A stretch of DNA of 64,000 nt, taken from positions 1,426,001-1,490,000 of the forward strand of contig NZ_CP069004.1 in assembly GCF_016801775.1 (NCBI RefSeq). The letters are read 5' to 3'. Numbering within the stretch: position 1 is the first letter of the stretch; every line of letters starts with the position of its first letter. The notes below the pieces were generated by a model, which saw only the letters and a program-made list of their open reading frames with translations, was not told the DNA's origin and ran no database searches. Position numbers and translations under genes: made by a program. The DNA is from Sulfitobacter mediterraneus (GTDB lineage: Bacteria; Pseudomonadota; Alphaproteobacteria; Rhodobacterales; Rhodobacteraceae). Below, in pieces: positions 1 through 64,000 of this stretch.

Positions 1-921
1 GGTGATCAGCGCACCTGCAGCGTTCTCGAGCCCCATGGCATCGGCCACATCATCGGTCACATCCTGAATGCGCACACCCAGCCAGCCCCGGCGGGTTTCG
101 CCAAATTCCTTGAGCTGGTCCACCACACGGGTCACCACGTTGGAGGCCATGGAAAAGCCGATCCCGATAGAGCCGCCATTGGGCGACAGGATCGCCGTGT
201 TCACGCCGATCACGTCACCGTCCATATTGAACAGCGGGCCGCCCGAATTGCCCCGGTTGATCGCCGCATCGGTCTGGATGTAATCGTCATAGGTGCCGGA
301 CAGGGCCCGGTTACGGGCAGACACGATACCCGCAGAAACAGAGAACCCCTGCCCCAGCGGATTGCCCATGGCGATCACCCAGTCGCCCACACGGGCGGCG
401 TCACTGTCACCGAACGATACAAACGGCAGCGGGGTTTCGGCCTCTACCTTGAGCAAGGCAATATCGGTGTTCGGATCCGTACCGATCACCTTGGCCTGCA
501 GTTCTTCGCCAGAGAAAAATTCGATGGTGATCTCATCCGCCCCGTCGATGACGTGATTGTTGGTGACGACATAGCCGTCCTCCGAAATCACAAAGCCCGA
601 CCCAAGTGCCGAGGACCGGCGTGGGCGGTTGCCATCACCGCGGTTGTTGCGGTCCTGGAAATCGCGGAAGAAATCCTCAAACGGCGATCCTTCGGGCACA
701 ATGCCCTGCGGGCCGGTGCGGCCCTCGATCACGGTTGAAGTGGTGATATTGACCACCGAGGGGCTGATCTTTTCGGCCAGCGGCGCGAGGCTTTCGGGTT
801 TGGCCAAGGCCATCGCCGCCTGCACCGTGAGAAAGATCAACGTCAAAAAGCTGAGGAAAAAGGCCTTGAACGCCAGCGTTTCCTGTATCGGGCTGGCTTG
901 CACTTTTGCCTGTGACTGCAT
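1..921 (-). CDS. degP: Do/DegP-family periplasmic serine endopeptidase (C-terminus outside window)
   Basis: Trypsin-fold protease of envelope quality control. The first 307 residues are visible and the gene runs off the window start. Residues about 18-40 form a hydrophobic signal or anchor segment. The catalytic triad is readable: His123 in NNHVIDGAD, Asp153 in DPNTDIALLKV, Ser226 in the GNSGGPL motif. The first PDZ domain begins near residue 285 (RRGWLGVRIQDV). The start is an ATG preceded by GGAGAAT. In related bacteria this gene is usually close to hflKC; here a GST-cupin-LysR unit and a terminator separate it from hflC, so it probably has its own promoter in 922-1267. DegP and DegQ cannot be distinguished without the C-terminal part. 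Confidence 0.93.
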   Translation of the reverse strand, partial: MQSQAKVQASPIQETLAFKAFFLSFLTLIFLTVQAAMALAKPESLAPLAEKISPSVVNITTSTVIEGRTGPQGIVPEGSPFEDFFRDFQDRNNRGDGNRPRRSSALGSGFVISEDGYVVTNNHVIDGADEITIEFFSGEELQAKVIGTDPNTDIALLKVEAETPLPFVSFGDSDAARVGDWVIAMGNPLGQGFSVSAGIVSARNRALSGTYDDYIQTDAAINRGNSGGPLFNMDGDVIGVNTAILSPNGGSIGIGFSMASNVVTRVVDQLKEFGETRRGWLGVRIQDVTDDVADAMGLENAAGALIT

Positions 922-1267
922 GGTATTCTCCTGCTGTGTCCTGCTGGGCGCGGGCACGCCCCGGTCATTCCGTGAAGAGCAGACTGCATCCTGCAAGGCC
1001 GCTCCGCAATATGAAAGATGTGGCTGATCACGTGCTTTTCAACTGCCGCAAGGGCAGTCGTGAGGTGAGATATGCGCAAAATTTTGCCGAAAAGGGCGGT
1101 TGGGAGGGATGAGGCGCGGTCTGGCGCGTCTGTGGTGGCCAGAAGCGTATTGAGCCACTGTTCCAACGGTACGGGCCGGTCTGCCGGTTTGGGGTGTCTG
1201 TTTTGAACCCAAACTGTCCGATGCTGCGCGGAGCATAAATTTCCGGTTTTTATTTCCTACGCCATGG
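922..1267. other. Intergenic region, no supported gene
   Basis: 346 bp between the protease gene and the GST gene, both on the minus strand. Short open frames exist on both strands, but none has a convincing ribosome site or recognisable protein. It probably holds the protease promoter and the 3' end of the GST-cupin transcript. I see no clear hairpin terminator. Confidence 0.5.
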
Positions 1268-2068
1268 TCAGGCGACAAGGCCAAGGTCTTTGTCGGTGGC
1301 TGTAGCCAAATATTTCTCTTTGGGGGGCATGGGTCTTAATGGCCAAGGCGGCTCGAAGGCGAAACTTGAAACGCTGCGCCCTTCTGGCAAGGCACCATTT
1401 CCTGCCCCAAGCGCGTAGTCGTAGTACAGCTTGACGATCTCTTCTTCGGTCACTTGCTTTGTCGCCGGATGAGCCATGCACGCGTCATGCCATGCGCGAA
1501 CACGGTCATAGTCTTTGCCTTCGGGAAGTTTGAAGCCTTCGTAGTAATCGAGGAACCAAAATCGCTTGAACATTGGTGTGAAGACGGCCTCAGCCAGACC
1601 GAATTCCTCAAATAGATAAGGGCCGGTCGGATTGTAATGACCCAGAAAATCGTCAATTTCCCGGTACAGCGCCAAGAGCTTGTCTAGATGCGCGTCCCGC
1701 TGTGCCAGATCCTGGTTCATGACAAAAAGATAGCCAGCCATCGTAAAGGGCCCTTCGCAGGCAATAAGCATTGACTCAATGGCATGTTCGACCGGGTCGC
1801 TACGGCGCAACGGTGCCCCCGGCAAGACTTCGTCAAGGTAGCGCAGGATGACGAGGCTTTCTTTGAGTATGCGCCCATCACTGGTTTCCAGCACTGGCAA
1901 AGCAGTGGTGCCTCGGGTTTTGGCCAGCAAATCCGGGTCGCGCGGTTTGGTGATATCCACGACCCTGAATTCGACCGCGCCTGACAGACCCCGAAGAGCC
2001 AGCAAAATCTCCAGTCGTTGCGAAAAAGGGCAGACGGGGATGTGATAAACGATATGTTTGTCAGTCAT
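1268..2068 (-). CDS. Glutathione S-transferase family protein
   Basis: 266 residues. The N-terminal thioredoxin-like domain opens with a CPFSQR active-site-type motif (residues 13-18), and LPVLETSDGRILKES matches the glutathione-binding cis-Pro/ES segment. The C-terminal half is an all-helical GST domain with an extension of about 40 residues rich in Pro and Lys. I chose the ATG at 2068 (MTDKHIVYH) because the longer frame runs into the upstream cupin gene and this start aligns with GST N-termini. It lies 4 bp behind the cupin gene and is almost certainly co-transcribed with it. Likely role: glutathione-dependent conversion of a substrate shared with the cupin protein. The substrate is unknown. 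Confidence 0.85.
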   Translation of the reverse strand: MTDKHIVYHIPVCPFSQRLEILLALRGLSGAVEFRVVDITKPRDPDLLAKTRGTTALPVLETSDGRILKESLVILRYLDEVLPGAPLRRSDPVEHAIESMLIACEGPFTMAGYLFVMNQDLAQRDAHLDKLLALYREIDDFLGHYNPTGPYLFEEFGLAEAVFTPMFKRFWFLDYYEGFKLPEGKDYDRVRAWHDACMAHPATKQVTEEEIVKLYYDYALGAGNGALPEGRSVSSFAFEPPWPLRPMPPKEKYLATATDKDLGLVA

Positions 2069-2072
2069 GTGA

Positions 2073-2516
2073 TCAATCCAGCGGGGGGCCGGTAAAGGCC
2101 ATATTGTGCCGCTTGGCACTCTCTTCGATGACAGGCATGTCCTCGAGGATGCGACACTGACCAGCGGCCATGTCTGCAAAGAAACCTTCGAAACCGCCGG
2201 GTGTCAGGATAATCAGGTGTCGGCATGGTCCGTCATCAGTTACTTTGAACGTATGTTCCTTGCCGCGCGGGATGAACACGCTTTCGCCAGCACCTGCTGT
2301 AAACTCCCGGCCTTCCAGCCAGAACTTGCAAGTCCCAGTGAGTATGACAAAGGTTTCGTCCTCGTTTTGATGTACATGGCGCGGTGGACCGCTGCCCGCA
2401 GGGGACCAACTATCCACAATGGACATTGCACCGCCTGTCTGTTCAGGACCCAGAATGGTCTTATACTGGACACCTAGCCATTCAATGGCTCCGTCGATTT
2501 GGGCCAGGTCTTTCAT
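2073..2516 (-). CDS. Single-domain cupin protein
   Basis: 147 residues with one cupin beta-barrel. Motif 1 is visible as PPRHVHQNEDETFVILTG (about residues 43-60, His/His/Glu metal ligands) and motif 2 as PRGKEHTFKV (residues about 84-93). A strong ribosome site (AGGGAGGA) lies 4 nt before the ATG. It is the first gene of a two-gene minus-strand unit with the GST and is divergent from the LysR gene, which suggests LysR-controlled expression. Such small cupins can be metal-dependent dioxygenases, isomerases or sensors. The sequence does not decide between these. Confidence 0.82.
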   Translation of the reverse strand: MKDLAQIDGAIEWLGVQYKTILGPEQTGGAMSIVDSWSPAGSGPPRHVHQNEDETFVILTGTCKFWLEGREFTAGAGESVFIPRGKEHTFKVTDDGPCRHLIILTPGGFEGFFADMAAGQCRILEDMPVIEESAKRHNMAFTGPPLD

Positions 2517-2542
2517 CGTTTCCTCCCTTTGATATTGGATGA

Positions 2543-2560
2543 AACGAAAGCGCTTTCGTT
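2543..2560. promoter_or_regulatory. Perfect 18-bp palindrome in cupin/LysR divergent promoter
   Basis: AACGAAAGCGCTTTCGTT is a perfect inverted repeat centred on CG, 26 nt upstream of the cupin start. A perfect 18-mer palindrome in a 111-bp divergent intergenic region is strong evidence for a repressor or activator binding site. The CG-centred form resembles LacI-family operators more than a typical LysR T-N11-A box, so the binding protein may not be the adjacent LysR. Confidence 0.65.
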
Positions 2561-2576
2561 GACAGAATATTACAAT

Positions 2577-2597
2577 TTTGCCAACCTATCAGGCAAA
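2577..2597. promoter_or_regulatory. Inverted repeat TTTGCC-N9-GGCAAA, candidate LysR site
   Basis: Perfect 6-bp arms separated by 9 bp, located 31-51 nt upstream of the LysR start codon. Interrupted dyads of this kind next to a divergently transcribed lysR gene commonly serve as the autoregulatory recognition site. The assignment is by position and symmetry only. Confidence 0.5.
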
Positions 2598-2627
2598 TCG
2601 TATTATCTGATACAGGATATCGACCAA

Positions 2628-3560
2628 GTGAATTTCGCCACTTTGGATCTTAACCTCTTACGTGTCTTAGACGCAGTTTTCCACGAAGGCTCAACCGTCA
2701 AGGCGGCGAACAGCTTGGCCATGTCACAATCGGCTGTGTCTGGAGCCCTGTCGCGTCTACGCCATGCCTTGGGCGATCCCCTTTTTGTCCGGCAGGGAAA
2801 TCGATTGGTTGCGACGGATTACGCAGCGGGGATCGAAACCGGTTTACGCGAAGAACTCGAACGTCTGGAAACATTACTTGCGCCGCCGGCGACCTTTGAT
2901 CCACAAACCGCAGAAGGCACGTTCCGTATCGCCGCGAGCGATTTTTTCGCGGAACTCCTCATGCCGCCCTTGGCCGATCTCCTGCAAAAATCAGCGCCTA
3001 GTCTTCGCGCACAACTCGTTGACCTGGTTCCGAATGATTATGTGGCTAGCCTAGAACAACGTAAGGCCGACATTGCACTGATCCCCGACTTGGAATTGCC
3101 GGACTGGGTCAATCGAGAACCGCTCTTCCATTCCCCGTTCCACGTAATCGCCCGCAAAAGCAATCCAGGTATTGAGGGACTTACGGACGGGACGCAGATG
3201 CCAATGGAAACCTTTTGCGCGCTTCACCACGTTCTGTTTTCTCCTGAAGGAAATCTCGCTGCGATGGGTGATGCAGCGCTGGCACGCGTTGGTAAACGTA
3301 GACAGGTCGCTGTGACTGTTCCTGTGTTTAGCGGTGTATGCCGCGCGGTGAGCGAAAGCGATCTCATCGCGCTTGTGCCTGCACAACTTGCTAAGAAGGT
3401 GGCCAAGGCATTTGGGCTGCATGTGTTCAAACCTCCAATGAAGATTGAACCTGCGTTGATCATCGGCGTTTGGCACAAGCGTTCCGAAAACGCGCCGATG
3501 GCATCCTGGATGCGGAGCCAAGTCTTCAAATTAATGAAGGGTTTAGATTCAGGCAGTTAG
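2628..3560 (+). CDS. LysR-family transcriptional regulator
   Basis: 310 residues from a GTG start (VNFATLDLNLLRVLD). The winged helix-turn-helix is at residues about 5-62, with STVKAANSLAMSQSAVSGALSRLR as the recognition helix region. The remainder is the two-lobed effector-binding domain. A longer frame starting at 2499 overlaps the divergent cupin gene and its promoter, so I rejected it; the GTG start gives a normal LysR N-terminus. The ribosome site is weak. It is divergent from the cupin-GST pair, the usual arrangement for a LysR protein controlling its neighbours. No terminator was recognised downstream. Confidence 0.88.
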   Translation: MNFATLDLNLLRVLDAVFHEGSTVKAANSLAMSQSAVSGALSRLRHALGDPLFVRQGNRLVATDYAAGIETGLREELERLETLLAPPATFDPQTAEGTFRIAASDFFAELLMPPLADLLQKSAPSLRAQLVDLVPNDYVASLEQRKADIALIPDLELPDWVNREPLFHSPFHVIARKSNPGIEGLTDGTQMPMETFCALHHVLFSPEGNLAAMGDAALARVGKRRQVAVTVPVFSGVCRAVSESDLIALVPAQLAKKVAKAFGLHVFKPPMKIEPALIIGVWHKRSENAPMASWMRSQVFKLMKGLDSGS

Positions 3561-3771
3561 TTAAAAATTTTCTATCCGGCGCCGTTCGGAAAGATACAAA
3601 TTGATGTTTCAAAGAACAGAATAGAAGTAAATTTGATCGTTCAATCCAGACATTCGCGCAAGCGCAGCGAATTCACCCTCTGTCCGCATGGCCGACATTT
3701 GACACCTGATCCCCCTTTTCGGTCAACCAGAACTGCCAGACCGTTGAGCGTGATCAGCCCCCAACCCCCAA

Positions 3772-3803
3772 CAAAAAAGAGGCCAGTGCATGCACCGGCC
3801 CCT
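3772..3803 (-). terminator. Rho-independent terminator of the hflC operon
   Basis: Read on the minus strand, a GC-rich stem (GGCCGGTGC / GCACTGGCC) is followed by TCTTTTTTG. It lies 42 nt beyond the hflC stop codon and ends the rpiA-gor-hflK-hflC transcript before it reaches the LysR/cupin/GST genes, which argues that those genes are a separate unit. Confidence 0.8.
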
Positions 3804-3844
3804 TCCAAATTCTTTGCCAACCCGCAGGTCAGCGGAACAAACCC

Positions 3845-4744
3845 TTAGTTGCGTTCGCCTTCTTCGGAGCGGCTGCCCTGATCGGAGCGCAGGTAGTTGA
3901 AGAACTCGCTGTCCGGGGAGAGAACCATGGTCGAATTCTCCCCTTTCAAGGACTCTTCGTAGGCCGTCAGAGACCGGTAAAATTCAAAGAACTCCTGATC
4001 TTTTCCATAAGCCTCGGCAAAGATGCGGTTCCGCTCGGCGTCTGCCTCACCTTCGATGATACGCGCATCACGGCGGGCCTCTGACAGGATCTCTTCGTAG
4101 GTCCGGTCTGCAAGGGCGATCACACGTTGTGCCGCCTCTTGGCCGCGGGCACGTTCGTCGGTCGCTTCACGGTCACGCTCCGCGATCATCCGCTGCAGGG
4201 TGGCGTCGAAGTTCTGCTCCGGCAGGTTGGTTTGGCGCAGGCGCACATCCACAACCTTGAGGCCCAGCGCATTGGCCCGTGCGTCCGCCCGTTCCCGGAT
4301 CTGGTCCATCAGCGCCGAACGCTCCGGCGACAGGATGGTGTTTGAGGTCACACCTTGCGAACCCAGCACCGCGCGGATCTGTGATTCCAGAATACCGCTC
4401 AGATCGCTGCTGGCCTGACGTTCACCGCCAGCACCAATCGCCTGACGGTACTGTACGATGTCGTCGATCCGGTAGAGCACAAAGGCGTCGATTTCGAGGC
4501 GGCGGTCATCGGCCGGCGTCACTTCGATCACCTCGGTCTCAAGCGACAGGATACGGTCTTCAAAGCGGACGACCTCATCCAACATCGGTACTTTAAAGCC
4601 GATGCCCGGCTCGATCCGCACCTGTTTGATCTGGCCGAAACGCAGCACCAGTACCTTTTCGCGTTCGTCCACAACAAAAATCGACGACAACACCGCCACG
4701 GCGGCAATCACCACAATCGGGATCAGAAAACCTGTTTTCCGCAT
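3845..4744 (-). CDS. hflC: HflC, SPFH-domain subunit of the FtsH-associated HflKC complex
   Basis: 299 residues. The N-terminal membrane segment (about 6-25) is followed by VDEREKVLVLRFGQIKQV, the start of the SPFH/prohibitin domain, and a charged coiled-coil region (about 190-260) with many Glu-Ala-Arg repeats. HflC forms a large hetero-oligomer with HflK in the inner membrane and modulates the AAA protease FtsH. It overlaps the hflK stop by 1 bp (TGATG arrangement), so the two subunits are translationally coupled. It is the last gene before the terminator at 3772-3803. Confidence 0.96.
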   Translation of the reverse strand: MRKTGFLIPIVVIAAVAVLSSIFVVDEREKVLVLRFGQIKQVRIEPGIGFKVPMLDEVVRFEDRILSLETEVIEVTPADDRRLEIDAFVLYRIDDIVQYRQAIGAGGERQASSDLSGILESQIRAVLGSQGVTSNTILSPERSALMDQIRERADARANALGLKVVDVRLRQTNLPEQNFDATLQRMIAERDREATDERARGQEAAQRVIALADRTYEEILSEARRDARIIEGEADAERNRIFAEAYGKDQEFFEFYRSLTAYEESLKGENSTMVLSPDSEFFNYLRSDQGSRSEEGERN

Positions 4745-5967
4745 CAGTTTGATCCCCCGTTGCGACGCAATTCATTCAGCGGCAGATAAGGCACAACGCC
4801 CTGCCCGCCAGCACCGCCGGTGTTGTTTTCAAGAATGATCTTGTCCACGTCGCCCAGTACCTTTTGCATGGTTTCAATATAAAGACGTTTGCGCGTCACC
4901 TCGGGTGCCGCCTGATATTCGGTCAGAACCGCCTCAAAGCGGCTTGCCTCACCCACAGCATCGTTGACCACACGGGCGCGATAGCCTTCGGCCGCTTCGA
5001 GCAGTTGGGCGCTTTCACCGCGCGCCTCAGCCGTGCGGCGGTTGGCATAGGCATCCGCCTGACGCTCAACCCGGTCGCGTTCCTGTTCAGCGGCCTGAAC
5101 GTCGCGGAAGGCATCCACAACAGATTCGGCGCTGATTGTGCCATCCGGATTGGTCACCCGAACTGTCTGGCTTGGCGGGTCAACCTTGTTCACGTTGACA
5201 CGCAGCACGTTGATACCAGTCTGGCGGTTATCAAGCGTGATCTGGATCAGCTCCTTCACGCGGTCGGCAACAGCGCCACGATCCCGGTTCAGAATTGGTG
5301 CCAGTTCAGATTGCGCAATCACTTCGCGCATCGCAGATTCAGAGATCGCCCGCACAGAGGCATCCGGATCGCGCAGCGAGAATTTGAAATCCTTGGCGTT
5401 CTTGATGTTCCAGACCACCTGGAAATCAATGTCCACGATGTTTTCATCCGTGGTCAGCATCAAACCGTCGTTGTCACTGGCCCCGCGCCCCACGCCGATC
5501 TCTTCGGTGCGGTTGGTGGTGACGTCAAAGACCTCAGCCGTGACAACCGGCCATGGGGCAAAGTTCAAACCCTCGGTGCCGATCTCGGAGAATTCGCCAA
5601 GGAACAGCTCGATTGACTGCTGTTCAGGGCGCACGGTGTAGAAGCTTGCAAACCCCCAAAGTGCCACAGCGGCCAGAATGCCGATGCCGACTGTGCCGCG
5701 CGTCAGGGCCGGACCATTGCCGCCTCCGCCGCCGCTGCCATTGCCGCCGCGCTCACGGCCACCGCCGCCGCCCATCAGAACACGCAGCTGCTCCTGGCCT
5801 TTTCTCACCAGATCGTCGATCTCCGGGATTTGCGGTTTTTCACCTTCAGGGCGGCGTCCGCCCCCTTGGTTGCCACGGTTAGGAGGCGTGCCGCGATCAC
5901 CGCCGCCGTTGTTGCCTCCGCCGCTGTTTCCGCCCCCGCCCCAGGGACCGCCTGAATTGCCAGCCAT
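4744..5967 (-). CDS. hflK: HflK, SPFH-domain subunit of the HflKC complex
   Basis: 407 residues. A cytoplasmic Gly/Asn/Arg-rich N-terminus of about 85 residues (GGGGNSGGGNNGGG-type repeats) precedes one membrane segment (about 92-112), the SPFH domain (YTVRPEQQSIELFLGEF onward) and a coiled coil with QAAEQERDRVERQADAYANRR. Glycine-rich tails are normal for HflK. The partner HflC follows immediately. 69 bp separate it from gor upstream on the same strand. Confidence 0.96.
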   Translation of the reverse strand: MAGNSGGPWGGGGNSGGGNNGGGDRGTPPNRGNQGGGRRPEGEKPQIPEIDDLVRKGQEQLRVLMGGGGGRERGGNGSGGGGGNGPALTRGTVGIGILAAVALWGFASFYTVRPEQQSIELFLGEFSEIGTEGLNFAPWPVVTAEVFDVTTNRTEEIGVGRGASDNDGLMLTTDENIVDIDFQVVWNIKNAKDFKFSLRDPDASVRAISESAMREVIAQSELAPILNRDRGAVADRVKELIQITLDNRQTGINVLRVNVNKVDPPSQTVRVTNPDGTISAESVVDAFRDVQAAEQERDRVERQADAYANRRTAEARGESAQLLEAAEGYRARVVNDAVGEASRFEAVLTEYQAAPEVTRKRLYIETMQKVLGDVDKIILENNTGGAGGQGVVPYLPLNELRRNGGSN

Positions 5968-6036
5968 GTATTCTTTTCCCCTTATGTGCCGCTCAGTGCG
6001 GCCGATGTCTCAAACTTGTGTGCAGATGGCCGAAAA

Positions 6037-7515
6037 TCAAGCCGTCCGCGTCGGATTGCGCATGGTGACCAACTCTTCGGACATGGTTGGGTGCACCGCG
6101 CAGGTTGCATCGAATTGTTCTTTGGTCAACCGCGCCTTTACCGCGATCCCTGCCAATTGGATCATCTCGCCCGCATTGGGGGCGACAATATGACAGCCAA
6201 GGACCGTGCGGTTTTTCTTGGATACGACCAGTTTCATCAGCACCCTATCAGATTTTTCGGCAAAGGCCGACTGCATCGGCCGGAAGGATGTGCTGTAAAC
6301 CTCGATCTCCTCTTGTTCACGCGCGTCTTCCTCGCTCAGACCAACGGTGCCCATCTCCGGCTGCGTGAAAATGGCACTGGCAATCAGATCGTGATCCACC
6401 GGCGTTGGATTGGCGCCAAACACGGTTTGGACAAAAGCCATCCCCTCCCGGATCGCGACCGGGGTCAGGTTCACCCGGTCCGTGACATCGCCGATGGCAT
6501 AGACGGATGGCACTGCCGTTTGGCTGTATTCATCCACCTCGATCTGCCCCTTGCGGCCCAGCTTCACGCCCAGCTCTTCCAGGCCCATATCGGCACTTGC
6601 CGGGTCACGGCCCGTGGCAAACAGCACCATGTCGAATACTTTTTCGCCGCCCGTGGTCGACTTGACCCAGATCGGCCCCTTTTGCCCGGCGGATGCGCCG
6701 CTGCTTTGGGCGTGCATCTCTTGGGCTTGCTGCACAGAGGCGCCCATCGCCGCATCTGACTGGGTCGGCATCGCGCCATCCTTGTGATCGGCCAGCAGGG
6801 ACATTTCCAGAATGTTGGTGCCTACGTGCAGATCAACGCCGTTTTCGCGCATGGATTCCGCAACCAAGCCGCGGGCCTCTTCATCAAAGCCGCGCAGAAT
6901 CTGCGCACCGCGATAATATTGCGTAACCTCAACCCCCAAGCCATTGAGAATACAAGCAAACTCGCTCGCGATATAGCCACCGCCAATGATCAGAATGGAC
7001 TTTGGCAGTTTTTCCAAATGGAAGATGTCATCCGACACGATCCCCAATTCGGCATTGGGAATGTCAGGCCGGATGGGCCGCCCGCCCGTCGCCACAAGGA
7101 TGTGTTTCGCCGTCTTGGTGGTGCCATCGGCCAGCTCAACCGTATGGGCATCCTTCAGCTTGGCCCGCTGATCATAGGTGTCCACACCGGATCCGGCCAA
7201 AAGATTGCGATACACCCCCTCAAGGCGGTCCAATTCCGTATTCAGGCGGGTTTTAAAGCCATGCCAGTCAAATGGCCCTTCGGTCAGATCCCAGCCATAG
7301 CATTTGGCCTCTTCCACCACATTGGCATAGCCAGAAGCAAAAACCATCAGCTTTTTCGGCACACAGCCCCGGATCACGCAGGTGCCGCCATAGCGGTCAT
7401 CTTCGGCCAGCGCCACCTTGGCCCCATATTCGCCAGCCGCCACACGGGCCGCACGCACCCCGCCAGAGCCGCCGCCGATTACAAAAAGGTCATAGTCAAA
7501 GTCTGTGTTGGCCAT
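6037..7515 (-). CDS. gor: Glutathione-disulfide reductase
   Basis: 492 residues. FAD-binding GGGSGG near residue 14-19, redox-active disulfide GGTCVIRGC (Cys46/Cys51), NAD(P)H-binding GGGYIASEFA near 178-187, and the C-terminal dimer interface with HPTMSEE near the end (catalytic His/Glu). It reduces GSSG with NADPH. I prefer the ATG at 7515 over 7524 because GGAA lies 9 nt upstream of the former and almost abuts the latter. Unusually, residues about 241-282 are a Met/Gln/Ala/Ser-rich insertion inside the NADPH domain, making the protein roughly 40 residues longer than typical. It lies 12 bp downstream of rpiA in the same operon. Confidence 0.95.
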   Translation of the reverse strand: MANTDFDYDLFVIGGGSGGVRAARVAAGEYGAKVALAEDDRYGGTCVIRGCVPKKLMVFASGYANVVEEAKCYGWDLTEGPFDWHGFKTRLNTELDRLEGVYRNLLAGSGVDTYDQRAKLKDAHTVELADGTTKTAKHILVATGGRPIRPDIPNAELGIVSDDIFHLEKLPKSILIIGGGYIASEFACILNGLGVEVTQYYRGAQILRGFDEEARGLVAESMRENGVDLHVGTNILEMSLLADHKDGAMPTQSDAAMGASVQQAQEMHAQSSGASAGQKGPIWVKSTTGGEKVFDMVLFATGRDPASADMGLEELGVKLGRKGQIEVDEYSQTAVPSVYAIGDVTDRVNLTPVAIREGMAFVQTVFGANPTPVDHDLIASAIFTQPEMGTVGLSEEDAREQEEIEVYSTSFRPMQSAFAEKSDRVLMKLVVSKKNRTVLGCHIVAPNAGEMIQLAGIAVKARLTKEQFDATCAVHPTMSEELVTMRNPTRTA

Positions 7516-7527
7516 GGGGCGCATTTC

Positions 7528-8316
7528 CTATTCCGTAAGGTCCGAAAACAAATTGTCAGATTCAACAAAATCAAGCCGTTCTGTTGCAACCGTGCCTTCA
7601 TTTATGTCGCGCACCTCGACCTTGCCATCCCCGTAACCGATCACAACTGTGTCACAGATGTCGATAAACAAGCCGTTTTCCACAACCCCTGGCATCTGGT
7701 TCAGTACCAGCGCCAGTTGCCGGGCATTGCCGATCCGGTTGAGATGCAGATCAAGGATGTGATTTCCCTCATCCGTGACAAAGGGCGTCTGACCGTTCAT
7801 CCGCAGGGTTGAGCTGCGCCCTAGAACATCCATGCTGATCAGCGTTTCTTCGATCAGCGCCTGTGTGGATTGCCAGCCAAACGGGATCACTTCCACCGGC
7901 AGGGGAAACGCGCCAAGGGTCTCGACCTCTTTGCCGACATCGGCAATCACCACCATCTGGTCACTGGCCGTTGCCACGATCTTCTCCAAAAGCAACGCGC
8001 CGCCGCCCCCCTTGATCAGGTTCAGATCACCGTCAAATTCATCAGCCCCGTCAATGGTCAGATCCAGCCATTTGGCCTCGTCCAGCGTGATCACCTCAAT
8101 CCCCACATCCCGCGCCAGCTGCGCGGTGCGGCTGGAGGTCGGCACGCCCTTGATCTTGAGCCCGTCATCGCGCACCAGCTCCCCCAGACAACGCACCAGC
8201 CATGCGGCGGTTGATCCGGTGCCAAGCCCAACACGCATCCCGTCTTCGACATATTGCGCGGCCCGTTTTGCCGAAACAAATTTGGCCTTGTCGATGGGTG
8301 AGAGTTCTCCGGACAT
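7528..8316 (-). CDS. rpiA: Ribose-5-phosphate isomerase A
   Basis: 262 residues. It interconverts ribose 5-phosphate and ribulose 5-phosphate. Signature motifs: LGTGSTAAWLV (residues about 30-40), DGADEFDGDLNLIKGGGGALLLEK (about 85-108), and a C-terminal DICDTVVIG segment. The ATG at 8316 (MSGELSPIDKAKF) is chosen because upstream extension enters poorly conserved intergenic sequence. It is the first gene of the minus-strand rpiA-gor-hflK-hflC operon. The 177-bp gap to the divergent GST gene should hold promoters for both directions. Confidence 0.95.
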   Translation of the reverse strand: MSGELSPIDKAKFVSAKRAAQYVEDGMRVGLGTGSTAAWLVRCLGELVRDDGLKIKGVPTSSRTAQLARDVGIEVITLDEAKWLDLTIDGADEFDGDLNLIKGGGGALLLEKIVATASDQMVVIADVGKEVETLGAFPLPVEVIPFGWQSTQALIEETLISMDVLGRSSTLRMNGQTPFVTDEGNHILDLHLNRIGNARQLALVLNQMPGVVENGLFIDICDTVVIGYGDGKVEVRDINEGTVATERLDFVESDNLFSDLTE

Positions 8317-8493
8317 GAGGCAGCTCCGATAAATGACGTCTGGCGCGGTTATAGGCACATTGCCGCGCGGGTGCGAGAGGCAGGAAGGTCTTTTTTGCAG
8401 CGCCGATCCTCCTGCGGCCCTGCAAGACCCATTCAAGAGGCAAGTGGTCGTTTTCAAACCTGACGGCGGACGGCGGCAGGGTTACACGGGCCC

Positions 8494-9189
8494 ATGACCT
8501 ATGTGCTTCACTATGCCCCTGACAACGCTTCCCTGATCGTCCGCATGGCGCTGGATCATCGCGGGCTGCCATACCGGACCCAACTGGTAGACCGCGCCAG
8601 CCAAGAACAAAGCTCGGCGGCTTACCGTGCGCTCAATCCCAACGGCCTGATCCCGACCCTGGAAACCCCGCAAGGTCCGCTGTTTGAAACCGGCGCAATC
8701 CTGCTGTGGCTGGCCGACACCCATGGCGGGCTTGGCCCTGAACCCGCAGATCCGGCGCGCGGTGACTTTCTCAAATGGCTTTTCTTTGCGGCCAACACCC
8801 TGCACCCCTGCCTGCGGATGCTGTTCTATCCGGAGAAATACATCGGCACTGGCCATCAAGATGCGCTGCGCAGGGGATTGCAGGCCCAATTGAAACAGGG
8901 CTTTGCAACCCTCGACACCTATGCCTCCCAATCAGAGACATGGCTCAGCGGCCGAAAGCCCGGCGTGCTTGATTTCTACACCGTTGCCCTGCTGCGCTGG
9001 CCCGCGCTCTACCCGTCAGACGCTGATCGCAGCTGGTTCACGCTGGCCGACTACCCTGCTTTGCAGGATCTTTGCACCCGCATCGAAACCCTGCCCTGCA
9101 CCGCCGGCTTGCAAAAGGCTGAAGGTCTGGGCGATACACCCTTCACCGCGCCCCGGCGCCCCACCCCTCCAGAAGGCTCGGCCACCTGA
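8494..9189 (+). CDS. Glutathione S-transferase family protein
   Basis: 231 residues, with a canonical N-terminal thioredoxin fold (MTYVLHYAPDNASLIVRMAL; NPNGLIPTLETPQGPLFETGAIL with the cis-Pro and E-T glutathione contact) and a helical C-terminal domain. No cysteine is present in the first 20 residues, so catalysis would use Ser or Tyr. The stop codon overlaps the start of sdaA by 1 bp, so the two are co-expressed. The substrate is unknown. The C-terminus (about 20 residues, Pro-rich) is probably disordered. Confidence 0.87.
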   Translation: MTYVLHYAPDNASLIVRMALDHRGLPYRTQLVDRASQEQSSAAYRALNPNGLIPTLETPQGPLFETGAILLWLADTHGGLGPEPADPARGDFLKWLFFAANTLHPCLRMLFYPEKYIGTGHQDALRRGLQAQLKQGFATLDTYASQSETWLSGRKPGVLDFYTVALLRWPALYPSDADRSWFTLADYPALQDLCTRIETLPCTAGLQKAEGLGDTPFTAPRRPTPPEGSAT

Positions 9190-10562
9190 TGTTTCTTTCG
9201 GTTTTTGACATGTTCAAAGTGGGCATTGGCCCGTCTTCCTCGCACACGATGGGGCCCATGGTGGCCGCCGCACGGTTCCTGGACCAGATGCGCGCCTCGC
9301 CCTTCCATTTTGCCGGGCTGCGCGCCTCCCTGCACGGATCGCTGGCGTTCACCGGCGTCGGCCACGCCACGGACCGCGCCACCATTCTCGGCCTCGCAGG
9401 GTTCACCCCGGGCGATTATGACGCCGACCGCGCCGAGGCGGTGCTGGCCCAGATCAACGAAACCCATGAAATCACGGTCGACGGATTGCCGCCCCTGCGG
9501 TTCAACCCAAAGACCGATATGATCTTTGACTACGATCACAAACTGGAAGGCCACGCCAACGGCATGATGCTGATGGCCACGGACGCCCAAGGCGACGTCA
9601 CCTTGAGCGAAACCTTCTATTCCATCGGCGGCGGCTTTGTCATGACCGAAGCCGAACTGGCGGCAGGAAAAGACACCGACGAAGGCGCGCCTGTGCCATT
9701 TCCGTTCAAATCGGCCGCCGAAATGCTGGAGATGGCCAAAGCGTCCGGCAAATCCATCGCCCAGATGAAACGTGACAACGAAGTGTCCCGCAACGGCGAG
9801 GTGCATCTGCGTTCCGGCACCAAACGGCTTTGGCAGGTGATGAACGATTGCATCAACCGCGGTCTGGCGACCGACGGCATCCTGCCCGGCGGCCTGTCCG
9901 TCAAACGCCGCGCCAAGGGCATCCATGACGCCCTGATCGCCGAACGCGGGCTGAACCAATCCGCGCCGCACACCATCAATGACTGGATGAGCGTTTATGC
10001 CATGGCGGTGAACGAAGAAAACGCCGCTGGCGGACAGGTTGTAACCGCCCCCACCAATGGCGCGGCCGGCGTGATGCCTGCGACCCTGCGCTACTACCTC
10101 GACCACGTGCCGGGCGCCTCCGAAAGCCACGTCGAGGACTTCCTCCTGACGGCCGCAGCTATCGGCGGGCTGGTCAAGTTCAACGCCTCGATCTCGGGCG
10201 CCGAAGCGGGCTGTCAGGCCGAAGTGGGCTCTGCCGCGGCCATGTCTGCCGCCGGCCTTTGTGCCGTGATGGGCGGAACACCCGAACAAATTGAAAACGC
10301 GGCGGAAATCGCACTGGAGCACCACCTCGGCATGACCTGCGATCCGGTCAAGGGGCTGGTGCAGGTGCCCTGCATCGAACGCAACGGGTTGGGCGCGATC
10401 AAGGCGGTCTCGGCTGCCTCCCTGGCGCTGCGCGGCGATGGCACCCACCTTGTGCCCCTGGACGCCTGTATCGAAACCATGCGTCAGACCGGTGCGGATA
10501 TGTCCGAGAAATACAAGGAAACCTCGCTGGGCGGTCTGGCCGTCAACGTTCCCAACTGCTGA
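9189..10562 (+). CDS. sdaA: L-serine ammonia-lyase (iron-sulfur type, single chain)
   Basis: 457 residues. It deaminates L-serine to pyruvate. The N-terminal domain ([13 protein letters not shown] at residues 12-24) and the C-terminal catalytic domain are fused as in the proteobacterial one-polypeptide type. Conserved cysteines for the [4Fe-4S] cluster are seen in [16 protein letters not shown] and QVPCIERNG. It is translationally coupled to the preceding GST gene. Two hairpins follow (10660-10693 and 10778-10797). Confidence 0.95.
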
Positions 10563-10659
10563 TCAAACACGGCGATTCTGTTTGGGGTCAAGGATGCGCA
10601 GCACCGGGCCTGCCCGGCTTGTCCTTGAGGCCGAATGGAATCGTCCCCACCCTCGAATC

Positions 10660-10693
10660 GGTGCCTTGAGCGCAGACCTGCGGCTCAGGCACC
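10660..10693. terminator. Long intergenic hairpin between converging genes
   Basis: Arms GGTGCCT / AGGCACC continue through GAGC / GCTC and GCAG / CTGC with a small bulge, giving about 15 paired bases. There is no U-tract. It lies between the converging sdaA and hydroxyacid dehydrogenase genes, so it may help end or protect both transcripts. Confidence 0.4.
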
Positions 10694-10777
10694 TCTGCGC
10701 AAAACGGGCCACTGCCCTCACCTCCGCAACCCTGTCAAGGCATGGGCTCGCGCCGCCCCCCGCGCCAAATATCACGT

Positions 10778-10797
10778 CGCGGCCCCTGCGGGCCGCG
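10778..10797 (-). terminator. GC-rich hairpin beyond the dehydrogenase gene
   Basis: Perfect 8-bp stem CGCGGCCC / GGGCCGCG with a 4-nt loop, 9 nt after the stop codon of the minus-strand dehydrogenase. No U-tract follows, so intrinsic termination is uncertain; it could mark the mRNA 3' end. Confidence 0.4.
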
Positions 10798-10806
10798 CCC
10801 GCCGGA

Positions 10807-11757
10807 TTACGCTCCGCGCCGGACTTTCACCTCATAACCGCGTTCCTCGGGTTCATCATCCACCAGTTCCTGCGGGAAACCAGGGGCGGTCACACTCAGG
10901 CCCGTCGCCTCTTCCAGCCGCTCGATCATCCGGTCCGACTGTGCCCGTTCGCCAAAGCGCTTCTGCCCGTCTGTCATCATCTCGATCATCAAGGGCGACA
11001 GTTCCAGTGGCACGCTGTGATCATCGGCCAGTTTCTGGAACAAGCCGATGTCCTTTTGCACAAGATCCATGGTGAAATTCACATCCCGCGACCCCGACAG
11101 GATCAGCTGGCTTTCGGTCTCATGCACAAAGCTCGTGCCAGAGGACATCGCGATTGCCTCATAGGTCATGGCAAGGTCCATCCCGGCAGCTTTCATCACC
11201 GTCAACGCCTCGCACAAAGACAAAAGGTTCATTGTTGCCAGATAGTTGGTCATCACCTTTAATGTGCTGGAAGTGCCCACGTCACCCACATGCAAAATCC
11301 GGCGTCCCATATGTGTCAGGATCGGCAACACCTTGTCAAAGGTCTGCCGCGTACAGCCGGCATAGATCGAAATGTTGCCGGTCCCGGCCCGGTGACAGCC
11401 CCCTGACACGGGGCAGTCCACCGCCTCACCGCCGGCAGCAATCACCGCTTCGGCATGGGCCTTGATCTGATCGGCATCCGTGGTCGACATTTCCATCCAG
11501 ATCTTGCCCTTCCCCACATGGGGCAGCATATCCGCCACCACCGCCGCACAGGCCGCCGGGCTGGGCAGGCAAGTGATCACAGCGTCGCATTCTTGCATGA
11601 GCTGCGCTGCGGATCCCCCAGTGGCCGCGCCGCGTTCGGCGAAATCGGCCACCAGATCGGCGTTCAGATCGAAGACCGCAAGATCCACCCCGTTGCGCAG
11701 CAGCGATCCCGCCAGTTTGCCGCCGACATTCCCCAGCCCAATAAACCCAACTTTCAT
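10807..11757 (-). CDS. NAD(P)-dependent beta-hydroxyacid dehydrogenase (3-hydroxyisobutyrate dehydrogenase family)
   Basis: 316 residues. Rossmann motif [14 protein letters not shown] at the N-terminus, substrate-binding [14 protein letters not shown] (about residues 113-126; usually DAPVSGG), and the catalytic lysine in [14 protein letters not shown] (about 165-178). The family oxidises or reduces 3-hydroxyisobutyrate, tartronate semialdehyde and similar short hydroxyacids. The ATG at 11757 (MKVGFIG) is chosen because AGGGAG lies 6 nt upstream; two earlier in-frame ATGs lack correct spacing. It converges with sdaA. Exact substrate not assignable. Confidence 0.87.
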
Positions 11758-11861
11758 CTGCATCTCCCTGATATCTTTACCCATCAGCGAGGCCCGCCCG
11801 CGACCTGTCGCGCCTGATCGCGACGTTCTGGCCTTTGGGCGACATCACGCGGCCCAGCCTC

Positions 11862-12719
11862 CTAGAACCGCTCTCCCAGCAGGCGATAGCACCAGAAGGC
11901 CTCCTGCGTTTCAATCATCCGGTTCAGCTTGGCGGGGGAAAAGCCTGTGGCGCGGCGCACCGCGCGCCCCATGTGCGACTGATCGGCAAATCCTGCATCC
12001 ACGGCAATCGCCGCCAATGGCGCGTCTTTCTCTGCCACTGAAATCTGATGCAGCCGGTCAATCGCTGCATGAAACGCAAGGGTTTGCCGCGACTGCCCGC
12101 TCCAGCGTTTGATCCGCCGTTCCATCGCCCGCAAGCTGCGCCCCGGCCCGGCCAATGCGGCGCGGTGCATCAGGGACCGCGACCAGCCCGACAACCACGG
12201 ACCGCCCGACCAGCCAACAGCGGAAGGGCGAGATTTCGACCGCTCTGCCATCAACACTGCACAAAATTGCGCCCAAGCTGCATCCGCAGGCAAGCCCTGC
12301 GCATACCCACCAATTGCGGCCTCAAGAAACGCCGGGACCGGACCACCCTGCGCCTCTTCCGACAGCCCCTCCCAGGCATCGGGGAACAGCCCAACCGAAA
12401 TGGCATAGACCGGGCCGTCACTCCAGCTGGTTGTCGGGCTGGCCTGCGGCGGGGTCAGGGACAACCGATCCATTTCAGGCAATTGGTGGGCCACAGCCAC
12501 ATCGCAGCCTTCAGGCAAAATGCGCAGCCCACCTTCGATCACAAAGGACACCGAGACCAATGGCGAGGCCGGAAAATGGTTCAACCTGTCCGCATCGCTC
12601 AGGGTGCAGCCGCGCGTATCGCGCAGAATGCCCGCAAACACCGCATCCGCCAAACCCGCAGGCGGCAAGAACAATTTGGAAATGGGTGCCACGCTTTTGT
12701 CCTCGACTGTCGGGATCAT
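11862..12719 (-). CDS. AraC-family transcriptional regulator
   Basis: 285 residues. The C-terminal third holds two helix-turn-helix units (PLAAIAVDAGFADQSHMGRAVRRATGFSPAKLNR), the AraC DNA-binding signature. The N-terminal part is an effector or oligomerisation domain without a recognisable family. The ATG at 12719 is preferred over a TTG 48 nt upstream, although its ribosome site is weak. It is divergent, with a 62-bp gap, from the esterase gene at 12782, which is a likely target. Confidence 0.82.
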   Translation of the reverse strand: MIPTVEDKSVAPISKLFLPPAGLADAVFAGILRDTRGCTLSDADRLNHFPASPLVSVSFVIEGGLRILPEGCDVAVAHQLPEMDRLSLTPPQASPTTSWSDGPVYAISVGLFPDAWEGLSEEAQGGPVPAFLEAAIGGYAQGLPADAAWAQFCAVLMAERSKSRPSAVGWSGGPWLSGWSRSLMHRAALAGPGRSLRAMERRIKRWSGQSRQTLAFHAAIDRLHQISVAEKDAPLAAIAVDAGFADQSHMGRAVRRATGFSPAKLNRMIETQEAFWCYRLLGERF

Positions 12720-12781
12720 TCTATTGCGGGCGGGCAGTCTCTGGCAAATCCAAACCGACCTTCTCAAAGCCGGAGCATCCG

Positions 12782-13903
12782 ATGTCCAAGATCAAATTCA
12801 GCGGGCCGTTTTCCCTGCGCCTGTCCAGCTTTCTCGCGATCAACAAGATCGCTCTCGCCACCTATGCCCGCCACGCTCTTGGCCGCCGGTTGGAGCGGAC
12901 ATGGGACGCGCATTTTGAAATCGGCATCCGCTTTTGGCGGCACCAGTTCACCAAGGCATTGGCCATGGATGATATAGACAAAGGCCGTGCATTGTTTGAC
13001 AGCCTGCAAACCGAAACTGACGATCACTATGCCGTCAGACGGAGCACAAGCGACAGTCCAAAGGGAGTGTGGCACCACCCTGAAACCCGATCAAGCGCCG
13101 CAACCCTGCTCTATCTACACGGCGGCGGCTATACATTTCACGGCGCAGTCAGCCACCGCTATGCCGATATGCTGGCGCATCATAGTGGGGCGCCGCTCTT
13201 TGCCCCCGATTACCGCCTCACGCCGGAACATCCTCATCCAGCGCAGTCAGATGACGCCTTTGCCGCGTGGCAATATCTGCGCGAAACCGTTCCCGCCAAG
13301 CAGATCGTGGTGATCGGTGACAGTGCAGGCGGGCATATGGCCCTCAGCCTGCTGCAACGGCTCAAGATCGAAGGGGAGCCGCAGCCCGCCCTTTGCATTG
13401 GCCTCTGCCCCTGGACGGATATCGGGGATCGCGGGGCAAGCCTTCATGGCAACGATTCCTATGATCTGGTGCAAGGCTGGATGGCGTTAAGGTTCGGCGA
13501 GTGGCTTGACCCAAAAGGCACCTTCGGGCGGCTTGCGCTGTCGCCCATTGCCTATGATTACAGTGGCTTGGCACCAATCTATCTACAGGCAGGCGGCCGC
13601 GAGATATTGCGCGACATGATCCGAGACTTTGCCCGCGCACAGGCCGCGAAGGGCGCTGATGTATTGCTCGATCTGTGGCCCGACATGGCCCATAACTTTC
13701 AGGCGCTGGACAGCACCAGACAGTCATCAACGGAGGCCCTGCAGCGCATCTGCGCGGCCGTTGAGGCCTTCGCAGGGGCAGGCCCGTCCATGACCGCTGG
13801 CCCTGCCACCGAAGTTTGCCATGGCGCGGTCTTTTCCTGCCCGGACCGCACGGAGGCGGACGCAAAAACCAGCGGCCAATTCGCTGTGCAATCCAGCCTT
13901 TGA
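12782..13903 (+). CDS. Alpha/beta hydrolase, hormone-sensitive-lipase-type esterase
   Basis: 373 residues. Family IV esterase features: oxyanion-hole YLHGGGYTFHG, nucleophile elbow VIGDSAGGHMAL, and the catalytic His in WPDMAHNFQAL. The first 80 residues form the cap. The last 45 residues (after AVEAFAGAG) are low complexity and probably disordered. A much longer upstream frame is the antisense of the AraC gene and was discarded; this ATG gives MSKIKFSGPF. Divergent from the AraC regulator. Confidence 0.85.
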   Translation: MSKIKFSGPFSLRLSSFLAINKIALATYARHALGRRLERTWDAHFEIGIRFWRHQFTKALAMDDIDKGRALFDSLQTETDDHYAVRRSTSDSPKGVWHHPETRSSAATLLYLHGGGYTFHGAVSHRYADMLAHHSGAPLFAPDYRLTPEHPHPAQSDDAFAAWQYLRETVPAKQIVVIGDSAGGHMALSLLQRLKIEGEPQPALCIGLCPWTDIGDRGASLHGNDSYDLVQGWMALRFGEWLDPKGTFGRLALSPIAYDYSGLAPIYLQAGGREILRDMIRDFARAQAAKGADVLLDLWPDMAHNFQALDSTRQSSTEALQRICAAVEAFAGAGPSMTAGPATEVCHGAVFSCPDRTEADAKTSGQFAVQSSL

Positions 13904-13934
13904 CAAATCCGGCGGCGCAGGCTCAACTCCGGCC

Positions 13935-15110
13935 ATGAGCTATCCTTCCAACCGCCCCGCGCCCCACCCCGACGATGCCGCCGCAGGCATTGACGTCACC
14001 GAAGATTTCGAACGCTTCACCCAGCGCAACGATATCTTTACCCGCGCCTTTTGGGACGATGCGGTGCGCACCAAGAGGTCCGACGCCTTCTTTGCCTCCT
14101 ACCGGATGGAGGCCACCCCGCGCCGCGGTGATGGCTTTACCCAGCGTGACTTTGCCCTGCGCAACGCCTCCTGGCTGATCAGTGATCTGATCTCGGATCG
14201 GGGCGGTGACACCGGCCGCCGCGAAGGATTTCAATCCTCGATTGCCAATGACACCCCGGTCGCCCCGATGCAGCAAGAGATCGACGATCCGGCGAAAATG
14301 TCCCATGAGATCAAACGCATCGCGCGTTTCTTTGGTGCGGACCTCTGCGGGATCACCGATATGGACGACCGGTGGCTTTATGCCAGCCGCGTCGACACCC
14401 GCGATATGACGGAGGCTCCGAACGACCTGCCCGAAGGCATGACATCGGTGATCGTCATGGGCCACCAGATGGAAGAAGAGCTGGTTGCGACCTACCCCTC
14501 CGCCCTCGCCGGGGCGGCCACGGGGCGTGAATACAGCCACGAGGCCGCCGTGGTCATGCAACTGGCCGCTTATATCCGCAATCTGGGCTATGAGGCCACG
14601 GCCAGCATGAATGACACCGGGCTGGTCATCCCCTATGCGATCAAGGCAGGTTTGGGCGAATACGCCCGCAACCAGATGGTGATCACACCGGAATTTGGCC
14701 CACGGCTGCGGTTTTCCAAGATCTTTACCAATCTGCCCCTGACCCATGACCGCCCCGAGCCCAAGGGCGTGCGCGCCTTTTGCGATATCTGTACCAAATG
14801 CGCCGATGCCTGCCCGGTCAAGGCGCTGCCCTTTGGCCCGCCCGAGGTTGGCGGCAGCAACCCATCCGCGATCAAGGGCGTGCGCAAATGGACATCCGAT
14901 GCCGAGAAATGCTTTGGCTTCTGGGCCAAGATGTCATCCGATTGTGCGATCTGCATGCGGGTCTGCCCGTTCAACCGCGATTTTAGCAAGACCAGCCATC
15001 GTCTGTGGCTGAAACTGGCCCTGTCGCCCCTGCGCAAACTGGCGCTTTGGCTGGATCGAAACCGCGGCAAACGCCGCAAACCCTCTGATTGGTGGGCGGC
15101 GGCAGAATGA
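13935..15110 (+). CDS. Reductive-dehalogenase-like double [4Fe-4S] protein
   Basis: 391 residues. Two ferredoxin-type clusters are readable at the C-terminal side: Cys283-x2-Cys286-x2-Cys289-x3-Cys293-Pro and Cys326-x10-Cys337-x2-Cys340-x3-Cys344-Pro. Upstream, residues about 125-275 resemble the cobalamin-binding nitroreductase-like fold shared by reductive dehalogenases (RdhA) and QueG. There is no Tat signal, so the protein should be cytoplasmic, as in the aerobic catabolic RdhA group, but the C-terminal flavin/ferredoxin reductase module of that group is absent. The start ATG (MSYPSNRPAP) follows a GGCC-rich gap. The stop overlaps fosX (ATGA). The family assignment is good; dehalogenation is an inference. 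Confidence 0.78.
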   Translation: MSYPSNRPAPHPDDAAAGIDVTEDFERFTQRNDIFTRAFWDDAVRTKRSDAFFASYRMEATPRRGDGFTQRDFALRNASWLISDLISDRGGDTGRREGFQSSIANDTPVAPMQQEIDDPAKMSHEIKRIARFFGADLCGITDMDDRWLYASRVDTRDMTEAPNDLPEGMTSVIVMGHQMEEELVATYPSALAGAATGREYSHEAAVVMQLAAYIRNLGYEATASMNDTGLVIPYAIKAGLGEYARNQMVITPEFGPRLRFSKIFTNLPLTHDRPEPKGVRAFCDICTKCADACPVKALPFGPPEVGGSNPSAIKGVRKWTSDAEKCFGFWAKMSSDCAICMRVCPFNRDFSKTSHRLWLKLALSPLRKLALWLDRNRGKRRKPSDWWAAAE

Positions 15111-15517
15111 TCGAAGGGCTCAGCCATATCACCTTTATCACCCGCAATCTTGACCGAATGGAAGAGATCCTGACAACCGTCTTCGATGCGCGAAAAATCT
15201 ACGACAGTGGAGATAAGACATTCTCTCTCTCACGCGAACGGTTCTTTGACATCGGCGGGGTCTGGGTTGCCACGATGGAAGGTGATCCGCTGGTCGATCA
15301 AACCTACAACCACGTCGCCTTCAAAATGGGCGCGGATGACTATGACGACCGCCTCGCCCGGATCAAAAAACTGGGCCTGACCCTGCGCGAGGGCCGGGCG
15401 CGCGTCGAGGGGGAAGGCCATTCGCTCTATTTTTATGACGATGACAACCACATGTTCGAATTGCACAGCGGCACCTTGGACACCCGGCTGGCGCGATATG
15501 CCAAAGGACGCACCTAG
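15107..15517 (+). CDS. fosX: FosX-type Mn-dependent fosfomycin epoxide hydrolase
   Basis: 136 residues of the vicinal-oxygen-chelate fold, closely matching the remembered Mesorhizobium and Listeria FosX sequences. Metal ligands His7 (GLSHITF), His69 (YNHVAF) and Glu118 (MFELH) are all present, and the general base Glu44 (SLSRERFF) that separates FosX from the thiol-transferring FosA/FosB is conserved. It adds water to the epoxide of fosfomycin; some environmental FosX proteins are weak and may act on other epoxides. The 4-bp ATGA overlap couples it to the preceding Fe-S protein. Confidence 0.9.
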   Translation: MIEGLSHITFITRNLDRMEEILTTVFDARKIYDSGDKTFSLSRERFFDIGGVWVATMEGDPLVDQTYNHVAFKMGADDYDDRLARIKKLGLTLREGRARVEGEGHSLYFYDDDNHMFELHSGTLDTRLARYAKGRT

Positions 15518-15615
15518 TTCTGTGCAACCCTGCACAGCCGCCCTGAGTTTCGGCCCTATTGGCGCATGAGTTGCACAGCCCTATATCCATCTCAACGCTG
15601 AGAAAGGAGAATGCT

Positions 15616-16527
15616 ATGTCTCTCAGACCCACATTGGAAACTCGCCGCGCCACCCCAACGCTTGAGGGCGCCGGCGTGAAACTGCACCGCGCTTTCGGCT
15701 TTCAGGATCCCTCCGAACTGGATCCCTTCCTGCTGTTCGATGATTTCCGCAACGAGCGGCCTGAAGACTTTGAAAAAGGCTTTCCTTGGCACCCGCATCG
15801 GGGCATCGAGACCATCACCTATGTGCTGGAAGGCACCGTGGAGCATGGAGATTCGCTGGGCAACACCGGCACATTGGGCGCGGGTGATGTGCAATGGATG
15901 ACCGCCGGTTCCGGCATCATGCATCAGGAAATGCCCGGCGGAAACGCACGCGGCCAGATGCACGGATTTCAGCTTTGGGGCAATCTGCCCGGCACGCAGA
16001 AAATGTGTGCGCCGCGTTATCAGGATGTGACTTCGGCGGATATTCCGGTTGTGACAGATGACGATGGCACCCGCGTCAAGGTGATCACGGGTGAGTTCTG
16101 GGGCAAACGCGGCCCGGTGGACGGCATCGCCGCCGATCCGCAATACCTTGATGTCTTTGTCCCTGCAGGCGTGAAAAAGACCTTCAGGATCGATACCTAC
16201 CGCCGCGCCTTTGCCTATGTTTTCGATGGGGCTGGCGCATTTGCCGATGCCTCTGCCCCGTCCGGCGTACTGCTGGAGAAAGAAGTTGCGGGTCAAGAGC
16301 TGAACATCCGCGATCTGTCGGGGGATCGCACGCTTATCCGCTTTGGCACAGGTGACGAAGTCACGGTTCAGGCTGGCCCCGATGGCATCCGCTTTCTGCT
16401 GATTTCAGGTGCGCCGATCGAAGAACCCGTCGCATGGCATGGCCCCATCGTGATGAACACCCGCGAGGAGCTGATGCAGGCCTTTCAGGACCTCAAGAAC
16501 GGCACCTTCATCAAGCCGGTACACTGA
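15616..16527 (+). CDS. Pirin family protein (bicupin)
   Basis: 303 residues. Pirin N-terminal cupin motifs FPWHPHRGIETITYVLEG and GSGIMHQEMP supply the His/His/His/Glu metal site; the C-terminal pirin domain follows. Bacterial pirins include quercetinase-like dioxygenases and redox-linked regulators. The start is set by AAAGGAGA 5 nt upstream of the ATG (MSLRPTLE). The gene stands alone between fosX and a 22-nt hairpin. Confidence 0.9.
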   Translation: MSLRPTLETRRATPTLEGAGVKLHRAFGFQDPSELDPFLLFDDFRNERPEDFEKGFPWHPHRGIETITYVLEGTVEHGDSLGNTGTLGAGDVQWMTAGSGIMHQEMPGGNARGQMHGFQLWGNLPGTQKMCAPRYQDVTSADIPVVTDDDGTRVKVITGEFWGKRGPVDGIAADPQYLDVFVPAGVKKTFRIDTYRRAFAYVFDGAGAFADASAPSGVLLEKEVAGQELNIRDLSGDRTLIRFGTGDEVTVQAGPDGIRFLLISGAPIEEPVAWHGPIVMNTREELMQAFQDLKNGTFIKPVH

Positions 16528-16535
16528 CCTTGGAT

Positions 16536-16557
16536 GGGCGGCGCAACCCCGCCGCCC
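16536..16557 (+). terminator. GC-rich hairpin after the pirin gene
   Basis: 8-bp perfect stem GGGCGGCG / CGCCGCCC with a 6-nt loop, 9 nt after the stop codon. There is no run of T behind it, so it may act as a weak terminator or 3'-end protector. Confidence 0.45.
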
Positions 16558-16663
16558 TCACCACAAGGCATCCCACGCTAATAGGGCAAACGCCCCTCTC
16601 TTCATTTGGCCAAAAAAACTCAAGAGCACCACGAGCGCCCATCACCAACAGCAGTTATGCGCG

Positions 16664-17251
16664 TCACCCCGCTCCAACCGCCTTGCGGACCATATCCCAA
16701 TACTGCGCCACAACCTCGTTCAGCGACAACCGCCCGCCGGACCGGAACCAGGTGTTGACCCCCGTCAGCATCGCAATGATCGCCAACGTGACAATTTTGG
16801 TATCGCTGACGACAAAAACCCCCTCCGCCGCGCCGGCCTGCAAGATGGCTTCGAGATGATCTTCATACCGCCGGCGCAACGCCTCGATCTGGCTGAAGTT
16901 TTCAGGCGTCAGATTGCGCAGTTCCATATAGGCGATAAACACCGCGTCCGGGCGATCCGCGTGAAACCGGATGTGGAATTCAACAAAATCGCGCAGGGCC
17001 TGAAGCGCGGATTTACCCTCGGCCACCGGCACCTCGGCCAGCAGGTCGGTCATATGCCCCTGCATCAGATCAAACAGCAGCGACTGTTTGTCCGGCGTAT
17101 AATTATAAAGCGCCCCGGCCTGCACGCCGACCTCGGCCGCAATGGCCCGCATCGACACCGCGGCATAGCCGCCCTGCGCAAATAGCCGCAGCGCAGCCGC
17201 CCGCACGCGGGGGCCGGTGATATCAGAATGAGATCCGGTGGTTCTTGCCAT
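16664..17251 (-). CDS. TetR-family transcriptional regulator
   Basis: 195 residues. The N-terminal HTH (RVRAAALRLFAQGGYAAVSMRAIAAEVGVQAGALYNYTPDKQSLLFDL, split here by the recognition helix GVQAGALYNY) is clearly TetR; the C-terminal ligand domain is of a TetR_C type with no assignable ligand. A TGAAC-N4-GTTCA dyad at 17265-17278 lies 13 nt upstream of its start, consistent with autorepression and possible control of the divergent lipoprotein gene. Confidence 0.88.
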   Translation of the reverse strand: MARTTGSHSDITGPRVRAAALRLFAQGGYAAVSMRAIAAEVGVQAGALYNYTPDKQSLLFDLMQGHMTDLLAEVPVAEGKSALQALRDFVEFHIRFHADRPDAVFIAYMELRNLTPENFSQIEALRRRYEDHLEAILQAGAAEGVFVVSDTKIVTLAIIAMLTGVNTWFRSGGRLSLNEVVAQYWDMVRKAVGAG

Positions 17252-17264
17252 GGGGGCAATTTAA

Positions 17265-17278
17265 TGAACAATCGTTCA
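17265..17278. promoter_or_regulatory. Candidate TetR operator TGAAC-AATC-GTTCA
   Basis: Perfect 5-bp inverted repeat with a 4-bp spacer, between tetR and the divergent lipoprotein gene. Its size and position are typical for TetR-family sites. The link to this TetR is inferred from proximity. Confidence 0.55.
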
Positions 17279-17328
17279 AAAGCAAAGCCCGCTTGCACGC
17301 CCTGCCCCACTGATGCAAAAACAGGTCC

Positions 17329-17625
17329 ATGATGCCATCGCGTTCTCCATACATCTGCGCCTTTGCGCTGCTTTTTGCAGCGGGCTGTACGACGTTTCCG
17401 CAGCTTGATGACAGCATTCGCCCAGAGGTGCGCGATGCCGATTACGCAACGCTTGTGCCGCTGTCCACATTGCAGACCAGCACGGACCCCATCCGTATTG
17501 ATCCTGCCCAGACCCAAGCGGAACTGAATGGCCGTCTTGCCGGGTTGCGCGCCCGTGCCGATCGTTTGCGCGGCACCGTGCTGACCGGACGGGAAAAGCA
17601 GCGGCTGCAAGAAGGCTTGCAATAG
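17329..17625 (+). CDS. Small predicted lipoprotein
   Basis: 98 residues. The signal peptide ends in a lipobox (LLFAAGC, lipidated Cys at about residue 20), so it should be anchored in an envelope membrane. The mature part has no known domain; it is charged and predicted helical at the end (ARADRLRGTVLTGREKQRLQEGL). It is divergent from the TetR gene and sits 105 bp upstream of hom. Two adjacent ATG codons make the start uncertain by one codon. Confidence 0.7.
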   Translation: MMPSRSPYICAFALLFAAGCTTFPQLDDSIRPEVRDADYATLVPLSTLQTSTDPIRIDPAQTQAELNGRLAGLRARADRLRGTVLTGREKQRLQEGLQ

Positions 17626-17730
17626 GCATCTGGCGCGTTGCAAGCGCCGCTTGAACCCGCTACATCGCCTTTGAAGCCTGCCCTATTGGGCAGCCCCTAT
17701 TTATTTTGAATTGCTACAAAGGAACCTCAC

Positions 17731-19017
17731 ATGTCTGACCCGCTTCGCCTTGGTATCGCCGGTTTGGGCACGGTGGGTATTGGTGTGGTGCGCATCATTC
17801 GCCAGCAGGCGGCACTGCTGTCCGCCCGCACCGGACGAGAGATCACAATTTCCGCGGTTTCTGCCCGCAGCAAAGGCCGGGATCGCGGCATTTCGCTGTC
17901 TGGTTACGCTTGGGAAGATGATCCGGTGGCCCTCGCAACCCGCGACGATGTTGATGTCTTTGTTGAACTGATGGGCGGCGAAGATGGCCTTGCCAAAGAC
18001 GCAACCGAGGCGGCGCTGAAGGCAGGCAAACATGTGGTCACGGCCAACAAGGCAATGCTGGCCATCCACGGCCAGGCGCTGGCCGAACTGGCCGAAGCCA
18101 AGGGGCTGACCCTGCGCTACGAGGCCGCTGTTGCTGGCGGCATTCCGGTGATCAAGGCCCTGTTCGAAGGGCTGGCAGGCAATGAGATCAAGCGCGTGAT
18201 GGGCGTTATGAATGGCTCTTGCAACTACATCCTGACGCGCATGGAAAATTCCGGCAAAACCTATCAGGAAATCTTTGCCGAGGCCGATGGCCTTGGCTAC
18301 CTTGAGGCAGACCCGCAGCTGGATGTGGGCGGGATCGACGCCGCCCACAAGCTGGCAATCCTCAGCGCCATCGCCTTTGGCACCAAGGTCGATTTTGACG
18401 GTATCCAGCTGGAAGGCATAGAGCGGGTCAGCATCGAGGATATCAATGCTGCCGCCGATATGGGCTATAAGATCAAGCTCCTCGGCGTCGCCCAGAAAAC
18501 GGGCCGCGGTCTGGAACAGCGCATGCAGCCTTGCCTTGTCCCTGAAACATCACCGCTTGGCCAACTTGACGGCGGCACCAATATGGTGGTCATCGAAGGC
18601 GATGCCGTCGGCCAGATCGTTCTGCGCGGCGCAGGTGCGGGCGAAGGTCCAACCGCAAGCGCGGTGATGGCCGATGTCTGCGACATTGCACGGGGCTGGT
18701 CCGGTCCGGTCTTTGGCCAGCCAGCCGCGACGCTGGAAACCTCGCAATCGGCGCAGTCACAGGCCGCCGCCCCTTATTATCTGCGCATGGCCTTGGTCGA
18801 CAAACCGGGTGCCTTGGCCAAGATCGCCACCGTTCTGGGCGAAGCGGGCGTGAGCATCTACCGGATGCGCCAGTATGAGCATGATGCCCCCTCCGCGCCG
18901 GTGTTGATCGTCACGCACAAGACAACCCACGCCGCGCTTGAGGCGGCGCTTGAGAATATGCACGGCACCGGTGTTCTGGCCGGTGAACCCGTGGCACTGC
19001 GGATCGAAGAGGTCTGA
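17731..19017 (+). CDS. hom: Homoserine dehydrogenase
   Basis: 428 residues. NAD(P)-binding GIAGLGTVGIGVVR, catalytic-domain segments ANKAMLAIHG and GVMNGSCNYILTRM, and a C-terminal ACT domain (YYLRMALVDKPGALAKIATVLGEAG) for feedback control. It reduces aspartate semialdehyde to homoserine for Thr/Met synthesis. AAAGGAA precedes the ATG at good spacing. A strong hairpin terminator follows at 19049-19084. In related genomes hom is, as I recall, followed by glpX; here 16 kb of accessory genes intervene. Confidence 0.96.
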   Translation: MSDPLRLGIAGLGTVGIGVVRIIRQQAALLSARTGREITISAVSARSKGRDRGISLSGYAWEDDPVALATRDDVDVFVELMGGEDGLAKDATEAALKAGKHVVTANKAMLAIHGQALAELAEAKGLTLRYEAAVAGGIPVIKALFEGLAGNEIKRVMGVMNGSCNYILTRMENSGKTYQEIFAEADGLGYLEADPQLDVGGIDAAHKLAILSAIAFGTKVDFDGIQLEGIERVSIEDINAAADMGYKIKLLGVAQKTGRGLEQRMQPCLVPETSPLGQLDGGTNMVVIEGDAVGQIVLRGAGAGEGPTASAVMADVCDIARGWSGPVFGQPAATLETSQSAQSQAAAPYYLRMALVDKPGALAKIATVLGEAGVSIYRMRQYEHDAPSAPVLIVTHKTTHAALEAALENMHGTGVLAGEPVALRIEEV

Positions 19018-19048
19018 CCCGCCGCTGGCACCGGGGCCGAAATAAAAC

Positions 19049-19084
19049 AGGCGCGAGATCATCTGATCCCGCGCCTTTCTTTTT
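19049..19084. terminator. Bidirectional rho-independent terminator between hom and the catabolic cluster
   Basis: Stem AGGCGCG-A-GATC / GATC-C-CCGCGCCT style with a 4-nt loop, followed on the plus strand by TTTCTTTTT and on the minus strand by TGTTTTATTT. It can therefore stop both hom (plus) and the long minus-strand operon ending with the RraA-like gene. Confidence 0.8.
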
Positions 19085-19101
19085 GGTCTGATCCGTGCCC
19101 T

Positions 19102-19797
19102 TCAGGTACGCTGGCGTTCGAATTCGGCCCAGGCCGCCTCAAAACTGGCAAAGTCAAAGCCCGGCTCCCGCGCGGCATTCAGAACAATCTTTTCTGTCTC
19201 CAGGAGTTTGGCAATCGCGCCGCCGATCGCTCCCAGGTAATCATCCGGGATCACCAAGGCACCGTGACGGTCCGCATGCACCATCTCATTGTCCGCGACC
19301 TGCATCCCAAAGACGGTCACCGGTGTTGCGATTTCCAGCACATGCACAAAACCGTGGCTTGGCCCCACCGATCCGGCAATCACCGGAAAGTTGTCAGGCA
19401 AATCGCCCAGATCGCGCATCACCCCGTTGGTCAAGGCTCCGGCTAGGCCAAAGCCCTTGTGGACACTGGTGTTGATCTCGCCCCAATAGGCACCGATGGC
19501 CGCATCACCATCCACGTCTTCGACCACCGCCAGCGCCGGACGCGGGCCGCTGGCCATGTGGCGGTAATAATCCATACGCCGGGCGCGGATCACATCCGCC
19601 TCTTCTGTTGGGGGCGCAATCGCCGAGATTTTGGCCGTGCGGGCGCGGCCCACGATGGCCCCCGCGCCAGGATCACTGCACAGCACCGTGCCGCGCGTGA
19701 AACGGTCAAAACCGCGCTTGCCCTCCACCACCTCGATGGCGTTGCACACGGTTGGCGTATCGACAGAGCGCAGCAGCGCCAGCAGTTGTTCATCCAT
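19102..19797 (-). CDS. RraA-family protein (HMG/CHA-aldolase-like)
   Basis: 231 residues. RraA-like fold with the hallmark GALTNGVMRDLGDLP (Arg/Asp pair that binds substrate and metal in the aldolase subgroup) and GDAAIGAYWGE upstream. Members cleave 4-hydroxy-4-methyl- or 4-carboxy-4-hydroxy-2-oxo acids to pyruvate plus pyruvate or oxaloacetate, or decarboxylate oxaloacetate; true RraA (RNase E regulator) lacks the Arg/Asp pair. As the last gene of a catabolic operon, a pathway-ending aldolase role fits. It overlaps the hydrolase gene by 8 bp. The actual substrate is unknown. Confidence 0.82.
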   Translation of the reverse strand: MDEQLLALLRSVDTPTVCNAIEVVEGKRGFDRFTRGTVLCSDPGAGAIVGRARTAKISAIAPPTEEADVIRARRMDYYRHMASGPRPALAVVEDVDGDAAIGAYWGEINTSVHKGFGLAGALTNGVMRDLGDLPDNFPVIAGSVGPSHGFVHVLEIATPVTVFGMQVADNEMVHADRHGALVIPDDYLGAIGGAIAKLLETEKIVLNAAREPGFDFASFEAAWAEFERQRT

Positions 19798-20497
19798 TGT
19801 CTATCTCCTCAAGCCAGCGGCGCAGCGCGGCGGTTGTTTCGTCAGGTTGTTCCAGCACCGGCAAATGGCCCGCGCCTTCGATGATGCAAAGCCGTGATTG
19901 GGGCATCAGACCGGCCATCAATTCATGCCGCTCCACCGGGCAAAGCTGATCCTGCCGCCCGCAGAGCACCAGCGCCGGACCGTCAAAGCAGCGCAAGGTT
20001 TCGGTCTGGTCGGGCCGGTTCATCAGGGCAACGGATTGGCGGCAAAACACCTCCGGCCCCAGCGCCAATGCCATATCCATACACAGATCTAGGATCTCGC
20101 CCCGGCGCGGCCCATCGCTGAGGTAGTTGGGCTTCATCTCGTCGCGCATCACGCTATCAAGCTGGCCATTGCGGGCCTTGTCCATCTGCGGGGCGCGTCG
20201 GGCTTTGACCTCATCTTTTTCCGCCAATGGATTGGTGTCCATCAGGGCCAGCCCCGCAACGCGGTCCGGCGCCTGGCGCAAGACCTCCATCGCCACGATC
20301 CCGCCCATAGACAATCCGCCAAGGGCAAATCGCGGCGGCGCGGCGGCAAGGATCGTTTCGGCCAAGGCCTCGACACTATCCGCGCTGGCAAGGTCATGGA
20401 CCTCTACCGCACGGCCCGCGCCGAAAACATCAATCTGGGGGGAAAACAGCCGGGCATCACACATCATGCCCGGCAACAGAACAAGCGGGGTTGTCAC
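19790..20497 (-). CDS. Alpha/beta hydrolase
   Basis: 235 residues from a GTG start that overlaps the upstream stop codon (GTGA). Oxyanion/N-terminal LLPGMMCDARLF, nucleophile elbow GGLSMGGIVAMEV (Ser), late Asp in LCGRQDQLCPVE and His in EGAGHLPVLEQP complete the triad. Related enzymes include enol-lactonases and C-C or ester hydrolases. A longer in-frame extension would lie inside the MetE-like gene and was rejected. Co-transcribed with RraA-like and MetE-like genes; substrate unknown. Confidence 0.83.
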   Translation of the reverse strand: MTTPLVLLPGMMCDARLFSPQIDVFGAGRAVEVHDLASADSVEALAETILAAAPPRFALGGLSMGGIVAMEVLRQAPDRVAGLALMDTNPLAEKDEVKARRAPQMDKARNGQLDSVMRDEMKPNYLSDGPRRGEILDLCMDMALALGPEVFCRQSVALMNRPDQTETLRCFDGPALVLCGRQDQLCPVERHELMAGLMPQSRLCIIEGAGHLPVLEQPDETTAALRRWLEEIDNG

Positions 20498-21618
20498 TTG
20501 ACCAGTGCCACCCCTTCGGCCAATGCCGACAGCTTGGCATAGGCGATATCGGGATCCACAGTGCCAAATCCGGCAAAGGTGCCAAAGCCGCAATCGCTTC
20601 CTGCGATGACCCTGTCCTTGCCTACGATATCGACAAACCGCTGGGTCCGCTGCGCCACCAGTTCGGGATGCTCGACAAAATTGGTGGTGGTATCGACGAC
20701 ACCGGGCACCAGCACCTTGTGATCCGGGATATCCGCCTTGCGGTCCCGGAACGTGGTCCATTCATGGCCATGGCGCGGATTGGAGGTTTCGAACAACACA
20801 TACTGCGCCTTGGCAGACATCAGCGTATCAAACATGGTCGCCATCGGCACGTCGCAGATATGCGGCCCCTCGTAGTTGCCCCAGCAGATATGAATGCGCA
20901 CTTTGTCTTCCGGCACGTTTTGCAGCGCATGGTTCAACGCCTCGACATGGGAGTTGGCGATCTTCACAAACTCTGCATCGCTCAGATCGTTGAAAAGCAT
21001 GTGCCGCGACAGCGCCAGATCCGGGCAATCAAGTTGCAGATCCAGACCCGAGGCCACAATCGCCTCGTATTCGTCTTTCATCGCATCCGCCAGCGCCGCC
21101 AGATAGGCCTCGCGGGTGGCATAGTGATCGTTCTGCAAAAACAGCGAGATCACACCGGGCGATGCTGCATTCATAAAACCGCGCTCTGCGCCATGCGTGG
21201 CCATCGCGGCCTTGAGGTTGGCAATGTCTTTCTCAAGCTCGCCCTGACCTTTGGATTTGACCGGCCCTACGCACATCGGGCGGGCATATTGCGGGGTGCC
21301 GCCGTCATCGGCCAAACGTTTGAGAAAGCCGGGAAATTTCTTGAGATCCGCTGGCGCGTGGCGGGGGCTGTCGCCGTCAAATCCGGTGTAGCGGTCTTTG
21401 ACATATGTGGCATAGCTGATCTTGGAGGTTTCCCCGTCCGAGACAATGCTGACGCCCGCCTCAACCTGTTTGCGCACGGTGTCCGACACCGCCGCAGTCA
21501 TTGCCGCGTCAAAGGCCGCCGGATCGTAGTTTTCGTTGTTTTCGCGGGCGAAAATGAAATCCACGACCTCTTGGGTCCGGGGCAAAGAGCCCACATGGGT
21601 GGTTTTGATCGTTGTCAT
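20494..21618 (-). CDS. MetE C-domain / epoxyalkane-CoM-transferase-like zinc enzyme
   Basis: 374 residues, the size of a stand-alone MetE catalytic barrel. TTHVGSLPR at the N-terminus is typical of the family. Zinc ligands are visible: His243-x-Cys245 (HICWGN), Glu277 (LFETSN) and Cys343 (GSDCGFGTF). The family includes archaeal or core MetE, epoxyalkane:coenzyme M transferase and other zinc-thiolate alkyl transferases, all of which activate a thiol. There is no N-terminal MetE domain, so it is not the normal housekeeping methionine synthase. GGAAGAG lies upstream of the ATG. The catabolic context suggests demethylation or thiol/epoxide transfer on the imported substrate, which is inference. 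Confidence 0.83.
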   Translation of the reverse strand: MTTIKTTHVGSLPRTQEVVDFIFARENNENYDPAAFDAAMTAAVSDTVRKQVEAGVSIVSDGETSKISYATYVKDRYTGFDGDSPRHAPADLKKFPGFLKRLADDGGTPQYARPMCVGPVKSKGQGELEKDIANLKAAMATHGAERGFMNAASPGVISLFLQNDHYATREAYLAALADAMKDEYEAIVASGLDLQLDCPDLALSRHMLFNDLSDAEFVKIANSHVEALNHALQNVPEDKVRIHICWGNYEGPHICDVPMATMFDTLMSAKAQYVLFETSNPRHGHEWTTFRDRKADIPDHKVLVPGVVDTTTNFVEHPELVAQRTQRFVDIVGKDRVIAGSDCGFGTFAGFGTVDPDIAYAKLSALAEGVALVK

Positions 21619-21635
21619 GTGGGCTCTTCCCTTGT

Positions 21636-22604
21636 TTAGTTTTCGGTCCAGGTTGCGCCGGCCGGATCATCGGTCGCGGTTACACGATAAAGGCTGGCCT
21701 CGCCGGTCATGGAGGGGGCCAGCGCATGGGCCTCCTGTGGGTTGATCAGCGCGGTGTCACCGGGGTTTAGCACAGTTTCATAACCTTCAAAACGCAATGT
21801 CCAATGGCCGCGCATCGGCATCAGCACAACATGTTTTTCATGGCTGTGCATCTCGTCCGCGATGGACCCACGGGTCAGGAAATCCACCTCGAAACCCGGT
21901 TTGTCTTTCAGCAATGCATCGGTGCCGATCACCTTGGCCGGCTTCTTGCCGGCCAGTGCCATCAGATCCCAGTACCGCGCGACATATCGCGGCACGACAT
22001 TTTCCACGGGCACTTCGGGGAATTCCTTGAGCTGTTCGGCGCTCAGCAATGGCATGGGCGATACATTGTGCGGCAGCTCCTGACCCTTCTTGGTGTCATA
22101 AAGCACACCGTTCTCGCCCAGAACCAATCCATGCGCACTGGCCTCTTCGATCACATGCGGCGCCCAGGTCACGCCGCCACCTGCATCGTCACCGCCAAGG
22201 ATGGCCATGATCATCCCGTAATCGGTGCCAACGTTTTCAAAGCCGCGGAAAATGCCGGTGGGGATGTTAAAGATATCCCCCTCTTCGGCGATAAATTCGC
22301 CCGCTGTGCCGTGCAGACCCCAGAAAAAGCGCCAGCGCCCTTTCAGAACAAAAAACACCTCTGCCGTGGTGTGGCTGTGCAGGGAGTTGCGGCATTTGGG
22401 CGGTTGTCCCGCCGCCCCGATGTTAAAGCCGGGGGTGTCGCGGATATGGACGTGTTGGTCCGGGCTTTCGGAAACCCCGCCGCCGATAATAGTAAAGTTT
22501 TCCTTTTGATCGCTGCCCGGTGTGTGAGCGTCGATAAAGGCCGTTTTGCAGGGCTTCAGCTCGCCATAGCGAACGATGCGTTTTTCGATGTCTGCGCGTG
22601 TCAT
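21636..22604 (-). CDS. Bicupin protein
   Basis: 322 residues with two cupin domains. N-terminal: LHSHTTAEVFFVLKGRWRFFWG (about residues 76-97) and GDIFNIPTGIFRGFEN. C-terminal: MHSHEKHVVLMPMRGHWTLRFEG (about 248-270) and GDTALINPQEAHAL. Both motif-1 copies keep two His residues, and a Glu in the first copy, so metal binding is likely. Such proteins may be dioxygenases, isomerases or oxalate-decarboxylase-like enzymes. It lies 17 bp upstream of the MetE-like gene on the same transcript. No function can be fixed. Confidence 0.82.
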   Translation of the reverse strand: MTRADIEKRIVRYGELKPCKTAFIDAHTPGSDQKENFTIIGGGVSESPDQHVHIRDTPGFNIGAAGQPPKCRNSLHSHTTAEVFFVLKGRWRFFWGLHGTAGEFIAEEGDIFNIPTGIFRGFENVGTDYGMIMAILGGDDAGGGVTWAPHVIEEASAHGLVLGENGVLYDTKKGQELPHNVSPMPLLSAEQLKEFPEVPVENVVPRYVARYWDLMALAGKKPAKVIGTDALLKDKPGFEVDFLTRGSIADEMHSHEKHVVLMPMRGHWTLRFEGYETVLNPGDTALINPQEAHALAPSMTGEASLYRVTATDDPAGATWTEN

Positions 22605-22658
22605 ATGAATATTCCGTTTGTTCAGTTGTCTGGTTTTGGATGTGGGCCGATGGCCCGT

Positions 22659-22796
22659 TCAGATCACTGCAACTCCCGGTGGGCGCAGGTTCAGCCGCCG
22701 CGCACGGCGGCTTTGGAAATAGGCATGCAAACGCCGGGTCTGCGCGGTCTCGCACAGGCCCGATGTCTGGCAAAAGGGCTGTTGCCCTGCGTCCAT
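22659..22796 (-). CDS. Possible 45-residue small protein
   Basis: Frame MDAGQQPFCQTSGLCETAQ... ending in a basic stretch (QSRRARRLNLRP) and VAVI. GGAG sits 9 nt before the ATG, and the start codon lies 1 nt after the TAA stop of the SnoaL-like gene, a spacing that suggests translational coupling. It fills most of the only sizeable gap (193 bp) between the SnoaL and bicupin genes. Two Cys in a C-x5-C arrangement. No known family. Absence of homologs would make it doubtful. Confidence 0.4.
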   Translation of the reverse strand: MDAGQQPFCQTSGLCETAQTRRLHAYFQSRRARRLNLRPPGVAVI

Positions 22797-22797
22797 T

Positions 22798-23787
22798 TTA
22801 AAGGTCTCCGGTCTGAAGCAGGATTTGCTTCCAGACAGATGTTTCGTCAAACAAGGACCATTCGCGGCGCAGCTTGGGCTCGCCGCCCACAAGCGCCCCA
22901 AATTCGGCGTGACTTGCACCGAGGATGAACACATCCTTGCCCGTGGGCACACCAAAGCTGCCCCAACCGCTGTGCTTGCCGTGCAAGGTCCAGCGCAAGG
23001 CTGCTCGGGGCGGCATCATTGGATCATCGCGGCCAATCGTGTGGTGGATCTTGAACTCCGCATTCGGGAAGGACGCCCGAAGCCCCATCCAGAACTGGTC
23101 CGCCCCGTCGAATGACATCGCTTCAATGCCGCCCGGATAATTAAGGTTCGCCGCGCGGTCATATTCCTGCGGGATCACGGTAAAATCGGCATTCATGATA
23201 CGGGTCAGGATATCGGCGAACCGCTGTCCCCATTCATTGTCGTTGCCGGTGCCCTTGTAGGGACCTTCGACGTCATTTGCAGGGGTATAGGGCCGTACAC
23301 AATTTTCCGGACCACCCTCGCGGGCGATGAGATCACGGGCATAATCCTTGGGGTCAACGCCCAGCTGGCGCACAATCGCACCCTGATCGCGGATCAGCCA
23401 TTCGTCGTTGATCTGGTTATTGATCGCATGGCAATCCGCAAGAATCCGGTAACCCAGTTTCTTGCCCGTCGCCGCGCCGTAAACGCCAGGATTGCTGTGC
23501 GTTGCCGTCGAATACAGCCGGTGCGAGCTGAGCATGCCCTCCTCGGGCGTGCCGGACCAAATGACGTCTTCGCCAAACAGGGTCCGGTCAGGAAACTCCG
23601 CCAGCGTGGCCATGGTGGCCGCAATCACCCCTTCATTGCCAACCACAACCGAGGCAGGTGAGCGCACAACGATGTCGGGTGCATAATATTGATGCAGCGT
23701 GGAAATGCCGCGATCTTCCCAGATCTCTTTGGTGATACCGATGATATAGTCGGGAAAATCGGTGAATTTAGGGTCAAACCCTTTCAT
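22798..23787 (-). CDS. SnoaL/NTF2-like protein 1 (two-domain)
   Basis: 329 residues. The first NTF2-fold half contains GYRILADCHAINNQINDEWLIRDQGAIVRQLGVD (about 110-143), matching the conserved tract in the other SnoaL-like proteins of the cluster; a second half repeats the fold (LRASFPNAEFKIHHTIGRDD...). The family covers polyketide cyclases, isomerases and dehydratases. The ATG at 23787 (MKGFDPKF) has AAGG 9 nt upstream and overlaps the lacI stop by 4 bp (ATGA); the ATG 9 nt earlier abuts the ribosome site. Function unknown. Confidence 0.78.
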   Translation of the reverse strand: MKGFDPKFTDFPDYIIGITKEIWEDRGISTLHQYYAPDIVVRSPASVVVGNEGVIAATMATLAEFPDRTLFGEDVIWSGTPEEGMLSSHRLYSTATHSNPGVYGAATGKKLGYRILADCHAINNQINDEWLIRDQGAIVRQLGVDPKDYARDLIAREGGPENCVRPYTPANDVEGPYKGTGNDNEWGQRFADILTRIMNADFTVIPQEYDRAANLNYPGGIEAMSFDGADQFWMGLRASFPNAEFKIHHTIGRDDPMMPPRAALRWTLHGKHSGWGSFGVPTGKDVFILGASHAEFGALVGGEPKLRREWSLFDETSVWKQILLQTGDL

Positions 23788-24803
23788 TGTGTCCATCCTT
23801 CAGGAATGCGTGCCGAGCTGCGTACAACCAGCTGGCCTTCTATTTCAAACAGGCCGGGTTTTCCGGCTGGTTTTTCAATTTGGTCGATCAGAGTTTCGAC
23901 CGTTGCATCGACCATGCGATTGACCGGTTGCCGCAGCGTTGTCAGGTCGTAAGAGCCCCAACTTGCCATTGGCACATCGTCATATCCCACAATCGAAATG
24001 TCTCTGCCGGGTGTCATCCCGGCGTCGCGGACCGCGTCCATCACGGCAAAGGCCATGTGATCGTTGCCAACAAAAATCGCATCTGCCGGGTCTGTACGGT
24101 CCACCAGGGACCGCGCCGCCGCCATTGCGATATCGCGTTTATACATGCCTTCCAGCACGTCAAACGGCTCCACCCCTGCCGCTTCAAGCGCGGTAACAAA
24201 CCCCTCTTGGCGATCACGGCCCGTCGAACTGCCCTGCCAACCGGCGATATGGGCGATCCGCTCATGTCCGCCAGCCATCAGGAATTCCGCCACCTTGGCG
24301 CCGCCCAACACGTTGTTTGAGGTGACGTTGGAAAACCCTTCGCCGTTTTGGCCCCGGTTGAACAGAACGACAGGAATCCCAGCCGAGCGCGCCCGCGCCG
24401 CCAGATCCGAACTCATCGAAACCGACGCCGCGACAATGCCATCGACCTGATAATCCATCAGATCCTGCAAAACGCTGTCGATCCCGTCGGTGGAGTTTGG
24501 CGCGGTGAAGATCAGGATGTGATAGCCCTTGGCCTGCAAGGCATTTGAAAGCAGTTCAAGCGCGACGGGATAGAATTGGTTTTCCAGATAGGCCACCACC
24601 AACCCGATGATGCGGCTGCGCCCTGATACCATCGCACGGGCCAGAACATTGGGCCGGTAGCCCAGTTCTGCCGCGGCAGTGCGCACCTTCTCCACAGTCT
24701 TGGCCGAGGCCGAAGCACCGGGCGTGAACACCCGGCTGACCGCCGATTGGCTTACGCCTGCGCGGGCGGCAACTTCTGCTGAGGTGACCTTGTTCTGCGC
24801 CAT
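23784..24803 (-). CDS. LacI-family transcriptional regulator of the catabolic cluster
   Basis: 339 residues. The N-terminal LacI HTH and hinge (VTSAEVAARAGVSQSAVSRVF ... ASAKTVEKVRTAAAELGYRPN, shown in parts) is followed by a periplasmic-binding-protein-like ligand domain (IIGLVVAYLENQFYP; SIVGYDDVPMASWGSYDLTTLRQP). It lies in the middle of the operon it presumably controls. Matching CG-centred palindromes are found at 33204-33219 and 33260-33275 in the cluster's divergent promoter. The start at 24803 (MAQNKVT) gives the usual short arm before the HTH; an ATG at 24818 is possible but sits directly on GGAGG. Confidence 0.92.
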   Translation of the reverse strand: MAQNKVTSAEVAARAGVSQSAVSRVFTPGASASAKTVEKVRTAAAELGYRPNVLARAMVSGRSRIIGLVVAYLENQFYPVALELLSNALQAKGYHILIFTAPNSTDGIDSVLQDLMDYQVDGIVAASVSMSSDLAARARSAGIPVVLFNRGQNGEGFSNVTSNNVLGGAKVAEFLMAGGHERIAHIAGWQGSSTGRDRQEGFVTALEAAGVEPFDVLEGMYKRDIAMAAARSLVDRTDPADAIFVGNDHMAFAVMDAVRDAGMTPGRDISIVGYDDVPMASWGSYDLTTLRQPVNRMVDATVETLIDQIEKPAGKPGLFEIEGQLVVRSSARIPEGWTQ

Positions 24804-25567
24804 CAGTCTGCTGTCCATCCTCCGTCGATCAGCATCGCCGTGCCGGTGACAAGCGCAGAGGCATCTGAGGCCAGATATACCGCAGCGCCCATGATATCCT
24901 CGACCTCGCCTGCGCGGCCCAGCTTGATCTTCTCTTCGATCCAGGCGCGTTTGGCCGGATCATCAAATGTCGGGCGTGTCAGGTCGGTCAGGATGAAGGT
25001 CGGGCAAATGGTGTTGATGCGGATCTTCGCCGGTCCCCATTCAATCGCCATCGCCTTGGTCATGCCTTCCACGGCATGTTTGGACGCACAATAAAGCGCC
25101 CGTTCCTGTCCTCCGACATGACCCATCTGGCTGGAGATCGTGATCAGTGAACCCGGCTTGCCCGCATCCATCAACCCCTGTGCCACGGCTTGGGCCAAGA
25201 AATAGGTGCCGCGCACGTTCACGCCCATCACCGCGTCAAAATCCTCTGACGTTGTGTTCAGCGCCGGAGCATGGCGCGCCGTGCCAGCGGCATTGAGCAG
25301 GATATCAAACGGATCGGCCGCACCGACCGCTGCGCGGGTGCCTTCCAGATCGCCGATGTCCAACTGCATGATTTCCGCGCTCCAGCCCTTTTCAGCAAAG
25401 GCCGCCGCGCAGTCTTCCAAGGCGCCGCGCCGCCGGGCCGCCAGCGTGACAGAGGCGCCCGCCTCTGCCAAAGCGGTCGCGCAGGCCAGCCCGATCCCGG
25501 AAGACGCCCCCGCAACAAGGGCGCGTTTTCCATCCAGACGAAAGGACGGTGTTGAAGGCAATTCCAT
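24803..25567 (-). CDS. SDR-family NAD(P)-dependent oxidoreductase
   Basis: 254 residues, classical SDR. Cofactor motif GASSGIGLACA, NAAG near residue 90, catalytic Ser (ISSQMGHVGG) with Tyr-x3-Lys (YCASK), and a C-terminal LIDGGWTAD. Oxidises or reduces an alcohol/ketone, probably of a sugar-like or polyol-like intermediate. ATG at 25567 with GGAG 7 nt upstream, overlapping the previous stop by 1 bp. Very likely a pathway enzyme of the cluster. Confidence 0.9.
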   Translation of the reverse strand: MELPSTPSFRLDGKRALVAGASSGIGLACATALAEAGASVTLAARRRGALEDCAAAFAEKGWSAEIMQLDIGDLEGTRAAVGAADPFDILLNAAGTARHAPALNTTSEDFDAVMGVNVRGTYFLAQAVAQGLMDAGKPGSLITISSQMGHVGGQERALYCASKHAVEGMTKAMAIEWGPAKIRINTICPTFILTDLTRPTFDDPAKRAWIEEKIKLGRAGEVEDIMGAAVYLASDASALVTGTAMLIDGGWTAD

Positions 25568-26622
25568 CAAGGGTCTCCTACTGGGAATGGCACCGCGCCG
25601 GGCACGCGGGCCTTGTTGAACTCCCGCAGACGGGCAAAGACGTCTACACCCAATTGCCGGTAGGCATCCAGAATATCAACCGTCACCCAGTTCTCGCGGA
25701 TCTTGCCATCTTCAATACGCCAGAAATCCAGCGACCGCATGGTGATTTTCTTGCCCGAAGGGGCAATCCCGAGCCAACCGTCATGGGTCACGGTCTGGAT
25801 CATATTGGGCCAGCCCGTGACGGCAGCATAATTGTTGTCGCCAAAGAAGTGATAGGTGATCTCATCCACATATTGGCCGCGGTCCGGCATGCCGCCCAGA
25901 AACGGGATCTGGTGCCAGTTGCGAAAACCTGCATAGCCGCGCCCGGTTCCGATGCCCGCAGGCCCGTACCAGTTCATACGTTCGTCCCAATACTTGGGCA
26001 TTTGCATGACTTCAGGACCGCCTTTGGACGGATGCAGCTTGAGATGTTCCAGCATATCCACGATCAGGTCGCAGCTTTGCTGGCTTTGCTCAGGATCACG
26101 CGCGGGGCGGTGCAGCCCATCACAGGTGGCCGGCCCCGGCACGCAATACTCGCGCCCCAGCGAAGGCGACATGGGCCATGCATTGGCCTGCATCATCACT
26201 TCGGGGATGTCCCAGATCGCCTGAAACTCCACCACTTTGCCGTTCTCGAACCTGTAGAATTCGTGAAACCGCATGTGGCACAAATGGCCCGTTGGCGGGA
26301 TATCCAGAAACGGCGCGGCAAAGGTGCCGTAGAAATGCCCGCCGCAGCCGACCCATTCTGCCCCGTCGCCATCCTGCCCTGCCATCACGATCCAGTCGCG
26401 CCGCTCTACGTCGGGCCAAGCGGCCCGAAGCGGGGCCAAAGCCCCGTCATAAAACGCCTCAGCGCCGATCAGATCCCCGAAAGGGTGGCAGTGGTGAAAC
26501 ACTGCGTCCGGCGCAGTGATATCGTCAAGCGCCTTGCGAATGGCCGCCGCGTCCCAGTTGTACTGGGCCGCCCGCAGGGCCGCGAGGGCGCTTTTGTTGG
26601 CCTCGTGTCTGTCTTGCGTCAT
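25567..26622 (-). CDS. SnoaL/NTF2-like protein 2 (two-domain)
   Basis: 351 residues built from two NTF2-fold halves. In half 1: [28 protein letters not shown] and [26 protein letters not shown]. In half 2: [26 protein letters not shown] and [19 protein letters not shown]...QLGVDVF. The second half aligns by eye with the whole of protein 3 (27935-28471), and the first half with the start of protein 4 (33300-34301), so these are paralogs. ATGA overlap with the HisD-like gene. Catalytic type unknown (cyclase, dehydratase or isomerase are family options). Confidence 0.8.
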
Positions 26623-27929
26623 TCAGCCGCCTCGCCATATGGCACGTTCTGGCCGCCGTAGCGGCGGACACGCAGGTTGCATTGTTCGGCGTGGCCGACA
26701 AAGCCTTCGAGCAGGCACAGGCGTGAGCCATAGGCGCCGATCATCGCGGCGGCTTCGTCCGTGGTGACTTTCTGATAGCTGTGGGTCTTGAGGTATTTGC
26801 CGACCCACAGACCGCCCGTGTAGCGACCGGCCTTCTTGGTGGGCAGCGTGTGGTTGGTGCCGATCACCTTGTCACCATTGGCCACATTGGTGCGCGGACC
26901 AAGGAACAGCGCGCCATAGCTGTGCATGTTCTCCAGATACCAGTCATCACGGTCCGTCATCACCTGCACATGCTCATAGGCCATGTCATTGGCAACCTGC
27001 AGCATCTCGTCATGGCTGTCGCATAGCACCACATCACCAAAGTCTTCCCAGCTGACCGAAGCGGTGTTGGCGGTCGGCAGGATCTTCAGGATACGCTCGA
27101 TCTCGCCCATCGTCGCCTCGGCCAGTTTGCGCGAGGTGGTGATCAGGCAGGCGGGGCTGTTGTAGCCGTGTTCGGCCTGTCCCAGCAGATCGGTGGCGCA
27201 CATCTCGGCATCCACCGTGTCATCGGCAATCACCATGGTCTCGGTGGGCCCGGCAAACAGATCAATGCCCACCCGGCCAAAGAGCTGGCGCTTGGCCTCG
27301 GCGACAAAGGCGTTGCCCGGCCCAACCAGCAGATGCACCGGCGCGATGCTTTCGGTGCCGATGGCCATCGCGCCCACCGCCTGAATGCCGCCCAGAACAT
27401 AGATCTCGTCCGCGCCGCCGATGTGCATTGCAGCAATCACTGCCGGGTTCGGCTCTCCGTTGAAGGGCGGTGTGCAGGCGATGATGCGCGGCACCCCCGC
27501 CACCTTGGCCGTGGCCACCGACATATGCGCCGAAGCAACCATCGGGAATTTGCCGCCAGGCACATAGCAGCCCACCGATTGCACCGGGATGTTCTTGTGG
27601 CCCAAAATCACACCGGGCAGCGTTTCCACTTCGATATCGGTCATCGAGGCCCGTTGCGCCTTGGCGAAATTGACCACCTGTTCCTGGGCAAAGCGGATGT
27701 CGGCCATGTCACGCTCGGACACCTTGGCGATGATCGCCGCGATCTCGTCATCCGACAGGCGGTAGGACGGACGGTCATAGCCGTCAAACTTCACCGCCAG
27801 CTCATGCACCGCAGCATCGCCGCGCGCCTCGATATCCGCCAAAGTGGAGGCCACAACATCCCGCACCTTCGCGTCATCTTCTGCTTTTTCTGTCTCGGGC
27901 TTGCTGCGCTTGAGAAATTCGATCGCCAT
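26619..27929 (-). CDS. Histidinol-dehydrogenase-family enzyme (catabolic paralog)
   Basis: 436 residues. HisD-fold zinc dehydrogenase: [39 protein letters not shown], zinc ligands Gln251/His254 in [10 protein letters not shown], and the catalytic Glu-His in MAYEHVQV. HisD oxidises an alcohol to a carboxylic acid in two NAD-dependent steps. Roseobacter paralogs outside his operons include sulfopropanediol dehydrogenase HpsN. The location amid ABC import and SnoaL genes, with no his genes, indicates oxidation of a primary alcohol in catabolism rather than histidine synthesis. It is translationally coupled to the downstream SnoaL gene. Confidence 0.88.
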
Positions 27930-27934
27930 TGCTC

Positions 27935-28471
27935 TTATCCTTGATTGTCGGGCCGGGGCGGCGTTTTTTCGCCCCGGTCATAGCTTTCCCAGCCTTCGCC
28001 GTTGAACACATCGACACCCAGCTGGGCTAATACATGCGGAAAATCGACCATCACCCAGTTGTCCGAGATCTTGCCGTCTTCAACTTTCCAGAAATCCATG
28101 TAGCGGATTTCAATTCTTTTACCTGTGGGCGCGAGACCCATGAAATCGCCCGAATGCGTGGCTTCCTGCCGGCCAAAGGCCGCGGCCCATTCGCCCATGT
28201 AAAGGCGGGCCTCGTCCACACAGACCTTGTCCGAGAACGCCGCCTGAAAGGGGCGTTGCCAGTTGTCCTGAAACTGCGTCAGGCCGGTTTTGGTGCCGCA
28301 GCCGGTGTTGCCCATCCAGCGAAAGCTATCGTGGAAGAATGCGCCAATGCCATCAATCGTATGGTCATTCAGCCCATCTACCATGCCTTCGATCACGGCG
28401 CGGGTCTCATCTGTTTTGCTCAGGTCCGTATCACGGCTCAGCACGGCTTGTTCGGGTCGGGATCCTTTCAT
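27935..28471 (-). CDS. SnoaL/NTF2-like protein 3 (single domain)
   Basis: 178 residues. One NTF2-fold domain containing [46 protein letters not shown] and [21 protein letters not shown]; this corresponds to the C-terminal half of protein 2. The last 20 residues are charged and Pro-rich. It sits 5 bp ahead of the HisD-like gene and after a 122-bp gap with a hairpin, so it may begin a second expression segment of the operon. Family known, reaction not. Confidence 0.8.
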
Positions 28472-28534
28472 CGGATCATCCTTTCTTGCATAGGTTTCAG
28501 ATCAGCACGCGCCGATCCTGCCTATGAAGTCCCG

Positions 28535-28561
28535 CGGCATCCGGTTGAGCGCCGGATGCCG
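28535..28561 (-). repeat. Intergenic hairpin between permease and SnoaL genes
   Basis: Perfect 10-bp stem (CGGCATCCGG / CCGGATGCCG) with a 7-nt loop and no U-tract. It separates the importer genes from the enzyme genes on the same strand, and may set the stability or read-through of the two mRNA segments. Confidence 0.55.
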
Positions 28562-28593
28562 GGCAGTTGCCCCATGTCGTGCCTTGCTGCTCA

Positions 28594-29748
28594 TCAGCCT
28601 TTCACCGCACCTGCGGTCAGGCCGCTGACGATCTGGCGTTGGAACACCATCACCAGCAGGAACAATGGCGCCGTGATCGACACCGCCGCAGCCACAGCAA
28701 CCACTTGGTCAGTGGTGGTGGTTTCGCGGTTGAACATGCCTGCGATCGCCGGAACCATCGTTTGATTGCTGGCATCAAGCAGCAAAGAGGTCACGAGGAA
28801 GTCGTTATAGGCCAGCAAGAAGCTGAAGAGACCCGTCGTGATCACCCCCGGCCACATGACTGGCATGATCACCAGACGGAAGGCTTTGAAGTGTGAACAG
28901 CCGTCCACACGTGCGGCCTCGTCCAGATCCGCAGGGATGTTGGAGAAGAAGCTGCGCAGCATCCAGATCGTAAAGGGTTGGTTGATCGCCACCAGAACCG
29001 CGATCACCGCGATGGGCTTGCCGTAAAGCGTGGGCGCGTTTTCACCCAAGATCGGGGCCAGCCATTCAGACGAGCTGATGAACACAGGCAGGTAGCCTGC
29101 GACCAGAACCGAATGCGGCAGGGCGCGGAAAACAAGTGCAATGATCAGCAGCCAGAAGGCCAGAACCGAACCGGACCGTGCCAGCCCGTAGCCTGCCAAT
29201 GTCCCCACCGTCAGAGAGACAGTCACAACGCCGGCGGTCACGATCAGGGAGTTGGCAAAGTTGTTGGCAAATCCGCGTTCAAACCAGACCGTGTAATAAT
29301 GTTCCGTGGTTGCGCCCAGCACATCTTTGCCAAGCGGGCCAAGCAGTGGGTTCACCACGTTGCTGACCACGGGGAACACCCCGAGGAACAAAAAGATCAC
29401 AGCGACACCCGCCAGCGCAGCAGCGATGATCCAGCCCAGCACCAGCCAACCGCCGGGAGAGTGGCGTTCGACCAGTGCGGGCAACCGCTGCATGCAGAGG
29501 CGGATCACGAAATAGATCAGCACAACGCCAAGCAGGATATCGAACAGCGAGAGCCCATTGCCATTGGCCACGGTTTCGGGGCCAAAGATCACGTTCAGCG
29601 GGTTGCTGTCGAAAGCATCCACGGGGGATTTGAAGCTCATCACCGTGATCCAGAAGATCGGGAAAGCGGCGATCACACTCCAGATCGCGAGGAAGCTGCC
29701 CGATGCGATCTTGAGCGATGTCGGTTGTTGAAGGGCGCGAGCAGTCAT
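28594..29748 (-). CDS. ABC transporter permease 2 (CUT1/MalG type)
   Basis: 384 residues. The C-terminal 280 residues are a normal MalG-like permease with the EAA loop (NIPADLDEAARVDGCSHFKAFRLVIMP) that contacts the ATPase. Between the first membrane helix (about 16-36) and the core there is an extra stretch of about 100 residues with two more hydrophobic segments (LFDILLGVVLIYFVIRL; WLVLGWIIAAALAGVAVIFLF), unusual for this family. It overlaps permease 1 by 1-3 bp (TAATG). Partner of permease 1, the binding protein and the TTG-started ATPase. Confidence 0.93.
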   Translation of the reverse strand: MTARALQQPTSLKIASGSFLAIWSVIAAFPIFWITVMSFKSPVDAFDSNPLNVIFGPETVANGNGLSLFDILLGVVLIYFVIRLCMQRLPALVERHSPGGWLVLGWIIAAALAGVAVIFLFLGVFPVVSNVVNPLLGPLGKDVLGATTEHYYTVWFERGFANNFANSLIVTAGVVTVSLTVGTLAGYGLARSGSVLAFWLLIIALVFRALPHSVLVAGYLPVFISSSEWLAPILGENAPTLYGKPIAVIAVLVAINQPFTIWMLRSFFSNIPADLDEAARVDGCSHFKAFRLVIMPVMWPGVITTGLFSFLLAYNDFLVTSLLLDASNQTMVPAIAGMFNRETTTTDQVVAVAAAVSITAPLFLLVMVFQRQIVSGLTAGAVKG

Positions 29749-30770
29749 TAGTGGGTCCCCCGATGGTCGCGCCAGGTGCGCTTGAGAAGTGGCACGAGCA
29801 GGATCGCAATCCCGATCATTGTCAGCATGGCCGAGGCCGATGCCCGTGAAACAGAGCGGTTGCCTGCCTGATCCGGCACAAGGAAGTCATAGGTCAGCCA
29901 TTGCAGGGAAATCACGTAACCCTGGCTGCTGAAGCCAACGATCTCTTCGAAGGCACGGTAGCAATCCATCAGGTGAATGATGGTCACAAAGATGATCAGC
30001 GGCATCAGATGCGGAATAATGATCAGGCGCAGACGCTGCCAACGGCTTGCCCCGTCGATCACCGCGCTTTCAAGGCTGTCCTGGTTCACTGTCTGGAGGC
30101 CGGCATAGAAGATGATCGCGGCAAAGGGCGCGACGTGCCAGACGCGGTAGAACATCATCATCAATTCGATGGTCCAGGCCTGGGCAAAGAGCGCCAGATC
30201 CTTGGCGGTCCACCATTCCAGAAAGGCCGTCAGAATACCGTCGCCGCGGAACAGCCAGTTGATCGAAAGAGCGCCGATCACAGGTGTCACGACAAATGGC
30301 AGCAGCGAGATAAAGATCACCGGCCCGCGAATGGCGCGGCTGGCGTTGTTGATGGTGAGCGCGATCAGCAACCCGGTGCCCACAACAAGTGGCAGGGTGA
30401 CCAGCGTAAACATCAGGGTAAAGCGCAGAGCTTTCCAGAAATCGATGGTTTGCAGCTTGCCCCATGCCCCTTCGGACACAGCCTCCCAGAAACGGTCCAG
30501 TTCAAGCACATTGCGGTAGCTTTGCAACCCGACGAATGTGGTCTCTGTAATGACCTCGCCATGTTCGTCCAGCTCCGGGATGGTTTGTGTTTCCATCGTA
30601 CAGGTCTGGGTCAGAAAACCCGGCGTGCAGGTCTCAACTTCGATGGTTTTGTAGATAGGCTGTGTCAGATTAAAGCTTTGCCAGAACACCGTGATCAGCG
30701 GGAAAGCAATAAAAATCAGCATTATCAATACGGACGGGCCGACAAATGCGGCGAATGTCTTGAACTTCAT
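29748..30770 (-). CDS. ABC transporter permease 1 (CUT1/MalF type)
   Basis: 340 residues, about six membrane segments, and the EAA loop (NQDSLESAVIDGASRWQRLRLIIIPHLMP). The first periplasmic loop is expanded (about residues 35-85) and contains two Cys (TCTPGFLTQTC) that could form a disulfide. ATG at 30770 with a strong GGGAGG upstream; a longer frame extends into the hairpin region and was rejected. Works with permease 2 to move the imported carbohydrate-like substrate across the inner membrane. Confidence 0.93.
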   Translation of the reverse strand: MKFKTFAAFVGPSVLIMLIFIAFPLITVFWQSFNLTQPIYKTIEVETCTPGFLTQTCTMETQTIPELDEHGEVITETTFVGLQSYRNVLELDRFWEAVSEGAWGKLQTIDFWKALRFTLMFTLVTLPLVVGTGLLIALTINNASRAIRGPVIFISLLPFVVTPVIGALSINWLFRGDGILTAFLEWWTAKDLALFAQAWTIELMMMFYRVWHVAPFAAIIFYAGLQTVNQDSLESAVIDGASRWQRLRLIIIPHLMPLIIFVTIIHLMDCYRAFEEIVGFSSQGYVISLQWLTYDFLVPDQAGNRSVSRASASAMLTMIGIAILLVPLLKRTWRDHRGTH

Positions 30771-30825
30771 GCGACCTCCCTTTCCGGTATTCGGCTGTTT
30801 GTTAATTGAGTTGGTTTGGGAAATC

Positions 30826-30850
30826 GGGGCCGCCCGCAAAAGGCGGCCCC
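30826..30850 (-). repeat. Stem-loop after the substrate-binding-protein gene
   Basis: Perfect 9-bp stem GGGGCCGCC / GGCGGCCCC with a 7-nt loop, 10 nt behind the stop of the binding-protein gene. Such stem-loops commonly protect the mRNA of the abundant binding protein and lower expression of the downstream permeases. No U-tract. Confidence 0.6.
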
Positions 30851-30859
30851 GCAACCGGA

Positions 30860-32068
30860 TCAGTCGATCAGGCCGGATTCTTTGGCAGCTGTTATATAGG
30901 CCGCTTCGATGTCTGCCAGCGCAGTTGCCGCGTCTTTTGCACCGGTCAGGTAGTCGGAGATCCCGTTACCCAAAGAGGTGTGCATGATGCCCATCGGACC
31001 GGACGCAGGGTAAGGCTTGGCACCTTTTTGTGCGGTCGCCGCAGCGCCGGCTGCCAGTGGACCAGGCTCATAGCCTGCGATCAGCCACACAGCCGCGTCG
31101 TTGTTGGCTTTGACGACTTCCTCGTCCATGCCTTCCATCGCAACGCGGAACGCCGCTTCGGCTTCTTCGTCGGTGATGTTGGAGGCGATCACGATACCGT
31201 CCCACCAGATCGAGGAGGCAGGTGCAGCAGAACCCATTGGCGCAGCGGCCATTTTGACTTTGCCGACAACTTGGCTTTCCGCTTCGTCATCCATTGCGCC
31301 GCCGCGGCTGGCCCAGAGGTTCGCCATGGCGATTTTGCCCTGCTGGAACTGCTGCTGCACATATGTGGAATCGGACACCAGGTATTCTGGATCCATATAC
31401 GCGGTCAGAGCCTTGAGTGTTTCAAGAGACTTGATGCCCTTTTCGTTGTTGATCGTTGGCATGTTGTTGCCGTCGATGAACGAACCGCCCTCGCCGAGAT
31501 ACATGTTGATGAACTCTTCGCCGAGGTTCCAACCTGTTTTGAAGGTGCCACCCAAGGGGTATTCAACAACGCCTGCCGCCTTGATCTTCTCAGCTGCGGC
31601 CAACACTTCGTCATAGGTTGTCGGAACAGCGATACCCAGATCGTTCAGGATGTCCTCGCGGTACATCAGGTGCTGGTTGTTCACCATCATGGCAATCGCC
31701 ATGATCTTGCCATCCACAGTGATCTTCTGGTTTGGCGTCAGGTTCTGGCCGTATTTGGCAACCAGATCATCCAACGGACGGATCGAGCCGCTTGTCAGCA
31801 GCGGGATCATGGTGGAGTTGGCAACGCCGCCAATGTGATACAGCGATGGGTTCGCAGCGAAAGCTTCTGGCTGCTTTTCGCGGAAGTCCTGGTCGAGGTT
31901 GGCCTCGAAGTTCCCGCATTCTGCCATCGCGTCTGTGACAGCTTTCCATGCTTCAAAGCCCGCAGACAGCGAACGCAATTCGACAGTGTTTTCAAACGCG
32001 CAGTCCGCAGCAACAATGCTGCCTGCAACGCTCATCACACCTGCCATGAGGATTGTCTTGAGTTTCAT
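30860..32068 (-). CDS. ABC transporter substrate-binding protein (CUT1, extracellular solute-binding family 1)
   Basis: 402 residues. Signal peptide residues 1-20 (MKLKTILMAGVMSVAGSIVA, cleavage about A20/A21). The mature part is a family-1 solute-binding protein (NPSLYHIGGVANSTMIPLL; NQHLMYREDILNDLGI; GKIAMANLWASRGG). Cys residues at mature positions 3 and about 31 may form a disulfide. The ATG at 32068 has GGGAG 9 nt upstream. The family binds mono- or oligosaccharides, polyols or sugar-like compounds; the ligand cannot be deduced here. Flanked by stem-loops on both sides. Confidence 0.93.
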   Translation of the reverse strand: MKLKTILMAGVMSVAGSIVAADCAFENTVELRSLSAGFEAWKAVTDAMAECGNFEANLDQDFREKQPEAFAANPSLYHIGGVANSTMIPLLTSGSIRPLDDLVAKYGQNLTPNQKITVDGKIMAIAMMVNNQHLMYREDILNDLGIAVPTTYDEVLAAAEKIKAAGVVEYPLGGTFKTGWNLGEEFINMYLGEGGSFIDGNNMPTINNEKGIKSLETLKALTAYMDPEYLVSDSTYVQQQFQQGKIAMANLWASRGGAMDDEAESQVVGKVKMAAAPMGSAAPASSIWWDGIVIASNITDEEAEAAFRVAMEGMDEEVVKANNDAAVWLIAGYEPGPLAAGAAATAQKGAKPYPASGPMGIMHTSLGNGISDYLTGAKDAATALADIEAAYITAAKESGLID

Positions 32069-32092
32069 TTGGTTTTCTCCCTGTAGATAAAG

Positions 32093-32110
32093 CCGCGCCT
32101 TGGGGCGCGG
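32093..32110 (-). repeat. Hairpin between ATPase and binding-protein genes
   Basis: 7-bp stem CCGCGCC / GGCGCGG with a 4-nt loop, located upstream of the binding-protein ribosome site. A possible attenuation or mRNA-processing point. Confidence 0.5.
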
Positions 32111-32127
32111 TTCGGTTTGCCGGAGGA

Positions 32128-33177
32128 TCAATCCTCCAGCCGTGCCCCTGTTTCTGCATCAAACAAGTGGCAGTGATCTTGAGGTATCGTGATCGACACC
32201 ATATCGCCGATCTCGGCGCGGAAGGTTTTGTCCGCACGGGCACTGACCAGCGCACTTCCGATCCGAACGCTGACCATGGTCGCATCGCCCAAAAGCTCCA
32301 GCGTGTAGATCGGCGCATTGATATTGCCGCCTTCCGCAGAAACCGTCGCATCCTCGGCGCGGAAGCCCAAAGTGATCGGGCCGTCCTTGACCTTCAGACC
32401 CGGAATGTTGGTGTGCTTGGCCGTGAAGGCGCCGCCCGCGATCTCGCCATCGATCAGGTTCATCGCCGGGTTGCCGATAAAGCTGGCGACAAAGGTGTTG
32501 GCCGGACGGTCATAGATGTCTGTGGGGCTGCCAACCTGTTGCACGATGCCTTTTTCCATCACCACAACCCGATCCGCGAGCGTCATCGCCTCAATCTGGT
32601 CATGGGTCACGTAAATGGTGGTCGCCGCCAGCTCGTGGCTGAGGTTCTTGATCTGGGCACGGGTTGAAACCCGCAGCTTGGCGTCGAGGTTTGACAGAGG
32701 TTCATCCATCAAGAACACATTCGGCTCACGCACAATAGCGCGGGCCAAGGCCACACGCTGGCGCTGACCACCCGAAAGCTCTGCCGGTTTGCGGTGCAGG
32801 AATTCGTCGAGTTCCACCATCGCGCTGGCCCGCATCACTTTTTCATTGTGGGTCGTAGGATCGACCCCCCGCACCCGCAATGGAAAGCGGATGTTCTCAT
32901 AAACGTTGAGATTGGGATAAAGCGCGTAACTCTGGAACACCATCGCCACGTCGCGATCTTTGGGTTCCAGATCATTCACGACCTGACCACCGATCAGGAT
33001 CTCACCATCGGTGGGATCCTCCAGACCTGCGATCATCCGCATGGTTGTTGTCTTGCCGCAGCCCGAAGGCCCCAGCAGAACCAGAAATTCCCGATCCGCA
33101 ATCGTCAGATCGAATTTGTTGACACCTATGAAGGCACCCCATCGTTTTGAAACGCCGGACAATTTGATTTCGGCCAA
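32128..33177 (-). CDS. ABC transporter ATP-binding protein (CUT1/MalK/UgpC type)
   Basis: 349 residues. Walker A GPSGCGKTT, Q-loop QSYALYP, signature LSGGQRQR, Walker B VFLMDEPLSNLD, H-loop VTHDQ, then a C-terminal OB-fold regulatory domain as in MalK (about 240-349). The start is a TTG (read as Met, AEIKLSGVSKRWG) supported by GGGGGGAG 6 nt upstream; no ATG is available at a correct position. It is the first gene of the long minus-strand operon and lies right behind the two LacI-type palindromes. Confidence 0.93.
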   Translation of the reverse strand: MAEIKLSGVSKRWGAFIGVNKFDLTIADREFLVLLGPSGCGKTTTMRMIAGLEDPTDGEILIGGQVVNDLEPKDRDVAMVFQSYALYPNLNVYENIRFPLRVRGVDPTTHNEKVMRASAMVELDEFLHRKPAELSGGQRQRVALARAIVREPNVFLMDEPLSNLDAKLRVSTRAQIKNLSHELAATTIYVTHDQIEAMTLADRVVVMEKGIVQQVGSPTDIYDRPANTFVASFIGNPAMNLIDGEIAGGAFTAKHTNIPGLKVKDGPITLGFRAEDATVSAEGGNINAPIYTLELLGDATMVSVRIGSALVSARADKTFRAEIGDMVSITIPQDHCHLFDAETGARLED

Positions 33178-33203
33178 AGCGATCTCCCCCCGCAATGATG
33201 TTT

Positions 33204-33219
33204 TTGCATACGTTTGCAA
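33204..33219. promoter_or_regulatory. LacI-type operator 1 (TTGCATACGTTTGCAA)
   Basis: 16-bp palindrome with one mismatched pair and the central CG typical of LacI-family sites, 27 nt upstream of the ATPase start. It has the same core (GCATACGTTTGC) as operator 2 in inverse orientation. Probable binding site for the LacI regulator encoded at 23784-24803. Confidence 0.7.
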
Positions 33220-33259
33220 CAAGGGTAGACATGTGACCTACCTTACGGCAAGTTCTTTT

Positions 33260-33275
33260 TCGCAAACGTATGCAA
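33260..33275. promoter_or_regulatory. LacI-type operator 2 (TCGCAAACGTATGCAA)
   Basis: Second copy of the CG-centred palindrome. Its centre is 56 bp from that of operator 1, about 5.3 helical turns. It lies 25 nt upstream of the GTG start of SnoaL protein 4. Two operators in one divergent promoter suggest joint repression of both arms. Confidence 0.7.
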
Positions 33276-33299
33276 AAAACTGAACCACAGGCTTATAAC

Positions 33300-34301
33300 G
33301 TGTTAACATTTAAAGAAGAAAAGCGCCTCGTCCGCGCCCACCATGCCGCCCTCATTTCGGCAGATCCGGCGAAAATCGGCGAATCGATGCAGCGTGATGT
33401 TGCCGAAGATTACCTCTGGCGCGGCTTCCATCCCTTTGGGCTTATCAATGGCGCTGAGACCGTCGCCTCCCGCTTTTGGACGCCCCTGCGCACCGCCCTC
33501 ACCCGGATGCAACGGCGCGAGGATATCTTCTTTGCCGGCACCAACGAAATGGACGGCTTCAAAGGGGTCTGGGTGGTGTCCATGGGCCATCTGATGGGGC
33601 TGTTTGATCAGCCTTGGCTGGGCATCAAACCCACCAACAAAATGGCGTTCCTGCGGTATTGTAGCTTTGACCGGGTCGAGAATGGCAAAATCACCGAAAC
33701 AGCCATGTACTTCGACATTCCACACCTGATGACCCAGGCCGGGCAATGTCCCTTCCCGTCACAGACCGCCTTCCATCTGGTGCAACCCGGCCCGATGACC
33801 CACGACGGCTTGTTGATCGATGACCAACCCGAAGAGGAAGGCGCAGCCACGCTCGCTGCCATCAATGCGATGATTGGCGATCTGGGGCAGTGGAAATCCG
33901 GCCTGACCCTTGAGGACGAGCTGGTCCGCACATGGCATGACGACATGATCTGGTGGGGGCCAGAGGGGATTGGCGCGACCTACACCATTGAACGCTATGC
34001 CAAACAACACGCTGGCCCTTTCCGCGCCGGTTTCACCGACCGCGCCAAGACCAGACATATCGCAAGGCTGGCCGAGGGGCATTATGGCGGCTTTTTTGGC
34101 TGGCCCAATTTTACCGCCCGCCCCACCGGCGGCTTTATGGGACTGCCCGGCAGTGACACCAGCGGCGAATTCAGGGTGATCGACATCTACCGCCGCGACG
34201 GGGACAAGCTGGCCGAAAACTGGATCTTCATTGACCTGCTGCATTTCTGGAAGACCCAAGGTCGCGACTTTCTGGCCGAAGCCACAGGGCAGAGCACATG
34301 A
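33300..34301 (+). CDS. SnoaL/NTF2-like protein 4 (two-domain)
   Basis: 333 residues from GTG at 33300 (CAGG 8 nt upstream). This start places the HPFG motif at residue 44, the same as in protein 2 (residue 46); an ATG at 33270 lies inside operator 2 and has no ribosome site. Half 1: GFHPFGLINGAETVASRFW and CSFDRVENGKITETAMYFDIPHLM. Half 2: WWGPEGIGATYTIERYAKQ and IYRRDGDKLAENWIFIDLLHFW. Paralog of protein 2. It is the first gene of the plus-strand arm and overlaps the lactonase gene by 4 bp. Confidence 0.8.
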   Translation: MLTFKEEKRLVRAHHAALISADPAKIGESMQRDVAEDYLWRGFHPFGLINGAETVASRFWTPLRTALTRMQRREDIFFAGTNEMDGFKGVWVVSMGHLMGLFDQPWLGIKPTNKMAFLRYCSFDRVENGKITETAMYFDIPHLMTQAGQCPFPSQTAFHLVQPGPMTHDGLLIDDQPEEEGAATLAAINAMIGDLGQWKSGLTLEDELVRTWHDDMIWWGPEGIGATYTIERYAKQHAGPFRAGFTDRAKTRHIARLAEGHYGGFFGWPNFTARPTGGFMGLPGSDTSGEFRVIDIYRRDGDKLAENWIFIDLLHFWKTQGRDFLAEATGQST

Positions 34302-35164
34302 GAATAGACGCGCACCATCATCTTTGGGATCTCGGCGCTGTGCATTACCCTTGGCTGATGGCCAAGGGGGTGGAACGGTTCTTTGGCAACCCCGCCCCGA
34401 TCCAGCAGGACTATCTGCTGGATCAGTTTCGCAAGGATGCTGCCGGATTTGACGCCTCTGTCCATATTCAGGTGGGCGCCGCCGACAGTATCGCCGAGGC
34501 AACCTGGGTGCAGATGGTAGCGGACAACGCACCGGACTGGCCCTTGGCGCAGGTGGTGTTTTGCGATCTGACCGCGCCCGATCTTGATGCGCAGCTTGAT
34601 CATTTCCAGACGCTCAGCACCCTGCGCGGTGTGCGGCAGATCGTCGGCCGCGCCCCCGGCGAGGACGCCGTGACCGGCACCAACGATCTGCTGGACAACC
34701 CCGCGTTTGCCAAGGGGCTTGCGCTGGCTGGCAAACGCGGATTGTCCTTTGATCTGCAACTCATTCCCGAGCTTTACGATGGAATGGCACGGGTGTTGGA
34801 CCATGCCCCGGATGTACCTGTCGCATTGTGCCATGCCGGATCGCCCCATGATCGCAGCACGGCAGGCATCACCGCCTGGGCGAAATCCCTGCGCCGAATG
34901 TCCGAGCGCCCGCAGGTCACGTGCAAACTTTCGGGTTTGGGCATGTTTGATCACAACTGGACCGCAGACAGTATCCGCCCGATCATCGAGACATGCCTTG
35001 ATCAATTTGGTCCGGACCGCTGCATGTTTGGATCGAACTTTCCGGTGGATTCGCTTTACTCGGATTATGAAACGCTGATCGGCGCCTATGAGGCCATCGT
35101 GCCAGCAGACGCCAAACAGGCGGTCTTTGGCGGCACCGCAGCAGGTTTTTACGGCCTCAAATAG
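34298..35164 (+). CDS. COG3618-type amidohydrolase (sugar/dicarboxylate lactonase-like)
   Basis: 288 residues, TIM-barrel metal-dependent hydrolase. The N-terminal MRIDAHHHLWD supplies the HxH metal motif; VALCHAGSP and CMFGSNFPVDS (late Asp) complete the site. Members hydrolyse L-fuconolactone, L-rhamnonolactone or 2-pyrone-4,6-dicarboxylate. In this cluster it probably opens a lactone formed by one of the dehydrogenases. Coupled to SnoaL protein 4 by an ATGA overlap. Followed by core glpX 85 bp later. Confidence 0.86.
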   Translation: MRIDAHHHLWDLGAVHYPWLMAKGVERFFGNPAPIQQDYLLDQFRKDAAGFDASVHIQVGAADSIAEATWVQMVADNAPDWPLAQVVFCDLTAPDLDAQLDHFQTLSTLRGVRQIVGRAPGEDAVTGTNDLLDNPAFAKGLALAGKRGLSFDLQLIPELYDGMARVLDHAPDVPVALCHAGSPHDRSTAGITAWAKSLRRMSERPQVTCKLSGLGMFDHNWTADSIRPIIETCLDQFGPDRCMFGSNFPVDSLYSDYETLIGAYEAIVPADAKQAVFGGTAAGFYGLK

Positions 35165-35249
35165 GGCCGCGCGGCCACTGCATGCTTGTGCCAATCGGTA
35201 TGGGCGGTTAGAGCATGAGCTGACTTTTTGACCAGCAAGGACATTGCCC

Positions 35250-36218
35250 ATGACCGCTTCCGCCCAATTCCAAGACCGCATGTTGTCGCTGGGCCTTGCC
35301 CGCGTTTCCGAAGCCGCTGCCTTGGCCTCGGCCAAGCTGGTCGGCAAGGGCGATGAGAAAGCAGCGGATCAGGCGGCAGTGAACGCCATGCGAGAACAGC
35401 TGAATATGCTGGACATCGCCGGTGTTGTGGTGATCGGCGAAGGTGAGCGGGACGAAGCCCCGATGCTGTACATCGGCGAAGAGGTTGGCACAGGCAACGG
35501 GCCGGGCGTCGACATTGCGCTGGACCCGCTCGAAGGCACCACGCTGACTGCCAAGGACATGCCCAACGCCCTGACCGTGATCGCCATGGGCCCGCGTGGT
35601 TCAATGCTGCACGCACCGGACGTCTACATGGAAAAGCTGGCAATTGGCCCCGGCTATGAAACCGATGTTGTGACCCTGTCCATGTCTCCCGGCGAACGGG
35701 TGGAGGCACTGGCCAAGGCCAAGGGCTGTGACGTGGCAGACATCACCGTCTGTATTCTGGAACGCCCGCGCCACGAGGCGATGATCGCCGAGGTCCGCGC
35801 CAAAGGCGCCGCGATCCGTCTGATCACCGATGGCGATGTGGCCGGCGTGATGCATTGCGCCGATCCCGACACCGGCATCGACATGTATATGGGCGACGGC
35901 GGCGCGCCTGAGGGTGTTCTGGCCGCGGCAGCCCTGAAATGCATGGGCGGGCAGATGTACGGCCGTCTGCTGTTCCGCAATGATGATGAACGGGGCCGCG
36001 CCGCCAAGGCTGGCATCACCGATCTGGACCGGATCTACAGCCGCGATGAAATGGTGACCGAAGACGTGATCTTTGCCGCCACCGGCGTCACTGGCGGTAC
36101 CTTGCTGCCCGGTGTGAAACGCGAGCCGGGCTGGATGACCACCGAAACCCTGATCATGCGGTCCAAAACCGGATCGGTGCGGCGCATCAACTACCGCACC
36201 CCCGTCGAGACCCACTAA
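35250..36218 (+). CDS. glpX: Class II fructose-1,6-bisphosphatase
   Basis: 322 residues. GEGERDEAPMLYIGEEVG (metal site) and LDPLEGTT (phosphate/metal loop) are diagnostic; the C-terminal part contains FAATGVTGGTLLPGVK. It hydrolyses fructose-1,6-bisphosphate in gluconeogenesis. ATG at 35250 with AAGGA 8 nt upstream. Core gene, followed by recJ. Confidence 0.95.
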   Translation: MTASAQFQDRMLSLGLARVSEAAALASAKLVGKGDEKAADQAAVNAMREQLNMLDIAGVVVIGEGERDEAPMLYIGEEVGTGNGPGVDIALDPLEGTTLTAKDMPNALTVIAMGPRGSMLHAPDVYMEKLAIGPGYETDVVTLSMSPGERVEALAKAKGCDVADITVCILERPRHEAMIAEVRAKGAAIRLITDGDVAGVMHCADPDTGIDMYMGDGGAPEGVLAAAALKCMGGQMYGRLLFRNDDERGRAAKAGITDLDRIYSRDEMVTEDVIFAATGVTGGTLLPGVKREPGWMTTETLIMRSKTGSVRRINYRTPVETH

Positions 36219-36295
36219 GCCCCAGCGATGGGCGCAGCCTTGGGACGCTCCGCGGGGAGGTTAAAGGGCCAAATGAAGAAGGAGGAGGCCGGCGC

Positions 36296-38035
36296 GTGCA
36301 TTTTCTAGGCGTAGAGGCTTCTTTGACGGGCAGACGCTGGGTTGGGCCCGGCGTCGAGGTGGAACGCGCAGCAGAGCTGATCATGCAACGCAGTGCCCTG
36401 CCCATGGCGGTCTGTCAGGTTCTGGCCCGGCGCGGTGTGCCCGCAGAAGAGGCGGAGGCGTTCTTGGCCCCGGCCCTGCGCGATCTGCTGCCTGATCCGC
36501 GATCTTTGAAAGATATGGAACAAGCCGCTGTGCGGTTTCTGTCTGCCCTGAAAAACCGCGAAAAGATCGCGGTCTTTGCCGATTATGATGTCGACGGCGG
36601 CAGCTCTGCCGCACTTTTGCTGATCTGGTTGCGGCAGATGGGCCATAACGCGACCCTCTATGTCCCCGACCGGATTGATGAAGGCTACGGCCCCAATGAA
36701 GAGGCCATGGCGGCACTTGCTGCGGATCATGATCTGATCATCTGCGTCGATTGTGGCACGCTGTCTCATGGCCCGATTGCCGCCGCCAAGGGCGCGGACG
36801 TGATTGTGCTGGATCATCACTTGGGCGGTGAAACCCTGCCTGATGCACTGGCTGTCGTAAACCCGAACCGTCAGGATGAGGACGGTGCCTGCGCCCATCT
36901 TTGTGCGGCGGCGGTGGTGTTCTTGATGTTGGTTGAGGCCGGACGGCAATTGCGCGAAGCGCAGGTCAAAGGCCCGGACCTGATGGCAATGCTGGATCTG
37001 GTGGGGCTGGCGACAGTGGCCGATGTGGCGCCGCTGACCGGTGTGAACCGTGCTTTTGTGCGTCAAGGTCTGCGGGTGATGGCACGGCGCGAGCGGCCCG
37101 GCCTGGCCGCGCTGGCCGATGTGGCGCGGATGGACACCGCGCCGACCGCCTATCACCTTGGGTTCCTGCTGGGACCGCGGATCAACGCAGGCGGACGCAT
37201 TGGGCAAGCCGATCTGGGTGCGCGGCTTCTGGCCTCGGATGATCCGCATGAAACGGCTGCCTTGGCCGAACGGCTCGACACCTTGAATACCGAACGCCGC
37301 GAAGTCGAAGCTTCGGTTCGCGCCGCTGCGCTGGAGCAGGCCGAATCCCGTGGATTTGATGCACCGCTGGTCTGGGCCTCCGGCCCCGGCTGGCACCCCG
37401 GCGTTGTGGGCATTGTGGCATCACGCCTGAAAGAAGCCTCCAACCGCCCCTCGATCGTCATTGGTGTCGAGGATGGCATCGGCAAAGGTTCCGGGCGCTC
37501 CGTCTCCGGCATTGATCTGGGCGCCCCCATTCAACGGCTGGCCGCCGAAGGGTTGTTGATAAAAGGCGGCGGTCACAAGATGGCCGCTGGCCTGACCGTG
37601 GCCGAAGACAAGCTGGAAGCAGCCATGGAACGCCTGGGCGAGTTGCTGGCAAAACAGGGGGCACATCTGGCCGGCCCTGCCGATCTGTCAGTGACCGGAT
37701 TGATGATGCCGGAGGCTGCAACTGTCGAGCTGGCCGAAATGATCGAGCAAGCCGGCCCATTTGGGTCCGCCGCGCCTGCCCCACGATATGTTTTCGCCGA
37801 GATGAAGATCTTTTTTGCCAAGCGGGTTGGCGAAAGCCACCTCAAGATCAGCTTTGGCGATGGATTGGGCGCCAAGATGGACGCCATCGCCTTCGGCGCG
37901 TTTGACGGCCCGCTTGGACCGGCGCTGGAGAATCACAATGGCGCAAGGTTCCACCTGGCGGGACGTCTGGACATCAACACATGGCGCGGTCGCCAGACCG
38001 TACAATTGCGTCTGGAAGATGCCGCGCAGGCTTAA
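36296..38035 (+). CDS. recJ: Single-stranded-DNA-specific exonuclease RecJ
   Basis: 579 residues. DHH-family motifs in order: FADYDVDG (about residue 94), VDCGT, LDHHLGG (DHH), then DHHA1 motifs GPRINAGGRIG, HPGVVGIVASRLKE and GGGHKMAAG, and a C-terminal OB-like domain. It is a 5'-3' ssDNA exonuclease in repair and recombination. The start is a GTG behind GGAGGAGG. The spacing to glpX (77 bp) suggests co-transcription. Confidence 0.95.
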   Translation: MHFLGVEASLTGRRWVGPGVEVERAAELIMQRSALPMAVCQVLARRGVPAEEAEAFLAPALRDLLPDPRSLKDMEQAAVRFLSALKNREKIAVFADYDVDGGSSAALLLIWLRQMGHNATLYVPDRIDEGYGPNEEAMAALAADHDLIICVDCGTLSHGPIAAAKGADVIVLDHHLGGETLPDALAVVNPNRQDEDGACAHLCAAAVVFLMLVEAGRQLREAQVKGPDLMAMLDLVGLATVADVAPLTGVNRAFVRQGLRVMARRERPGLAALADVARMDTAPTAYHLGFLLGPRINAGGRIGQADLGARLLASDDPHETAALAERLDTLNTERREVEASVRAAALEQAESRGFDAPLVWASGPGWHPGVVGIVASRLKEASNRPSIVIGVEDGIGKGSGRSVSGIDLGAPIQRLAAEGLLIKGGGHKMAAGLTVAEDKLEAAMERLGELLAKQGAHLAGPADLSVTGLMMPEAATVELAEMIEQAGPFGSAAPAPRYVFAEMKIFFAKRVGESHLKISFGDGLGAKMDAIAFGAFDGPLGPALENHNGARFHLAGRLDINTWRGRQTVQLRLEDAAQA

Positions 38036-38080
38036 AGACCGGCCTCCCTAAAGTTTTTTCATTTTGTTTGAAATTTCTGC

Positions 38081-38108
38081 TTGCGGGTCCAGACACCTTT
38101 GCTTAAAG
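38081..38108 (+). promoter_or_regulatory. Putative promoter of tRNA-Glu
   Basis: TTGCGG (-35-like) and TTAAAG (-10-like) separated by 16 bp, ending 17 nt before the tRNA. A weak match, but well placed. Confidence 0.35.
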
Positions 38109-38125
38109 AACCGCTCACAGACAGT

Positions 38126-38200
38126 GGCCCGTTCGTCTATCGGTTAGGACGTCAGGTTTTCAACCTGAAAAGAGGGGTTCGACTCCCCTACGGGCTGCCA
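38126..38200 (+). tRNA. tRNA-Glu (anticodon UUC)
   Basis: 75 nt, cloverleaf readable: anticodon arm TCAGG-TTTTCAA-CCTGA with anticodon TTC, T-arm GGGG-TTCGACT-CCCC type, and an encoded CCA end. G1 faces U72 as a wobble pair, with discriminator G73 as expected for tRNA-Glu. It stands alone, directly before the polysaccharide/PKS locus; no integrase or repeated tRNA 3' end was seen. Confidence 0.95.
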
Positions 38201-38545
38201 CTTACCCCCTTCAAATCAATCAACAATATGACGTAGTGGAAATACCGTTTCCTCCATTTGGGAAACAGTTTGTTTCGCAGATTTCGCATCAAATGTGTCT
38301 AAAAGATGCTATAGATGGGCCAAGAATACTGCGCCTGTTGTCCGACCTACCTTTTTGCTGACGCAAATGCGGCGAAAAAAAGCCGCCGAGGCCCGGAAGG
38401 ACAGATTGGCCGCCCAAGCGAACCGGTGATGCCTGCTGCCCCTGCATCCCAAACCGCCAAAGCGCCAGAGAAAGGCCAGCCCCGTTTGGCGGATGCTCCG
38501 TCACTTGGACCTGAATGATTTGCAAATGACCCTGGGGGGTTTGGC
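38201..38545 (+). promoter_or_regulatory. Upstream region of the polysaccharide locus with inverted repeat
   Basis: 345 bp without a supported gene. It contains a perfect inverted repeat GTTTCC-N8-GGAAAC (38247-38266) followed by GTTTGTTTCGC, a candidate regulator site for the sugar transferase gene. A 67-codon frame at 38315-38518 has no ribosome site and is not accepted. Confidence 0.45.
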
Positions 38546-39298
38546 ATGAAGAAGTTTAACGCGGATGGGCCTGAGTTTGCCTTGTTTGACATTTCAGCGC
38601 CGCACCGCGCCACCGCACCCGTTGCGGTGCGTGCTGCGGCGCGCAGTCAAGTTTGGGATGCCGCCGTTGCGCGCAAAACCGCGCCTTTCTACATCTATCG
38701 CGATTATGCCAAGCGCATGATGGATATCGCCTTTATTGCGATCACCCTGCCATTCTCGCTGCCGGTTATCCTGCTGTGTGCCTTGGCGCTTTGGATTGAA
38801 GGCGGCTCGCCTTTCTATACGCAGGACCGTCTGGGCCGCAAAGGCGCACGGTTCTCGATCCTCAAACTGCGCACCATGGTGCGCAACGCCGACGAGGTTC
38901 TTGAAACCTATCTGGCCGCCGACCCCGAGATGCGCCGCGAATGGGATGAGCTGCAAAAGCTGCGCAATGATCCGCGTGTGACACCTGTGGGACAGTTCTT
39001 GCGGGCGACTTCATTGGACGAGCTGCCACAGCTGTTCAACGTTCTGACCGGCGATATGAGCATTGTTGGCCCCCGCCCGATGCTGCCCGAACAGCTGGCG
39101 ATGTACGGGGATGCCTCCGCCTATGAGGCGCTGCGCCCTGGAATCACCGGTCTGTGGCAGATCTCGTCGCGCAACGACAACGGCTTTAGCCACCGTAAGT
39201 CCATTGATGCAACCTACGAGCGTGATCTGACGCTGATGCTGGACCTGAAAATTCTGTTCAAAACGGTTGGCGTAGTATTGCGCCGGACGGGCTGCTAG
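38546..39298 (+). CDS. ExoY/WcaJ-type undecaprenyl-phosphate sugar transferase
   Basis: 250 residues. A membrane segment (about 60-85; IAFIAITLPFSLPVILLCALAL) is followed by the bacterial sugar transferase domain: RLGRKGARFSILKLRTM, SLDELPQLFNVLTGDMSIVGPRP and GITGLWQISSR. It attaches the first sugar-1-phosphate to the lipid carrier and starts repeat-unit assembly. A G-run ribosome site precedes the ATG. First gene of the plus-strand polysaccharide arm. Confidence 0.93.
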   Translation: MKKFNADGPEFALFDISAPHRATAPVAVRAAARSQVWDAAVARKTAPFYIYRDYAKRMMDIAFIAITLPFSLPVILLCALALWIEGGSPFYTQDRLGRKGARFSILKLRTMVRNADEVLETYLAADPEMRREWDELQKLRNDPRVTPVGQFLRATSLDELPQLFNVLTGDMSIVGPRPMLPEQLAMYGDASAYEALRPGITGLWQISSRNDNGFSHRKSIDATYERDLTLMLDLKILFKTVGVVLRRTGC

Positions 39299-39368
39299 AA
39301 ACAACCCGATCCCGGCAACCCTTTATCAAACGAAGTGGCACATGGCCAAGAAACCCAAAGGCAAGACA

Positions 39369-40310
39369 ATGAAAGATAATTATTTTTCAGAAGACATGTC
39401 CGATTTTGACATGGACGATGCTTTGATCGATGCCCCGGTTGATATGGGACACAGCCTGCGCCCGCGCCGCGGCTTGGCCGAACAGGCCAAACGCCGCTTG
39501 CTGGATCAATCCCTTGCCGCCCCAAATCTTGAGTTTGACCTGCCCCCGGAAGAGGAAGAAGCGCCCGCGCCGATGATCCTCGAAGAGGCCGTACAACCGC
39601 GTGCCTATGGGTGGAACGACATTCCGATGATCACCGAAGGACTGGGCAATGCCATGTCCCCCGCCCCCAGCACACTGCCCGCAGAGCGTGAAGACGCCTC
39701 TGGCCGTGCATTTGATTTGCTACGCACCCGTTTGCGCCAGACCACGCTGGAAAACGGATGGGTCAACATCGGCATCACCGGCCCGACCGCCGGTTGTGGC
39801 AGTACCTTCACCGCCACCAATCTGGCACAAAGCCTGTCACGGATTGCAGGCTCGCGCAGCGTCCTGATGGACTTTAACCTGCGCGATCCCGGCGTGGCGC
39901 AGGCCTTTAACCTGCCATCTGGCGGCATGATGGAAAACTACCTGTCCGGCGCGGTTGCCGATCAGGATCACCTGCTGCGTGTGTCAGACACACTTGCGCT
40001 TGGCCTCAACCAATCGCCCTCGCGCAATGCCGCCGAGGTTATGCAGGATCCCAAGACCCACGCCACGCTGGCGCGGATGCAACAGGATCTGAACCCCGAT
40101 CTGGTGATCTACGACCTGCCGCCCATGTTGGCCTATGATGATGTTTCGGCCTTCCTGCCGCAGCTTGACGCGATCTTGGTGGTATCTGACGGCACCCAGA
40201 CAATCAGCCGTGATTTGCTGGAATGCGAACGGATGCTGGACGGTCAGGTGCCGTTGCTGGGTGTGGTGCTGAACCGCGCACGCAAATCAAGCATCCGCCG
40301 GTTCCGCTAA
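39369..40310 (+). CDS. CpsD/BY-kinase-like polysaccharide co-regulator with degenerate P-loop
   Basis: 313 residues (an ATG at 39342 would add nine). I prefer 39369 because AAAGG lies 7 nt upstream. An acidic N-terminal region of about 110 residues precedes a MinD/BY-kinase-like domain. The Walker A position reads PTAGCGSTFTATNLA, with Ser where the nucleotide-binding Lys is expected, and Walker A' reads VLMDFNLRDP instead of the usual D-x-D. No C-terminal tyrosine cluster. It is therefore probably a non-kinase partner of the Wzz-like protein downstream. Confidence 0.82.
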   Translation: MKDNYFSEDMSDFDMDDALIDAPVDMGHSLRPRRGLAEQAKRRLLDQSLAAPNLEFDLPPEEEEAPAPMILEEAVQPRAYGWNDIPMITEGLGNAMSPAPSTLPAEREDASGRAFDLLRTRLRQTTLENGWVNIGITGPTAGCGSTFTATNLAQSLSRIAGSRSVLMDFNLRDPGVAQAFNLPSGGMMENYLSGAVADQDHLLRVSDTLALGLNQSPSRNAAEVMQDPKTHATLARMQQDLNPDLVIYDLPPMLAYDDVSAFLPQLDAILVVSDGTQTISRDLLECERMLDGQVPLLGVVLNRARKSSIRRFR

Positions 40311-40438
40311 CCAGAAGTAGAGAACCCTAACCTTCTACATTAATTTGCCCTATTCTAGCCTGAATTCTCTGGTTAGAACGACAGGCCCGGATCGGAACGG
40401 CGATCCAGGTGAGGTTATTGAAATAGAATAGAGCACGC

Positions 40439-41740
40439 ATGGGTCCGATCTATACTCTGGCTGACTTTACGGACATGCTCCGCCGCCGTGCGGGGCTGAT
40501 CCTGTTTGTGTTCCTGCTGGGTTGCGTGGCCTCGGTGGTCTTTGCCCTGCTTCAACAGCACGTCTATAGCTCTTCGGAGGTTATTCAGGTTGAACAGCCC
40601 ATCGTCAAAGACGACCTGGCACCTTCGACCGTTGACGGCTCCTCTGCGCGGCGCTTGCAATTGATCGAACAACAGGTCATGGCCCGGAGCAGCCTGCTTG
40701 AGATCATCGACAAATTTGACCTCTACAAAGATATGCCCGGTCTGATGCAGATCGAAAAAGTCAGCCGCCTGCGGCAAGCCATTTCGATCACCGGAATGGC
40801 GGCTGTGCGCGAAGGCTTTGCCGATGATGGCGCCATTTCGGTGATCACCATCACCGCCAATATGGACACTCCCGAAAAAGCGCAGGCCATTGCCCATGAG
40901 ATCGCGGATCGCACCCGCCTTTTGGCCGCAGAGCAGCGCGAGGTCAGCACCCGCGAAACACTGGATTTCTTTGAACAGCAAGAAGACAAGCTGATCGTAG
41001 AACTGGCCGCGCTCGAGGCCGAGCTGACCGCGTTCCGCAAGGCAAATGATCTGTCCATTGAAGGCAGCCTTGAATTTCGCCGTGACGAGATTGCAAATCT
41101 CAATTCATCCCTGCTGGAACTGGACCGCGAGATTATCTCGACCCAGCTGGCCCGCACCCGCATTGACCGCACCGCCCGCGCCGAAACCGTCGCCCGCCAG
41201 GAGCGCGAGATCGAGGCGCAACTCAGCAGCCTGACCACCCAGCGGCGGCTTTTGGACCAACGGCGCACCGCTCTGAGTAAAAGCCTGGAAACCTCTCCAG
41301 AGGTCGAACTGCAACTGGCCCAATACACCCGCCGGATTGAACAGGTACAAGGGCAATTGGACGTCATCGCGACCCGCCGCAGCGAGGCCGAGGTCGGCTT
41401 TTCCCTTGAGGCAGGCGCGCGCAGCGAACGAATGATCACCCTTGAAGAGGCGCAAGTGCCCGAGGCGGCAATCACCCGCAGTCGCAAAACCATTGCGATG
41501 CTGGGTGCCGTGGCCTCTGTCATTGTGGCGGTTGGCGTGGCGTTCTTGCTGGAGCTGCTGAACCCTGTTGTGCGTTCGGCCCGGCAGATGGAACGAGAAA
41601 CCGGCCTGCGGCCTGTTGTCTCTATCCCGGTGGTCGAGACCAGCGGCCCTGGCGGATTGAAGGGCATGTGGCAAAGCCGCCGTGAGGCTGGTCAGCGCGG
41701 CCGCGCCGCACGGCAGGCCCGCAAATTGCGTCAGGGTTGA
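40439..41740 (+). CDS. Wzz/GNVR-type polysaccharide chain-length determinant
   Basis: 433 residues. N-terminal membrane helix (about 19-40), Wzz domain, a long periplasmic coiled coil (about 170-345; LIVELAALEAELTAFRKA etc.), second membrane helix (about 350-371; TIAMLGAVASVIVAVGVAFLLELL) and a basic cytoplasmic tail (RREAGQRGRAARQARKLRQG). It controls polymer length and export with the CpsD-like protein. A 128-bp gap upstream may hold a promoter. The 3' end overlaps the converging flippase gene by 10 bp. Confidence 0.92.
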   Translation: MGPIYTLADFTDMLRRRAGLILFVFLLGCVASVVFALLQQHVYSSSEVIQVEQPIVKDDLAPSTVDGSSARRLQLIEQQVMARSSLLEIIDKFDLYKDMPGLMQIEKVSRLRQAISITGMAAVREGFADDGAISVITITANMDTPEKAQAIAHEIADRTRLLAAEQREVSTRETLDFFEQQEDKLIVELAALEAELTAFRKANDLSIEGSLEFRRDEIANLNSSLLELDREIISTQLARTRIDRTARAETVARQEREIEAQLSSLTTQRRLLDQRRTALSKSLETSPEVELQLAQYTRRIEQVQGQLDVIATRRSEAEVGFSLEAGARSERMITLEEAQVPEAAITRSRKTIAMLGAVASVIVAVGVAFLLELLNPVVRSARQMERETGLRPVVSIPVVETSGPGGLKGMWQSRREAGQRGRAARQARKLRQG

Positions 41741-43044
41741 CCAGAGGCCGCCCAAAGCGCGGCAATCGGTCCCCAATGCATCCATCCGGCCGTCACAGCC
41801 GTGGCCAGACCCACCCCGGCAAACAGCCCATCATGACGCGGATCCCAGACTCCATGCGCCCGCGCCAGCCAGATCAGTACCCCATGTGACAGCACCATCG
41901 CCAATCCCATCCCAATGATTGCGCCGATCAGACCCGCATAAACCGCTCCGACAAACAGCATCCCCACCTGCAAGCTCGACCGGATCGCGGAATAGACAAA
42001 GAACCGCCGCGAATCCCCCGCCGCCAAGGCCGCCTGATCATAGGTCATGCCAATCACCTGCGGGATCAGAGCCACCGCCAAAAGCACAATGATCGCCCCC
42101 GACAGCGCATAGCGTGCATCATACAGCAGATCCACAAGCCATGGCCCTGACAGCGCCATCACCACCAAAAGCCCGATCACCCCCACCGACAGCCCATAGC
42201 GTAGCCGCGCGATCCGCGCGGGTTCCGTCTGTTCCCGATAAACCGGGATCATCACCCGCGCCGTTACATTATGCCCCAACAGCAGAGGAAAACTGGCAAG
42301 GAAATAGCCGATGTTGTAAATGCCCAAGGTCTCAAGCGTCAGAAACTTGCCAAGCACGGCCTTGTCCCCCTGACTGGCAAAGAACCAAAACACCGTGGAC
42401 AGGAAAATCCATTTGCCAAAGGTGATCAGCTCTTTGGCCGCGGCCCCTTCCCATTGGAACCGGTTGCGATCGCCGGGCAGGTAAAAATGGGTCAACGCCA
42501 GTTTTGCCGCCGCCCCGATCACCCCGCCAATCACCAAAGCCAGCACCGATTGCAAGATCAATGCCAGTGCGATCATGCTGATCAGCCCGATCACCTGTGA
42601 CAGCAGATCCAGAACCGTCAGCCGCCCCATCAACAAATGCCGGTGCGCCGTTTCTATCCGTGTCGGGTTGAACCCGCTGACCAGCAACGAAAGCGCCGCC
42701 AGCGGCAGATAGCTGGCCAAAGCTGGCTGGTCGTAAAACACCGACAGCGGATAAGCCAGAAGACAGGCCGCAACCCAAAGCAACCCGCCCCGCACCACCT
42801 GAATGCTCCATGCAGTGTTCAGGAACGCCGGATCATCGCCACGTTTGCTTTGTGCGATAGAGGGGGCGATGCCCACGTCCGAAAATAGGGTTAACCCCAC
42901 CGTCACAACAGAGATGAGCGCCATCAGTCCAAATGCCTCGGGGAACAGAAGCCGCGTCAGGATCAGGTTCGACAACAGCCGCAACCCCTGCGACGCACCA
43001 TAGCCAAGGATGATCAAAGAGGCCGAGCGGAACACCCGCGCCAT
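41731..43044 (-). CDS. Wzx-like oligosaccharide flippase
   Basis: 437 residues with about 12 membrane segments. Opens with MARVFRSASLIILGYGASQGLRLLSN, typical of the polysaccharide transport (MOP/MVF) superfamily, and has the RxxxPxF-like FPEAFGLMALISVV. Flips lipid-linked repeat units across the inner membrane. The ATG at 43044 is behind GGGGGA at 10 nt; the longer frame crosses the divergent GT promoter. Convergent with wzz, divergent from GT4. Confidence 0.9.
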   Translation of the reverse strand: MARVFRSASLIILGYGASQGLRLLSNLILTRLLFPEAFGLMALISVVTVGLTLFSDVGIAPSIAQSKRGDDPAFLNTAWSIQVVRGGLLWVAACLLAYPLSVFYDQPALASYLPLAALSLLVSGFNPTRIETAHRHLLMGRLTVLDLLSQVIGLISMIALALILQSVLALVIGGVIGAAAKLALTHFYLPGDRNRFQWEGAAAKELITFGKWIFLSTVFWFFASQGDKAVLGKFLTLETLGIYNIGYFLASFPLLLGHNVTARVMIPVYREQTEPARIARLRYGLSVGVIGLLVVMALSGPWLVDLLYDARYALSGAIIVLLAVALIPQVIGMTYDQAALAAGDSRRFFVYSAIRSSLQVGMLFVGAVYAGLIGAIIGMGLAMVLSHGVLIWLARAHGVWDPRHDGLFAGVGLATAVTAGWMHWGPIAALWAASGQP

Positions 43045-43195
43045 CAGCCGGTTGTCCCCCAGTTTTTCCCAAATACGCGCAAACACTCGAAAAATTGCCT
43101 CACTTCTGCCGTTTGCGCAGACTAAGCCCTGCAAGACCCGTGTACCAGCGCCAAGATTTGACGTTAGGATGGCACAAACCCAAAGGACAACCCAC

Positions 43196-44383
43196 TTGAA
43201 AATCGCCTATATCCTCAACACCTATCCGCAGCCCTCGCACAGCTTTATCCGCCGCGAGATCCACGCGCTTGAGACGCAGGGCCATGATATCTTCCGCATT
43301 GCCATGCGCCCCTCTTCGGCTGCATTGGTTGATCCGCTTGATCAGGCCGAAAACGCCAAGACCGAACATGTGCTGGCCCAAGGGGCCGGGCAGCTGGGCC
43401 GTGCGCTGTTTCGGGTTTTGAAATCGGATGCCACCACTTTTTTTGCCGCGGCAAAGGTTGCGTCGGATCTGGGTGCCGCATCCGAAAGCAGCCGCATACG
43501 CCATCTGATCTATCTGGCCGAGGCCTGCTACGTGCTGGAGCGGTGTAAGGCCGAGGGCATCACCCATATGCATGCCCATTTCGGCACCAATGCCGCCGCC
43601 GTGGCGATGCTGGCCCATTTGTTGGGCGGGCCGGAGTATTCATTCACCGTACATGGCCCCGAAGAATTTGACGCCCCCCGCGCGTTGTCCTTGGGCACCA
43701 AGATGCATCACGCTGCATTTACCGTCGCGATCAGCAACTTTGGCCGCAGCCAGCTGTGCCGCTGGGCCGCCGCCGAAGATTGGGACCGCATCAAGGTTGT
43801 ACATTGCGGGATTGAGCCGGCCCGGTTCGGTGATCCCGCCCCCCTGCCCAAAGGGCCACGGCGGGTGGTCTCCATCGGACGCTTTGTCGAACAGAAGGGC
43901 CAGTTGTTGTTGATCGACGCCTTGGCCAGAACCGAAGATCCCGATCTGCACCTGACCCTTTTGGGGGATGGCGAGATGCGCGGCATGATCGAGGCACGGA
44001 TCGCGCAACTTGGCCTGCAATCGCGCGTGTCCTTGCCCGGCTGGGTAGATGAGGCGCGGGTACGCTCCGAACTGGCCGGTGCGCATGGATTTGTCATGCC
44101 CAGCTTTGCCGAAGGTCTGCCGATGGTAATTATGGAGGCGATGGCCGCCGCCCGCCCGGTGATCGCGACCTATATCGCTGGCACGCCGGAACTGGTGGTG
44201 GATGGCAAGACCGGCTGGATGGTGCCTGCAGGGGATGCAGATGCATTGGCCCGCGCTCTAGATGAATTGGCCAGGGCCACTTCGCAAAAGCTAACAAAAA
44301 TGGGCGAAGCGGGCCGTATTCGCGCCCTGTCCCGCCATGATGTCGCGGTCGAAGCGGCCAAACTGGCCTCTCACGTCCGGTAA
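43196..44383 (+). CDS. GT4-family glycosyltransferase
   Basis: 395 residues. The start is probably TTG at 43196 (read KIAYILNTYPQPSHSFIRREI) with AAAGGA 8 nt upstream; an ATG at 43169 has poor spacing. GT-B fold: N-terminal acceptor lobe with HAHFGTNAA, and a C-terminal donor lobe with SIGRFVEQKGQLLLIDA and the E-x7-E motif PSFAEGLPMVIMEAMAA. Retaining sugar transfer in repeat-unit synthesis. Its 3' end is 2 bp from the converging GT2 gene. Confidence 0.9.
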   Translation: MKIAYILNTYPQPSHSFIRREIHALETQGHDIFRIAMRPSSAALVDPLDQAENAKTEHVLAQGAGQLGRALFRVLKSDATTFFAAAKVASDLGAASESSRIRHLIYLAEACYVLERCKAEGITHMHAHFGTNAAAVAMLAHLLGGPEYSFTVHGPEEFDAPRALSLGTKMHHAAFTVAISNFGRSQLCRWAAAEDWDRIKVVHCGIEPARFGDPAPLPKGPRRVVSIGRFVEQKGQLLLIDALARTEDPDLHLTLLGDGEMRGMIEARIAQLGLQSRVSLPGWVDEARVRSELAGAHGFVMPSFAEGLPMVIMEAMAAARPVIATYIAGTPELVVDGKTGWMVPAGDADALARALDELARATSQKLTKMGEAGRIRALSRHDVAVEAAKLASHVR

Positions 44384-44385
44384 AT

Positions 44386-45219
44386 CTAGCGGCCCCGCAC
44401 CCAGCGGTCTGACGATCGCAGGATCGGCAGCTTGATCGCAATCCGCACAGCCGCAAATGCAACAAAGGCCAGCGGATCACGCAGGGCGCGCTTCCACACC
44501 GGCACGACGTTGTCCTTGGGGTCGTCATTGGCCAACAGCGCTGGATAGCGGTCTTCGATCTCGGCCACCCCGATATCCTGCCGCCGCCGCACCCGCACCA
44601 GCCGCGCGAACCCTTCGATCATCGGCCAATCATAAACCGCATCCACAGCGTGTCGTTCGTGGGGGCGAAAATTGAGGCGGGCAAAGGTGTCATCCGAAAT
44701 GATATCCGGCCAATGGTCCCAGCGCCTGCGCCCGGCACGGTTCATCGCAAACACGCCAAAACCGGGCACGCCGTGGGTCATAAACGGTGTGGTCAGCCAG
44801 AACCGTGTGTAGTGCCGCGTCAATGCATCATCCTGCACCGTCACATTGGGCCGCCCGCTGGCATATCGCGGGGCATCCACGGCCAGCGCTTTGGCGATCT
44901 GCCCCACCAGCGGAGGCGACACATTCACATCCGCATCCAGATAGATCAGCACATCCCCCTGTGCCGCGGCCTCTCCGGCATTCCACGCATTCAGTTTGCC
45001 GCCCTGGGCCAGGTCCAACACCTTGAGCCGCCATCCCTTGAGCAGGGTCTGTTCCTCAAACCCCTGCGCAATCGCGGCAGTGTCGTCAGTGCACCCATTG
45101 GCGATCACGATCACCTCAACCGGTCCTTCGACCAGGTCAGAAGCCAGCACCGCCCGCATACAGGCCGGCAAATAGCCGGCCTCGTTATGGGCAGGGATCA
45201 GGATGGAAGTGCCGGTCAT
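44386..45219 (-). CDS. GT2-family glycosyltransferase
   Basis: 277 residues. GT-A fold: SILIPAHNEAGYLPACMRAVL at the N-terminus, the donor-site VIANGCTDDT, and the metal-binding DxD in YLDADVN. A hydrophobic C-terminal segment (DPLAFVAFAAVRIAIKLPI) suggests membrane association. ATG at 45219 overlaps the stop of the SGNH/GH fusion gene by 4 bp, so it is the last gene of the PKS/NRPS operon. Confidence 0.9.
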   Translation of the reverse strand: MTGTSILIPAHNEAGYLPACMRAVLASDLVEGPVEVIVIANGCTDDTAAIAQGFEEQTLLKGWRLKVLDLAQGGKLNAWNAGEAAAQGDVLIYLDADVNVSPPLVGQIAKALAVDAPRYASGRPNVTVQDDALTRHYTRFWLTTPFMTHGVPGFGVFAMNRAGRRRWDHWPDIISDDTFARLNFRPHERHAVDAVYDWPMIEGFARLVRVRRRQDIGVAEIEDRYPALLANDDPKDNVVPVWKRALRDPLAFVAFAAVRIAIKLPILRSSDRWVRGR

Positions 45220-47729
45220 AAATTGCCTGTCAATGCGGTCCAACGTGGGTTTTGATCATCCAGATGGCGCAAGCCACCCCATGATCCCCATTTGGTTGGG
45301 CTATACACGTCTGAGTATGCATTGAACAGTTTGCCTCCCACAGACTGCCAGCCGGCCAGCAGTGTCCGGTAAAGATCACCCATCTCCTGCGTGTAGTTGA
45401 AGTGGTGAAAGAACGCGGTCAGCTCGGCATCCTCAACCTGCGGGCCAAGACCCACAATATGGCTGCCACCCTCATACATGATCAGGTCCAGCCCGTGGTC
45501 TTTAGCAACCTTTGCATGATACGGCCAAACCCGTCCGATGAGATCGGCCAAGGTGTCTTCTGGATTGCCACTCACCGCGCCGTCATGCAATTCACGTGCC
45601 GCCAAGGTGCTGGCCAGATCATAGCGATACGCGGCTATATACTCGATTGCAGCCTGCCCAGTCAGTCCGTCAGAGGCGGCATCGGCCCGCGCTTTGGCAA
45701 GGCTATCTGCAAGCCAGCCTTTGACCATATCCTCGCGGTCCTCCAGCCCCAGAACACCTCCAAAATACCCCGTTACGGCATAGGCATCAAAGGCGGTTTT
45801 TGGTGCGGCAACACCTTCGGCCTGTGCCAAAGGGGCATTCAATGCCGCATCCTCCAGCCCCAGCCAACCGGTTTGGCTGCTGATCACATTGACCAGTTGG
45901 TTTTTGGCCTCCGCCGCAAATGCAGCCGACCAGATCCGCGCCACCTCTGCTGCCCGCAACCCGTAATATTGCATCCACGCGTTATCCTCGCCCCAGCGGT
46001 CTCGCGCCTGTTCATCCGCCCATCGGGCCTGATCAAACTGCCAGTTCCAGACCTCGTTTGAGAATTCGACGAAAACCTTGCGTTCATCCTTCAACTGATC
46101 GCGGGTCATTGCGGCGAAGCGTTGCACAAAATCCTCCGTGGCCTGATGCGGAACATTGACCCAAATGTCCTTGCCCAACTCATTGCCCAGCCGGATCATC
46201 ACCTCAATCGGCACCCCGCCCATATAGGTGGCATTGCCCGGCACCGGGCGGTCCTGCCATGCGGACAGGTCTGAATTGTTGGTCTCCATCCAATCCATAA
46301 ACCGCAGCACCTCGAACGAGGTCAGCCGCGCCGTCCAATCGGGGTTGAACATCGCCCCCTGATCCAACAGCGCCGCGCGGTCTTCACGTACCAATGTGAT
46401 CTCACCCAGTGGCGCGGCCGTCCCTATACGCTGCACCCGGATATCCACGCTGCCCGGACCGGGGGTATAGTCAAAACGCACCTCGCCCGTGCCATAGCGG
46501 ATGTTGCTGGCACGGCCCGCAACTTCGATCACCGCGTCCCCTTCAAAGCGCAGCACATACCGCCCCGCCAGTGATGTCGCGCCCTCAGGCATATCGGTCA
46601 GAGCCATGGTGCCAATGCTGCTGACCTCCGCAGGCATCCGGATTGGCCAGCCTTGCGCATCCAGATAGCCTTCATCGCGCAACACCGCATGATCCATCCC
46701 GCCCCAGCGTTTGGGCAGATGGCCAAACCACGGACGGGCGGTTTTCATCACATCAAGGAAAGGCTGCTGGCTGGACCAATCTGTCACGGCCGCAAGACCA
46801 ATGGCCCCGGCGCCGCCCAAGGTCACATCACCTGCGACCAGCGTGGCGGGTTCCGGCAGCGGCGGGCCAGTGGGTAATTTCGGTGATTTCCCTGCGGTTG
46901 CTTTTGGTTGCGGCGCGTCAACCACAATATCGCCCTGATAGGCCACGACCGTATCCCATGCAATCTGCTGCAACGCCGCCATCAACGCGGGATCAAGCGT
47001 TTGGAAATCACCGCCCCAGCGCCCCTTACCCGGCCCCGGCAAACCCAGCGGGGATTGACCGGTCAGTGCCGCATATTGAACCTGGGAAACAAAGTAATGG
47101 CCCAGATCATTGAGGTGGATGTCATCCGAGAACAGCGCTGAAATGGAGGAAACACCCGCAACCTCGCCAGCATTGATGGCATCATAGAGCCGCCCCATGG
47201 CTTGACCTGCGGGCAGTAAACGGGCGGCAGGCGCATCACTTGGCAGGCCTGCGTTGACCTCGTCAACAATTCCTTCCCAGACCGGCAGGTCCGCATCAAT
47301 CCGGCTGCGCCAAGGCACATCTGCCCCGTCATCGTGATCCACCGCAACGCCTGTCCCGCTTTTGAGACTGTGCCAAGTTTCCATAATATAAACTTGAACC
47401 GCCGGATTGGCTGCCAGCGCCAGCTCTGTATAGGACCGGGCATAGAACCCACTGTCGGACCATGTCACATGGTTGGCCAGCGGCAGGGCTTCTGTCAGGA
47501 CCAGATGGGTGATCGCGCCTTCCGCCAGCACCTTCCGCGCATCCACACCCTCGGCGTCCGCACCATGGTCCCAATTGTAGCGCAAAGGCGCACCGTTGAT
47601 GATCTGCGCCTGCACCTGCGCTTCGCCTGAACCTGCGCTGAGCGCGTTCTCCAGCATATCCGGCCCGTCTTGGCCAAACAGGCTGTGCCCCACCATCAAG
47701 ACGGAAAAGACAGTATCCAGAAGGCTCAT
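45216..47729 (-). CDS. SGNH-hydrolase plus clan GH-A glycosidase fusion protein
   Basis: 837 residues. Residues 1-260: SGNH-like domain with the Ser block VGHSLFG (Ser16), YIMETWH and the D-x2-H block SDDIHLND (Asp202/203, His205). Residues about 300-837: beta-sandwich-like spacer, then a TIM-barrel glycosidase-like part with VEFSNEVWNW (Asn558-Glu559, clan GH-A acid/base) and MYEGGSH (Glu753, candidate nucleophile). No signal peptide is evident, so it may act in the cytoplasm or leave by another route. The SGNH domain resembles the neighbouring 314-residue protein. ATGA overlaps at both ends. Exact CAZy family not assignable by eye. Confidence 0.72.
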   Translation of the reverse strand: MSLLDTVFSVLMVGHSLFGQDGPDMLENALSAGSGEAQVQAQIINGAPLRYNWDHGADAEGVDARKVLAEGAITHLVLTEALPLANHVTWSDSGFYARSYTELALAANPAVQVYIMETWHSLKSGTGVAVDHDDGADVPWRSRIDADLPVWEGIVDEVNAGLPSDAPAARLLPAGQAMGRLYDAINAGEVAGVSSISALFSDDIHLNDLGHYFVSQVQYAALTGQSPLGLPGPGKGRWGGDFQTLDPALMAALQQIAWDTVVAYQGDIVVDAPQPKATAGKSPKLPTGPPLPEPATLVAGDVTLGGAGAIGLAAVTDWSSQQPFLDVMKTARPWFGHLPKRWGGMDHAVLRDEGYLDAQGWPIRMPAEVSSIGTMALTDMPEGATSLAGRYVLRFEGDAVIEVAGRASNIRYGTGEVRFDYTPGPGSVDIRVQRIGTAAPLGEITLVREDRAALLDQGAMFNPDWTARLTSFEVLRFMDWMETNNSDLSAWQDRPVPGNATYMGGVPIEVMIRLGNELGKDIWVNVPHQATEDFVQRFAAMTRDQLKDERKVFVEFSNEVWNWQFDQARWADEQARDRWGEDNAWMQYYGLRAAEVARIWSAAFAAEAKNQLVNVISSQTGWLGLEDAALNAPLAQAEGVAAPKTAFDAYAVTGYFGGVLGLEDREDMVKGWLADSLAKARADAASDGLTGQAAIEYIAAYRYDLASTLAARELHDGAVSGNPEDTLADLIGRVWPYHAKVAKDHGLDLIMYEGGSHIVGLGPQVEDAELTAFFHHFNYTQEMGDLYRTLLAGWQSVGGKLFNAYSDVYSPTKWGSWGGLRHLDDQNPRWTALTGNL

Positions 47730-48670
47730 CCCGCGACTCCGGTTTCCGGCATGGATTGCACCACCTTCCAAACGACCTGCTGCATCAACGCCGCCGCCTC
47801 TGCGCTGGGCGCATCGGCATTGCTGCCATCGGCACGGGTCAGTTGATGCGGCAATCCTGACGGATCACGGTGATACAGAACGGCATAATGGGTCAGCGCC
47901 ACCAGATAGGCACCCAGATCATTCACATGGATCGTGTCGCGACTGCCATCATCCGTCATGCCGAACAGATCATCCACCGCCGTGATACCCTCAACACCCC
48001 CGCGCTTCTCAACCGCACGGGCAAAGGCCGCCATCACCTGCCCTGCCGGGATCAGATGGATCGGAGCACCGCCTTGGGCCAGCGCGGGATAAAGCACCCG
48101 CTCACGCCACAGTGCATCGAGATCATCATCTATGCGTGTCTTCCAGCCTGCAGGATCGTTGATGTGATGCCAGGTCTCATAAAGGTAAAGCCGCGCCTTC
48201 GGATTGGCCGCATGGGCCAGCTTGGCCCATTGGCCCAGATAACGGGCGCTGTCGTGGTATTTGATCGCATCGCGCAACTCGACCATTTCAGTCAACACCA
48301 CCGCATCATAGGTGCCTGACGTGATCGCCTCGGTCGCTGGGCGGAACCGCGGATGGGCGTTTTCGGCATCAAAGCCATTGATCGGCAGATCCGGCTCCCA
48401 ATGTTCCTTGAGCGACGTGCCCCATCCAAGCTGGCTGTCGTAGTGATGGCCCGCGCCCGCCAGTTGGGCCAGCATCGCTGGCATGTCGCGCCCCACCAGT
48501 GAATGGCCCAAGTGATAAACCCGCAGTGCGCCCTCGGGTGCTGGCAAAGGCGCCGCATAAAGCACCTCGGCCTTGGCTTTGCCCGACTGGCGCCGCAGCA
48601 TCCAGAACGCCCCGCCTGCCGCAACAAGCGCAAGCCCGGTCAGGGTCAATCGTCGGCTCATACTGGCCAT
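47726..48670 (-). CDS. SGNH-like hydrolase/acyltransferase, membrane-anchored
   Basis: 314 residues. N-terminal hydrophobic anchor or signal (about 8-25). SGNH blocks: YHLGHSLVG (Ser57), YLYETWHH, and DTIHVNDLGAY (Asp245, His248). The same blocks occur in the N-terminal domain of the downstream fusion protein, so the two arose by duplication. In polysaccharide loci such proteins add or remove O-acetyl or other acyl groups. ATG at 48670 has AAGAGG 9 nt upstream. 14 bp from the PPTase stop. Confidence 0.75.
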   Translation of the reverse strand: MASMSRRLTLTGLALVAAGGAFWMLRRQSGKAKAEVLYAAPLPAPEGALRVYHLGHSLVGRDMPAMLAQLAGAGHHYDSQLGWGTSLKEHWEPDLPINGFDAENAHPRFRPATEAITSGTYDAVVLTEMVELRDAIKYHDSARYLGQWAKLAHAANPKARLYLYETWHHINDPAGWKTRIDDDLDALWRERVLYPALAQGGAPIHLIPAGQVMAAFARAVEKRGGVEGITAVDDLFGMTDDGSRDTIHVNDLGAYLVALTHYAVLYHRDPSGLPHQLTRADGSNADAPSAEAAALMQQVVWKVVQSMPETGVAG

Positions 48671-48684
48671 CACAAAACGCCTCT

Positions 48685-49371
48685 TTACTCTTTGGCCGGG
48701 TCGATGGTGACCGCCGTAACAATGTGCCCTTGGACCAGGGCAAAGCGGCCCTGCAGCCGATCACCAGCTGCAAACTGTCCGGCTGGTCTTACAAATCGGG
48801 CCTGAAACTGGCCTGAATCCGGTGCAATAACTATGTCCAGATGATCAAATCCAAACAGCACTCCTGTCAAAGGGAACTGTGCCTTGTAGGCCGCCTCCTT
48901 CGCGGAAAAGATCACCTTGGCCTGCATCGCCTGATCAGAACCAGCAATCCGCGCTCGTTCCTCGGGGCTGCAAATCGTGGACAACAAATCGGGGTTCAGC
49001 GGCGTTGCCGCCTCTATATCGACACCCAGATGCGCCGCGCCGCGCGTGACCGCCGCGAGGCACCAGCGGTCATTGTGAGTGATGCTGCCATGCCATCCCA
49101 TTGGCCATTGCGGGGCGCGGTCCGGGCCTGCCGGAATCGCAGCATTCCTGCCGCCCAACTTGCGCATCGCCGCCCGCGCCGCGTTGCGACCGGCGGCAAA
49201 CTCGGCCTGCCGTTTGGCAACCGCCTGCGCCACAAATCGCGCCTCTTCAGCCCAGATCGGCTGCTGCGCCTGATGCGGGTCAGCAACTGCCACAGCAACA
49301 GCCCTGTCAAACAGGTCCGCCGCTGCCGCCTCAATCACCGCAGCATCTTCATCGGCGCAGGCCTCGATCAT
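48685..49371 (-). CDS. 4'-phosphopantetheinyl transferase (EntD/Sfp superfamily)
   Basis: 228 residues. Motifs: GWHGSITHNDRWCLAAV (CoA-binding His), HLGVDIEAATP (metal-binding Asp/Glu), and FSAKEAAYKAQFP (the WxxKEA-type motif). It converts apo carrier domains to the holo form; the targets here are the PCP of the NRPS (Ser1448) and the ACP of the PKS (Ser1812). Start overlaps the NRPS stop (ATGA). Confidence 0.93.
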   Translation of the reverse strand: MIEACADEDAAVIEAAAADLFDRAVAVAVADPHQAQQPIWAEEARFVAQAVAKRQAEFAAGRNAARAAMRKLGGRNAAIPAGPDRAPQWPMGWHGSITHNDRWCLAAVTRGAAHLGVDIEAATPLNPDLLSTICSPEERARIAGSDQAMQAKVIFSAKEAAYKAQFPLTGVLFGFDHLDIVIAPDSGQFQARFVRPAGQFAAGDRLQGRFALVQGHIVTAVTIDPAKE

Positions 49372-52300
49372 GCGCCGGCCTTGCTCCGCCCGGCGCGCAT
49401 CATCCGGCGTTTGGACATGGTCTCCGATTTGGCCGGATCGGGTGCCGCAACGGCAGGTTCTGCCGCGGGTTCTGCCGCCGCGCCCGGTGCCTTGTCCAAA
49501 TGCGCCGCCAAGCCTTCGAGCGTGGGAAAGCGGAAGATGTCCGTGATCGACAATTGTTCCGCGCCCAGCGCCGCCTTGATGTCGCGGTGCGCTTGTACGG
49601 CCAGCAAGGAATGTCCGCCGAGACCAAAGAAATTGTCCTCGGCGCGGATGTTTCCAACGCCCAGAACCTTGGACCAGACCTCGGCAATGGCGGCCTGCGT
49701 CGCGCTGGCAGGCGCGGCTTTGACGGCGGAACCATCGGCCCGCGCGGCCTTGCGCCGATCCGGGCGAGGCAGCGCCTTGCGGTCGATCTTTTTGTTGGGC
49801 GTCAGCGGCATAGCCTCTAGCTGCGCAAAATACCCCGGCACCATGATCGCCGGCAGATCGCGCGACAGATGCGCCGTCAGCTCAGCATCGGCGATAACCC
49901 GGCTTGCGGTGAAATAGCCCACCAGTTGCGGCCCGCCCGGCACATCGTCGCGCGGCACAACAACCGATTGTATGAGCCCATCCAAACCCGCAAGACAAGC
50001 TTCAATCTCCCCCAGCTCGATCCGGTGACCGCGAATTTTGACCTGCGCATCGGCGCGGCCCATAAAGTGCAACATGCCTGTCGCATCCCAAGCCGCCAGA
50101 TCGCCAGTGCGGTACATTCGTCCTGCGCCAAAGGGATTTTCGACAAACCGCTCTGCGGTCAGTTCCGGCTGGTTCCAATAGCCATCCGTCACCCCATCCC
50201 CGCCAATCCACAGCTCGCCCGCTGCGCCCGCCGGTTGCGACTGCATGTCCGCGTCCAGAACGTAGACTTGGGTGTTGGCAATCGGCGTGCCGATGGGCGC
50301 TGTGGCCTCTGCCCCGTCCCGGACCATCGTTGTGGTCGACCAAATTGTGGTCTCGGTCGGTCCATACATATTTTGCACACTGGCCGAGGTGCAGGATTTC
50401 AGCGCCGCAACCAGTGAACCCGGCAAAGCCTCACCGCCAACCATCAGATGTCTTACCCGCGACAGTGCTGCCTGTGCCTCGTGGTTGGTGACCAGCATCT
50501 GCGCCATGGAAGGCGTGCATTGCAGATGGGTCACACCGTGGCGCACGATCTGCGTGGCAAGCGAATAATCATCCTCGCGCAGCACGGTTTCCTTGTTGGA
50601 TTGCGCCAGCACATCCGCCAGTGGTTTGAGCCCTTCCATGACCTTCGGCGTGGAGATCCCATAGTCAATCAGGCATGCAATCTCATCCACGCCGATCCGT
50701 TTGAGCTGTTCTGTACGGGCAAGACCATCGGCCACGGTGCCGAACATGCCACTGTCATTGAAGTAACGCTGGAACGCAAATTCCAGAATGCCTTCCATTT
50801 CGTCGTGCGACAGATCCTCCAGATTGACCTCAAAAGGGTTGGTCACGCCCTTGGGCTTCTTGAACGCCGGGAAGGCCCAGGCGTATTGTTTGATCAGACC
50901 CGCGGCTGAACGCAGGTAATCTTTCATCGGCTCACGCGCGACCTCTTCGGCCTCTGCGCGGGTGGCGGCAAGATAGGTGTGCAGCATTACGGTGACTTTG
51001 AAGTCCGCCGGATCATGCCCCGCCCCGCGCAACGCGTCGTGGTAGATCTTGATCTTGTCCGCGACCTCATCCACCGACTGGCCCAAAAGGTGAGTCAGCA
51101 CGTTCGCGCCAATCTCGCCCGCCTCGCGCCATGTCGCCGGATTGCCCGCCGTGGTCACCCAAACGGGCAATTCCTTGGACACCGGACGCGGCTGGGTGAC
51201 AACCGCATGGGGCGTGCCGTCCTGCTTGGGGAATTCCACAGCTTCGCCGCGCCAAAGGCGCCGCAGCTGGTCAATGGTTTCAAACATCGCCGGTTTGTTG
51301 TGGGGCGGCGTATTTTCCGGGCGCAGTACAAAATCATCGGGCTGCCAGCCGCTGGCCACGCCGATCCCCACCCGGCCATTGGTCAGATTGTCGATCACCG
51401 CCCATTCCTCGGCAATGCGGGCCGGATGGTGCAAGGGGGCCACGCAAGACCCCGCGCGGATTTCGAGGTTCTGGGTGACAGCCGCCGCCGCCGCGCCGGT
51501 CACAGACGGGTTCGGGTATGGGCCACCAAAGGCATGGAAGTGCCGCTCCGGCGTCCAAAGCGCATTGAAGCCGTGGGCATCGGCAAACTTTGCCCCCTCA
51601 AGCAGCAGCTCGTATTTCTTGGGTCCGACACCGCCATCGTTGCCCCAGTAAAACAGGTTGAAGTCGATCTTGCGATCCGACAGGCCGATGGGACCATCCG
51701 ACACCTGCGTGCGGCTTTCATCACCCGCCAGCACCAGTTTGAAACCGCGCGACAGGGTCCAGAACAGCTCAAGCACTGAAATGTCGAACGACAGGCTGGT
51801 GACAGCCAGCCAAACCGCCCCCGCCTCGTGGTCGATCCGGTCGTCCATCCCGGCAAAGAAGTTGGCGACATTGCCGTGGTTGACCATCACACCCTTGGGT
51901 GTGCCGGTGGAGCCGGAAGTGTAGATCAGATAGGCCAGATCCTCTGGCGTGGCAGTGGCCTTTGGATTGTCCTTTGGTGCCGCAGTCACGCGGGCGTCGG
52001 TATCTATCTGCAACACCTGCCCGTTATGCGCGGGCAATTGCCCCGCCAGCGCCGACTGCGTGACGATGATGGGCGCAGCGCTATCGGTTATGTAGTGGGC
52101 AATGCGATCCGCCGGATAGGCCGGATCAAGCGGGACATAAGCGCCGCCCGATTTCAGGATCGCCAGTGCTCCGATGATCAAATCGACACCGCGCGCGGCA
52201 TAAAGGCCGATGGGCGTGCCGGGTGCTGCGCCCATATCGCGCAGGACATGCGCCAGTTTGTTGGCGCGGCCGTTCAGATCGCCATAACTCAGGGTTTCCC

Positions 52301-53951
52301 CCTCAAACACCAGCGCCTCTGCATCCGGCGTAAGGGCGACCTGCGTCTCGAATGCCGCGTGAATGGTGGTGCGGTCATAGCTGCGGTCGGTGGCGTTCCA
52401 ACCCAGAAGCAATTGATCGCGTTCGGAGGCAGGCAAGGCCCACAGATCGGCGCAGGTTTGCGCCGCTTCGATCTGCGCAAGCGCCGCTTCGAACCGGGCT
52501 GCCAGCAGGGTCAGCGCGGCCTCACCCAAGCGGGCCGGGTCATAGATCACACTGCAACCTTCATCAGTCACTGCGAGGGTCAATGCGGCACCCGGTAGAG
52601 GATCGGTGGTGAAGCTCAGACCGATCTCGGCGTGCTCACCATGGTCGATGGCCGGATCACGCAGAGCCAGATCCGTCGCGTGACCCGCGCTGTTTGAGGC
52701 CCGCTCCAGATCTTTCTGAAACTCTTCTACGGCCTCTGCAAAAGTGGTTTCAGCCGTCGCTGTCAGCGTCAACGGCACATGATCCACCAACAGCGGATGT
52801 GCAGTGTCTTGGCGCAGGGCAAGGGTGCCCATGCTTTGCCCAGACGAATTCAGCGCCGCCAATGCCAATGCCGCCGCCTGCTGGGTACGGTCTTGTCCCT
52901 TTGGTGTGGCTAGAGAATGAGATTGCAGATCCGCGTCATCTCGAGCACCACCAGCCCCGGCCAGCGGACAAGACATCCAATCCGCTTGCCCCAGCGTATC
53001 GCGCCAATAGGCTTCATCCTTGACCGGCAGGGGCGCAAGCGCAGGAGGGACGATGCTGTCCCCTGCCGAGAACAAAGTGGTCAGATCAACGGCAGAGCCG
53101 TCGAGCGTTGTAATATTGTGCAAAGTAACAGCCGCGGATGCGGTACCGATGGTGATCCGGTCCGCCGTCACGGACAGCACCTCTCCACATTCGGCGGTTT
53201 GATCCGATGCGGACAGACCACCAATCACCAGAGCCTGATCCCCCGCCATCAGTTTGGCCGTGGTCAGCGGGTTCCAATAACCGCCAAAATCAAGCCCGCG
53301 CATCAGGCGTGACAGGGTCATCGCGTCTTGGGTGAAATCGAGAACGCCCATATTGGCAGGACGATCATCACGGGCAAAATAGCTGCGCTGCGTCAGGTCT
53401 TGGGCCGTGCGTTGCAACAACCCGCTTTCCAGTTGCGCCACAACATCGGCAAAGCTTTCCATCCCCGCTGCATAGCATTTGGAATTGAGGCTGAAGGCGG
53501 TTTCATCCTCGGCAATCTGCACCATCCGCTGTGCCAGAATATCGCCCTCGTCCACACCGCCTTCGATGACGTGCCATGTGATGCCATGGCTGTCTTCGCC
53601 GTTGATGATCGCCCAGGCAGGCGTGTTCAAACCGGCGTAACGCGGCAGCGGTCCGTCGTGAAAGTTGATCGCCCCCTTGTCGGGCAGGGCCAGCACATCC
53701 GCCGGGATCATCCGCAGGTTTGCAATGCTGAGCAGCCAATCGGCGGTGACGCCAGCCGCAATCAGATCACGCGGGTTCTCAAGCACCTTGAGACCCTTGC
53801 CCTCTGCCCAGCCGCGCACGGCCGGATCACGCGTCACAACGGCAGGCAAGCGATGCCCGCCCGTCAACAACATGTCGCCACAAGCAATCGTGAGAGATTC
53901 GTCCCCCATCAGAATGGCGTCAAAACCGGCGGGAATAAAAGCTGCGGTCAT
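49368..53951 (-). CDS. NRPS: formyltransferase - partial condensation - adenylation with inserted luciferase-like monooxygenase - PCP
   Basis: 1527 residues. 1-305: methionyl-tRNA-formyltransferase-like domain (NFHDGPLPRYAG with Asn96/His98; GGVDEGDIL with Asp134/137). About 345-515: remnant of a condensation-type C-terminal half; I see no HHxxxDG motif. 525-760 and 1120-1400: adenylation domain (A3 YTSGSTGTPKG at 678-688, A5 MYGPTETT near 1195, A7 YRTGDLA, A8 KIRGHRIELGE, A10 Lys1388 in NKKIDRKAL). 762-1105: luciferase-like flavin monooxygenase between A4 and A5. 1415-1485: PCP with Ser1448 in GLGGHSLL. Pro/Ala-rich basic tail after 1488. It likely loads one amino acid, hydroxylates or otherwise oxidises it, and formylates or acylates its amine. 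The order of steps is inference. Confidence 0.9.
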   Translation of the reverse strand: MTAAFIPAGFDAILMGDESLTIACGDMLLTGGHRLPAVVTRDPAVRGWAEGKGLKVLENPRDLIAAGVTADWLLSIANLRMIPADVLALPDKGAINFHDGPLPRYAGLNTPAWAIINGEDSHGITWHVIEGGVDEGDILAQRMVQIAEDETAFSLNSKCYAAGMESFADVVAQLESGLLQRTAQDLTQRSYFARDDRPANMGVLDFTQDAMTLSRLMRGLDFGGYWNPLTTAKLMAGDQALVIGGLSASDQTAECGEVLSVTADRITIGTASAAVTLHNITTLDGSAVDLTTLFSAGDSIVPPALAPLPVKDEAYWRDTLGQADWMSCPLAGAGGARDDADLQSHSLATPKGQDRTQQAAALALAALNSSGQSMGTLALRQDTAHPLLVDHVPLTLTATAETTFAEAVEEFQKDLERASNSAGHATDLALRDPAIDHGEHAEIGLSFTTDPLPGAALTLAVTDEGCSVIYDPARLGEAALTLLAARFEAALAQIEAAQTCADLWALPASERDQLLLGWNATDRSYDRTTIHAAFETQVALTPDAEALVFEGETLSYGDLNGRANKLAHVLRDMGAAPGTPIGLYAARGVDLIIGALAILKSGGAYVPLDPAYPADRIAHYITDSAAPIIVTQSALAGQLPAHNGQVLQIDTDARVTAAPKDNPKATATPEDLAYLIYTSGSTGTPKGVMVNHGNVANFFAGMDDRIDHEAGAVWLAVTSLSFDISVLELFWTLSRGFKLVLAGDESRTQVSDGPIGLSDRKIDFNLFYWGNDGGVGPKKYELLLEGAKFADAHGFNALWTPERHFHAFGGPYPNPSVTGAAAAAVTQNLEIRAGSCVAPLHHPARIAEEWAVIDNLTNGRVGIGVASGWQPDDFVLRPENTPPHNKPAMFETIDQLRRLWRGEAVEFPKQDGTPHAVVTQPRPVSKELPVWVTTAGNPATWREAGEIGANVLTHLLGQSVDEVADKIKIYHDALRGAGHDPADFKVTVMLHTYLAATRAEAEEVAREPMKDYLRSAAGLIKQYAWAFPAFKKPKGVTNPFEVNLEDLSHDEMEGILEFAFQRYFNDSGMFGTVADGLARTEQLKRIGVDEIACLIDYGISTPKVMEGLKPLADVLAQSNKETVLREDDYSLATQIVRHGVTHLQCTPSMAQMLVTNHEAQAALSRVRHLMVGGEALPGSLVAALKSCTSASVQNMYGPTETTIWSTTTMVRDGAEATAPIGTPIANTQVYVLDADMQSQPAGAAGELWIGGDGVTDGYWNQPELTAERFVENPFGAGRMYRTGDLAAWDATGMLHFMGRADAQVKIRGHRIELGEIEACLAGLDGLIQSVVVPRDDVPGGPQLVGYFTASRVIADAELTAHLSRDLPAIMVPGYFAQLEAMPLTPNKKIDRKALPRPDRRKAARADGSAVKAAPASATQAAIAEVWSKVLGVGNIRAEDNFFGLGGHSLLAVQAHRDIKAALGAEQLSITDIFRFPTLEGLAAHLDKAPGAAAEPAAEPAVAAPDPAKSETMSKRRMMRAGRSKAGA

Positions 53952-54946
53952 GGTCTGTCCTCCGTTGCGGGGCGTCGTGATGTTGCGGGTTGCCGGTCAA
54001 GCGACAGGCCAAAGCCATGCCGCGCCAGATCACGCAGGAAATAGGCAGGGTCCTGGCTGTTTTTCCCCGAGATGGCACAGCGCAGGTGATGAATGGCCCC
54101 ACCCGCCAACCGCGCCACAAGAGCAGCGGCGGCATAGGCAGAGCCGTGATTTTTGACAAAGTAATGGCGGCGGCTGTCGAACCAATAAGACGGCATACGT
54201 TGCCATTCCTTCATACCCGTCGACACCGACCCGATATGCACAACCCGGCTTTGTGGCAGATACCAACAGCTCCACCCGGCGCGGGCGGCGCGTTTGCACA
54301 GATCGGTTTCTTCAAAATAGAGAAAGAAGGTTTCGTCAAACAGCCCGATTTCATCCAGCATCTTGGCCCGGACCAGAACGCTGGCCCCCGCCACCCAATC
54401 GACACGGGCGGTGTGATCAGGCAATGGCGGCGCAACGATGGCGTTCTTCAGCAAACGCGAAAAGATACCGGTGCGGGCCGCCCCTTCAAATTCGCCAGCG
54501 ATCGAAGGGAAACGGAACGCGGTGCAATGGGTCACCTCATCCTCGCCGCGCACATGGCTGCCTGCAAACCCCGCTTTCGGATGGCTTTCCATATGGGTGA
54601 TCAGACGCGGCAGGCATCCCGCATCGGGAAAGGCATCGGAGTTCAACACATAAAAGTAATCCGGCGCACTTCCGTCGGACATGCGAGATGTGAGACCAAG
54701 ATTATTGCCCGCGCCAAAACCGCCGTTTACATCCGACATGATCAATCGCACCAGACCGTTTTCATCCCAGCCCCGTTCGGTGATGGCCCGTTGCAACACC
54801 CCCGCCGACCCGTCGCCGGAAGCATTGTCGATCAGGATCATCTCGGCCCCGACCGGCATATCGGCCAGCGCCGCTTCCGCCGCCCGCAGGGTCATCTCTG
54901 CCGTGCGGTAGTTGAGGATCAGAACCAGAACCTTTGCTGTTGCCAT
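53948..54946 (-). CDS. GT2-family (rhamnosyltransferase-like) glycosyltransferase
   Basis: 332 residues. GT-A signature: VLVLILNYRTAEMTLRA, LIDNASGDGS, NGGFGAGNNLGL, YFYVLNSDA, and FDETFFLYFEETDLCKRA, a tract typical of rhamnosyltransferase-like enzymes. ATG at 54946 (MATAKV) has GGAG 8 nt upstream; a GTG 9 nt earlier overlaps the PKS stop. Its position between PKS and NRPS genes implies glycosylation of the PKS/NRPS product or of a linked glycan. Confidence 0.9.
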   Translation of the reverse strand: MATAKVLVLILNYRTAEMTLRAAEAALADMPVGAEMILIDNASGDGSAGVLQRAITERGWDENGLVRLIMSDVNGGFGAGNNLGLTSRMSDGSAPDYFYVLNSDAFPDAGCLPRLITHMESHPKAGFAGSHVRGEDEVTHCTAFRFPSIAGEFEGAARTGIFSRLLKNAIVAPPLPDHTARVDWVAGASVLVRAKMLDEIGLFDETFFLYFEETDLCKRAARAGWSCWYLPQSRVVHIGSVSTGMKEWQRMPSYWFDSRRHYFVKNHGSAYAAAALVARLAGGAIHHLRCAISGKNSQDPAYFLRDLARHGFGLSLDRQPATSRRPATEDRP

Positions 54947-54951
54947 GTCTC

Positions 54952-57900
54952 TCACTCCGCCGCTGTGGCTCGGGGCCAGCTGCTGTCTTCTGGATCAGGT
55001 TCAAGGGCACCGCCGATCACTTCGCGCAATTCCTGCGCCAGCACGGTCACATAGGGCGCAAGCACCATGGAGTCGTGATCTCCCGGCACCTCGATCACCT
55101 CCAGGTTCGCCACATATTTGCGCCAGTCGTTGTCCTCGAATACATACTCGCGTTCGGCGCTGACAAAGCGCCCCTTGGTCACACGCCAATGCCGGTCGAG
55201 CGGTGGCCGGAACAGGGTCATTGGTCCGTCCCATTTCGGCGTGTCATATGCCCCGACAGCGGTCAGGAAGGCCTGCTGGATCTTGAGGTTGTTAAACTCT
55301 GACCCGTTGCCATCCCCCGCCTCTGCCTGCGCATCCGCGCGGCGGGTCTTTTCCCATGCCAGACGGTTTTGCGCCCATTCCACAAGGTATTTCGGACCTT
55401 TGCGGCGCAACTCTGCCAGTTTGATCAGCGCCTTATCTGGACGCGACAACGATGGCCGCACCGGCAGCGGTGTGTCGAGCATCGCCAGCACTGCCACCTC
55501 TTCGCCGGCAGAGCGCAACTGTTGCGCCATTTCGTAGGCGGTGATCCCGCCGCCGGAATACCCCGCCAGCAGGTACGGCCCGTTTGGCTGAACCCGGCGC
55601 ACCTCAGCCAGATAATCACGCGCCGCCTCGCCCACATCGGTGTGGGGCGGCGTGTCGCCAATCAAACCACGCGCCTGAATGCCCATCACCCGGCGTTCCT
55701 TGCTGAACGGCAGGGCCAGATGGCGCAGGTTCAACACATTGCCAAACATCCCCGCCACCACAAACAGCGGCGCGGCGTCCTTGTTGTCGCATTGGTTCAG
55801 CGGCACCAGATAATCGTAACTTTCGATCACCGGCCCGTCACCCGCAGTGGCAGGGCCCGAGGCATCGCCCGCATCGCCGGTCTGCGCCGCGATCAAGGCT
55901 GCGCATTTGGCAATTGTGGGTGCTTCGAACAGAACAGAGATCGGAAATTCCACCGAAAATTCGCGCTTGACACTGGCAAAGAGGCGCACAGCGATCAAGG
56001 AATGGCCGCCAAGGTCAAAAAAGCTGTCCTCAACGCCAACCGGACTGACGCCCAGAAGGTTTTCCCAGATCGCCGCAAGGCGTTCTTCGATGCCATTGCG
56101 CGGCGCGACAAATGTGCCGTCCAGTTCAGGACGTTCAAAGCTTTGGCCGCTGGAGCTGGCGCCCTGCGGCGGCTGATCGGCTTGCGCGATCAGACCATCA
56201 AGCGGCAGTGAAGAGACAATCACCTGCGAGCGGCCCAGCGCGATGGCCCGGCGCAGCGCCTCTGGCCCTTCAGCGGCACGAATGCCCTGTGACACCATAT
56301 AGGCCAGACGTTCCTCTGCCGGTGTCAGGCTGTCTTGACCCGCATCAACATCATCAAAACGGACTTCACGCGGATCCAGCGGCGCAGCGGCAAAACCGCC
56401 CTCCAGCCGTTTCATCGCAAAATCCTGCACCGCCACCAGAACCCGGCCCGTCGCGTCACAGATCGTCACATCAAAGCTGGCAAAGCCATCACCTGCCGCC
56501 GTTTTCGACAGCGCGACGTGGGAATAGATCTCTGCAGGCAGCGACCCATAGACAGTGATTGCGCCATAGGACACCGGTACCCAGAGGTGGCTGGCATCAT
56601 AGCTTGGCACCAGATCAATCGCCCAACCGGTGGCAAGGTCCATCAAACCGGCGTGCAACAGATGGCCCTCAACCAGATCATCGCGGCAGGCATCAGGCAA
56701 GGCCAGTTTGGCGATACCCTCATCCGTGCCAATCGCGGTTTCGCGCAGCACATGCCAGCGCGGCCCAAAGTCCAGATGCGCCTCTTGCGGTGAGGTCAAC
56801 CGCCCGCCCTCTGGCGCGACACTGATCTGGGCACAGCGGCCAAACGCGGCCTCAAGGTCAAAGGGTTCAGACTGCGAATGGCTGACCGCCGCAATCTGCG
56901 CCTGCGCATGAAGCTGCCAACCGGATTTGCCGTTCAAAGTGCAATCGCTGCGCAGTTCGGCGGCAAAGCCTGCCCCATCTGCGCTTAGGTTGATCTGCAA
57001 GTCGCGCGGCGTTTCATCCTCGACCGGCATCGCCCGCAGGAAATAGAGGTCACGGATTTCGAAACCTTGGGTCAACCCCTGCGCCTTGGCGGCTTCGGCC
57101 AATAGTTCGATATAGCCTGTGCCCGGCATGATCGCCTGACCATCCTTGGTGCGGTGCTGATCCAGCAGCCAATGTGCGCTGCTGATCTGCGCGGACAAGA
57201 CAGGATCTCCCGCCGCGTCCGACCCCATGGTCTGCACGAGTGCTGCATTGATCGGGCGTGCGGGCAGCACATCACTTGCGCCCCCGCTCAGGCTGTTGGT
57301 GGCCATGCCGACATCGGCCCAAATGCCCCAGTTGATTGCCATCACGCGGGTCGCATCGCCACTGCGGGCGGCGGCATAGGCATTGAGCCAGGCGTTCGCT
57401 GCAACATAATCCACCTGCCCGGCAGATCGGGTCGCCGTACTGGTGGAGGAAAACAGGATCAGACAATCCAGATCGCCATCAGGCAGCAATTGATCAATGA
57501 CCCGCAAACCCTGCACCTTGGGCGACAGAACCGCATCCATCTGCGCATCCGTTTTGCCCAGCATCGGCCCATCATCCAGCGCACCGGCGGCATGGATAAC
57601 GCCGTTGATCCGGCCATGGCGTTTTTGCAGATCTTCAATCACCCGGCGCATCTGCGCCAAATTGGCCACGTCGGCCCCGGCGACCTCTACCTGCCCGCCT
57701 TTGGCGGCGGCGCGTGTCTCAAGTTCGATCACACTGCGCATCCGCCGCGCGGTGCGGTCCGCGGTGCCATGGCGGCTGAGGTAGCCATTCCACGCCTGAC
57801 GATCCGGCAAAGGATCGCGGCCCAGCAGAACCACCGTGGCAGACTGCCGCGACAAGATATCGGCTGCCAGTGTCTGGCCAATACCGCCAAACCCGCCCGT

Positions 57901-60900
57901 GATCAGATAGACACCGCCCTCCTCAAAGAGGGTATCATCGGTGGCGTTCAATGGCGCGGGCTTATAGCTTTGTTCAAACCGTTTCGCGCCGCGATAGGCA
58001 GCCACTACATTTGCAGGCACGGCCATCAGGTCTTCCAGCAACCGATCTGTCAGATCATCCGCGACATCGGGTTCAGGCGCGGCAGCAGGCGCAAACCAGC
58101 CACGTTTTGTGGGCACATTGGCCGTGCGTTCTTCGATATCGATCTGGGCACAGGTCACGCCCGGCATCTCACGTGGGAACACGCCGACAGGGCCAGCAAT
58201 CAACGCCTTTTCGGGATGGCGCAGCGCCTCATCCTTCAATTGCGCCGCCCCAGTGGTAAAGACACTCAGATGCAGCGGCGCATCGCTGCCCGCTTCGGTC
58301 AGGGATTGGGCAAGCCAGGTCAGGCTCCAGAACCCCTGTTCAAGATTGCGATCAAAAATGCTGCTGCCGGGGCGCGGGGCGACGTGATCGTCGGTCAGCC
58401 AGAAATGCGCGATGCGGTCGGGCATCAGCCCGCGTTCCGCCAGATCGGAAATCAACAGGTCATAGTCCCTGCGTCCTTGTTCGGCGGCCAGTGTGTAGCT
58501 GTCATCCCCCTGCCGGGCAAAAGCATCCCCTGCCCGCACGGCGATCACTTTGTGACCCGCGTCGCGCAGGCGCGCCATCACCGGCGCGGCTATGCCATCA
58601 CCATCCGCAAAGAACAGCCAAGAAAGCGGTGTCGCGGCCAGATCGGTGATTGAGTCAATATCGGCATTGGCAAAGCGGGGCCGCCATGTGGGCACTGCGC
58701 CCCAGGTGGTGATATCGTCCTGCCGCACCAAGGCGCTGGCGGGCGCGGCAACGGCTGCTGTGCCCGGCTCTATGAAGTAACGGGCGCGTTGGAAGGCATA
58801 GGTCGGCAACACCACACGGTTGCGCCGCGCCTCACCCCAGATTTGGGTCCAATCGGCCTCAACGCCGCAGGCCCAAAGCCGCCCGATAACGGACATGAAA
58901 TACATGTCATCCGCGATATCCTGATCGGGATGGCGCAGGGTCGAAAACGCCTGTGCGGGTTTGACCCCGTCGCTCATCTGCGCGAGCGCGGACAAGGCCT
59001 TGCCCGGCCCGACCTCAAGGTAAACGCGGTCACGCGGGGCGCTCAGCGTGGCAATGCAATCAGCAAAGTTCACGGTATTGCGCAACTGCCCAACCCAATA
59101 ATCGGGGCTGGTCGCCTCTTCCGCCGTGATCTCCTGTCCAGAGCGGTTGGACATAAACGGCATCTGCGGCGCTTGCAGGTCAAGCCCGGCAAGGAACGCA
59201 CGATAGCGATCCAAAATCGGCTCCAGCATGCGGCTGTGCGCGGCGATGTCGATGGCGATCCGCTGATATTCCAGCCCTGCGTCGGCCAGACGGACCTGCA
59301 TTGCATCCAGCGCAGATTGCGGGCCGGACACGGCAATCAACTCGGGCGCATTGACCGAGGCGATGTCCAGATCGTCCCCCAGTAGCGGTTCGATCGCGCT
59401 GAGCGGTGCGGAAATGCTGATCATCCCGCCGGCAGGCACCTCATCAAACAGCTGCCCCCGCAGCAGCACCAGATCAATCAGGTTTTCAAAACTCATTACA
59501 CCGGCAAGGCAGGCCGCCACGTTTTCACCCATCGAATGCCCCACCATCGCGGCAGGCGTCACACCCCAGCTGATCCAAAGCTGTGCCAGCGCATATTCGG
59601 TGATCGCAATCAGCGGCAATTGTACGGAGGGTTGTTTGAGCCGTTCTGCAGCGGCCTCCATTTGGCCCGCTTCGGGCAACCAAAGTGACCGGATGTCATA
59701 ATCCAGCTGCGGCTGTAGGTGCGACAGGCCGCGATCCATCCAATCGGCAAAGACCGGCTCTGTCTCGTAAAGATCCCGCGCCATGCCGGGGTACTGCGCC
59801 CCGCCGCCAGGGAACATAAACACAACCTCGGGGGCATCACCCAGCAGATCATGGGTAAAGACCCGGCGGGTGTCGCCACCCTCAAGCAATGCGGCGGCCT
59901 CCTCATGTGTTTCAGCAACCACAACGCGCCGTTTTTCAAAGCCGCGCCGGCCGTTTTTCAGGGTAAAGGCCACGTCGGCCAAGGGCTGTTCGGGATGTGC
60001 CCGCAGATGCGCCGCCAGCGCGGCGGTGTTTGCCTCCAGCGCGGATTTGCTGCGCCCGGAAACACAAAGCACATGGAACGGCCAGTCACTTTCTTCGGAC
60101 GGGGCGCGCGCGGGTGCCTCTTCGATGATCGCATGGGCATTGGTGCCGCCAACGCCCAAAGCATTGACCGCGGCACGGCGCGGCGCGATGCCTTGCGGCC
60201 AGTCGCGCAATCTATCGTTGACCGAAAACGGGCTGCCCTCAAATGGAATGGCCGGATTGGGCGCTTCATAGCCCAGCGATGGCGGCATCTGTTTGTGATG
60301 CAGGGCAAGTGTGGATTTCACAAATCCTGCAACCCCCGCCGCCGTGTCCAGATGGCCAATGTTGGTTTTCACGGAACCGATGCGGCAAAAATCCGTATCG
60401 GTGGTGGTCTTGCGATAGGCTTCAGTCAGGGCGGCCACTTCGATGGGATCACCCAGATAGGTGCCGGTGCCATGACATTCGACCATGCCAATGCTTTGGG
60501 CGGCGACGCCCGCATCATCGAGCGCCTTTACAATGGCATCGGTTTGTCCATCCACAGATGGGGCCAGATAGCCTGCTTTGGCTGCGCCATCGTTGTTGAC
60601 CGCCGATCCTTTGATGACACCCCAGATGTGATCCCCATCTGCAATTGCATCCGAGAGGCGCCGCAAGGCCACAGCCCCCGCGCCGGAGCCAAAGACCGTG
60701 CCCTGCGCCCGGTGGTCGAAGGCGTGGCAATGCCCGTCCGGTGACAGGATTTCATTTTCCTTGAACTCATACCCGCGCCCATGCGGCAATTCGATGGTCA
60801 CACCGCCCGCCAGCGCCATGTCAATTTCACCTGCCCGCAGCGCCTGACAGGCATAGTGGATCGCCACAAGAGAGGTCGAACAGGCGGTTTGCATGTTGAT

Positions 60901-61434
60901 CGACGGGCCTTTGAGGTCAAACACATGGCTCACCCGCGTCGAAAGGAAATCCTTGTCATTGCCCGTGTGGCGCAGCAGGAACATGCCCACGTCATCCACC
61001 AGATCGGGGTTCGAGCAGATGTTGAAATAGAAATAGCTGCCCATCCCGCAGCCTGCGTAGACACCGATGGGCCCCGCCATGGTTTCAGGGGGATGGCCGG
61101 CCTGTTCCATCGACTGCCAGGCCACCTCAAGGAATTTGCGGTGCTGCGGATCAAGGATCGCAGCATCTTTGGGGGAAAAGCCAAAAAACTCTGCATCGAA
61201 GGTGTCGAACCCGTCAAGCACAGCAGCGGCAGGCACGTAATTCTTGCGGGCAATGTTCTCGGGGCTTTCGCCAGCGTCCAGAAGTTCCTGTTCGGTCAGG
61301 CGGCGAATGGACTCAACACCGTCGCGCAGATTGGCCCAGTAGGCATCTACACCTTCTGCGCCCGGCACGTTCACAGCCATGCCAACAATTGCGATATCTT
61401 CGCCTGAAATCGAGCGGCCCTTGGTGGTATCCAT
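54952..61434 (-). CDS. Type I polyketide synthase, KS-AT-KR-DH-ACP-TE
   Basis: 2160 residues. KS 11-437 with Cys185 (QTACSTS), His321 (ECHGTGT), His361 (NIGHLDTA). AT about 536-840 with Ser634 (GHSMGE) and a nonstandard AAHS at 731-734. KR structural part about 905-1110 and catalytic part 1170-1375 (TGGFGGIG; Tyr1343, Asn1347). DH about 1400-1680 with His1427 (HRTKDGQAIMP, one residue longer than HxxxGxxxxP) and Asp1599. ACP 1780-1850 (Ser1812). TE 1885-2145 (Ser1960 in GYSGGG, His2120 in GDHDSM). DH behind KR is unlike ordinary modular PKSs and recalls iterative enediyne or PUFA synthases. First gene of the seven-gene operon. The starter and number of cycles cannot be read. Confidence 0.93.
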   Translation of the reverse strand: MDTTKGRSISGEDIAIVGMAVNVPGAEGVDAYWANLRDGVESIRRLTEQELLDAGESPENIARKNYVPAAAVLDGFDTFDAEFFGFSPKDAAILDPQHRKFLEVAWQSMEQAGHPPETMAGPIGVYAGCGMGSYFYFNICSNPDLVDDVGMFLLRHTGNDKDFLSTRVSHVFDLKGPSINMQTACSTSLVAIHYACQALRAGEIDMALAGGVTIELPHGRGYEFKENEILSPDGHCHAFDHRAQGTVFGSGAGAVALRRLSDAIADGDHIWGVIKGSAVNNDGAAKAGYLAPSVDGQTDAIVKALDDAGVAAQSIGMVECHGTGTYLGDPIEVAALTEAYRKTTTDTDFCRIGSVKTNIGHLDTAAGVAGFVKSTLALHHKQMPPSLGYEAPNPAIPFEGSPFSVNDRLRDWPQGIAPRRAAVNALGVGGTNAHAIIEEAPARAPSEESDWPFHVLCVSGRSKSALEANTAALAAHLRAHPEQPLADVAFTLKNGRRGFEKRRVVVAETHEEAAALLEGGDTRRVFTHDLLGDAPEVVFMFPGGGAQYPGMARDLYETEPVFADWMDRGLSHLQPQLDYDIRSLWLPEAGQMEAAAERLKQPSVQLPLIAITEYALAQLWISWGVTPAAMVGHSMGENVAACLAGVMSFENLIDLVLLRGQLFDEVPAGGMISISAPLSAIEPLLGDDLDIASVNAPELIAVSGPQSALDAMQVRLADAGLEYQRIAIDIAAHSRMLEPILDRYRAFLAGLDLQAPQMPFMSNRSGQEITAEEATSPDYWVGQLRNTVNFADCIATLSAPRDRVYLEVGPGKALSALAQMSDGVKPAQAFSTLRHPDQDIADDMYFMSVIGRLWACGVEADWTQIWGEARRNRVVLPTYAFQRARYFIEPGTAAVAAPASALVRQDDITTWGAVPTWRPRFANADIDSITDLAATPLSWLFFADGDGIAAPVMARLRDAGHKVIAVRAGDAFARQGDDSYTLAAEQGRRDYDLLISDLAERGLMPDRIAHFWLTDDHVAPRPGSSIFDRNLEQGFWSLTWLAQSLTEAGSDAPLHLSVFTTGAAQLKDEALRHPEKALIAGPVGVFPREMPGVTCAQIDIEERTANVPTKRGWFAPAAAPEPDVADDLTDRLLEDLMAVPANVVAAYRGAKRFEQSYKPAPLNATDDTLFEEGGVYLITGGFGGIGQTLAADILSRQSATVVLLGRDPLPDRQAWNGYLSRHGTADRTARRMRSVIELETRAAAKGGQVEVAGADVANLAQMRRVIEDLQKRHGRINGVIHAAGALDDGPMLGKTDAQMDAVLSPKVQGLRVIDQLLPDGDLDCLILFSSTSTATRSAGQVDYVAANAWLNAYAAARSGDATRVMAINWGIWADVGMATNSLSGGASDVLPARPINAALVQTMGSDAAGDPVLSAQISSAHWLLDQHRTKDGQAIMPGTGYIELLAEAAKAQGLTQGFEIRDLYFLRAMPVEDETPRDLQINLSADGAGFAAELRSDCTLNGKSGWQLHAQAQIAAVSHSQSEPFDLEAAFGRCAQISVAPEGGRLTSPQEAHLDFGPRWHVLRETAIGTDEGIAKLALPDACRDDLVEGHLLHAGLMDLATGWAIDLVPSYDASHLWVPVSYGAITVYGSLPAEIYSHVALSKTAAGDGFASFDVTICDATGRVLVAVQDFAMKRLEGGFAAAPLDPREVRFDDVDAGQDSLTPAEERLAYMVSQGIRAAEGPEALRRAIALGRSQVIVSSLPLDGLIAQADQPPQGASSSGQSFERPELDGTFVAPRNGIEERLAAIWENLLGVSPVGVEDSFFDLGGHSLIAVRLFASVKREFSVEFPISVLFEAPTIAKCAALIAAQTGDAGDASGPATAGDGPVIESYDYLVPLNQCDNKDAAPLFVVAGMFGNVLNLRHLALPFSKERRVMGIQARGLIGDTPPHTDVGEAARDYLAEVRRVQPNGPYLLAGYSGGGITAYEMAQQLRSAGEEVAVLAMLDTPLPVRPSLSRPDKALIKLAELRRKGPKYLVEWAQNRLAWEKTRRADAQAEAGDGNGSEFNNLKIQQAFLTAVGAYDTPKWDGPMTLFRPPLDRHWRVTKGRFVSAEREYVFEDNDWRKYVANLEVIEVPGDHDSMVLAPYVTVLAQELREVIGGALEPDPEDSSWPRATAAE

Positions 61435-61702
61435 TCGTTCAATATTCCCGTTGCCTGCCCCAGGACGGACTTCACCCGTCTGAGTAATTAAGGAATATAT
61501 GCCTGTGGAACTTGGAGAAATTGGGAAGATTTCAGGGCTTTTCCCCGAAGATCTGCCGTTTTCAACAGGTTTCCCTTAATAACAAGGCGTTGCCCGCCTA
61601 AAGCTACCATAATAAAGGCAAAAAAGGGCGGTCATTATTGACGCAGGCGAAACAATTTTGACCAATCGAGGCGGATCAAAACGCCAAATAAGGCCAATTG
61701 GC
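61435..61702 (-). promoter_or_regulatory. Upstream region of the PKS operon
   Basis: 268 bp without a gene, AT-richer than its surroundings, between the Wzy-like gene and the PKS on the same strand. It should hold the operon promoter. A GCCAATTGGC palindrome occurs at 61693-61702, next to the Wzy-like stop, and a GACGG-N7-CCGTC hairpin near 61470-61490 lies in the probable leader. No further motif recognised. Confidence 0.4.
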
Positions 61703-63160
61703 TCATAAAACGGTGCGTTTGCCTTGATTTTGCCTTGTTTTGTCAAGGACTGCGGTTTGCATCTGGTAACGCGGTTGATGGGTGGACCCGGCAAACAGTT
61801 TTTCGGCATATCCCACGATCGCCCCCGCCGTCAGCCAGGTGAGCGGCGTCAACGTCGCATTGAGCAGCATATCCATCAAGGTAACGCCCAAAATCAGGCA
61901 CAGCGGCGCCACATAGGGGGAGACGGTTTGCGGGCGTTGCCTTGACACGTAAAGCCCCATCATCAGCAGCGGCAGCGCCAAAAGCCCGAATTCGCAGATA
62001 TAACCTACCCAACCAAAAGTGCCAAAAACGATAATCCAGCGGCCATCGGGGATGGTCAAAATCTCTCCTGTTTCGCTATGGCGGACCAAGGAACGGCCCC
62101 AACCGCCCCAACCAAACGCCGGTTTTTCCGCAGCCCGAACAAGCAGTTGATCCTCGTTGTTAAACCGGTATTCCAAGGATTGCGCCCGCTCGTCGCTGAT
62201 CTCTGCAGCTTGCGCCAGAATGGCCTCCGTCGGGATAACATCCAGATTGCGCAGCATCGGATATCCCACCGCCACGACAGCAAAAACCACCGCCAGCCGA
62301 ATTTGCCAACGGCTTGGGATAAACAGCGCAACAGGCGTCAGCGCCACCCCATAGGCAAAGGATGCAAGGCTTTTGCACATCACCAACAGAACCGCCAGAT
62401 ACCCAACGATCAAATACCCTTTCATCCGCTTTTCCGCTGGCCCATAGCGCACTAGGGCTGCAGCTGAAATCAGGCTGGTCACTACAAAGACCGCGAGCCA
62501 CAAACCATGTGGCAAGAACACGATCGGGCGATAGCCGCCATCGCGGATCATCTGTTCAAAGGAATGCTGGAAAAAGCCGTAAATCCAGATGTTTGTCACC
62601 GGGCTGAACTGAATTTCAAAGAACGATGGGATCGAATAGATCAACCCGCCCACCATGAAGGCCAGCAAGATTTCATGCAGGCCTTTTTCGTCTGACAGAT
62701 ACTGCCGCGCCAGCAAGAACGGCACCAAGGTCAGCACCTGTGCCAGCACAACCGCCCCCACGTCACGCACCGATTGGCCCGGCAACTGGTCCACCAAAAA
62801 GATGATCGGATGCGCATCGCGCAGCACTTCGAACAAAATCGGATCACGGTTGGTCATCACCGTCGGAATGGCGGACAGAACCAGCCCCGCCACCAACAGA
62901 CGCCCAATCCAGTTTTGCGGCCAGATCTGCAACTTTTCGCGCAGCGAGAAGATCAGGATCAGGACAACGCTGAGGTTCGGAATGGACACTTTGTCCATCG
63001 ATGGCACCAGTGGCAGATTGAATTCGGCCAGCGGCGGCAAAAACAGATAGCCGCCCAGGATGGACCAGATCAGAGCCCGCTGAAGCGGCATTTTGCGAAA
63101 CAGCCACAAGCAGACCAACGGCCAGATCAACAGCATCAGATATGCAAAACCGTTTGGCAT
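61703..63160 (-). CDS. O-antigen polymerase/ligase-like membrane protein (Wzy/WaaL superfamily)
   Basis: 485 residues with about 11-12 membrane helices. A large central hydrophilic loop (about 320-375; RAQSLEYRFNNEDQLLVRAAEKPAFGWGGWGRS) contains the FGWGxxG tract common in Wzy/ligase proteins. The basic C-terminal tail is cytoplasmic. Probably polymerises repeat units or ligates a glycan on the periplasmic side. Divergent from the WecG-type gene. Confidence 0.85.
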   Translation of the reverse strand: MPNGFAYLMLLIWPLVCLWLFRKMPLQRALIWSILGGYLFLPPLAEFNLPLVPSMDKVSIPNLSVVLILIFSLREKLQIWPQNWIGRLLVAGLVLSAIPTVMTNRDPILFEVLRDAHPIIFLVDQLPGQSVRDVGAVVLAQVLTLVPFLLARQYLSDEKGLHEILLAFMVGGLIYSIPSFFEIQFSPVTNIWIYGFFQHSFEQMIRDGGYRPIVFLPHGLWLAVFVVTSLISAAALVRYGPAEKRMKGYLIVGYLAVLLVMCKSLASFAYGVALTPVALFIPSRWQIRLAVVFAVVAVGYPMLRNLDVIPTEAILAQAAEISDERAQSLEYRFNNEDQLLVRAAEKPAFGWGGWGRSLVRHSETGEILTIPDGRWIIVFGTFGWVGYICEFGLLALPLLMMGLYVSRQRPQTVSPYVAPLCLILGVTLMDMLLNATLTPLTWLTAGAIVGYAEKLFAGSTHQPRYQMQTAVLDKTRQNQGKRTVL

Positions 63161-63274
63161 GTTGGTCCTATGGCGTGGTGGCTTTGGGGGAAAATATCAT
63201 CTGGCCTGACGCCTGTCATCCCGATAGATTCTGTTCACGACGGCGCATCGCGTGGTCAAATTGCAGGTAACCAC

Positions 63275-63355
63275 ATGATGAAAATCGAAAATTTTGAAAT
63301 CGCGGCGACACATCGCCATCCATTTGATGTCCAACCCAAGGGCTCCAACCCATGA
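63275..63355 (+). CDS. Possible 26-codon leader peptide before the WecG-type gene
   Basis: Begins MMKIENFEIAA, ends PKGSNP; CAGG lies 7 nt upstream of its ATG, and its TGA overlaps the ATG of the next gene (ATGA). It may serve only to couple translation. No homolog known to me. Confidence 0.3.
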   Translation: MMKIENFEIAATHRHPFDVQPKGSNP

Positions 63356-64000
63356 AATTTGGCAAAGTCCCCCACCAGATCGAGGTCAATGTGCCAACCC
63401 GCCACGCATTGTTTCAGGCTGTGGCTAAACATTTGAAAGAAAACACCGGATTCGCGCTGGCCACGCTGAACCTCGATCACCTCACCAAACTGCCGGAAGA
63501 ACCTCCATTTCTCGCCGCCTACCGTGCACAAGATCTGGTGGTGGCCGATGGCCGGCCCGTTGTCTGGCTGTCCAAGATCGCGCGGCAACCGGTTGAACTG
63601 ATGCCGGGGTCTGACATGATCCTGCCGCTTTGCGATCTGTGTGTTGAAAATGGACGGTCCATCGCCCTCGTTGGCAGCAGTGATGAGGCCTTGTCGGGCG
63701 CAGCAAAAGCGTTGAAAGCCCGCGTTCCGGGGCTGGAGGTGTCTTTCATCCACGCGCCGCCCTATGGATTTGATCCGCAAGGCGCTGCCGCAGACGAGAT
63801 CCTTCGTGATCTGGCGAGCAGCGGCGCAGGGCTTTGTTTCATTGCCCTTGGCGCGCCCAAGCAAGAGATTTTCGCAGCACGGGGCCGGCAAATGGCCCCC
63901 GATGTCGGATTTGCTTCTATCGGCGCGGGGCTGGATTTCTTTTCCGGCCATCAGGTGCGTGCGCCCAAGATCATGCGCATGGTGGCGATGGAATGGTTAT
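63352..64000 (+). CDS. WecG/TagA/CpsF-family (GT26) glycosyltransferase, 3' end outside window
   Basis: 216 residues visible. LATLNLDHLTKL, VVADGRPVVWLSK (the substrate-binding D-G motif), LVGSSDEALSGAAKAL, APKQEIF and GASIGAGLDFFSG-type signatures (here FASIGAGLDFFSG) identify the GT26 family. It adds N-acetylmannosaminuronic-type or other sugars to undecaprenyl-linked intermediates. The gene runs past the window end. Confidence 0.92.
   Translation, partial: MKFGKVPHQIEVNVPTRHALFQAVAKHLKENTGFALATLNLDHLTKLPEEPPFLAAYRAQDLVVADGRPVVWLSKIARQPVELMPGSDMILPLCDLCVENGRSIALVGSSDEALSGAAKALKARVPGLEVSFIHAPPYGFDPQGAAADEILRDLASSGAGLCFIALGAPKQEIFAARGRQMAPDVGFASIGAGLDFFSGHQVRAPKIMRMVAMEWL

Follow-up and report, generated by a model that had tools for sequence, protein, structure and literature searches.

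The window, a 64,000-nucleotide stretch of Sulfitobacter mediterraneus DNA, contained at 19102..35164 a predicted catabolic operon that is conserved and was shown by comparison of related loci to consist of two separable parts. The peripheral module comprises a putative sugar-type ABC importer and SnoaL proteins, often with a MetE-like protein, and the core module comprises the predicted HisD, SDR, bicupin, alpha/beta hydrolase, and RraA or HpaI-type aldolase. The chemistry probably follows the general order of oxidation by HisD, ring opening by the bicupin, hydrolysis, and release of pyruvate by the aldolase. As the substrate, we tentatively propose mycosporines and mycosporine-like amino acids (MAAs), whose common ring, 4-deoxygadusol, carries a C5(OH)(CH2OH) group, a 2-methoxy group, and a 1,3-dioxygenated enol system. 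The SnoaL proteins would strip the amino-acid substituents from mycosporines, the MetE-like enzyme would remove the O-methyl group from the ring without cobalamin, and HisD would oxidize the ring CH2OH, a primary CH2OH beside a carbinol, to a carboxylate. The bicupin would then open the ring, a cyclic reductone, in an O2-dependent reaction, the hydrolase would act on the ring-opened product, and the RraA or HpaI aldolase would split 4-carboxy-4-hydroxy-2-oxoadipate (CHA), releasing pyruvate. A point against this assignment is that the substrate was picked after the genes had been seen.

Gene content of the cluster

Sixteen genes were found in the cluster, four of which encode SnoaL proteins. 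All 16 matched a Pfam family above its curated cut-off, a permease giving the weakest match (E 4.5e-9). The importer, the regulator, and the enzyme types named in the original prediction were all present (Pfam and NCBIfam), and the flanking hom, glpX, and recJ genes were likewise confirmed; in this genome the operon is inserted between hom and glpX.

Fourteen genes lie on the minus strand. In the order of transcription, the first eight encode an ABC ATPase of the UgpC/MalK type (32128..33222; NCBIfam UgpC, 441.9 bits, above the cut-off of 432), an extracellular solute-binding protein (30860..32131; Pfam SBP_bac_1), two permeases of the UgpA type (29748..30854) and the MalG type (28594..29748; both Pfam BPD_transp_1), SnoaL_C with a single SnoaL domain (27935..28471; Pfam SnoaL), HisD, an HpsN-like 4-electron alcohol dehydrogenase (26619..27929), SnoaL_B with a double SnoaL domain (25567..26622; Pfam SnoaL), and an SDR-family dehydrogenase (24803..25570; Pfam adh_short_C2, 197 bits). 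These are followed by a LacI-family regulator (23784..24818; Pfam LacI and Peripla_BP_3), the double NTF2/SnoaL-domain protein SnoaL_A (22798..23796; two stretches matching Pfam SnoaL), the bicupin (21636..22604; Pfam Cupin_2), a MetE-like (core-MetE) zinc methyltransferase (20494..21618; Pfam Meth_synt_2, 46 bits), a PcaD-like/esterase-like alpha/beta hydrolase (19790..20497; Pfam Abhydrolase, with NCBIfam PcaD-type models below cut-off), and, as the last gene, an RraA-family protein predicted to be a class II pyruvate aldolase (19102..19797; Pfam RraA-like, 50.9 bits). Divergently, the plus strand encodes the double SnoaL-domain protein SnoaL_D (33270..34301; Pfam SnoaL) and a sugar-lactonase-like protein of the amidohydrolase-2 family (34298..35164; Pfam Amidohydro_2, 130 bits; fuconolactonase, 119 bits, below the cut-off of 400).

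The start of the hydrolase gene, inferred from its relatives, is at about 20497 and not at the ORF start, 20761, which gives a 4-base overlap with the end of the MetE-like gene. Directly 3' of the last gene is a 12-pair terminator-like hairpin (19076-19049, minus strand); it is weak evidence alone because the region contained 24 such sites, compared with 16.7 expected from shuffled sequence. A sigma-70 promoter scan was uninformative (1 site against 6.2 expected), and base composition gave no signal of an island (GC of 0.590 in the cluster, and 0.594 and 0.603 in the flanks).

Conservation and distribution

Related loci were represented by the best 80 of 582 confirmed bicupin matches and two plasmids, and the gene order in these 82 loci was scored from the best-scoring plus-strand match for each gene. 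Many of the loci end at a contig end or at the 10-kb flank, so that the presence counts are lower bounds. Comparative genomics for co-occurring genes, the check proposed with the original prediction, revealed all 14 minus-strand genes in the order of the window in at least 41 of the 82 loci; another order was found in 14, in some of which the best ATPase match sits in a neighbouring transporter. The LacI regulator was present in at least 79, the SDR in at least 77, SnoaL_A in at least 73, and SnoaL_C in at least 63 loci. SnoaL_D was found in at least four, the loci often ending before its position, and in Ruegeria conchae this position of the SnoaL_D/amidohydrolase pair is taken by a divergent ester cyclase and amidohydrolase pair. 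Accessory gene clusters occurring in at least five of the 82 loci comprised a methyltransferase-like gene in 10 loci, a probable shadow ORF in 7, and, identified by eye, a GMC-type oxidoreductase in 5; four further clusters occurred in 4 loci each.

Among 198 sampled genomes of the family, HisD of this type was present in 99, the bicupin in 79 (81 before G035 and G185, with only partial matches of E ~1e-50, were dropped), the MetE-like protein in 79, and SnoaL_B in 65. HisD and the bicupin occurred together in 77, a co-occurrence evaluated by a Fisher test that ignores shared ancestry. The genome contains a second, related cluster at another site, and the two have near-identical hisD genes. 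With marker genes in 65-99 of the 198 genomes and a related cluster in the same genome, the description of the cluster as an orphan was wrong, and the earlier interpretation was supported in part. The kept operon order and the co-occurring markers are also consistent with mycosporine degradation. Against it, 22 of the 99 HisD-bearing genomes lacked the bicupin, and HisD is accordingly expected to act in other settings too. Furthermore, two types of the solute-binding protein occur in otherwise alike operons, at 72-82% identity in at least 25 loci and at 38-50% in at least 35, a difference that could reflect more than one substrate.

HisD and its relationship to HpsN

A PDB search gave the HpsN structures 8v35 and 8wwe as the closest solved relatives of HisD. 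HpsN, the sulfopropanediol 3-dehydrogenase of Cupriavidus and Ruegeria, has in common with HisD the fold, the Glu-His pair, the Asp-Lys pair (352/353), and the Zn ligands. Indeed, E319, H320, D353, K354, and H413 of HisD were conserved in 76 of 76 relatives, and Q251 and H254 in 75, with one gap. The two clusters are also alike in containing an SDR, HpsO being close to HpsN according to the available portion of the literature on the DHPS cluster. These likenesses would be explained if the operon served the catabolism of the sulfonate DHPS through an HpsN-type enzyme with unusual partners. However, the sulfonate-binding His of HpsN lies, in the accessible text of PMC11382572, within the motif G-R-Y-A/S-H, whereas HisD has the signature G-K-F-P-M and formed its own clade in the tree. 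Met130 occupied the position of His126 in 75 of 75 aligned relatives (one further row being a gap), and the Klebsiella and Novosphingobium members had Leu there. The DHPS pathway has a partner sulfo-lyase, whereas no SuyAB, Xsc, or CuyA was named by Pfam and NCBIfam among the 16 cluster proteins, and the HpsN motif occurs in a gene elsewhere in the genome. By the published marker, HisD is not a DHPS dehydrogenase, and sulfonate catabolism was set aside as highly improbable on the basis of the His126 marker, the sulfo-lyase search, and the HpsN-motif gene. The retained Zn and catalytic residues, the Met in place of the sulfonate-binding His, and the separate HpsN-motif gene would suit a HisD acting on mycosporines.

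Bicupin, hydrolase, and aldolase

The bicupin is predicted to be a ring-cleaving oxygenase. Its structural model was of moderate quality (pLDDT 70.7) and contained the bicupin fold, and the first Foldseek matches were quercetin 2,3-dioxygenase, which cleaves an enolone ring, and 3-hydroxyanthranilate dioxygenase, in agreement with ring opening of a mycosporine. The TM-scores were low, at about 0.4-0.5, and storage proteins and oxalate decarboxylase scored equally well; a single-sequence search of the PDB gave no match at E 0.001. Quercetin 2,3-dioxygenase and related bicupin oxygenases share with the bicupin the fold and the H-x-H and Glu ligands in the N-terminal cupin, and H76, H78, and E82 were invariant in 27 sequences. 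The metal site of the quercetinase type consists of three His and a Glu; in contrast, the fourth ligand position (cupin motif 2) was Arg120 instead of His in 27 of 27 sequences, identity to these oxygenases was about 10-18%, and a Labrenzia relative has a C-terminal cupin without the His pair, unlike quercetinase-type bicupins. The replaced ligand, the moderate model, and the low TM-scores weigh against the mycosporine assignment, as does the consideration that quercetinase-like cleavage with loss of CO would lead to citrate, in which case RraA would not be needed.

The catalytic Ser and His of the alpha/beta hydrolase were conserved in 72 of 72 relatives and the Asp in 71 of 72. Class II pyruvate aldolases of the RraA fold have the motif D/E-X20-R-D, and in RraA the corresponding E107-X20-R128-D129 was present in 68 of 68 relatives. 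A profile search matched the CHA aldolase 3noj (E 5.6e-4), whereas a single-sequence search of the PDB gave no match at E 0.001. RraA thus shares with HMG/CHA aldolase the fold, the motif, and the essential Arg (Arg-123, according to the accessible part of PMC5065237). The sequence similarity is nevertheless very low, a distance that also tells against the mycosporine assignment, and the ring-cleavage dioxygenase of the HMG/CHA pathway was not found among the 16 genes. A Klebsiella relative has an HpaI-type aldolase in the place of RraA, which points to pyruvate release as the last step. This exchange and the RraA motif are in line with mycosporine breakdown. The earlier claim of a full chain from import to central metabolism, with dehydrogenase, hydrolase, and aldol-cleavage steps, was supported.

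MetE-like and SnoaL proteins

The MetE-like protein shares with core-MetE and MetE-like methyltransferases the Zn ligands His, Cys, Glu, and Cys, and Ser, Glu, and Asp residues that we take to be homocysteine contacts; the four ligands and the three putative contacts were each conserved in 64 of 64 relatives. Unlike known core-MetE, it belongs to a catabolic operon. Phaeobacter inhibens has a bicupin and also proteins with 86-87% identity to the ortholog of Leisingera, and split-methionine-synthase mutants of P. inhibens are still methionine auxotrophs despite its core-MetE homologue, as stated in the available part of the report; the accessible text of PMC12478193 regards the function of core-MetE homologues of aerobic marine bacteria as questionable. 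The conserved Zn site and the failure to rescue auxotrophy would accord with demethylation of mycosporines. On the other side, 18 of the 82 loci (the best 80 of 582 and two plasmids), some of them incomplete, lacked the MetE-like gene.

The SnoaL_B model (pLDDT 89.2) contained two NTF2 domains and was nearest to the two-domain epoxide hydrolases MonB and Lsd19 and to SnoaL cyclases. The SnoaL proteins share the fold of SnoaL cyclases, Lsd19, MonB, and PhzA/B, and a single chain can contain two NTF2 domains, as Lsd19 does; they differ in that several paralogues accompany an importer in a catabolic context. The SnoaL fold is not indicative of the reaction, which weakens the role proposed on mycosporines. 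A PADLOC scan of SnoaL_D gave no match.

Variants of the cluster and candidate substrates

Variant clusters in other genomes were picked by eye among the matches and are examples, not a census. Plasmids of Martelella, Ensifer, Klebsiella, and Novosphingobium carried core variants; variants made up of the importer and SnoaL proteins were seen in Vibrio and in a haloarchaeon. In Halobellus limi, which comes from a marine saltern, an importer is accompanied by five SnoaL proteins and a MetE-like protein, and in Vibrio pelagius a related importer (55-62%) by SnoaL_A, B, and D, with no core genes in the 27 kb covered. The accessible part of a review credits Vibrio harveyi with the conversion of shinorine and porphyra-334 into mycosporine-glycine and 4-deoxygadusol, and names a cyanobacterium from a saltern as a producer of MAAs; these reports would match the two importer/SnoaL sets. 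The sarcosine-oxidase genes adjoining the Vibrio set may be unrelated, which reduces its value for this reading. In 103 loci scanned, a second HisD was present in all four with a strong amidase match, a variant that would fit mycosporine-glutaminol types, which carry an amino alcohol with an amide.

The Klebsiella core cluster includes an MFS transporter but lacks SnoaL and MetE-like genes, and Antarctobacter has a partial core with a TRAP transporter and no bicupin seen. If mycosporines are the substrate, the soil-bacterial and Klebsiella core variants must meet other substrates or terrestrial mycosporines. The two transporter variants would suit a different ring compound that bears a hydroxymethyl group and an enolone or 1,3-diketone (other C7 cyclitols, gadusol) degraded by the same core chemistry. 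Such a compound would explain HisD, the bicupin, the hydrolase, the aldolase, and also the SDR, which would convert a ring CHOH to a ketone and has no clear role on 4-deoxygadusol. We consider it rather unlikely; it points to no specific compound, and the MetE-like and SnoaL genes are unexplained for unmethylated, unsubstituted cyclitols.

A pathway for a branched or modified sugar, polyol, or sugar acid is also possible, and nearly as likely as one for mycosporines. A polyol or glycoside would be imported and oxidized by HisD and the SDR, the bicupin would isomerize or dehydrate the product, the lactonase or hydrolase would open a lactone, and the RraA or HpaI aldolase would yield pyruvate and an aldehyde acid. 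The sugar-type importer with its UgpC-like ATPase, the LacI regulator, and the lactonase-like protein favour this pathway, the SDR is explained, cupins can be isomerases, and the Klebsiella HpaI-type relative also matches keto-deoxy-sugar-acid aldolase models. However, three to five SnoaL proteins, the MetE-like enzyme, and the oxygenase-like bicupin fold are left unexplained, and no kinase or sugar-acid dehydratase was named among the 16 genes. A methylated or modified polyol, in line with the original prediction, is a plausible substrate.

Implications

With marker genes in a third to half of the sampled family genomes, the operon represents a common catabolic route. A literature search, mostly without subscription journals, gave among the matches listed no characterised cluster with this gene set, as had been expected, and no paper on mycosporine catabolic genes; as far as these searches show, the route is uncharacterised. 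Judged from its genes, the operon might possibly be the first gene cluster for the bacterial mineralisation of mycosporines and MAAs. If mycosporines are the substrate, the microbial fate of algal and coral sunscreens would become testable, the core-MetE homologues of marine bacteria would gain a function, and a HisD branch, SnoaL arrays, and a bicupin would act together in ring degradation.

Operon layout and conservation

A Pfam/NCBIfam scan placed 16 genes at 19102-35164 of the window, a block flanked by hom, glpX, and recJ. Fourteen form one tight minus-strand operon, transcribed in the order ABC ATPase, binding protein, permease, permease, SnoaL_C, HisD (HpsN-like dehydrogenase), SnoaL_B, SDR, LacI, SnoaL_A, bicupin, MetE-like protein, alpha/beta hydrolase, and RraA (predicted pyruvate aldolase). 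Adjacent genes mostly overlapped or abutted (widest gaps, 194 and 123 bases), and a terminator-like hairpin of 12 pairs lay at 19076-19049, 3' of the last gene. On the plus strand, SnoaL_D and an amidohydrolase-2/lactonase-like gene form a divergent pair, where the intergenic gap was 48 bases. Base composition did not distinguish the 19102-35164 island from its flanks.

The original prediction regarded the block as an orphan cluster; this is contradicted by its retention across many relatives, as judged from 82 loci and 198 family genomes. At a threshold of E 1e-20, at least 6738 database proteins matched the bicupin, and a bicupin profile scan of genome contigs gave at least 582 confirmed relatives, the best 80 of which, with two plasmid loci, made up the 82 loci compared. 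The bicupin was present in 82, LacI in 79, SDR and HisD in 77 each, SnoaL_A in 73, hydrolase in 72, RraA in 68, SnoaL_B in 67, permease 1 in 65, MetE-like in 64, ATPase and SnoaL_C in 63 each, permease 2 in 62, binding protein in 61, and SnoaL_D in 4. The window's order was found with all 14 genes in 41 of these loci and with at least 10 genes in 58, and 14 loci had an order unlike it. The binding protein was of two types: 25 loci had one with 72-82% identity, and 35 had one with 38-50%.

In the family sample (198 genomes), clade HisD was found in 99, bicupin in 79 (81 minus two partial matches), MetE-like in 79, and SnoaL_B in 65. Bicupin occurred with HisD in 77 and with MetE-like in 73; all four markers were present in 57 and none in 97, and 22 had HisD without bicupin. 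The marker genes were strongly associated, by statistics that ignore shared ancestry.

Several neighbourhoods had features of their own. In Octadecabacter arcticus (L013), the operon is on a plasmid typed mobilizable and is flanked on each side by IS6 transposases and on one side also by IS5 transposases; a second ATPase and HisD are present nearby as fragments. In 10 of the 82 loci (L035, L046, L047, L048, L051, L057, L064, L078, L082, and L089), the bicupin had a methyltransferase-like gene (about 200 aa, read by eye) in its vicinity. Neither hydrolase nor RraA was found in the L073 copy, next to which lies a very large ORF (12727-19098; 2123 aa) that looks like a polyketide synthase by eye, judged from its start.

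Position between hom and glpX

Forty genus genomes were searched, giving 30 hom loci. In 19 of these hom and glpX were adjacent (within 1.4 kb), RraA adjoined hom in the window's genome and one close relative (hom 98%), and in the remaining nine neither glpX nor RraA was seen within about 4.3 kb (2.7 kb in one). HisD of the operon clade was present in 14 of the 40 genomes. These counts suggest that the window's copy was inserted between core genes. Among the best 80 of at least 582 bicupin relatives, the named locus closest to it was from Sulfitobacter mediterraneus (bicupin 98% identical, hom adjacent), on a contig ending inside HisD, of which only the last 33 residues were available.

Elsewhere in the window (49368-61434, minus strand), large biosynthetic genes make up a putative natural-product cluster. 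One encodes a protein of 1527 aa that combines formyltransferase, AMP-binding, luciferase-like monooxygenase, and carrier domains, another a polyketide synthase of 2160 aa (KS, AT, KR, DH, ACP, thioesterase), and a glycosyltransferase-2 gene lies between the two.

Second operon and the hisD copies

The window's genome carries a related operon (L006, about 3.457-3.469 Mb), containing SnoaL, binding protein, two permeases, ATPase, HisD, LacI, bicupin, amidase, an XRE-cupin-type regulator (by eye), and a second HisD. Its proteins shared 31-70% identity with their window counterparts, but the first HisD reached 99.8%. This hisD (3462607-3463914) had 97% DNA identity to the window's: 40 of 1311 bases differed, affecting 36 codons synonymously and 2 others, and the similarity stopped at the gene edges. 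A near-identical hisD amid diverged neighbours suggests gene conversion confined to hisD, from which we infer one HisD activity common to both operons. Two equal-scoring clade-HisD copies in one genome, somewhat like this case, were also seen in G188 (family sample) and G219 (genus sample).

The nearest solved structures to the window HisD were HpsN enzymes. According to PMC11382572, HpsN is told apart from HisD by the motif G-R-Y-A/S-H, whose His binds sulfonate; the window HisD has G-K-F-P-M. In all 75 aligned relatives the His position was taken by Met (another row was gapped), the catalytic residues were conserved, and the Klebsiella and Novosphingobium members had Leu. Elsewhere in the genome, the HpsN motif (as GGRYSH) is carried by a gene at 2.55 Mb; in the second-HisD clade the sequence is R-F/Y-P-L-L. 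In a tree with some very long branches, the K-F/Y-P clade stood apart from both; the fork uniting it had a bootstrap of 93, below the tool's star threshold. Assignment as HpsN was rejected because Met replaces the sulfonate-binding His and the clade is separate. With the catalytic residues kept, the enzyme is predicted to act in the HpsN/HisD manner, oxidizing to COOH a CH2OH that neighbours a carbinol or amine.

Other enzymes

RraA retained E-X20-R-D in 68 of 68 relatives and was distantly related to the 4-carboxy-4-hydroxy-2-oxoadipate (CHA) aldolase 3noj (E 5.6e-4). In Klebsiella, an HpaI-type aldolase (187.6 bits, under the model cut-off of 368.8) takes the RraA slot, which supports pyruvate aldol cleavage as the putative last step.

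The zinc ligands of the MetE-like protein were conserved in 64 of 64 relatives. According to PMC12478193 (2025), split-methionine-synthase mutants of Phaeobacter inhibens, which has a MetE-like homologue, are still methionine auxotrophs, the role of such homologues in aerobic marine bacteria is called questionable, and expression solely under cobalamin limitation is suggested. Since P. inhibens has proteins 86-87% identical to the Leisingera MetE-like ortholog, the homologue in that text is probably the operon's.

The bicupin kept H76, H78, and E82, with Arg120 at the fourth position. The closest matches to its structure model (pLDDT 70.7) were quercetin dioxygenase, 3-hydroxyanthranilate dioxygenase, and oxalate decarboxylase, along with further bicupins. 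TM-scores were about 0.4-0.5, and with so many tied matches, function cannot be read from the fold. The SnoaL_B model (pLDDT 89.2) resembled two-domain epoxide hydrolases and SnoaL cyclases, with PhzA/B lower in the list.

Module variants

The core occurs without SnoaL in Klebsiella michiganensis (LacI, HisD, SDR, MFS, hydrolase, HpaI-type aldolase, cupin) and Antarctobacter (TRAP, HisD, SDR, RraA, second aldolase; no bicupin was seen at this locus). A Novosphingobium locus has cupin, hydrolase, SnoaL, two HisD, SDR, aldolase, and amidase. Vibrio pelagius has a related importer (55-62% identity) with SnoaL_A (65%), SnoaL_B (51%), and SnoaL_D (47%), adjoining sarcosine oxidase and purU genes; core genes were absent from the 27 kb examined. 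In the haloarchaeon Halobellus limi, an importer is accompanied by five SnoaL proteins and one MetE-like protein. By gene content, the operon consists of two modules, a core and a peripheral module, the latter free-standing in Vibrio and Halobellus.

Of 103 loci scanned, four had a strong amidase match (L007, L011, L103, L107), and each of these also had the second HisD; annotation adds L104 as a further locus with both. L093 had the second HisD and no amidase within the stretch examined. On a Sphingobium plasmid (L096), an NTF2-like gene was observed together with a MetE-like protein of 53% identity to the one in the window, and folate one-carbon genes and a GcvT-barrel protein lay within about 12 kb. 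GcvT-barrel proteins of that kind are used for O-demethylation.

Proposed route and substrate

In the 4-deoxygadusol ring of mycosporines, C5 bears OH and CH2OH, C2 is O-methylated, and C1 and C3 carry oxygen functions. On such a ring, the SnoaL proteins would hydrolyse amino-acid substituents, HisD would oxidize CH2OH to COOH, the MetE-like protein would O-demethylate to a reductone, and the bicupin would cleave between C1 and C2, giving the carbon skeleton of CHA. As described in PMC5065237, HMG/CHA aldolase converts CHA to pyruvate and oxaloacetate. Alternatively, C2 might be lost as CO, as in quercetinase, yielding citrate. A possible target of the hydrolase is an intermediate with an ester or lactone bond.

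Mycosporines are put forward tentatively as the substrate. The Vibrio (V. pelagius), Halobellus, and amidase variants fit them, although these fits were made post hoc. The proposed route leaves the SDR, present in 77 of 82 loci, without a role. A sugar or polyol, the original prediction's reading, is of similar probability and better explains the importer, LacI, and SDR. For the operon as a whole, the gene set favours, with some confidence, a core chemistry in which the substrate is oxidized, a ring or lactone is opened, and pyruvate is released by aldol cleavage.
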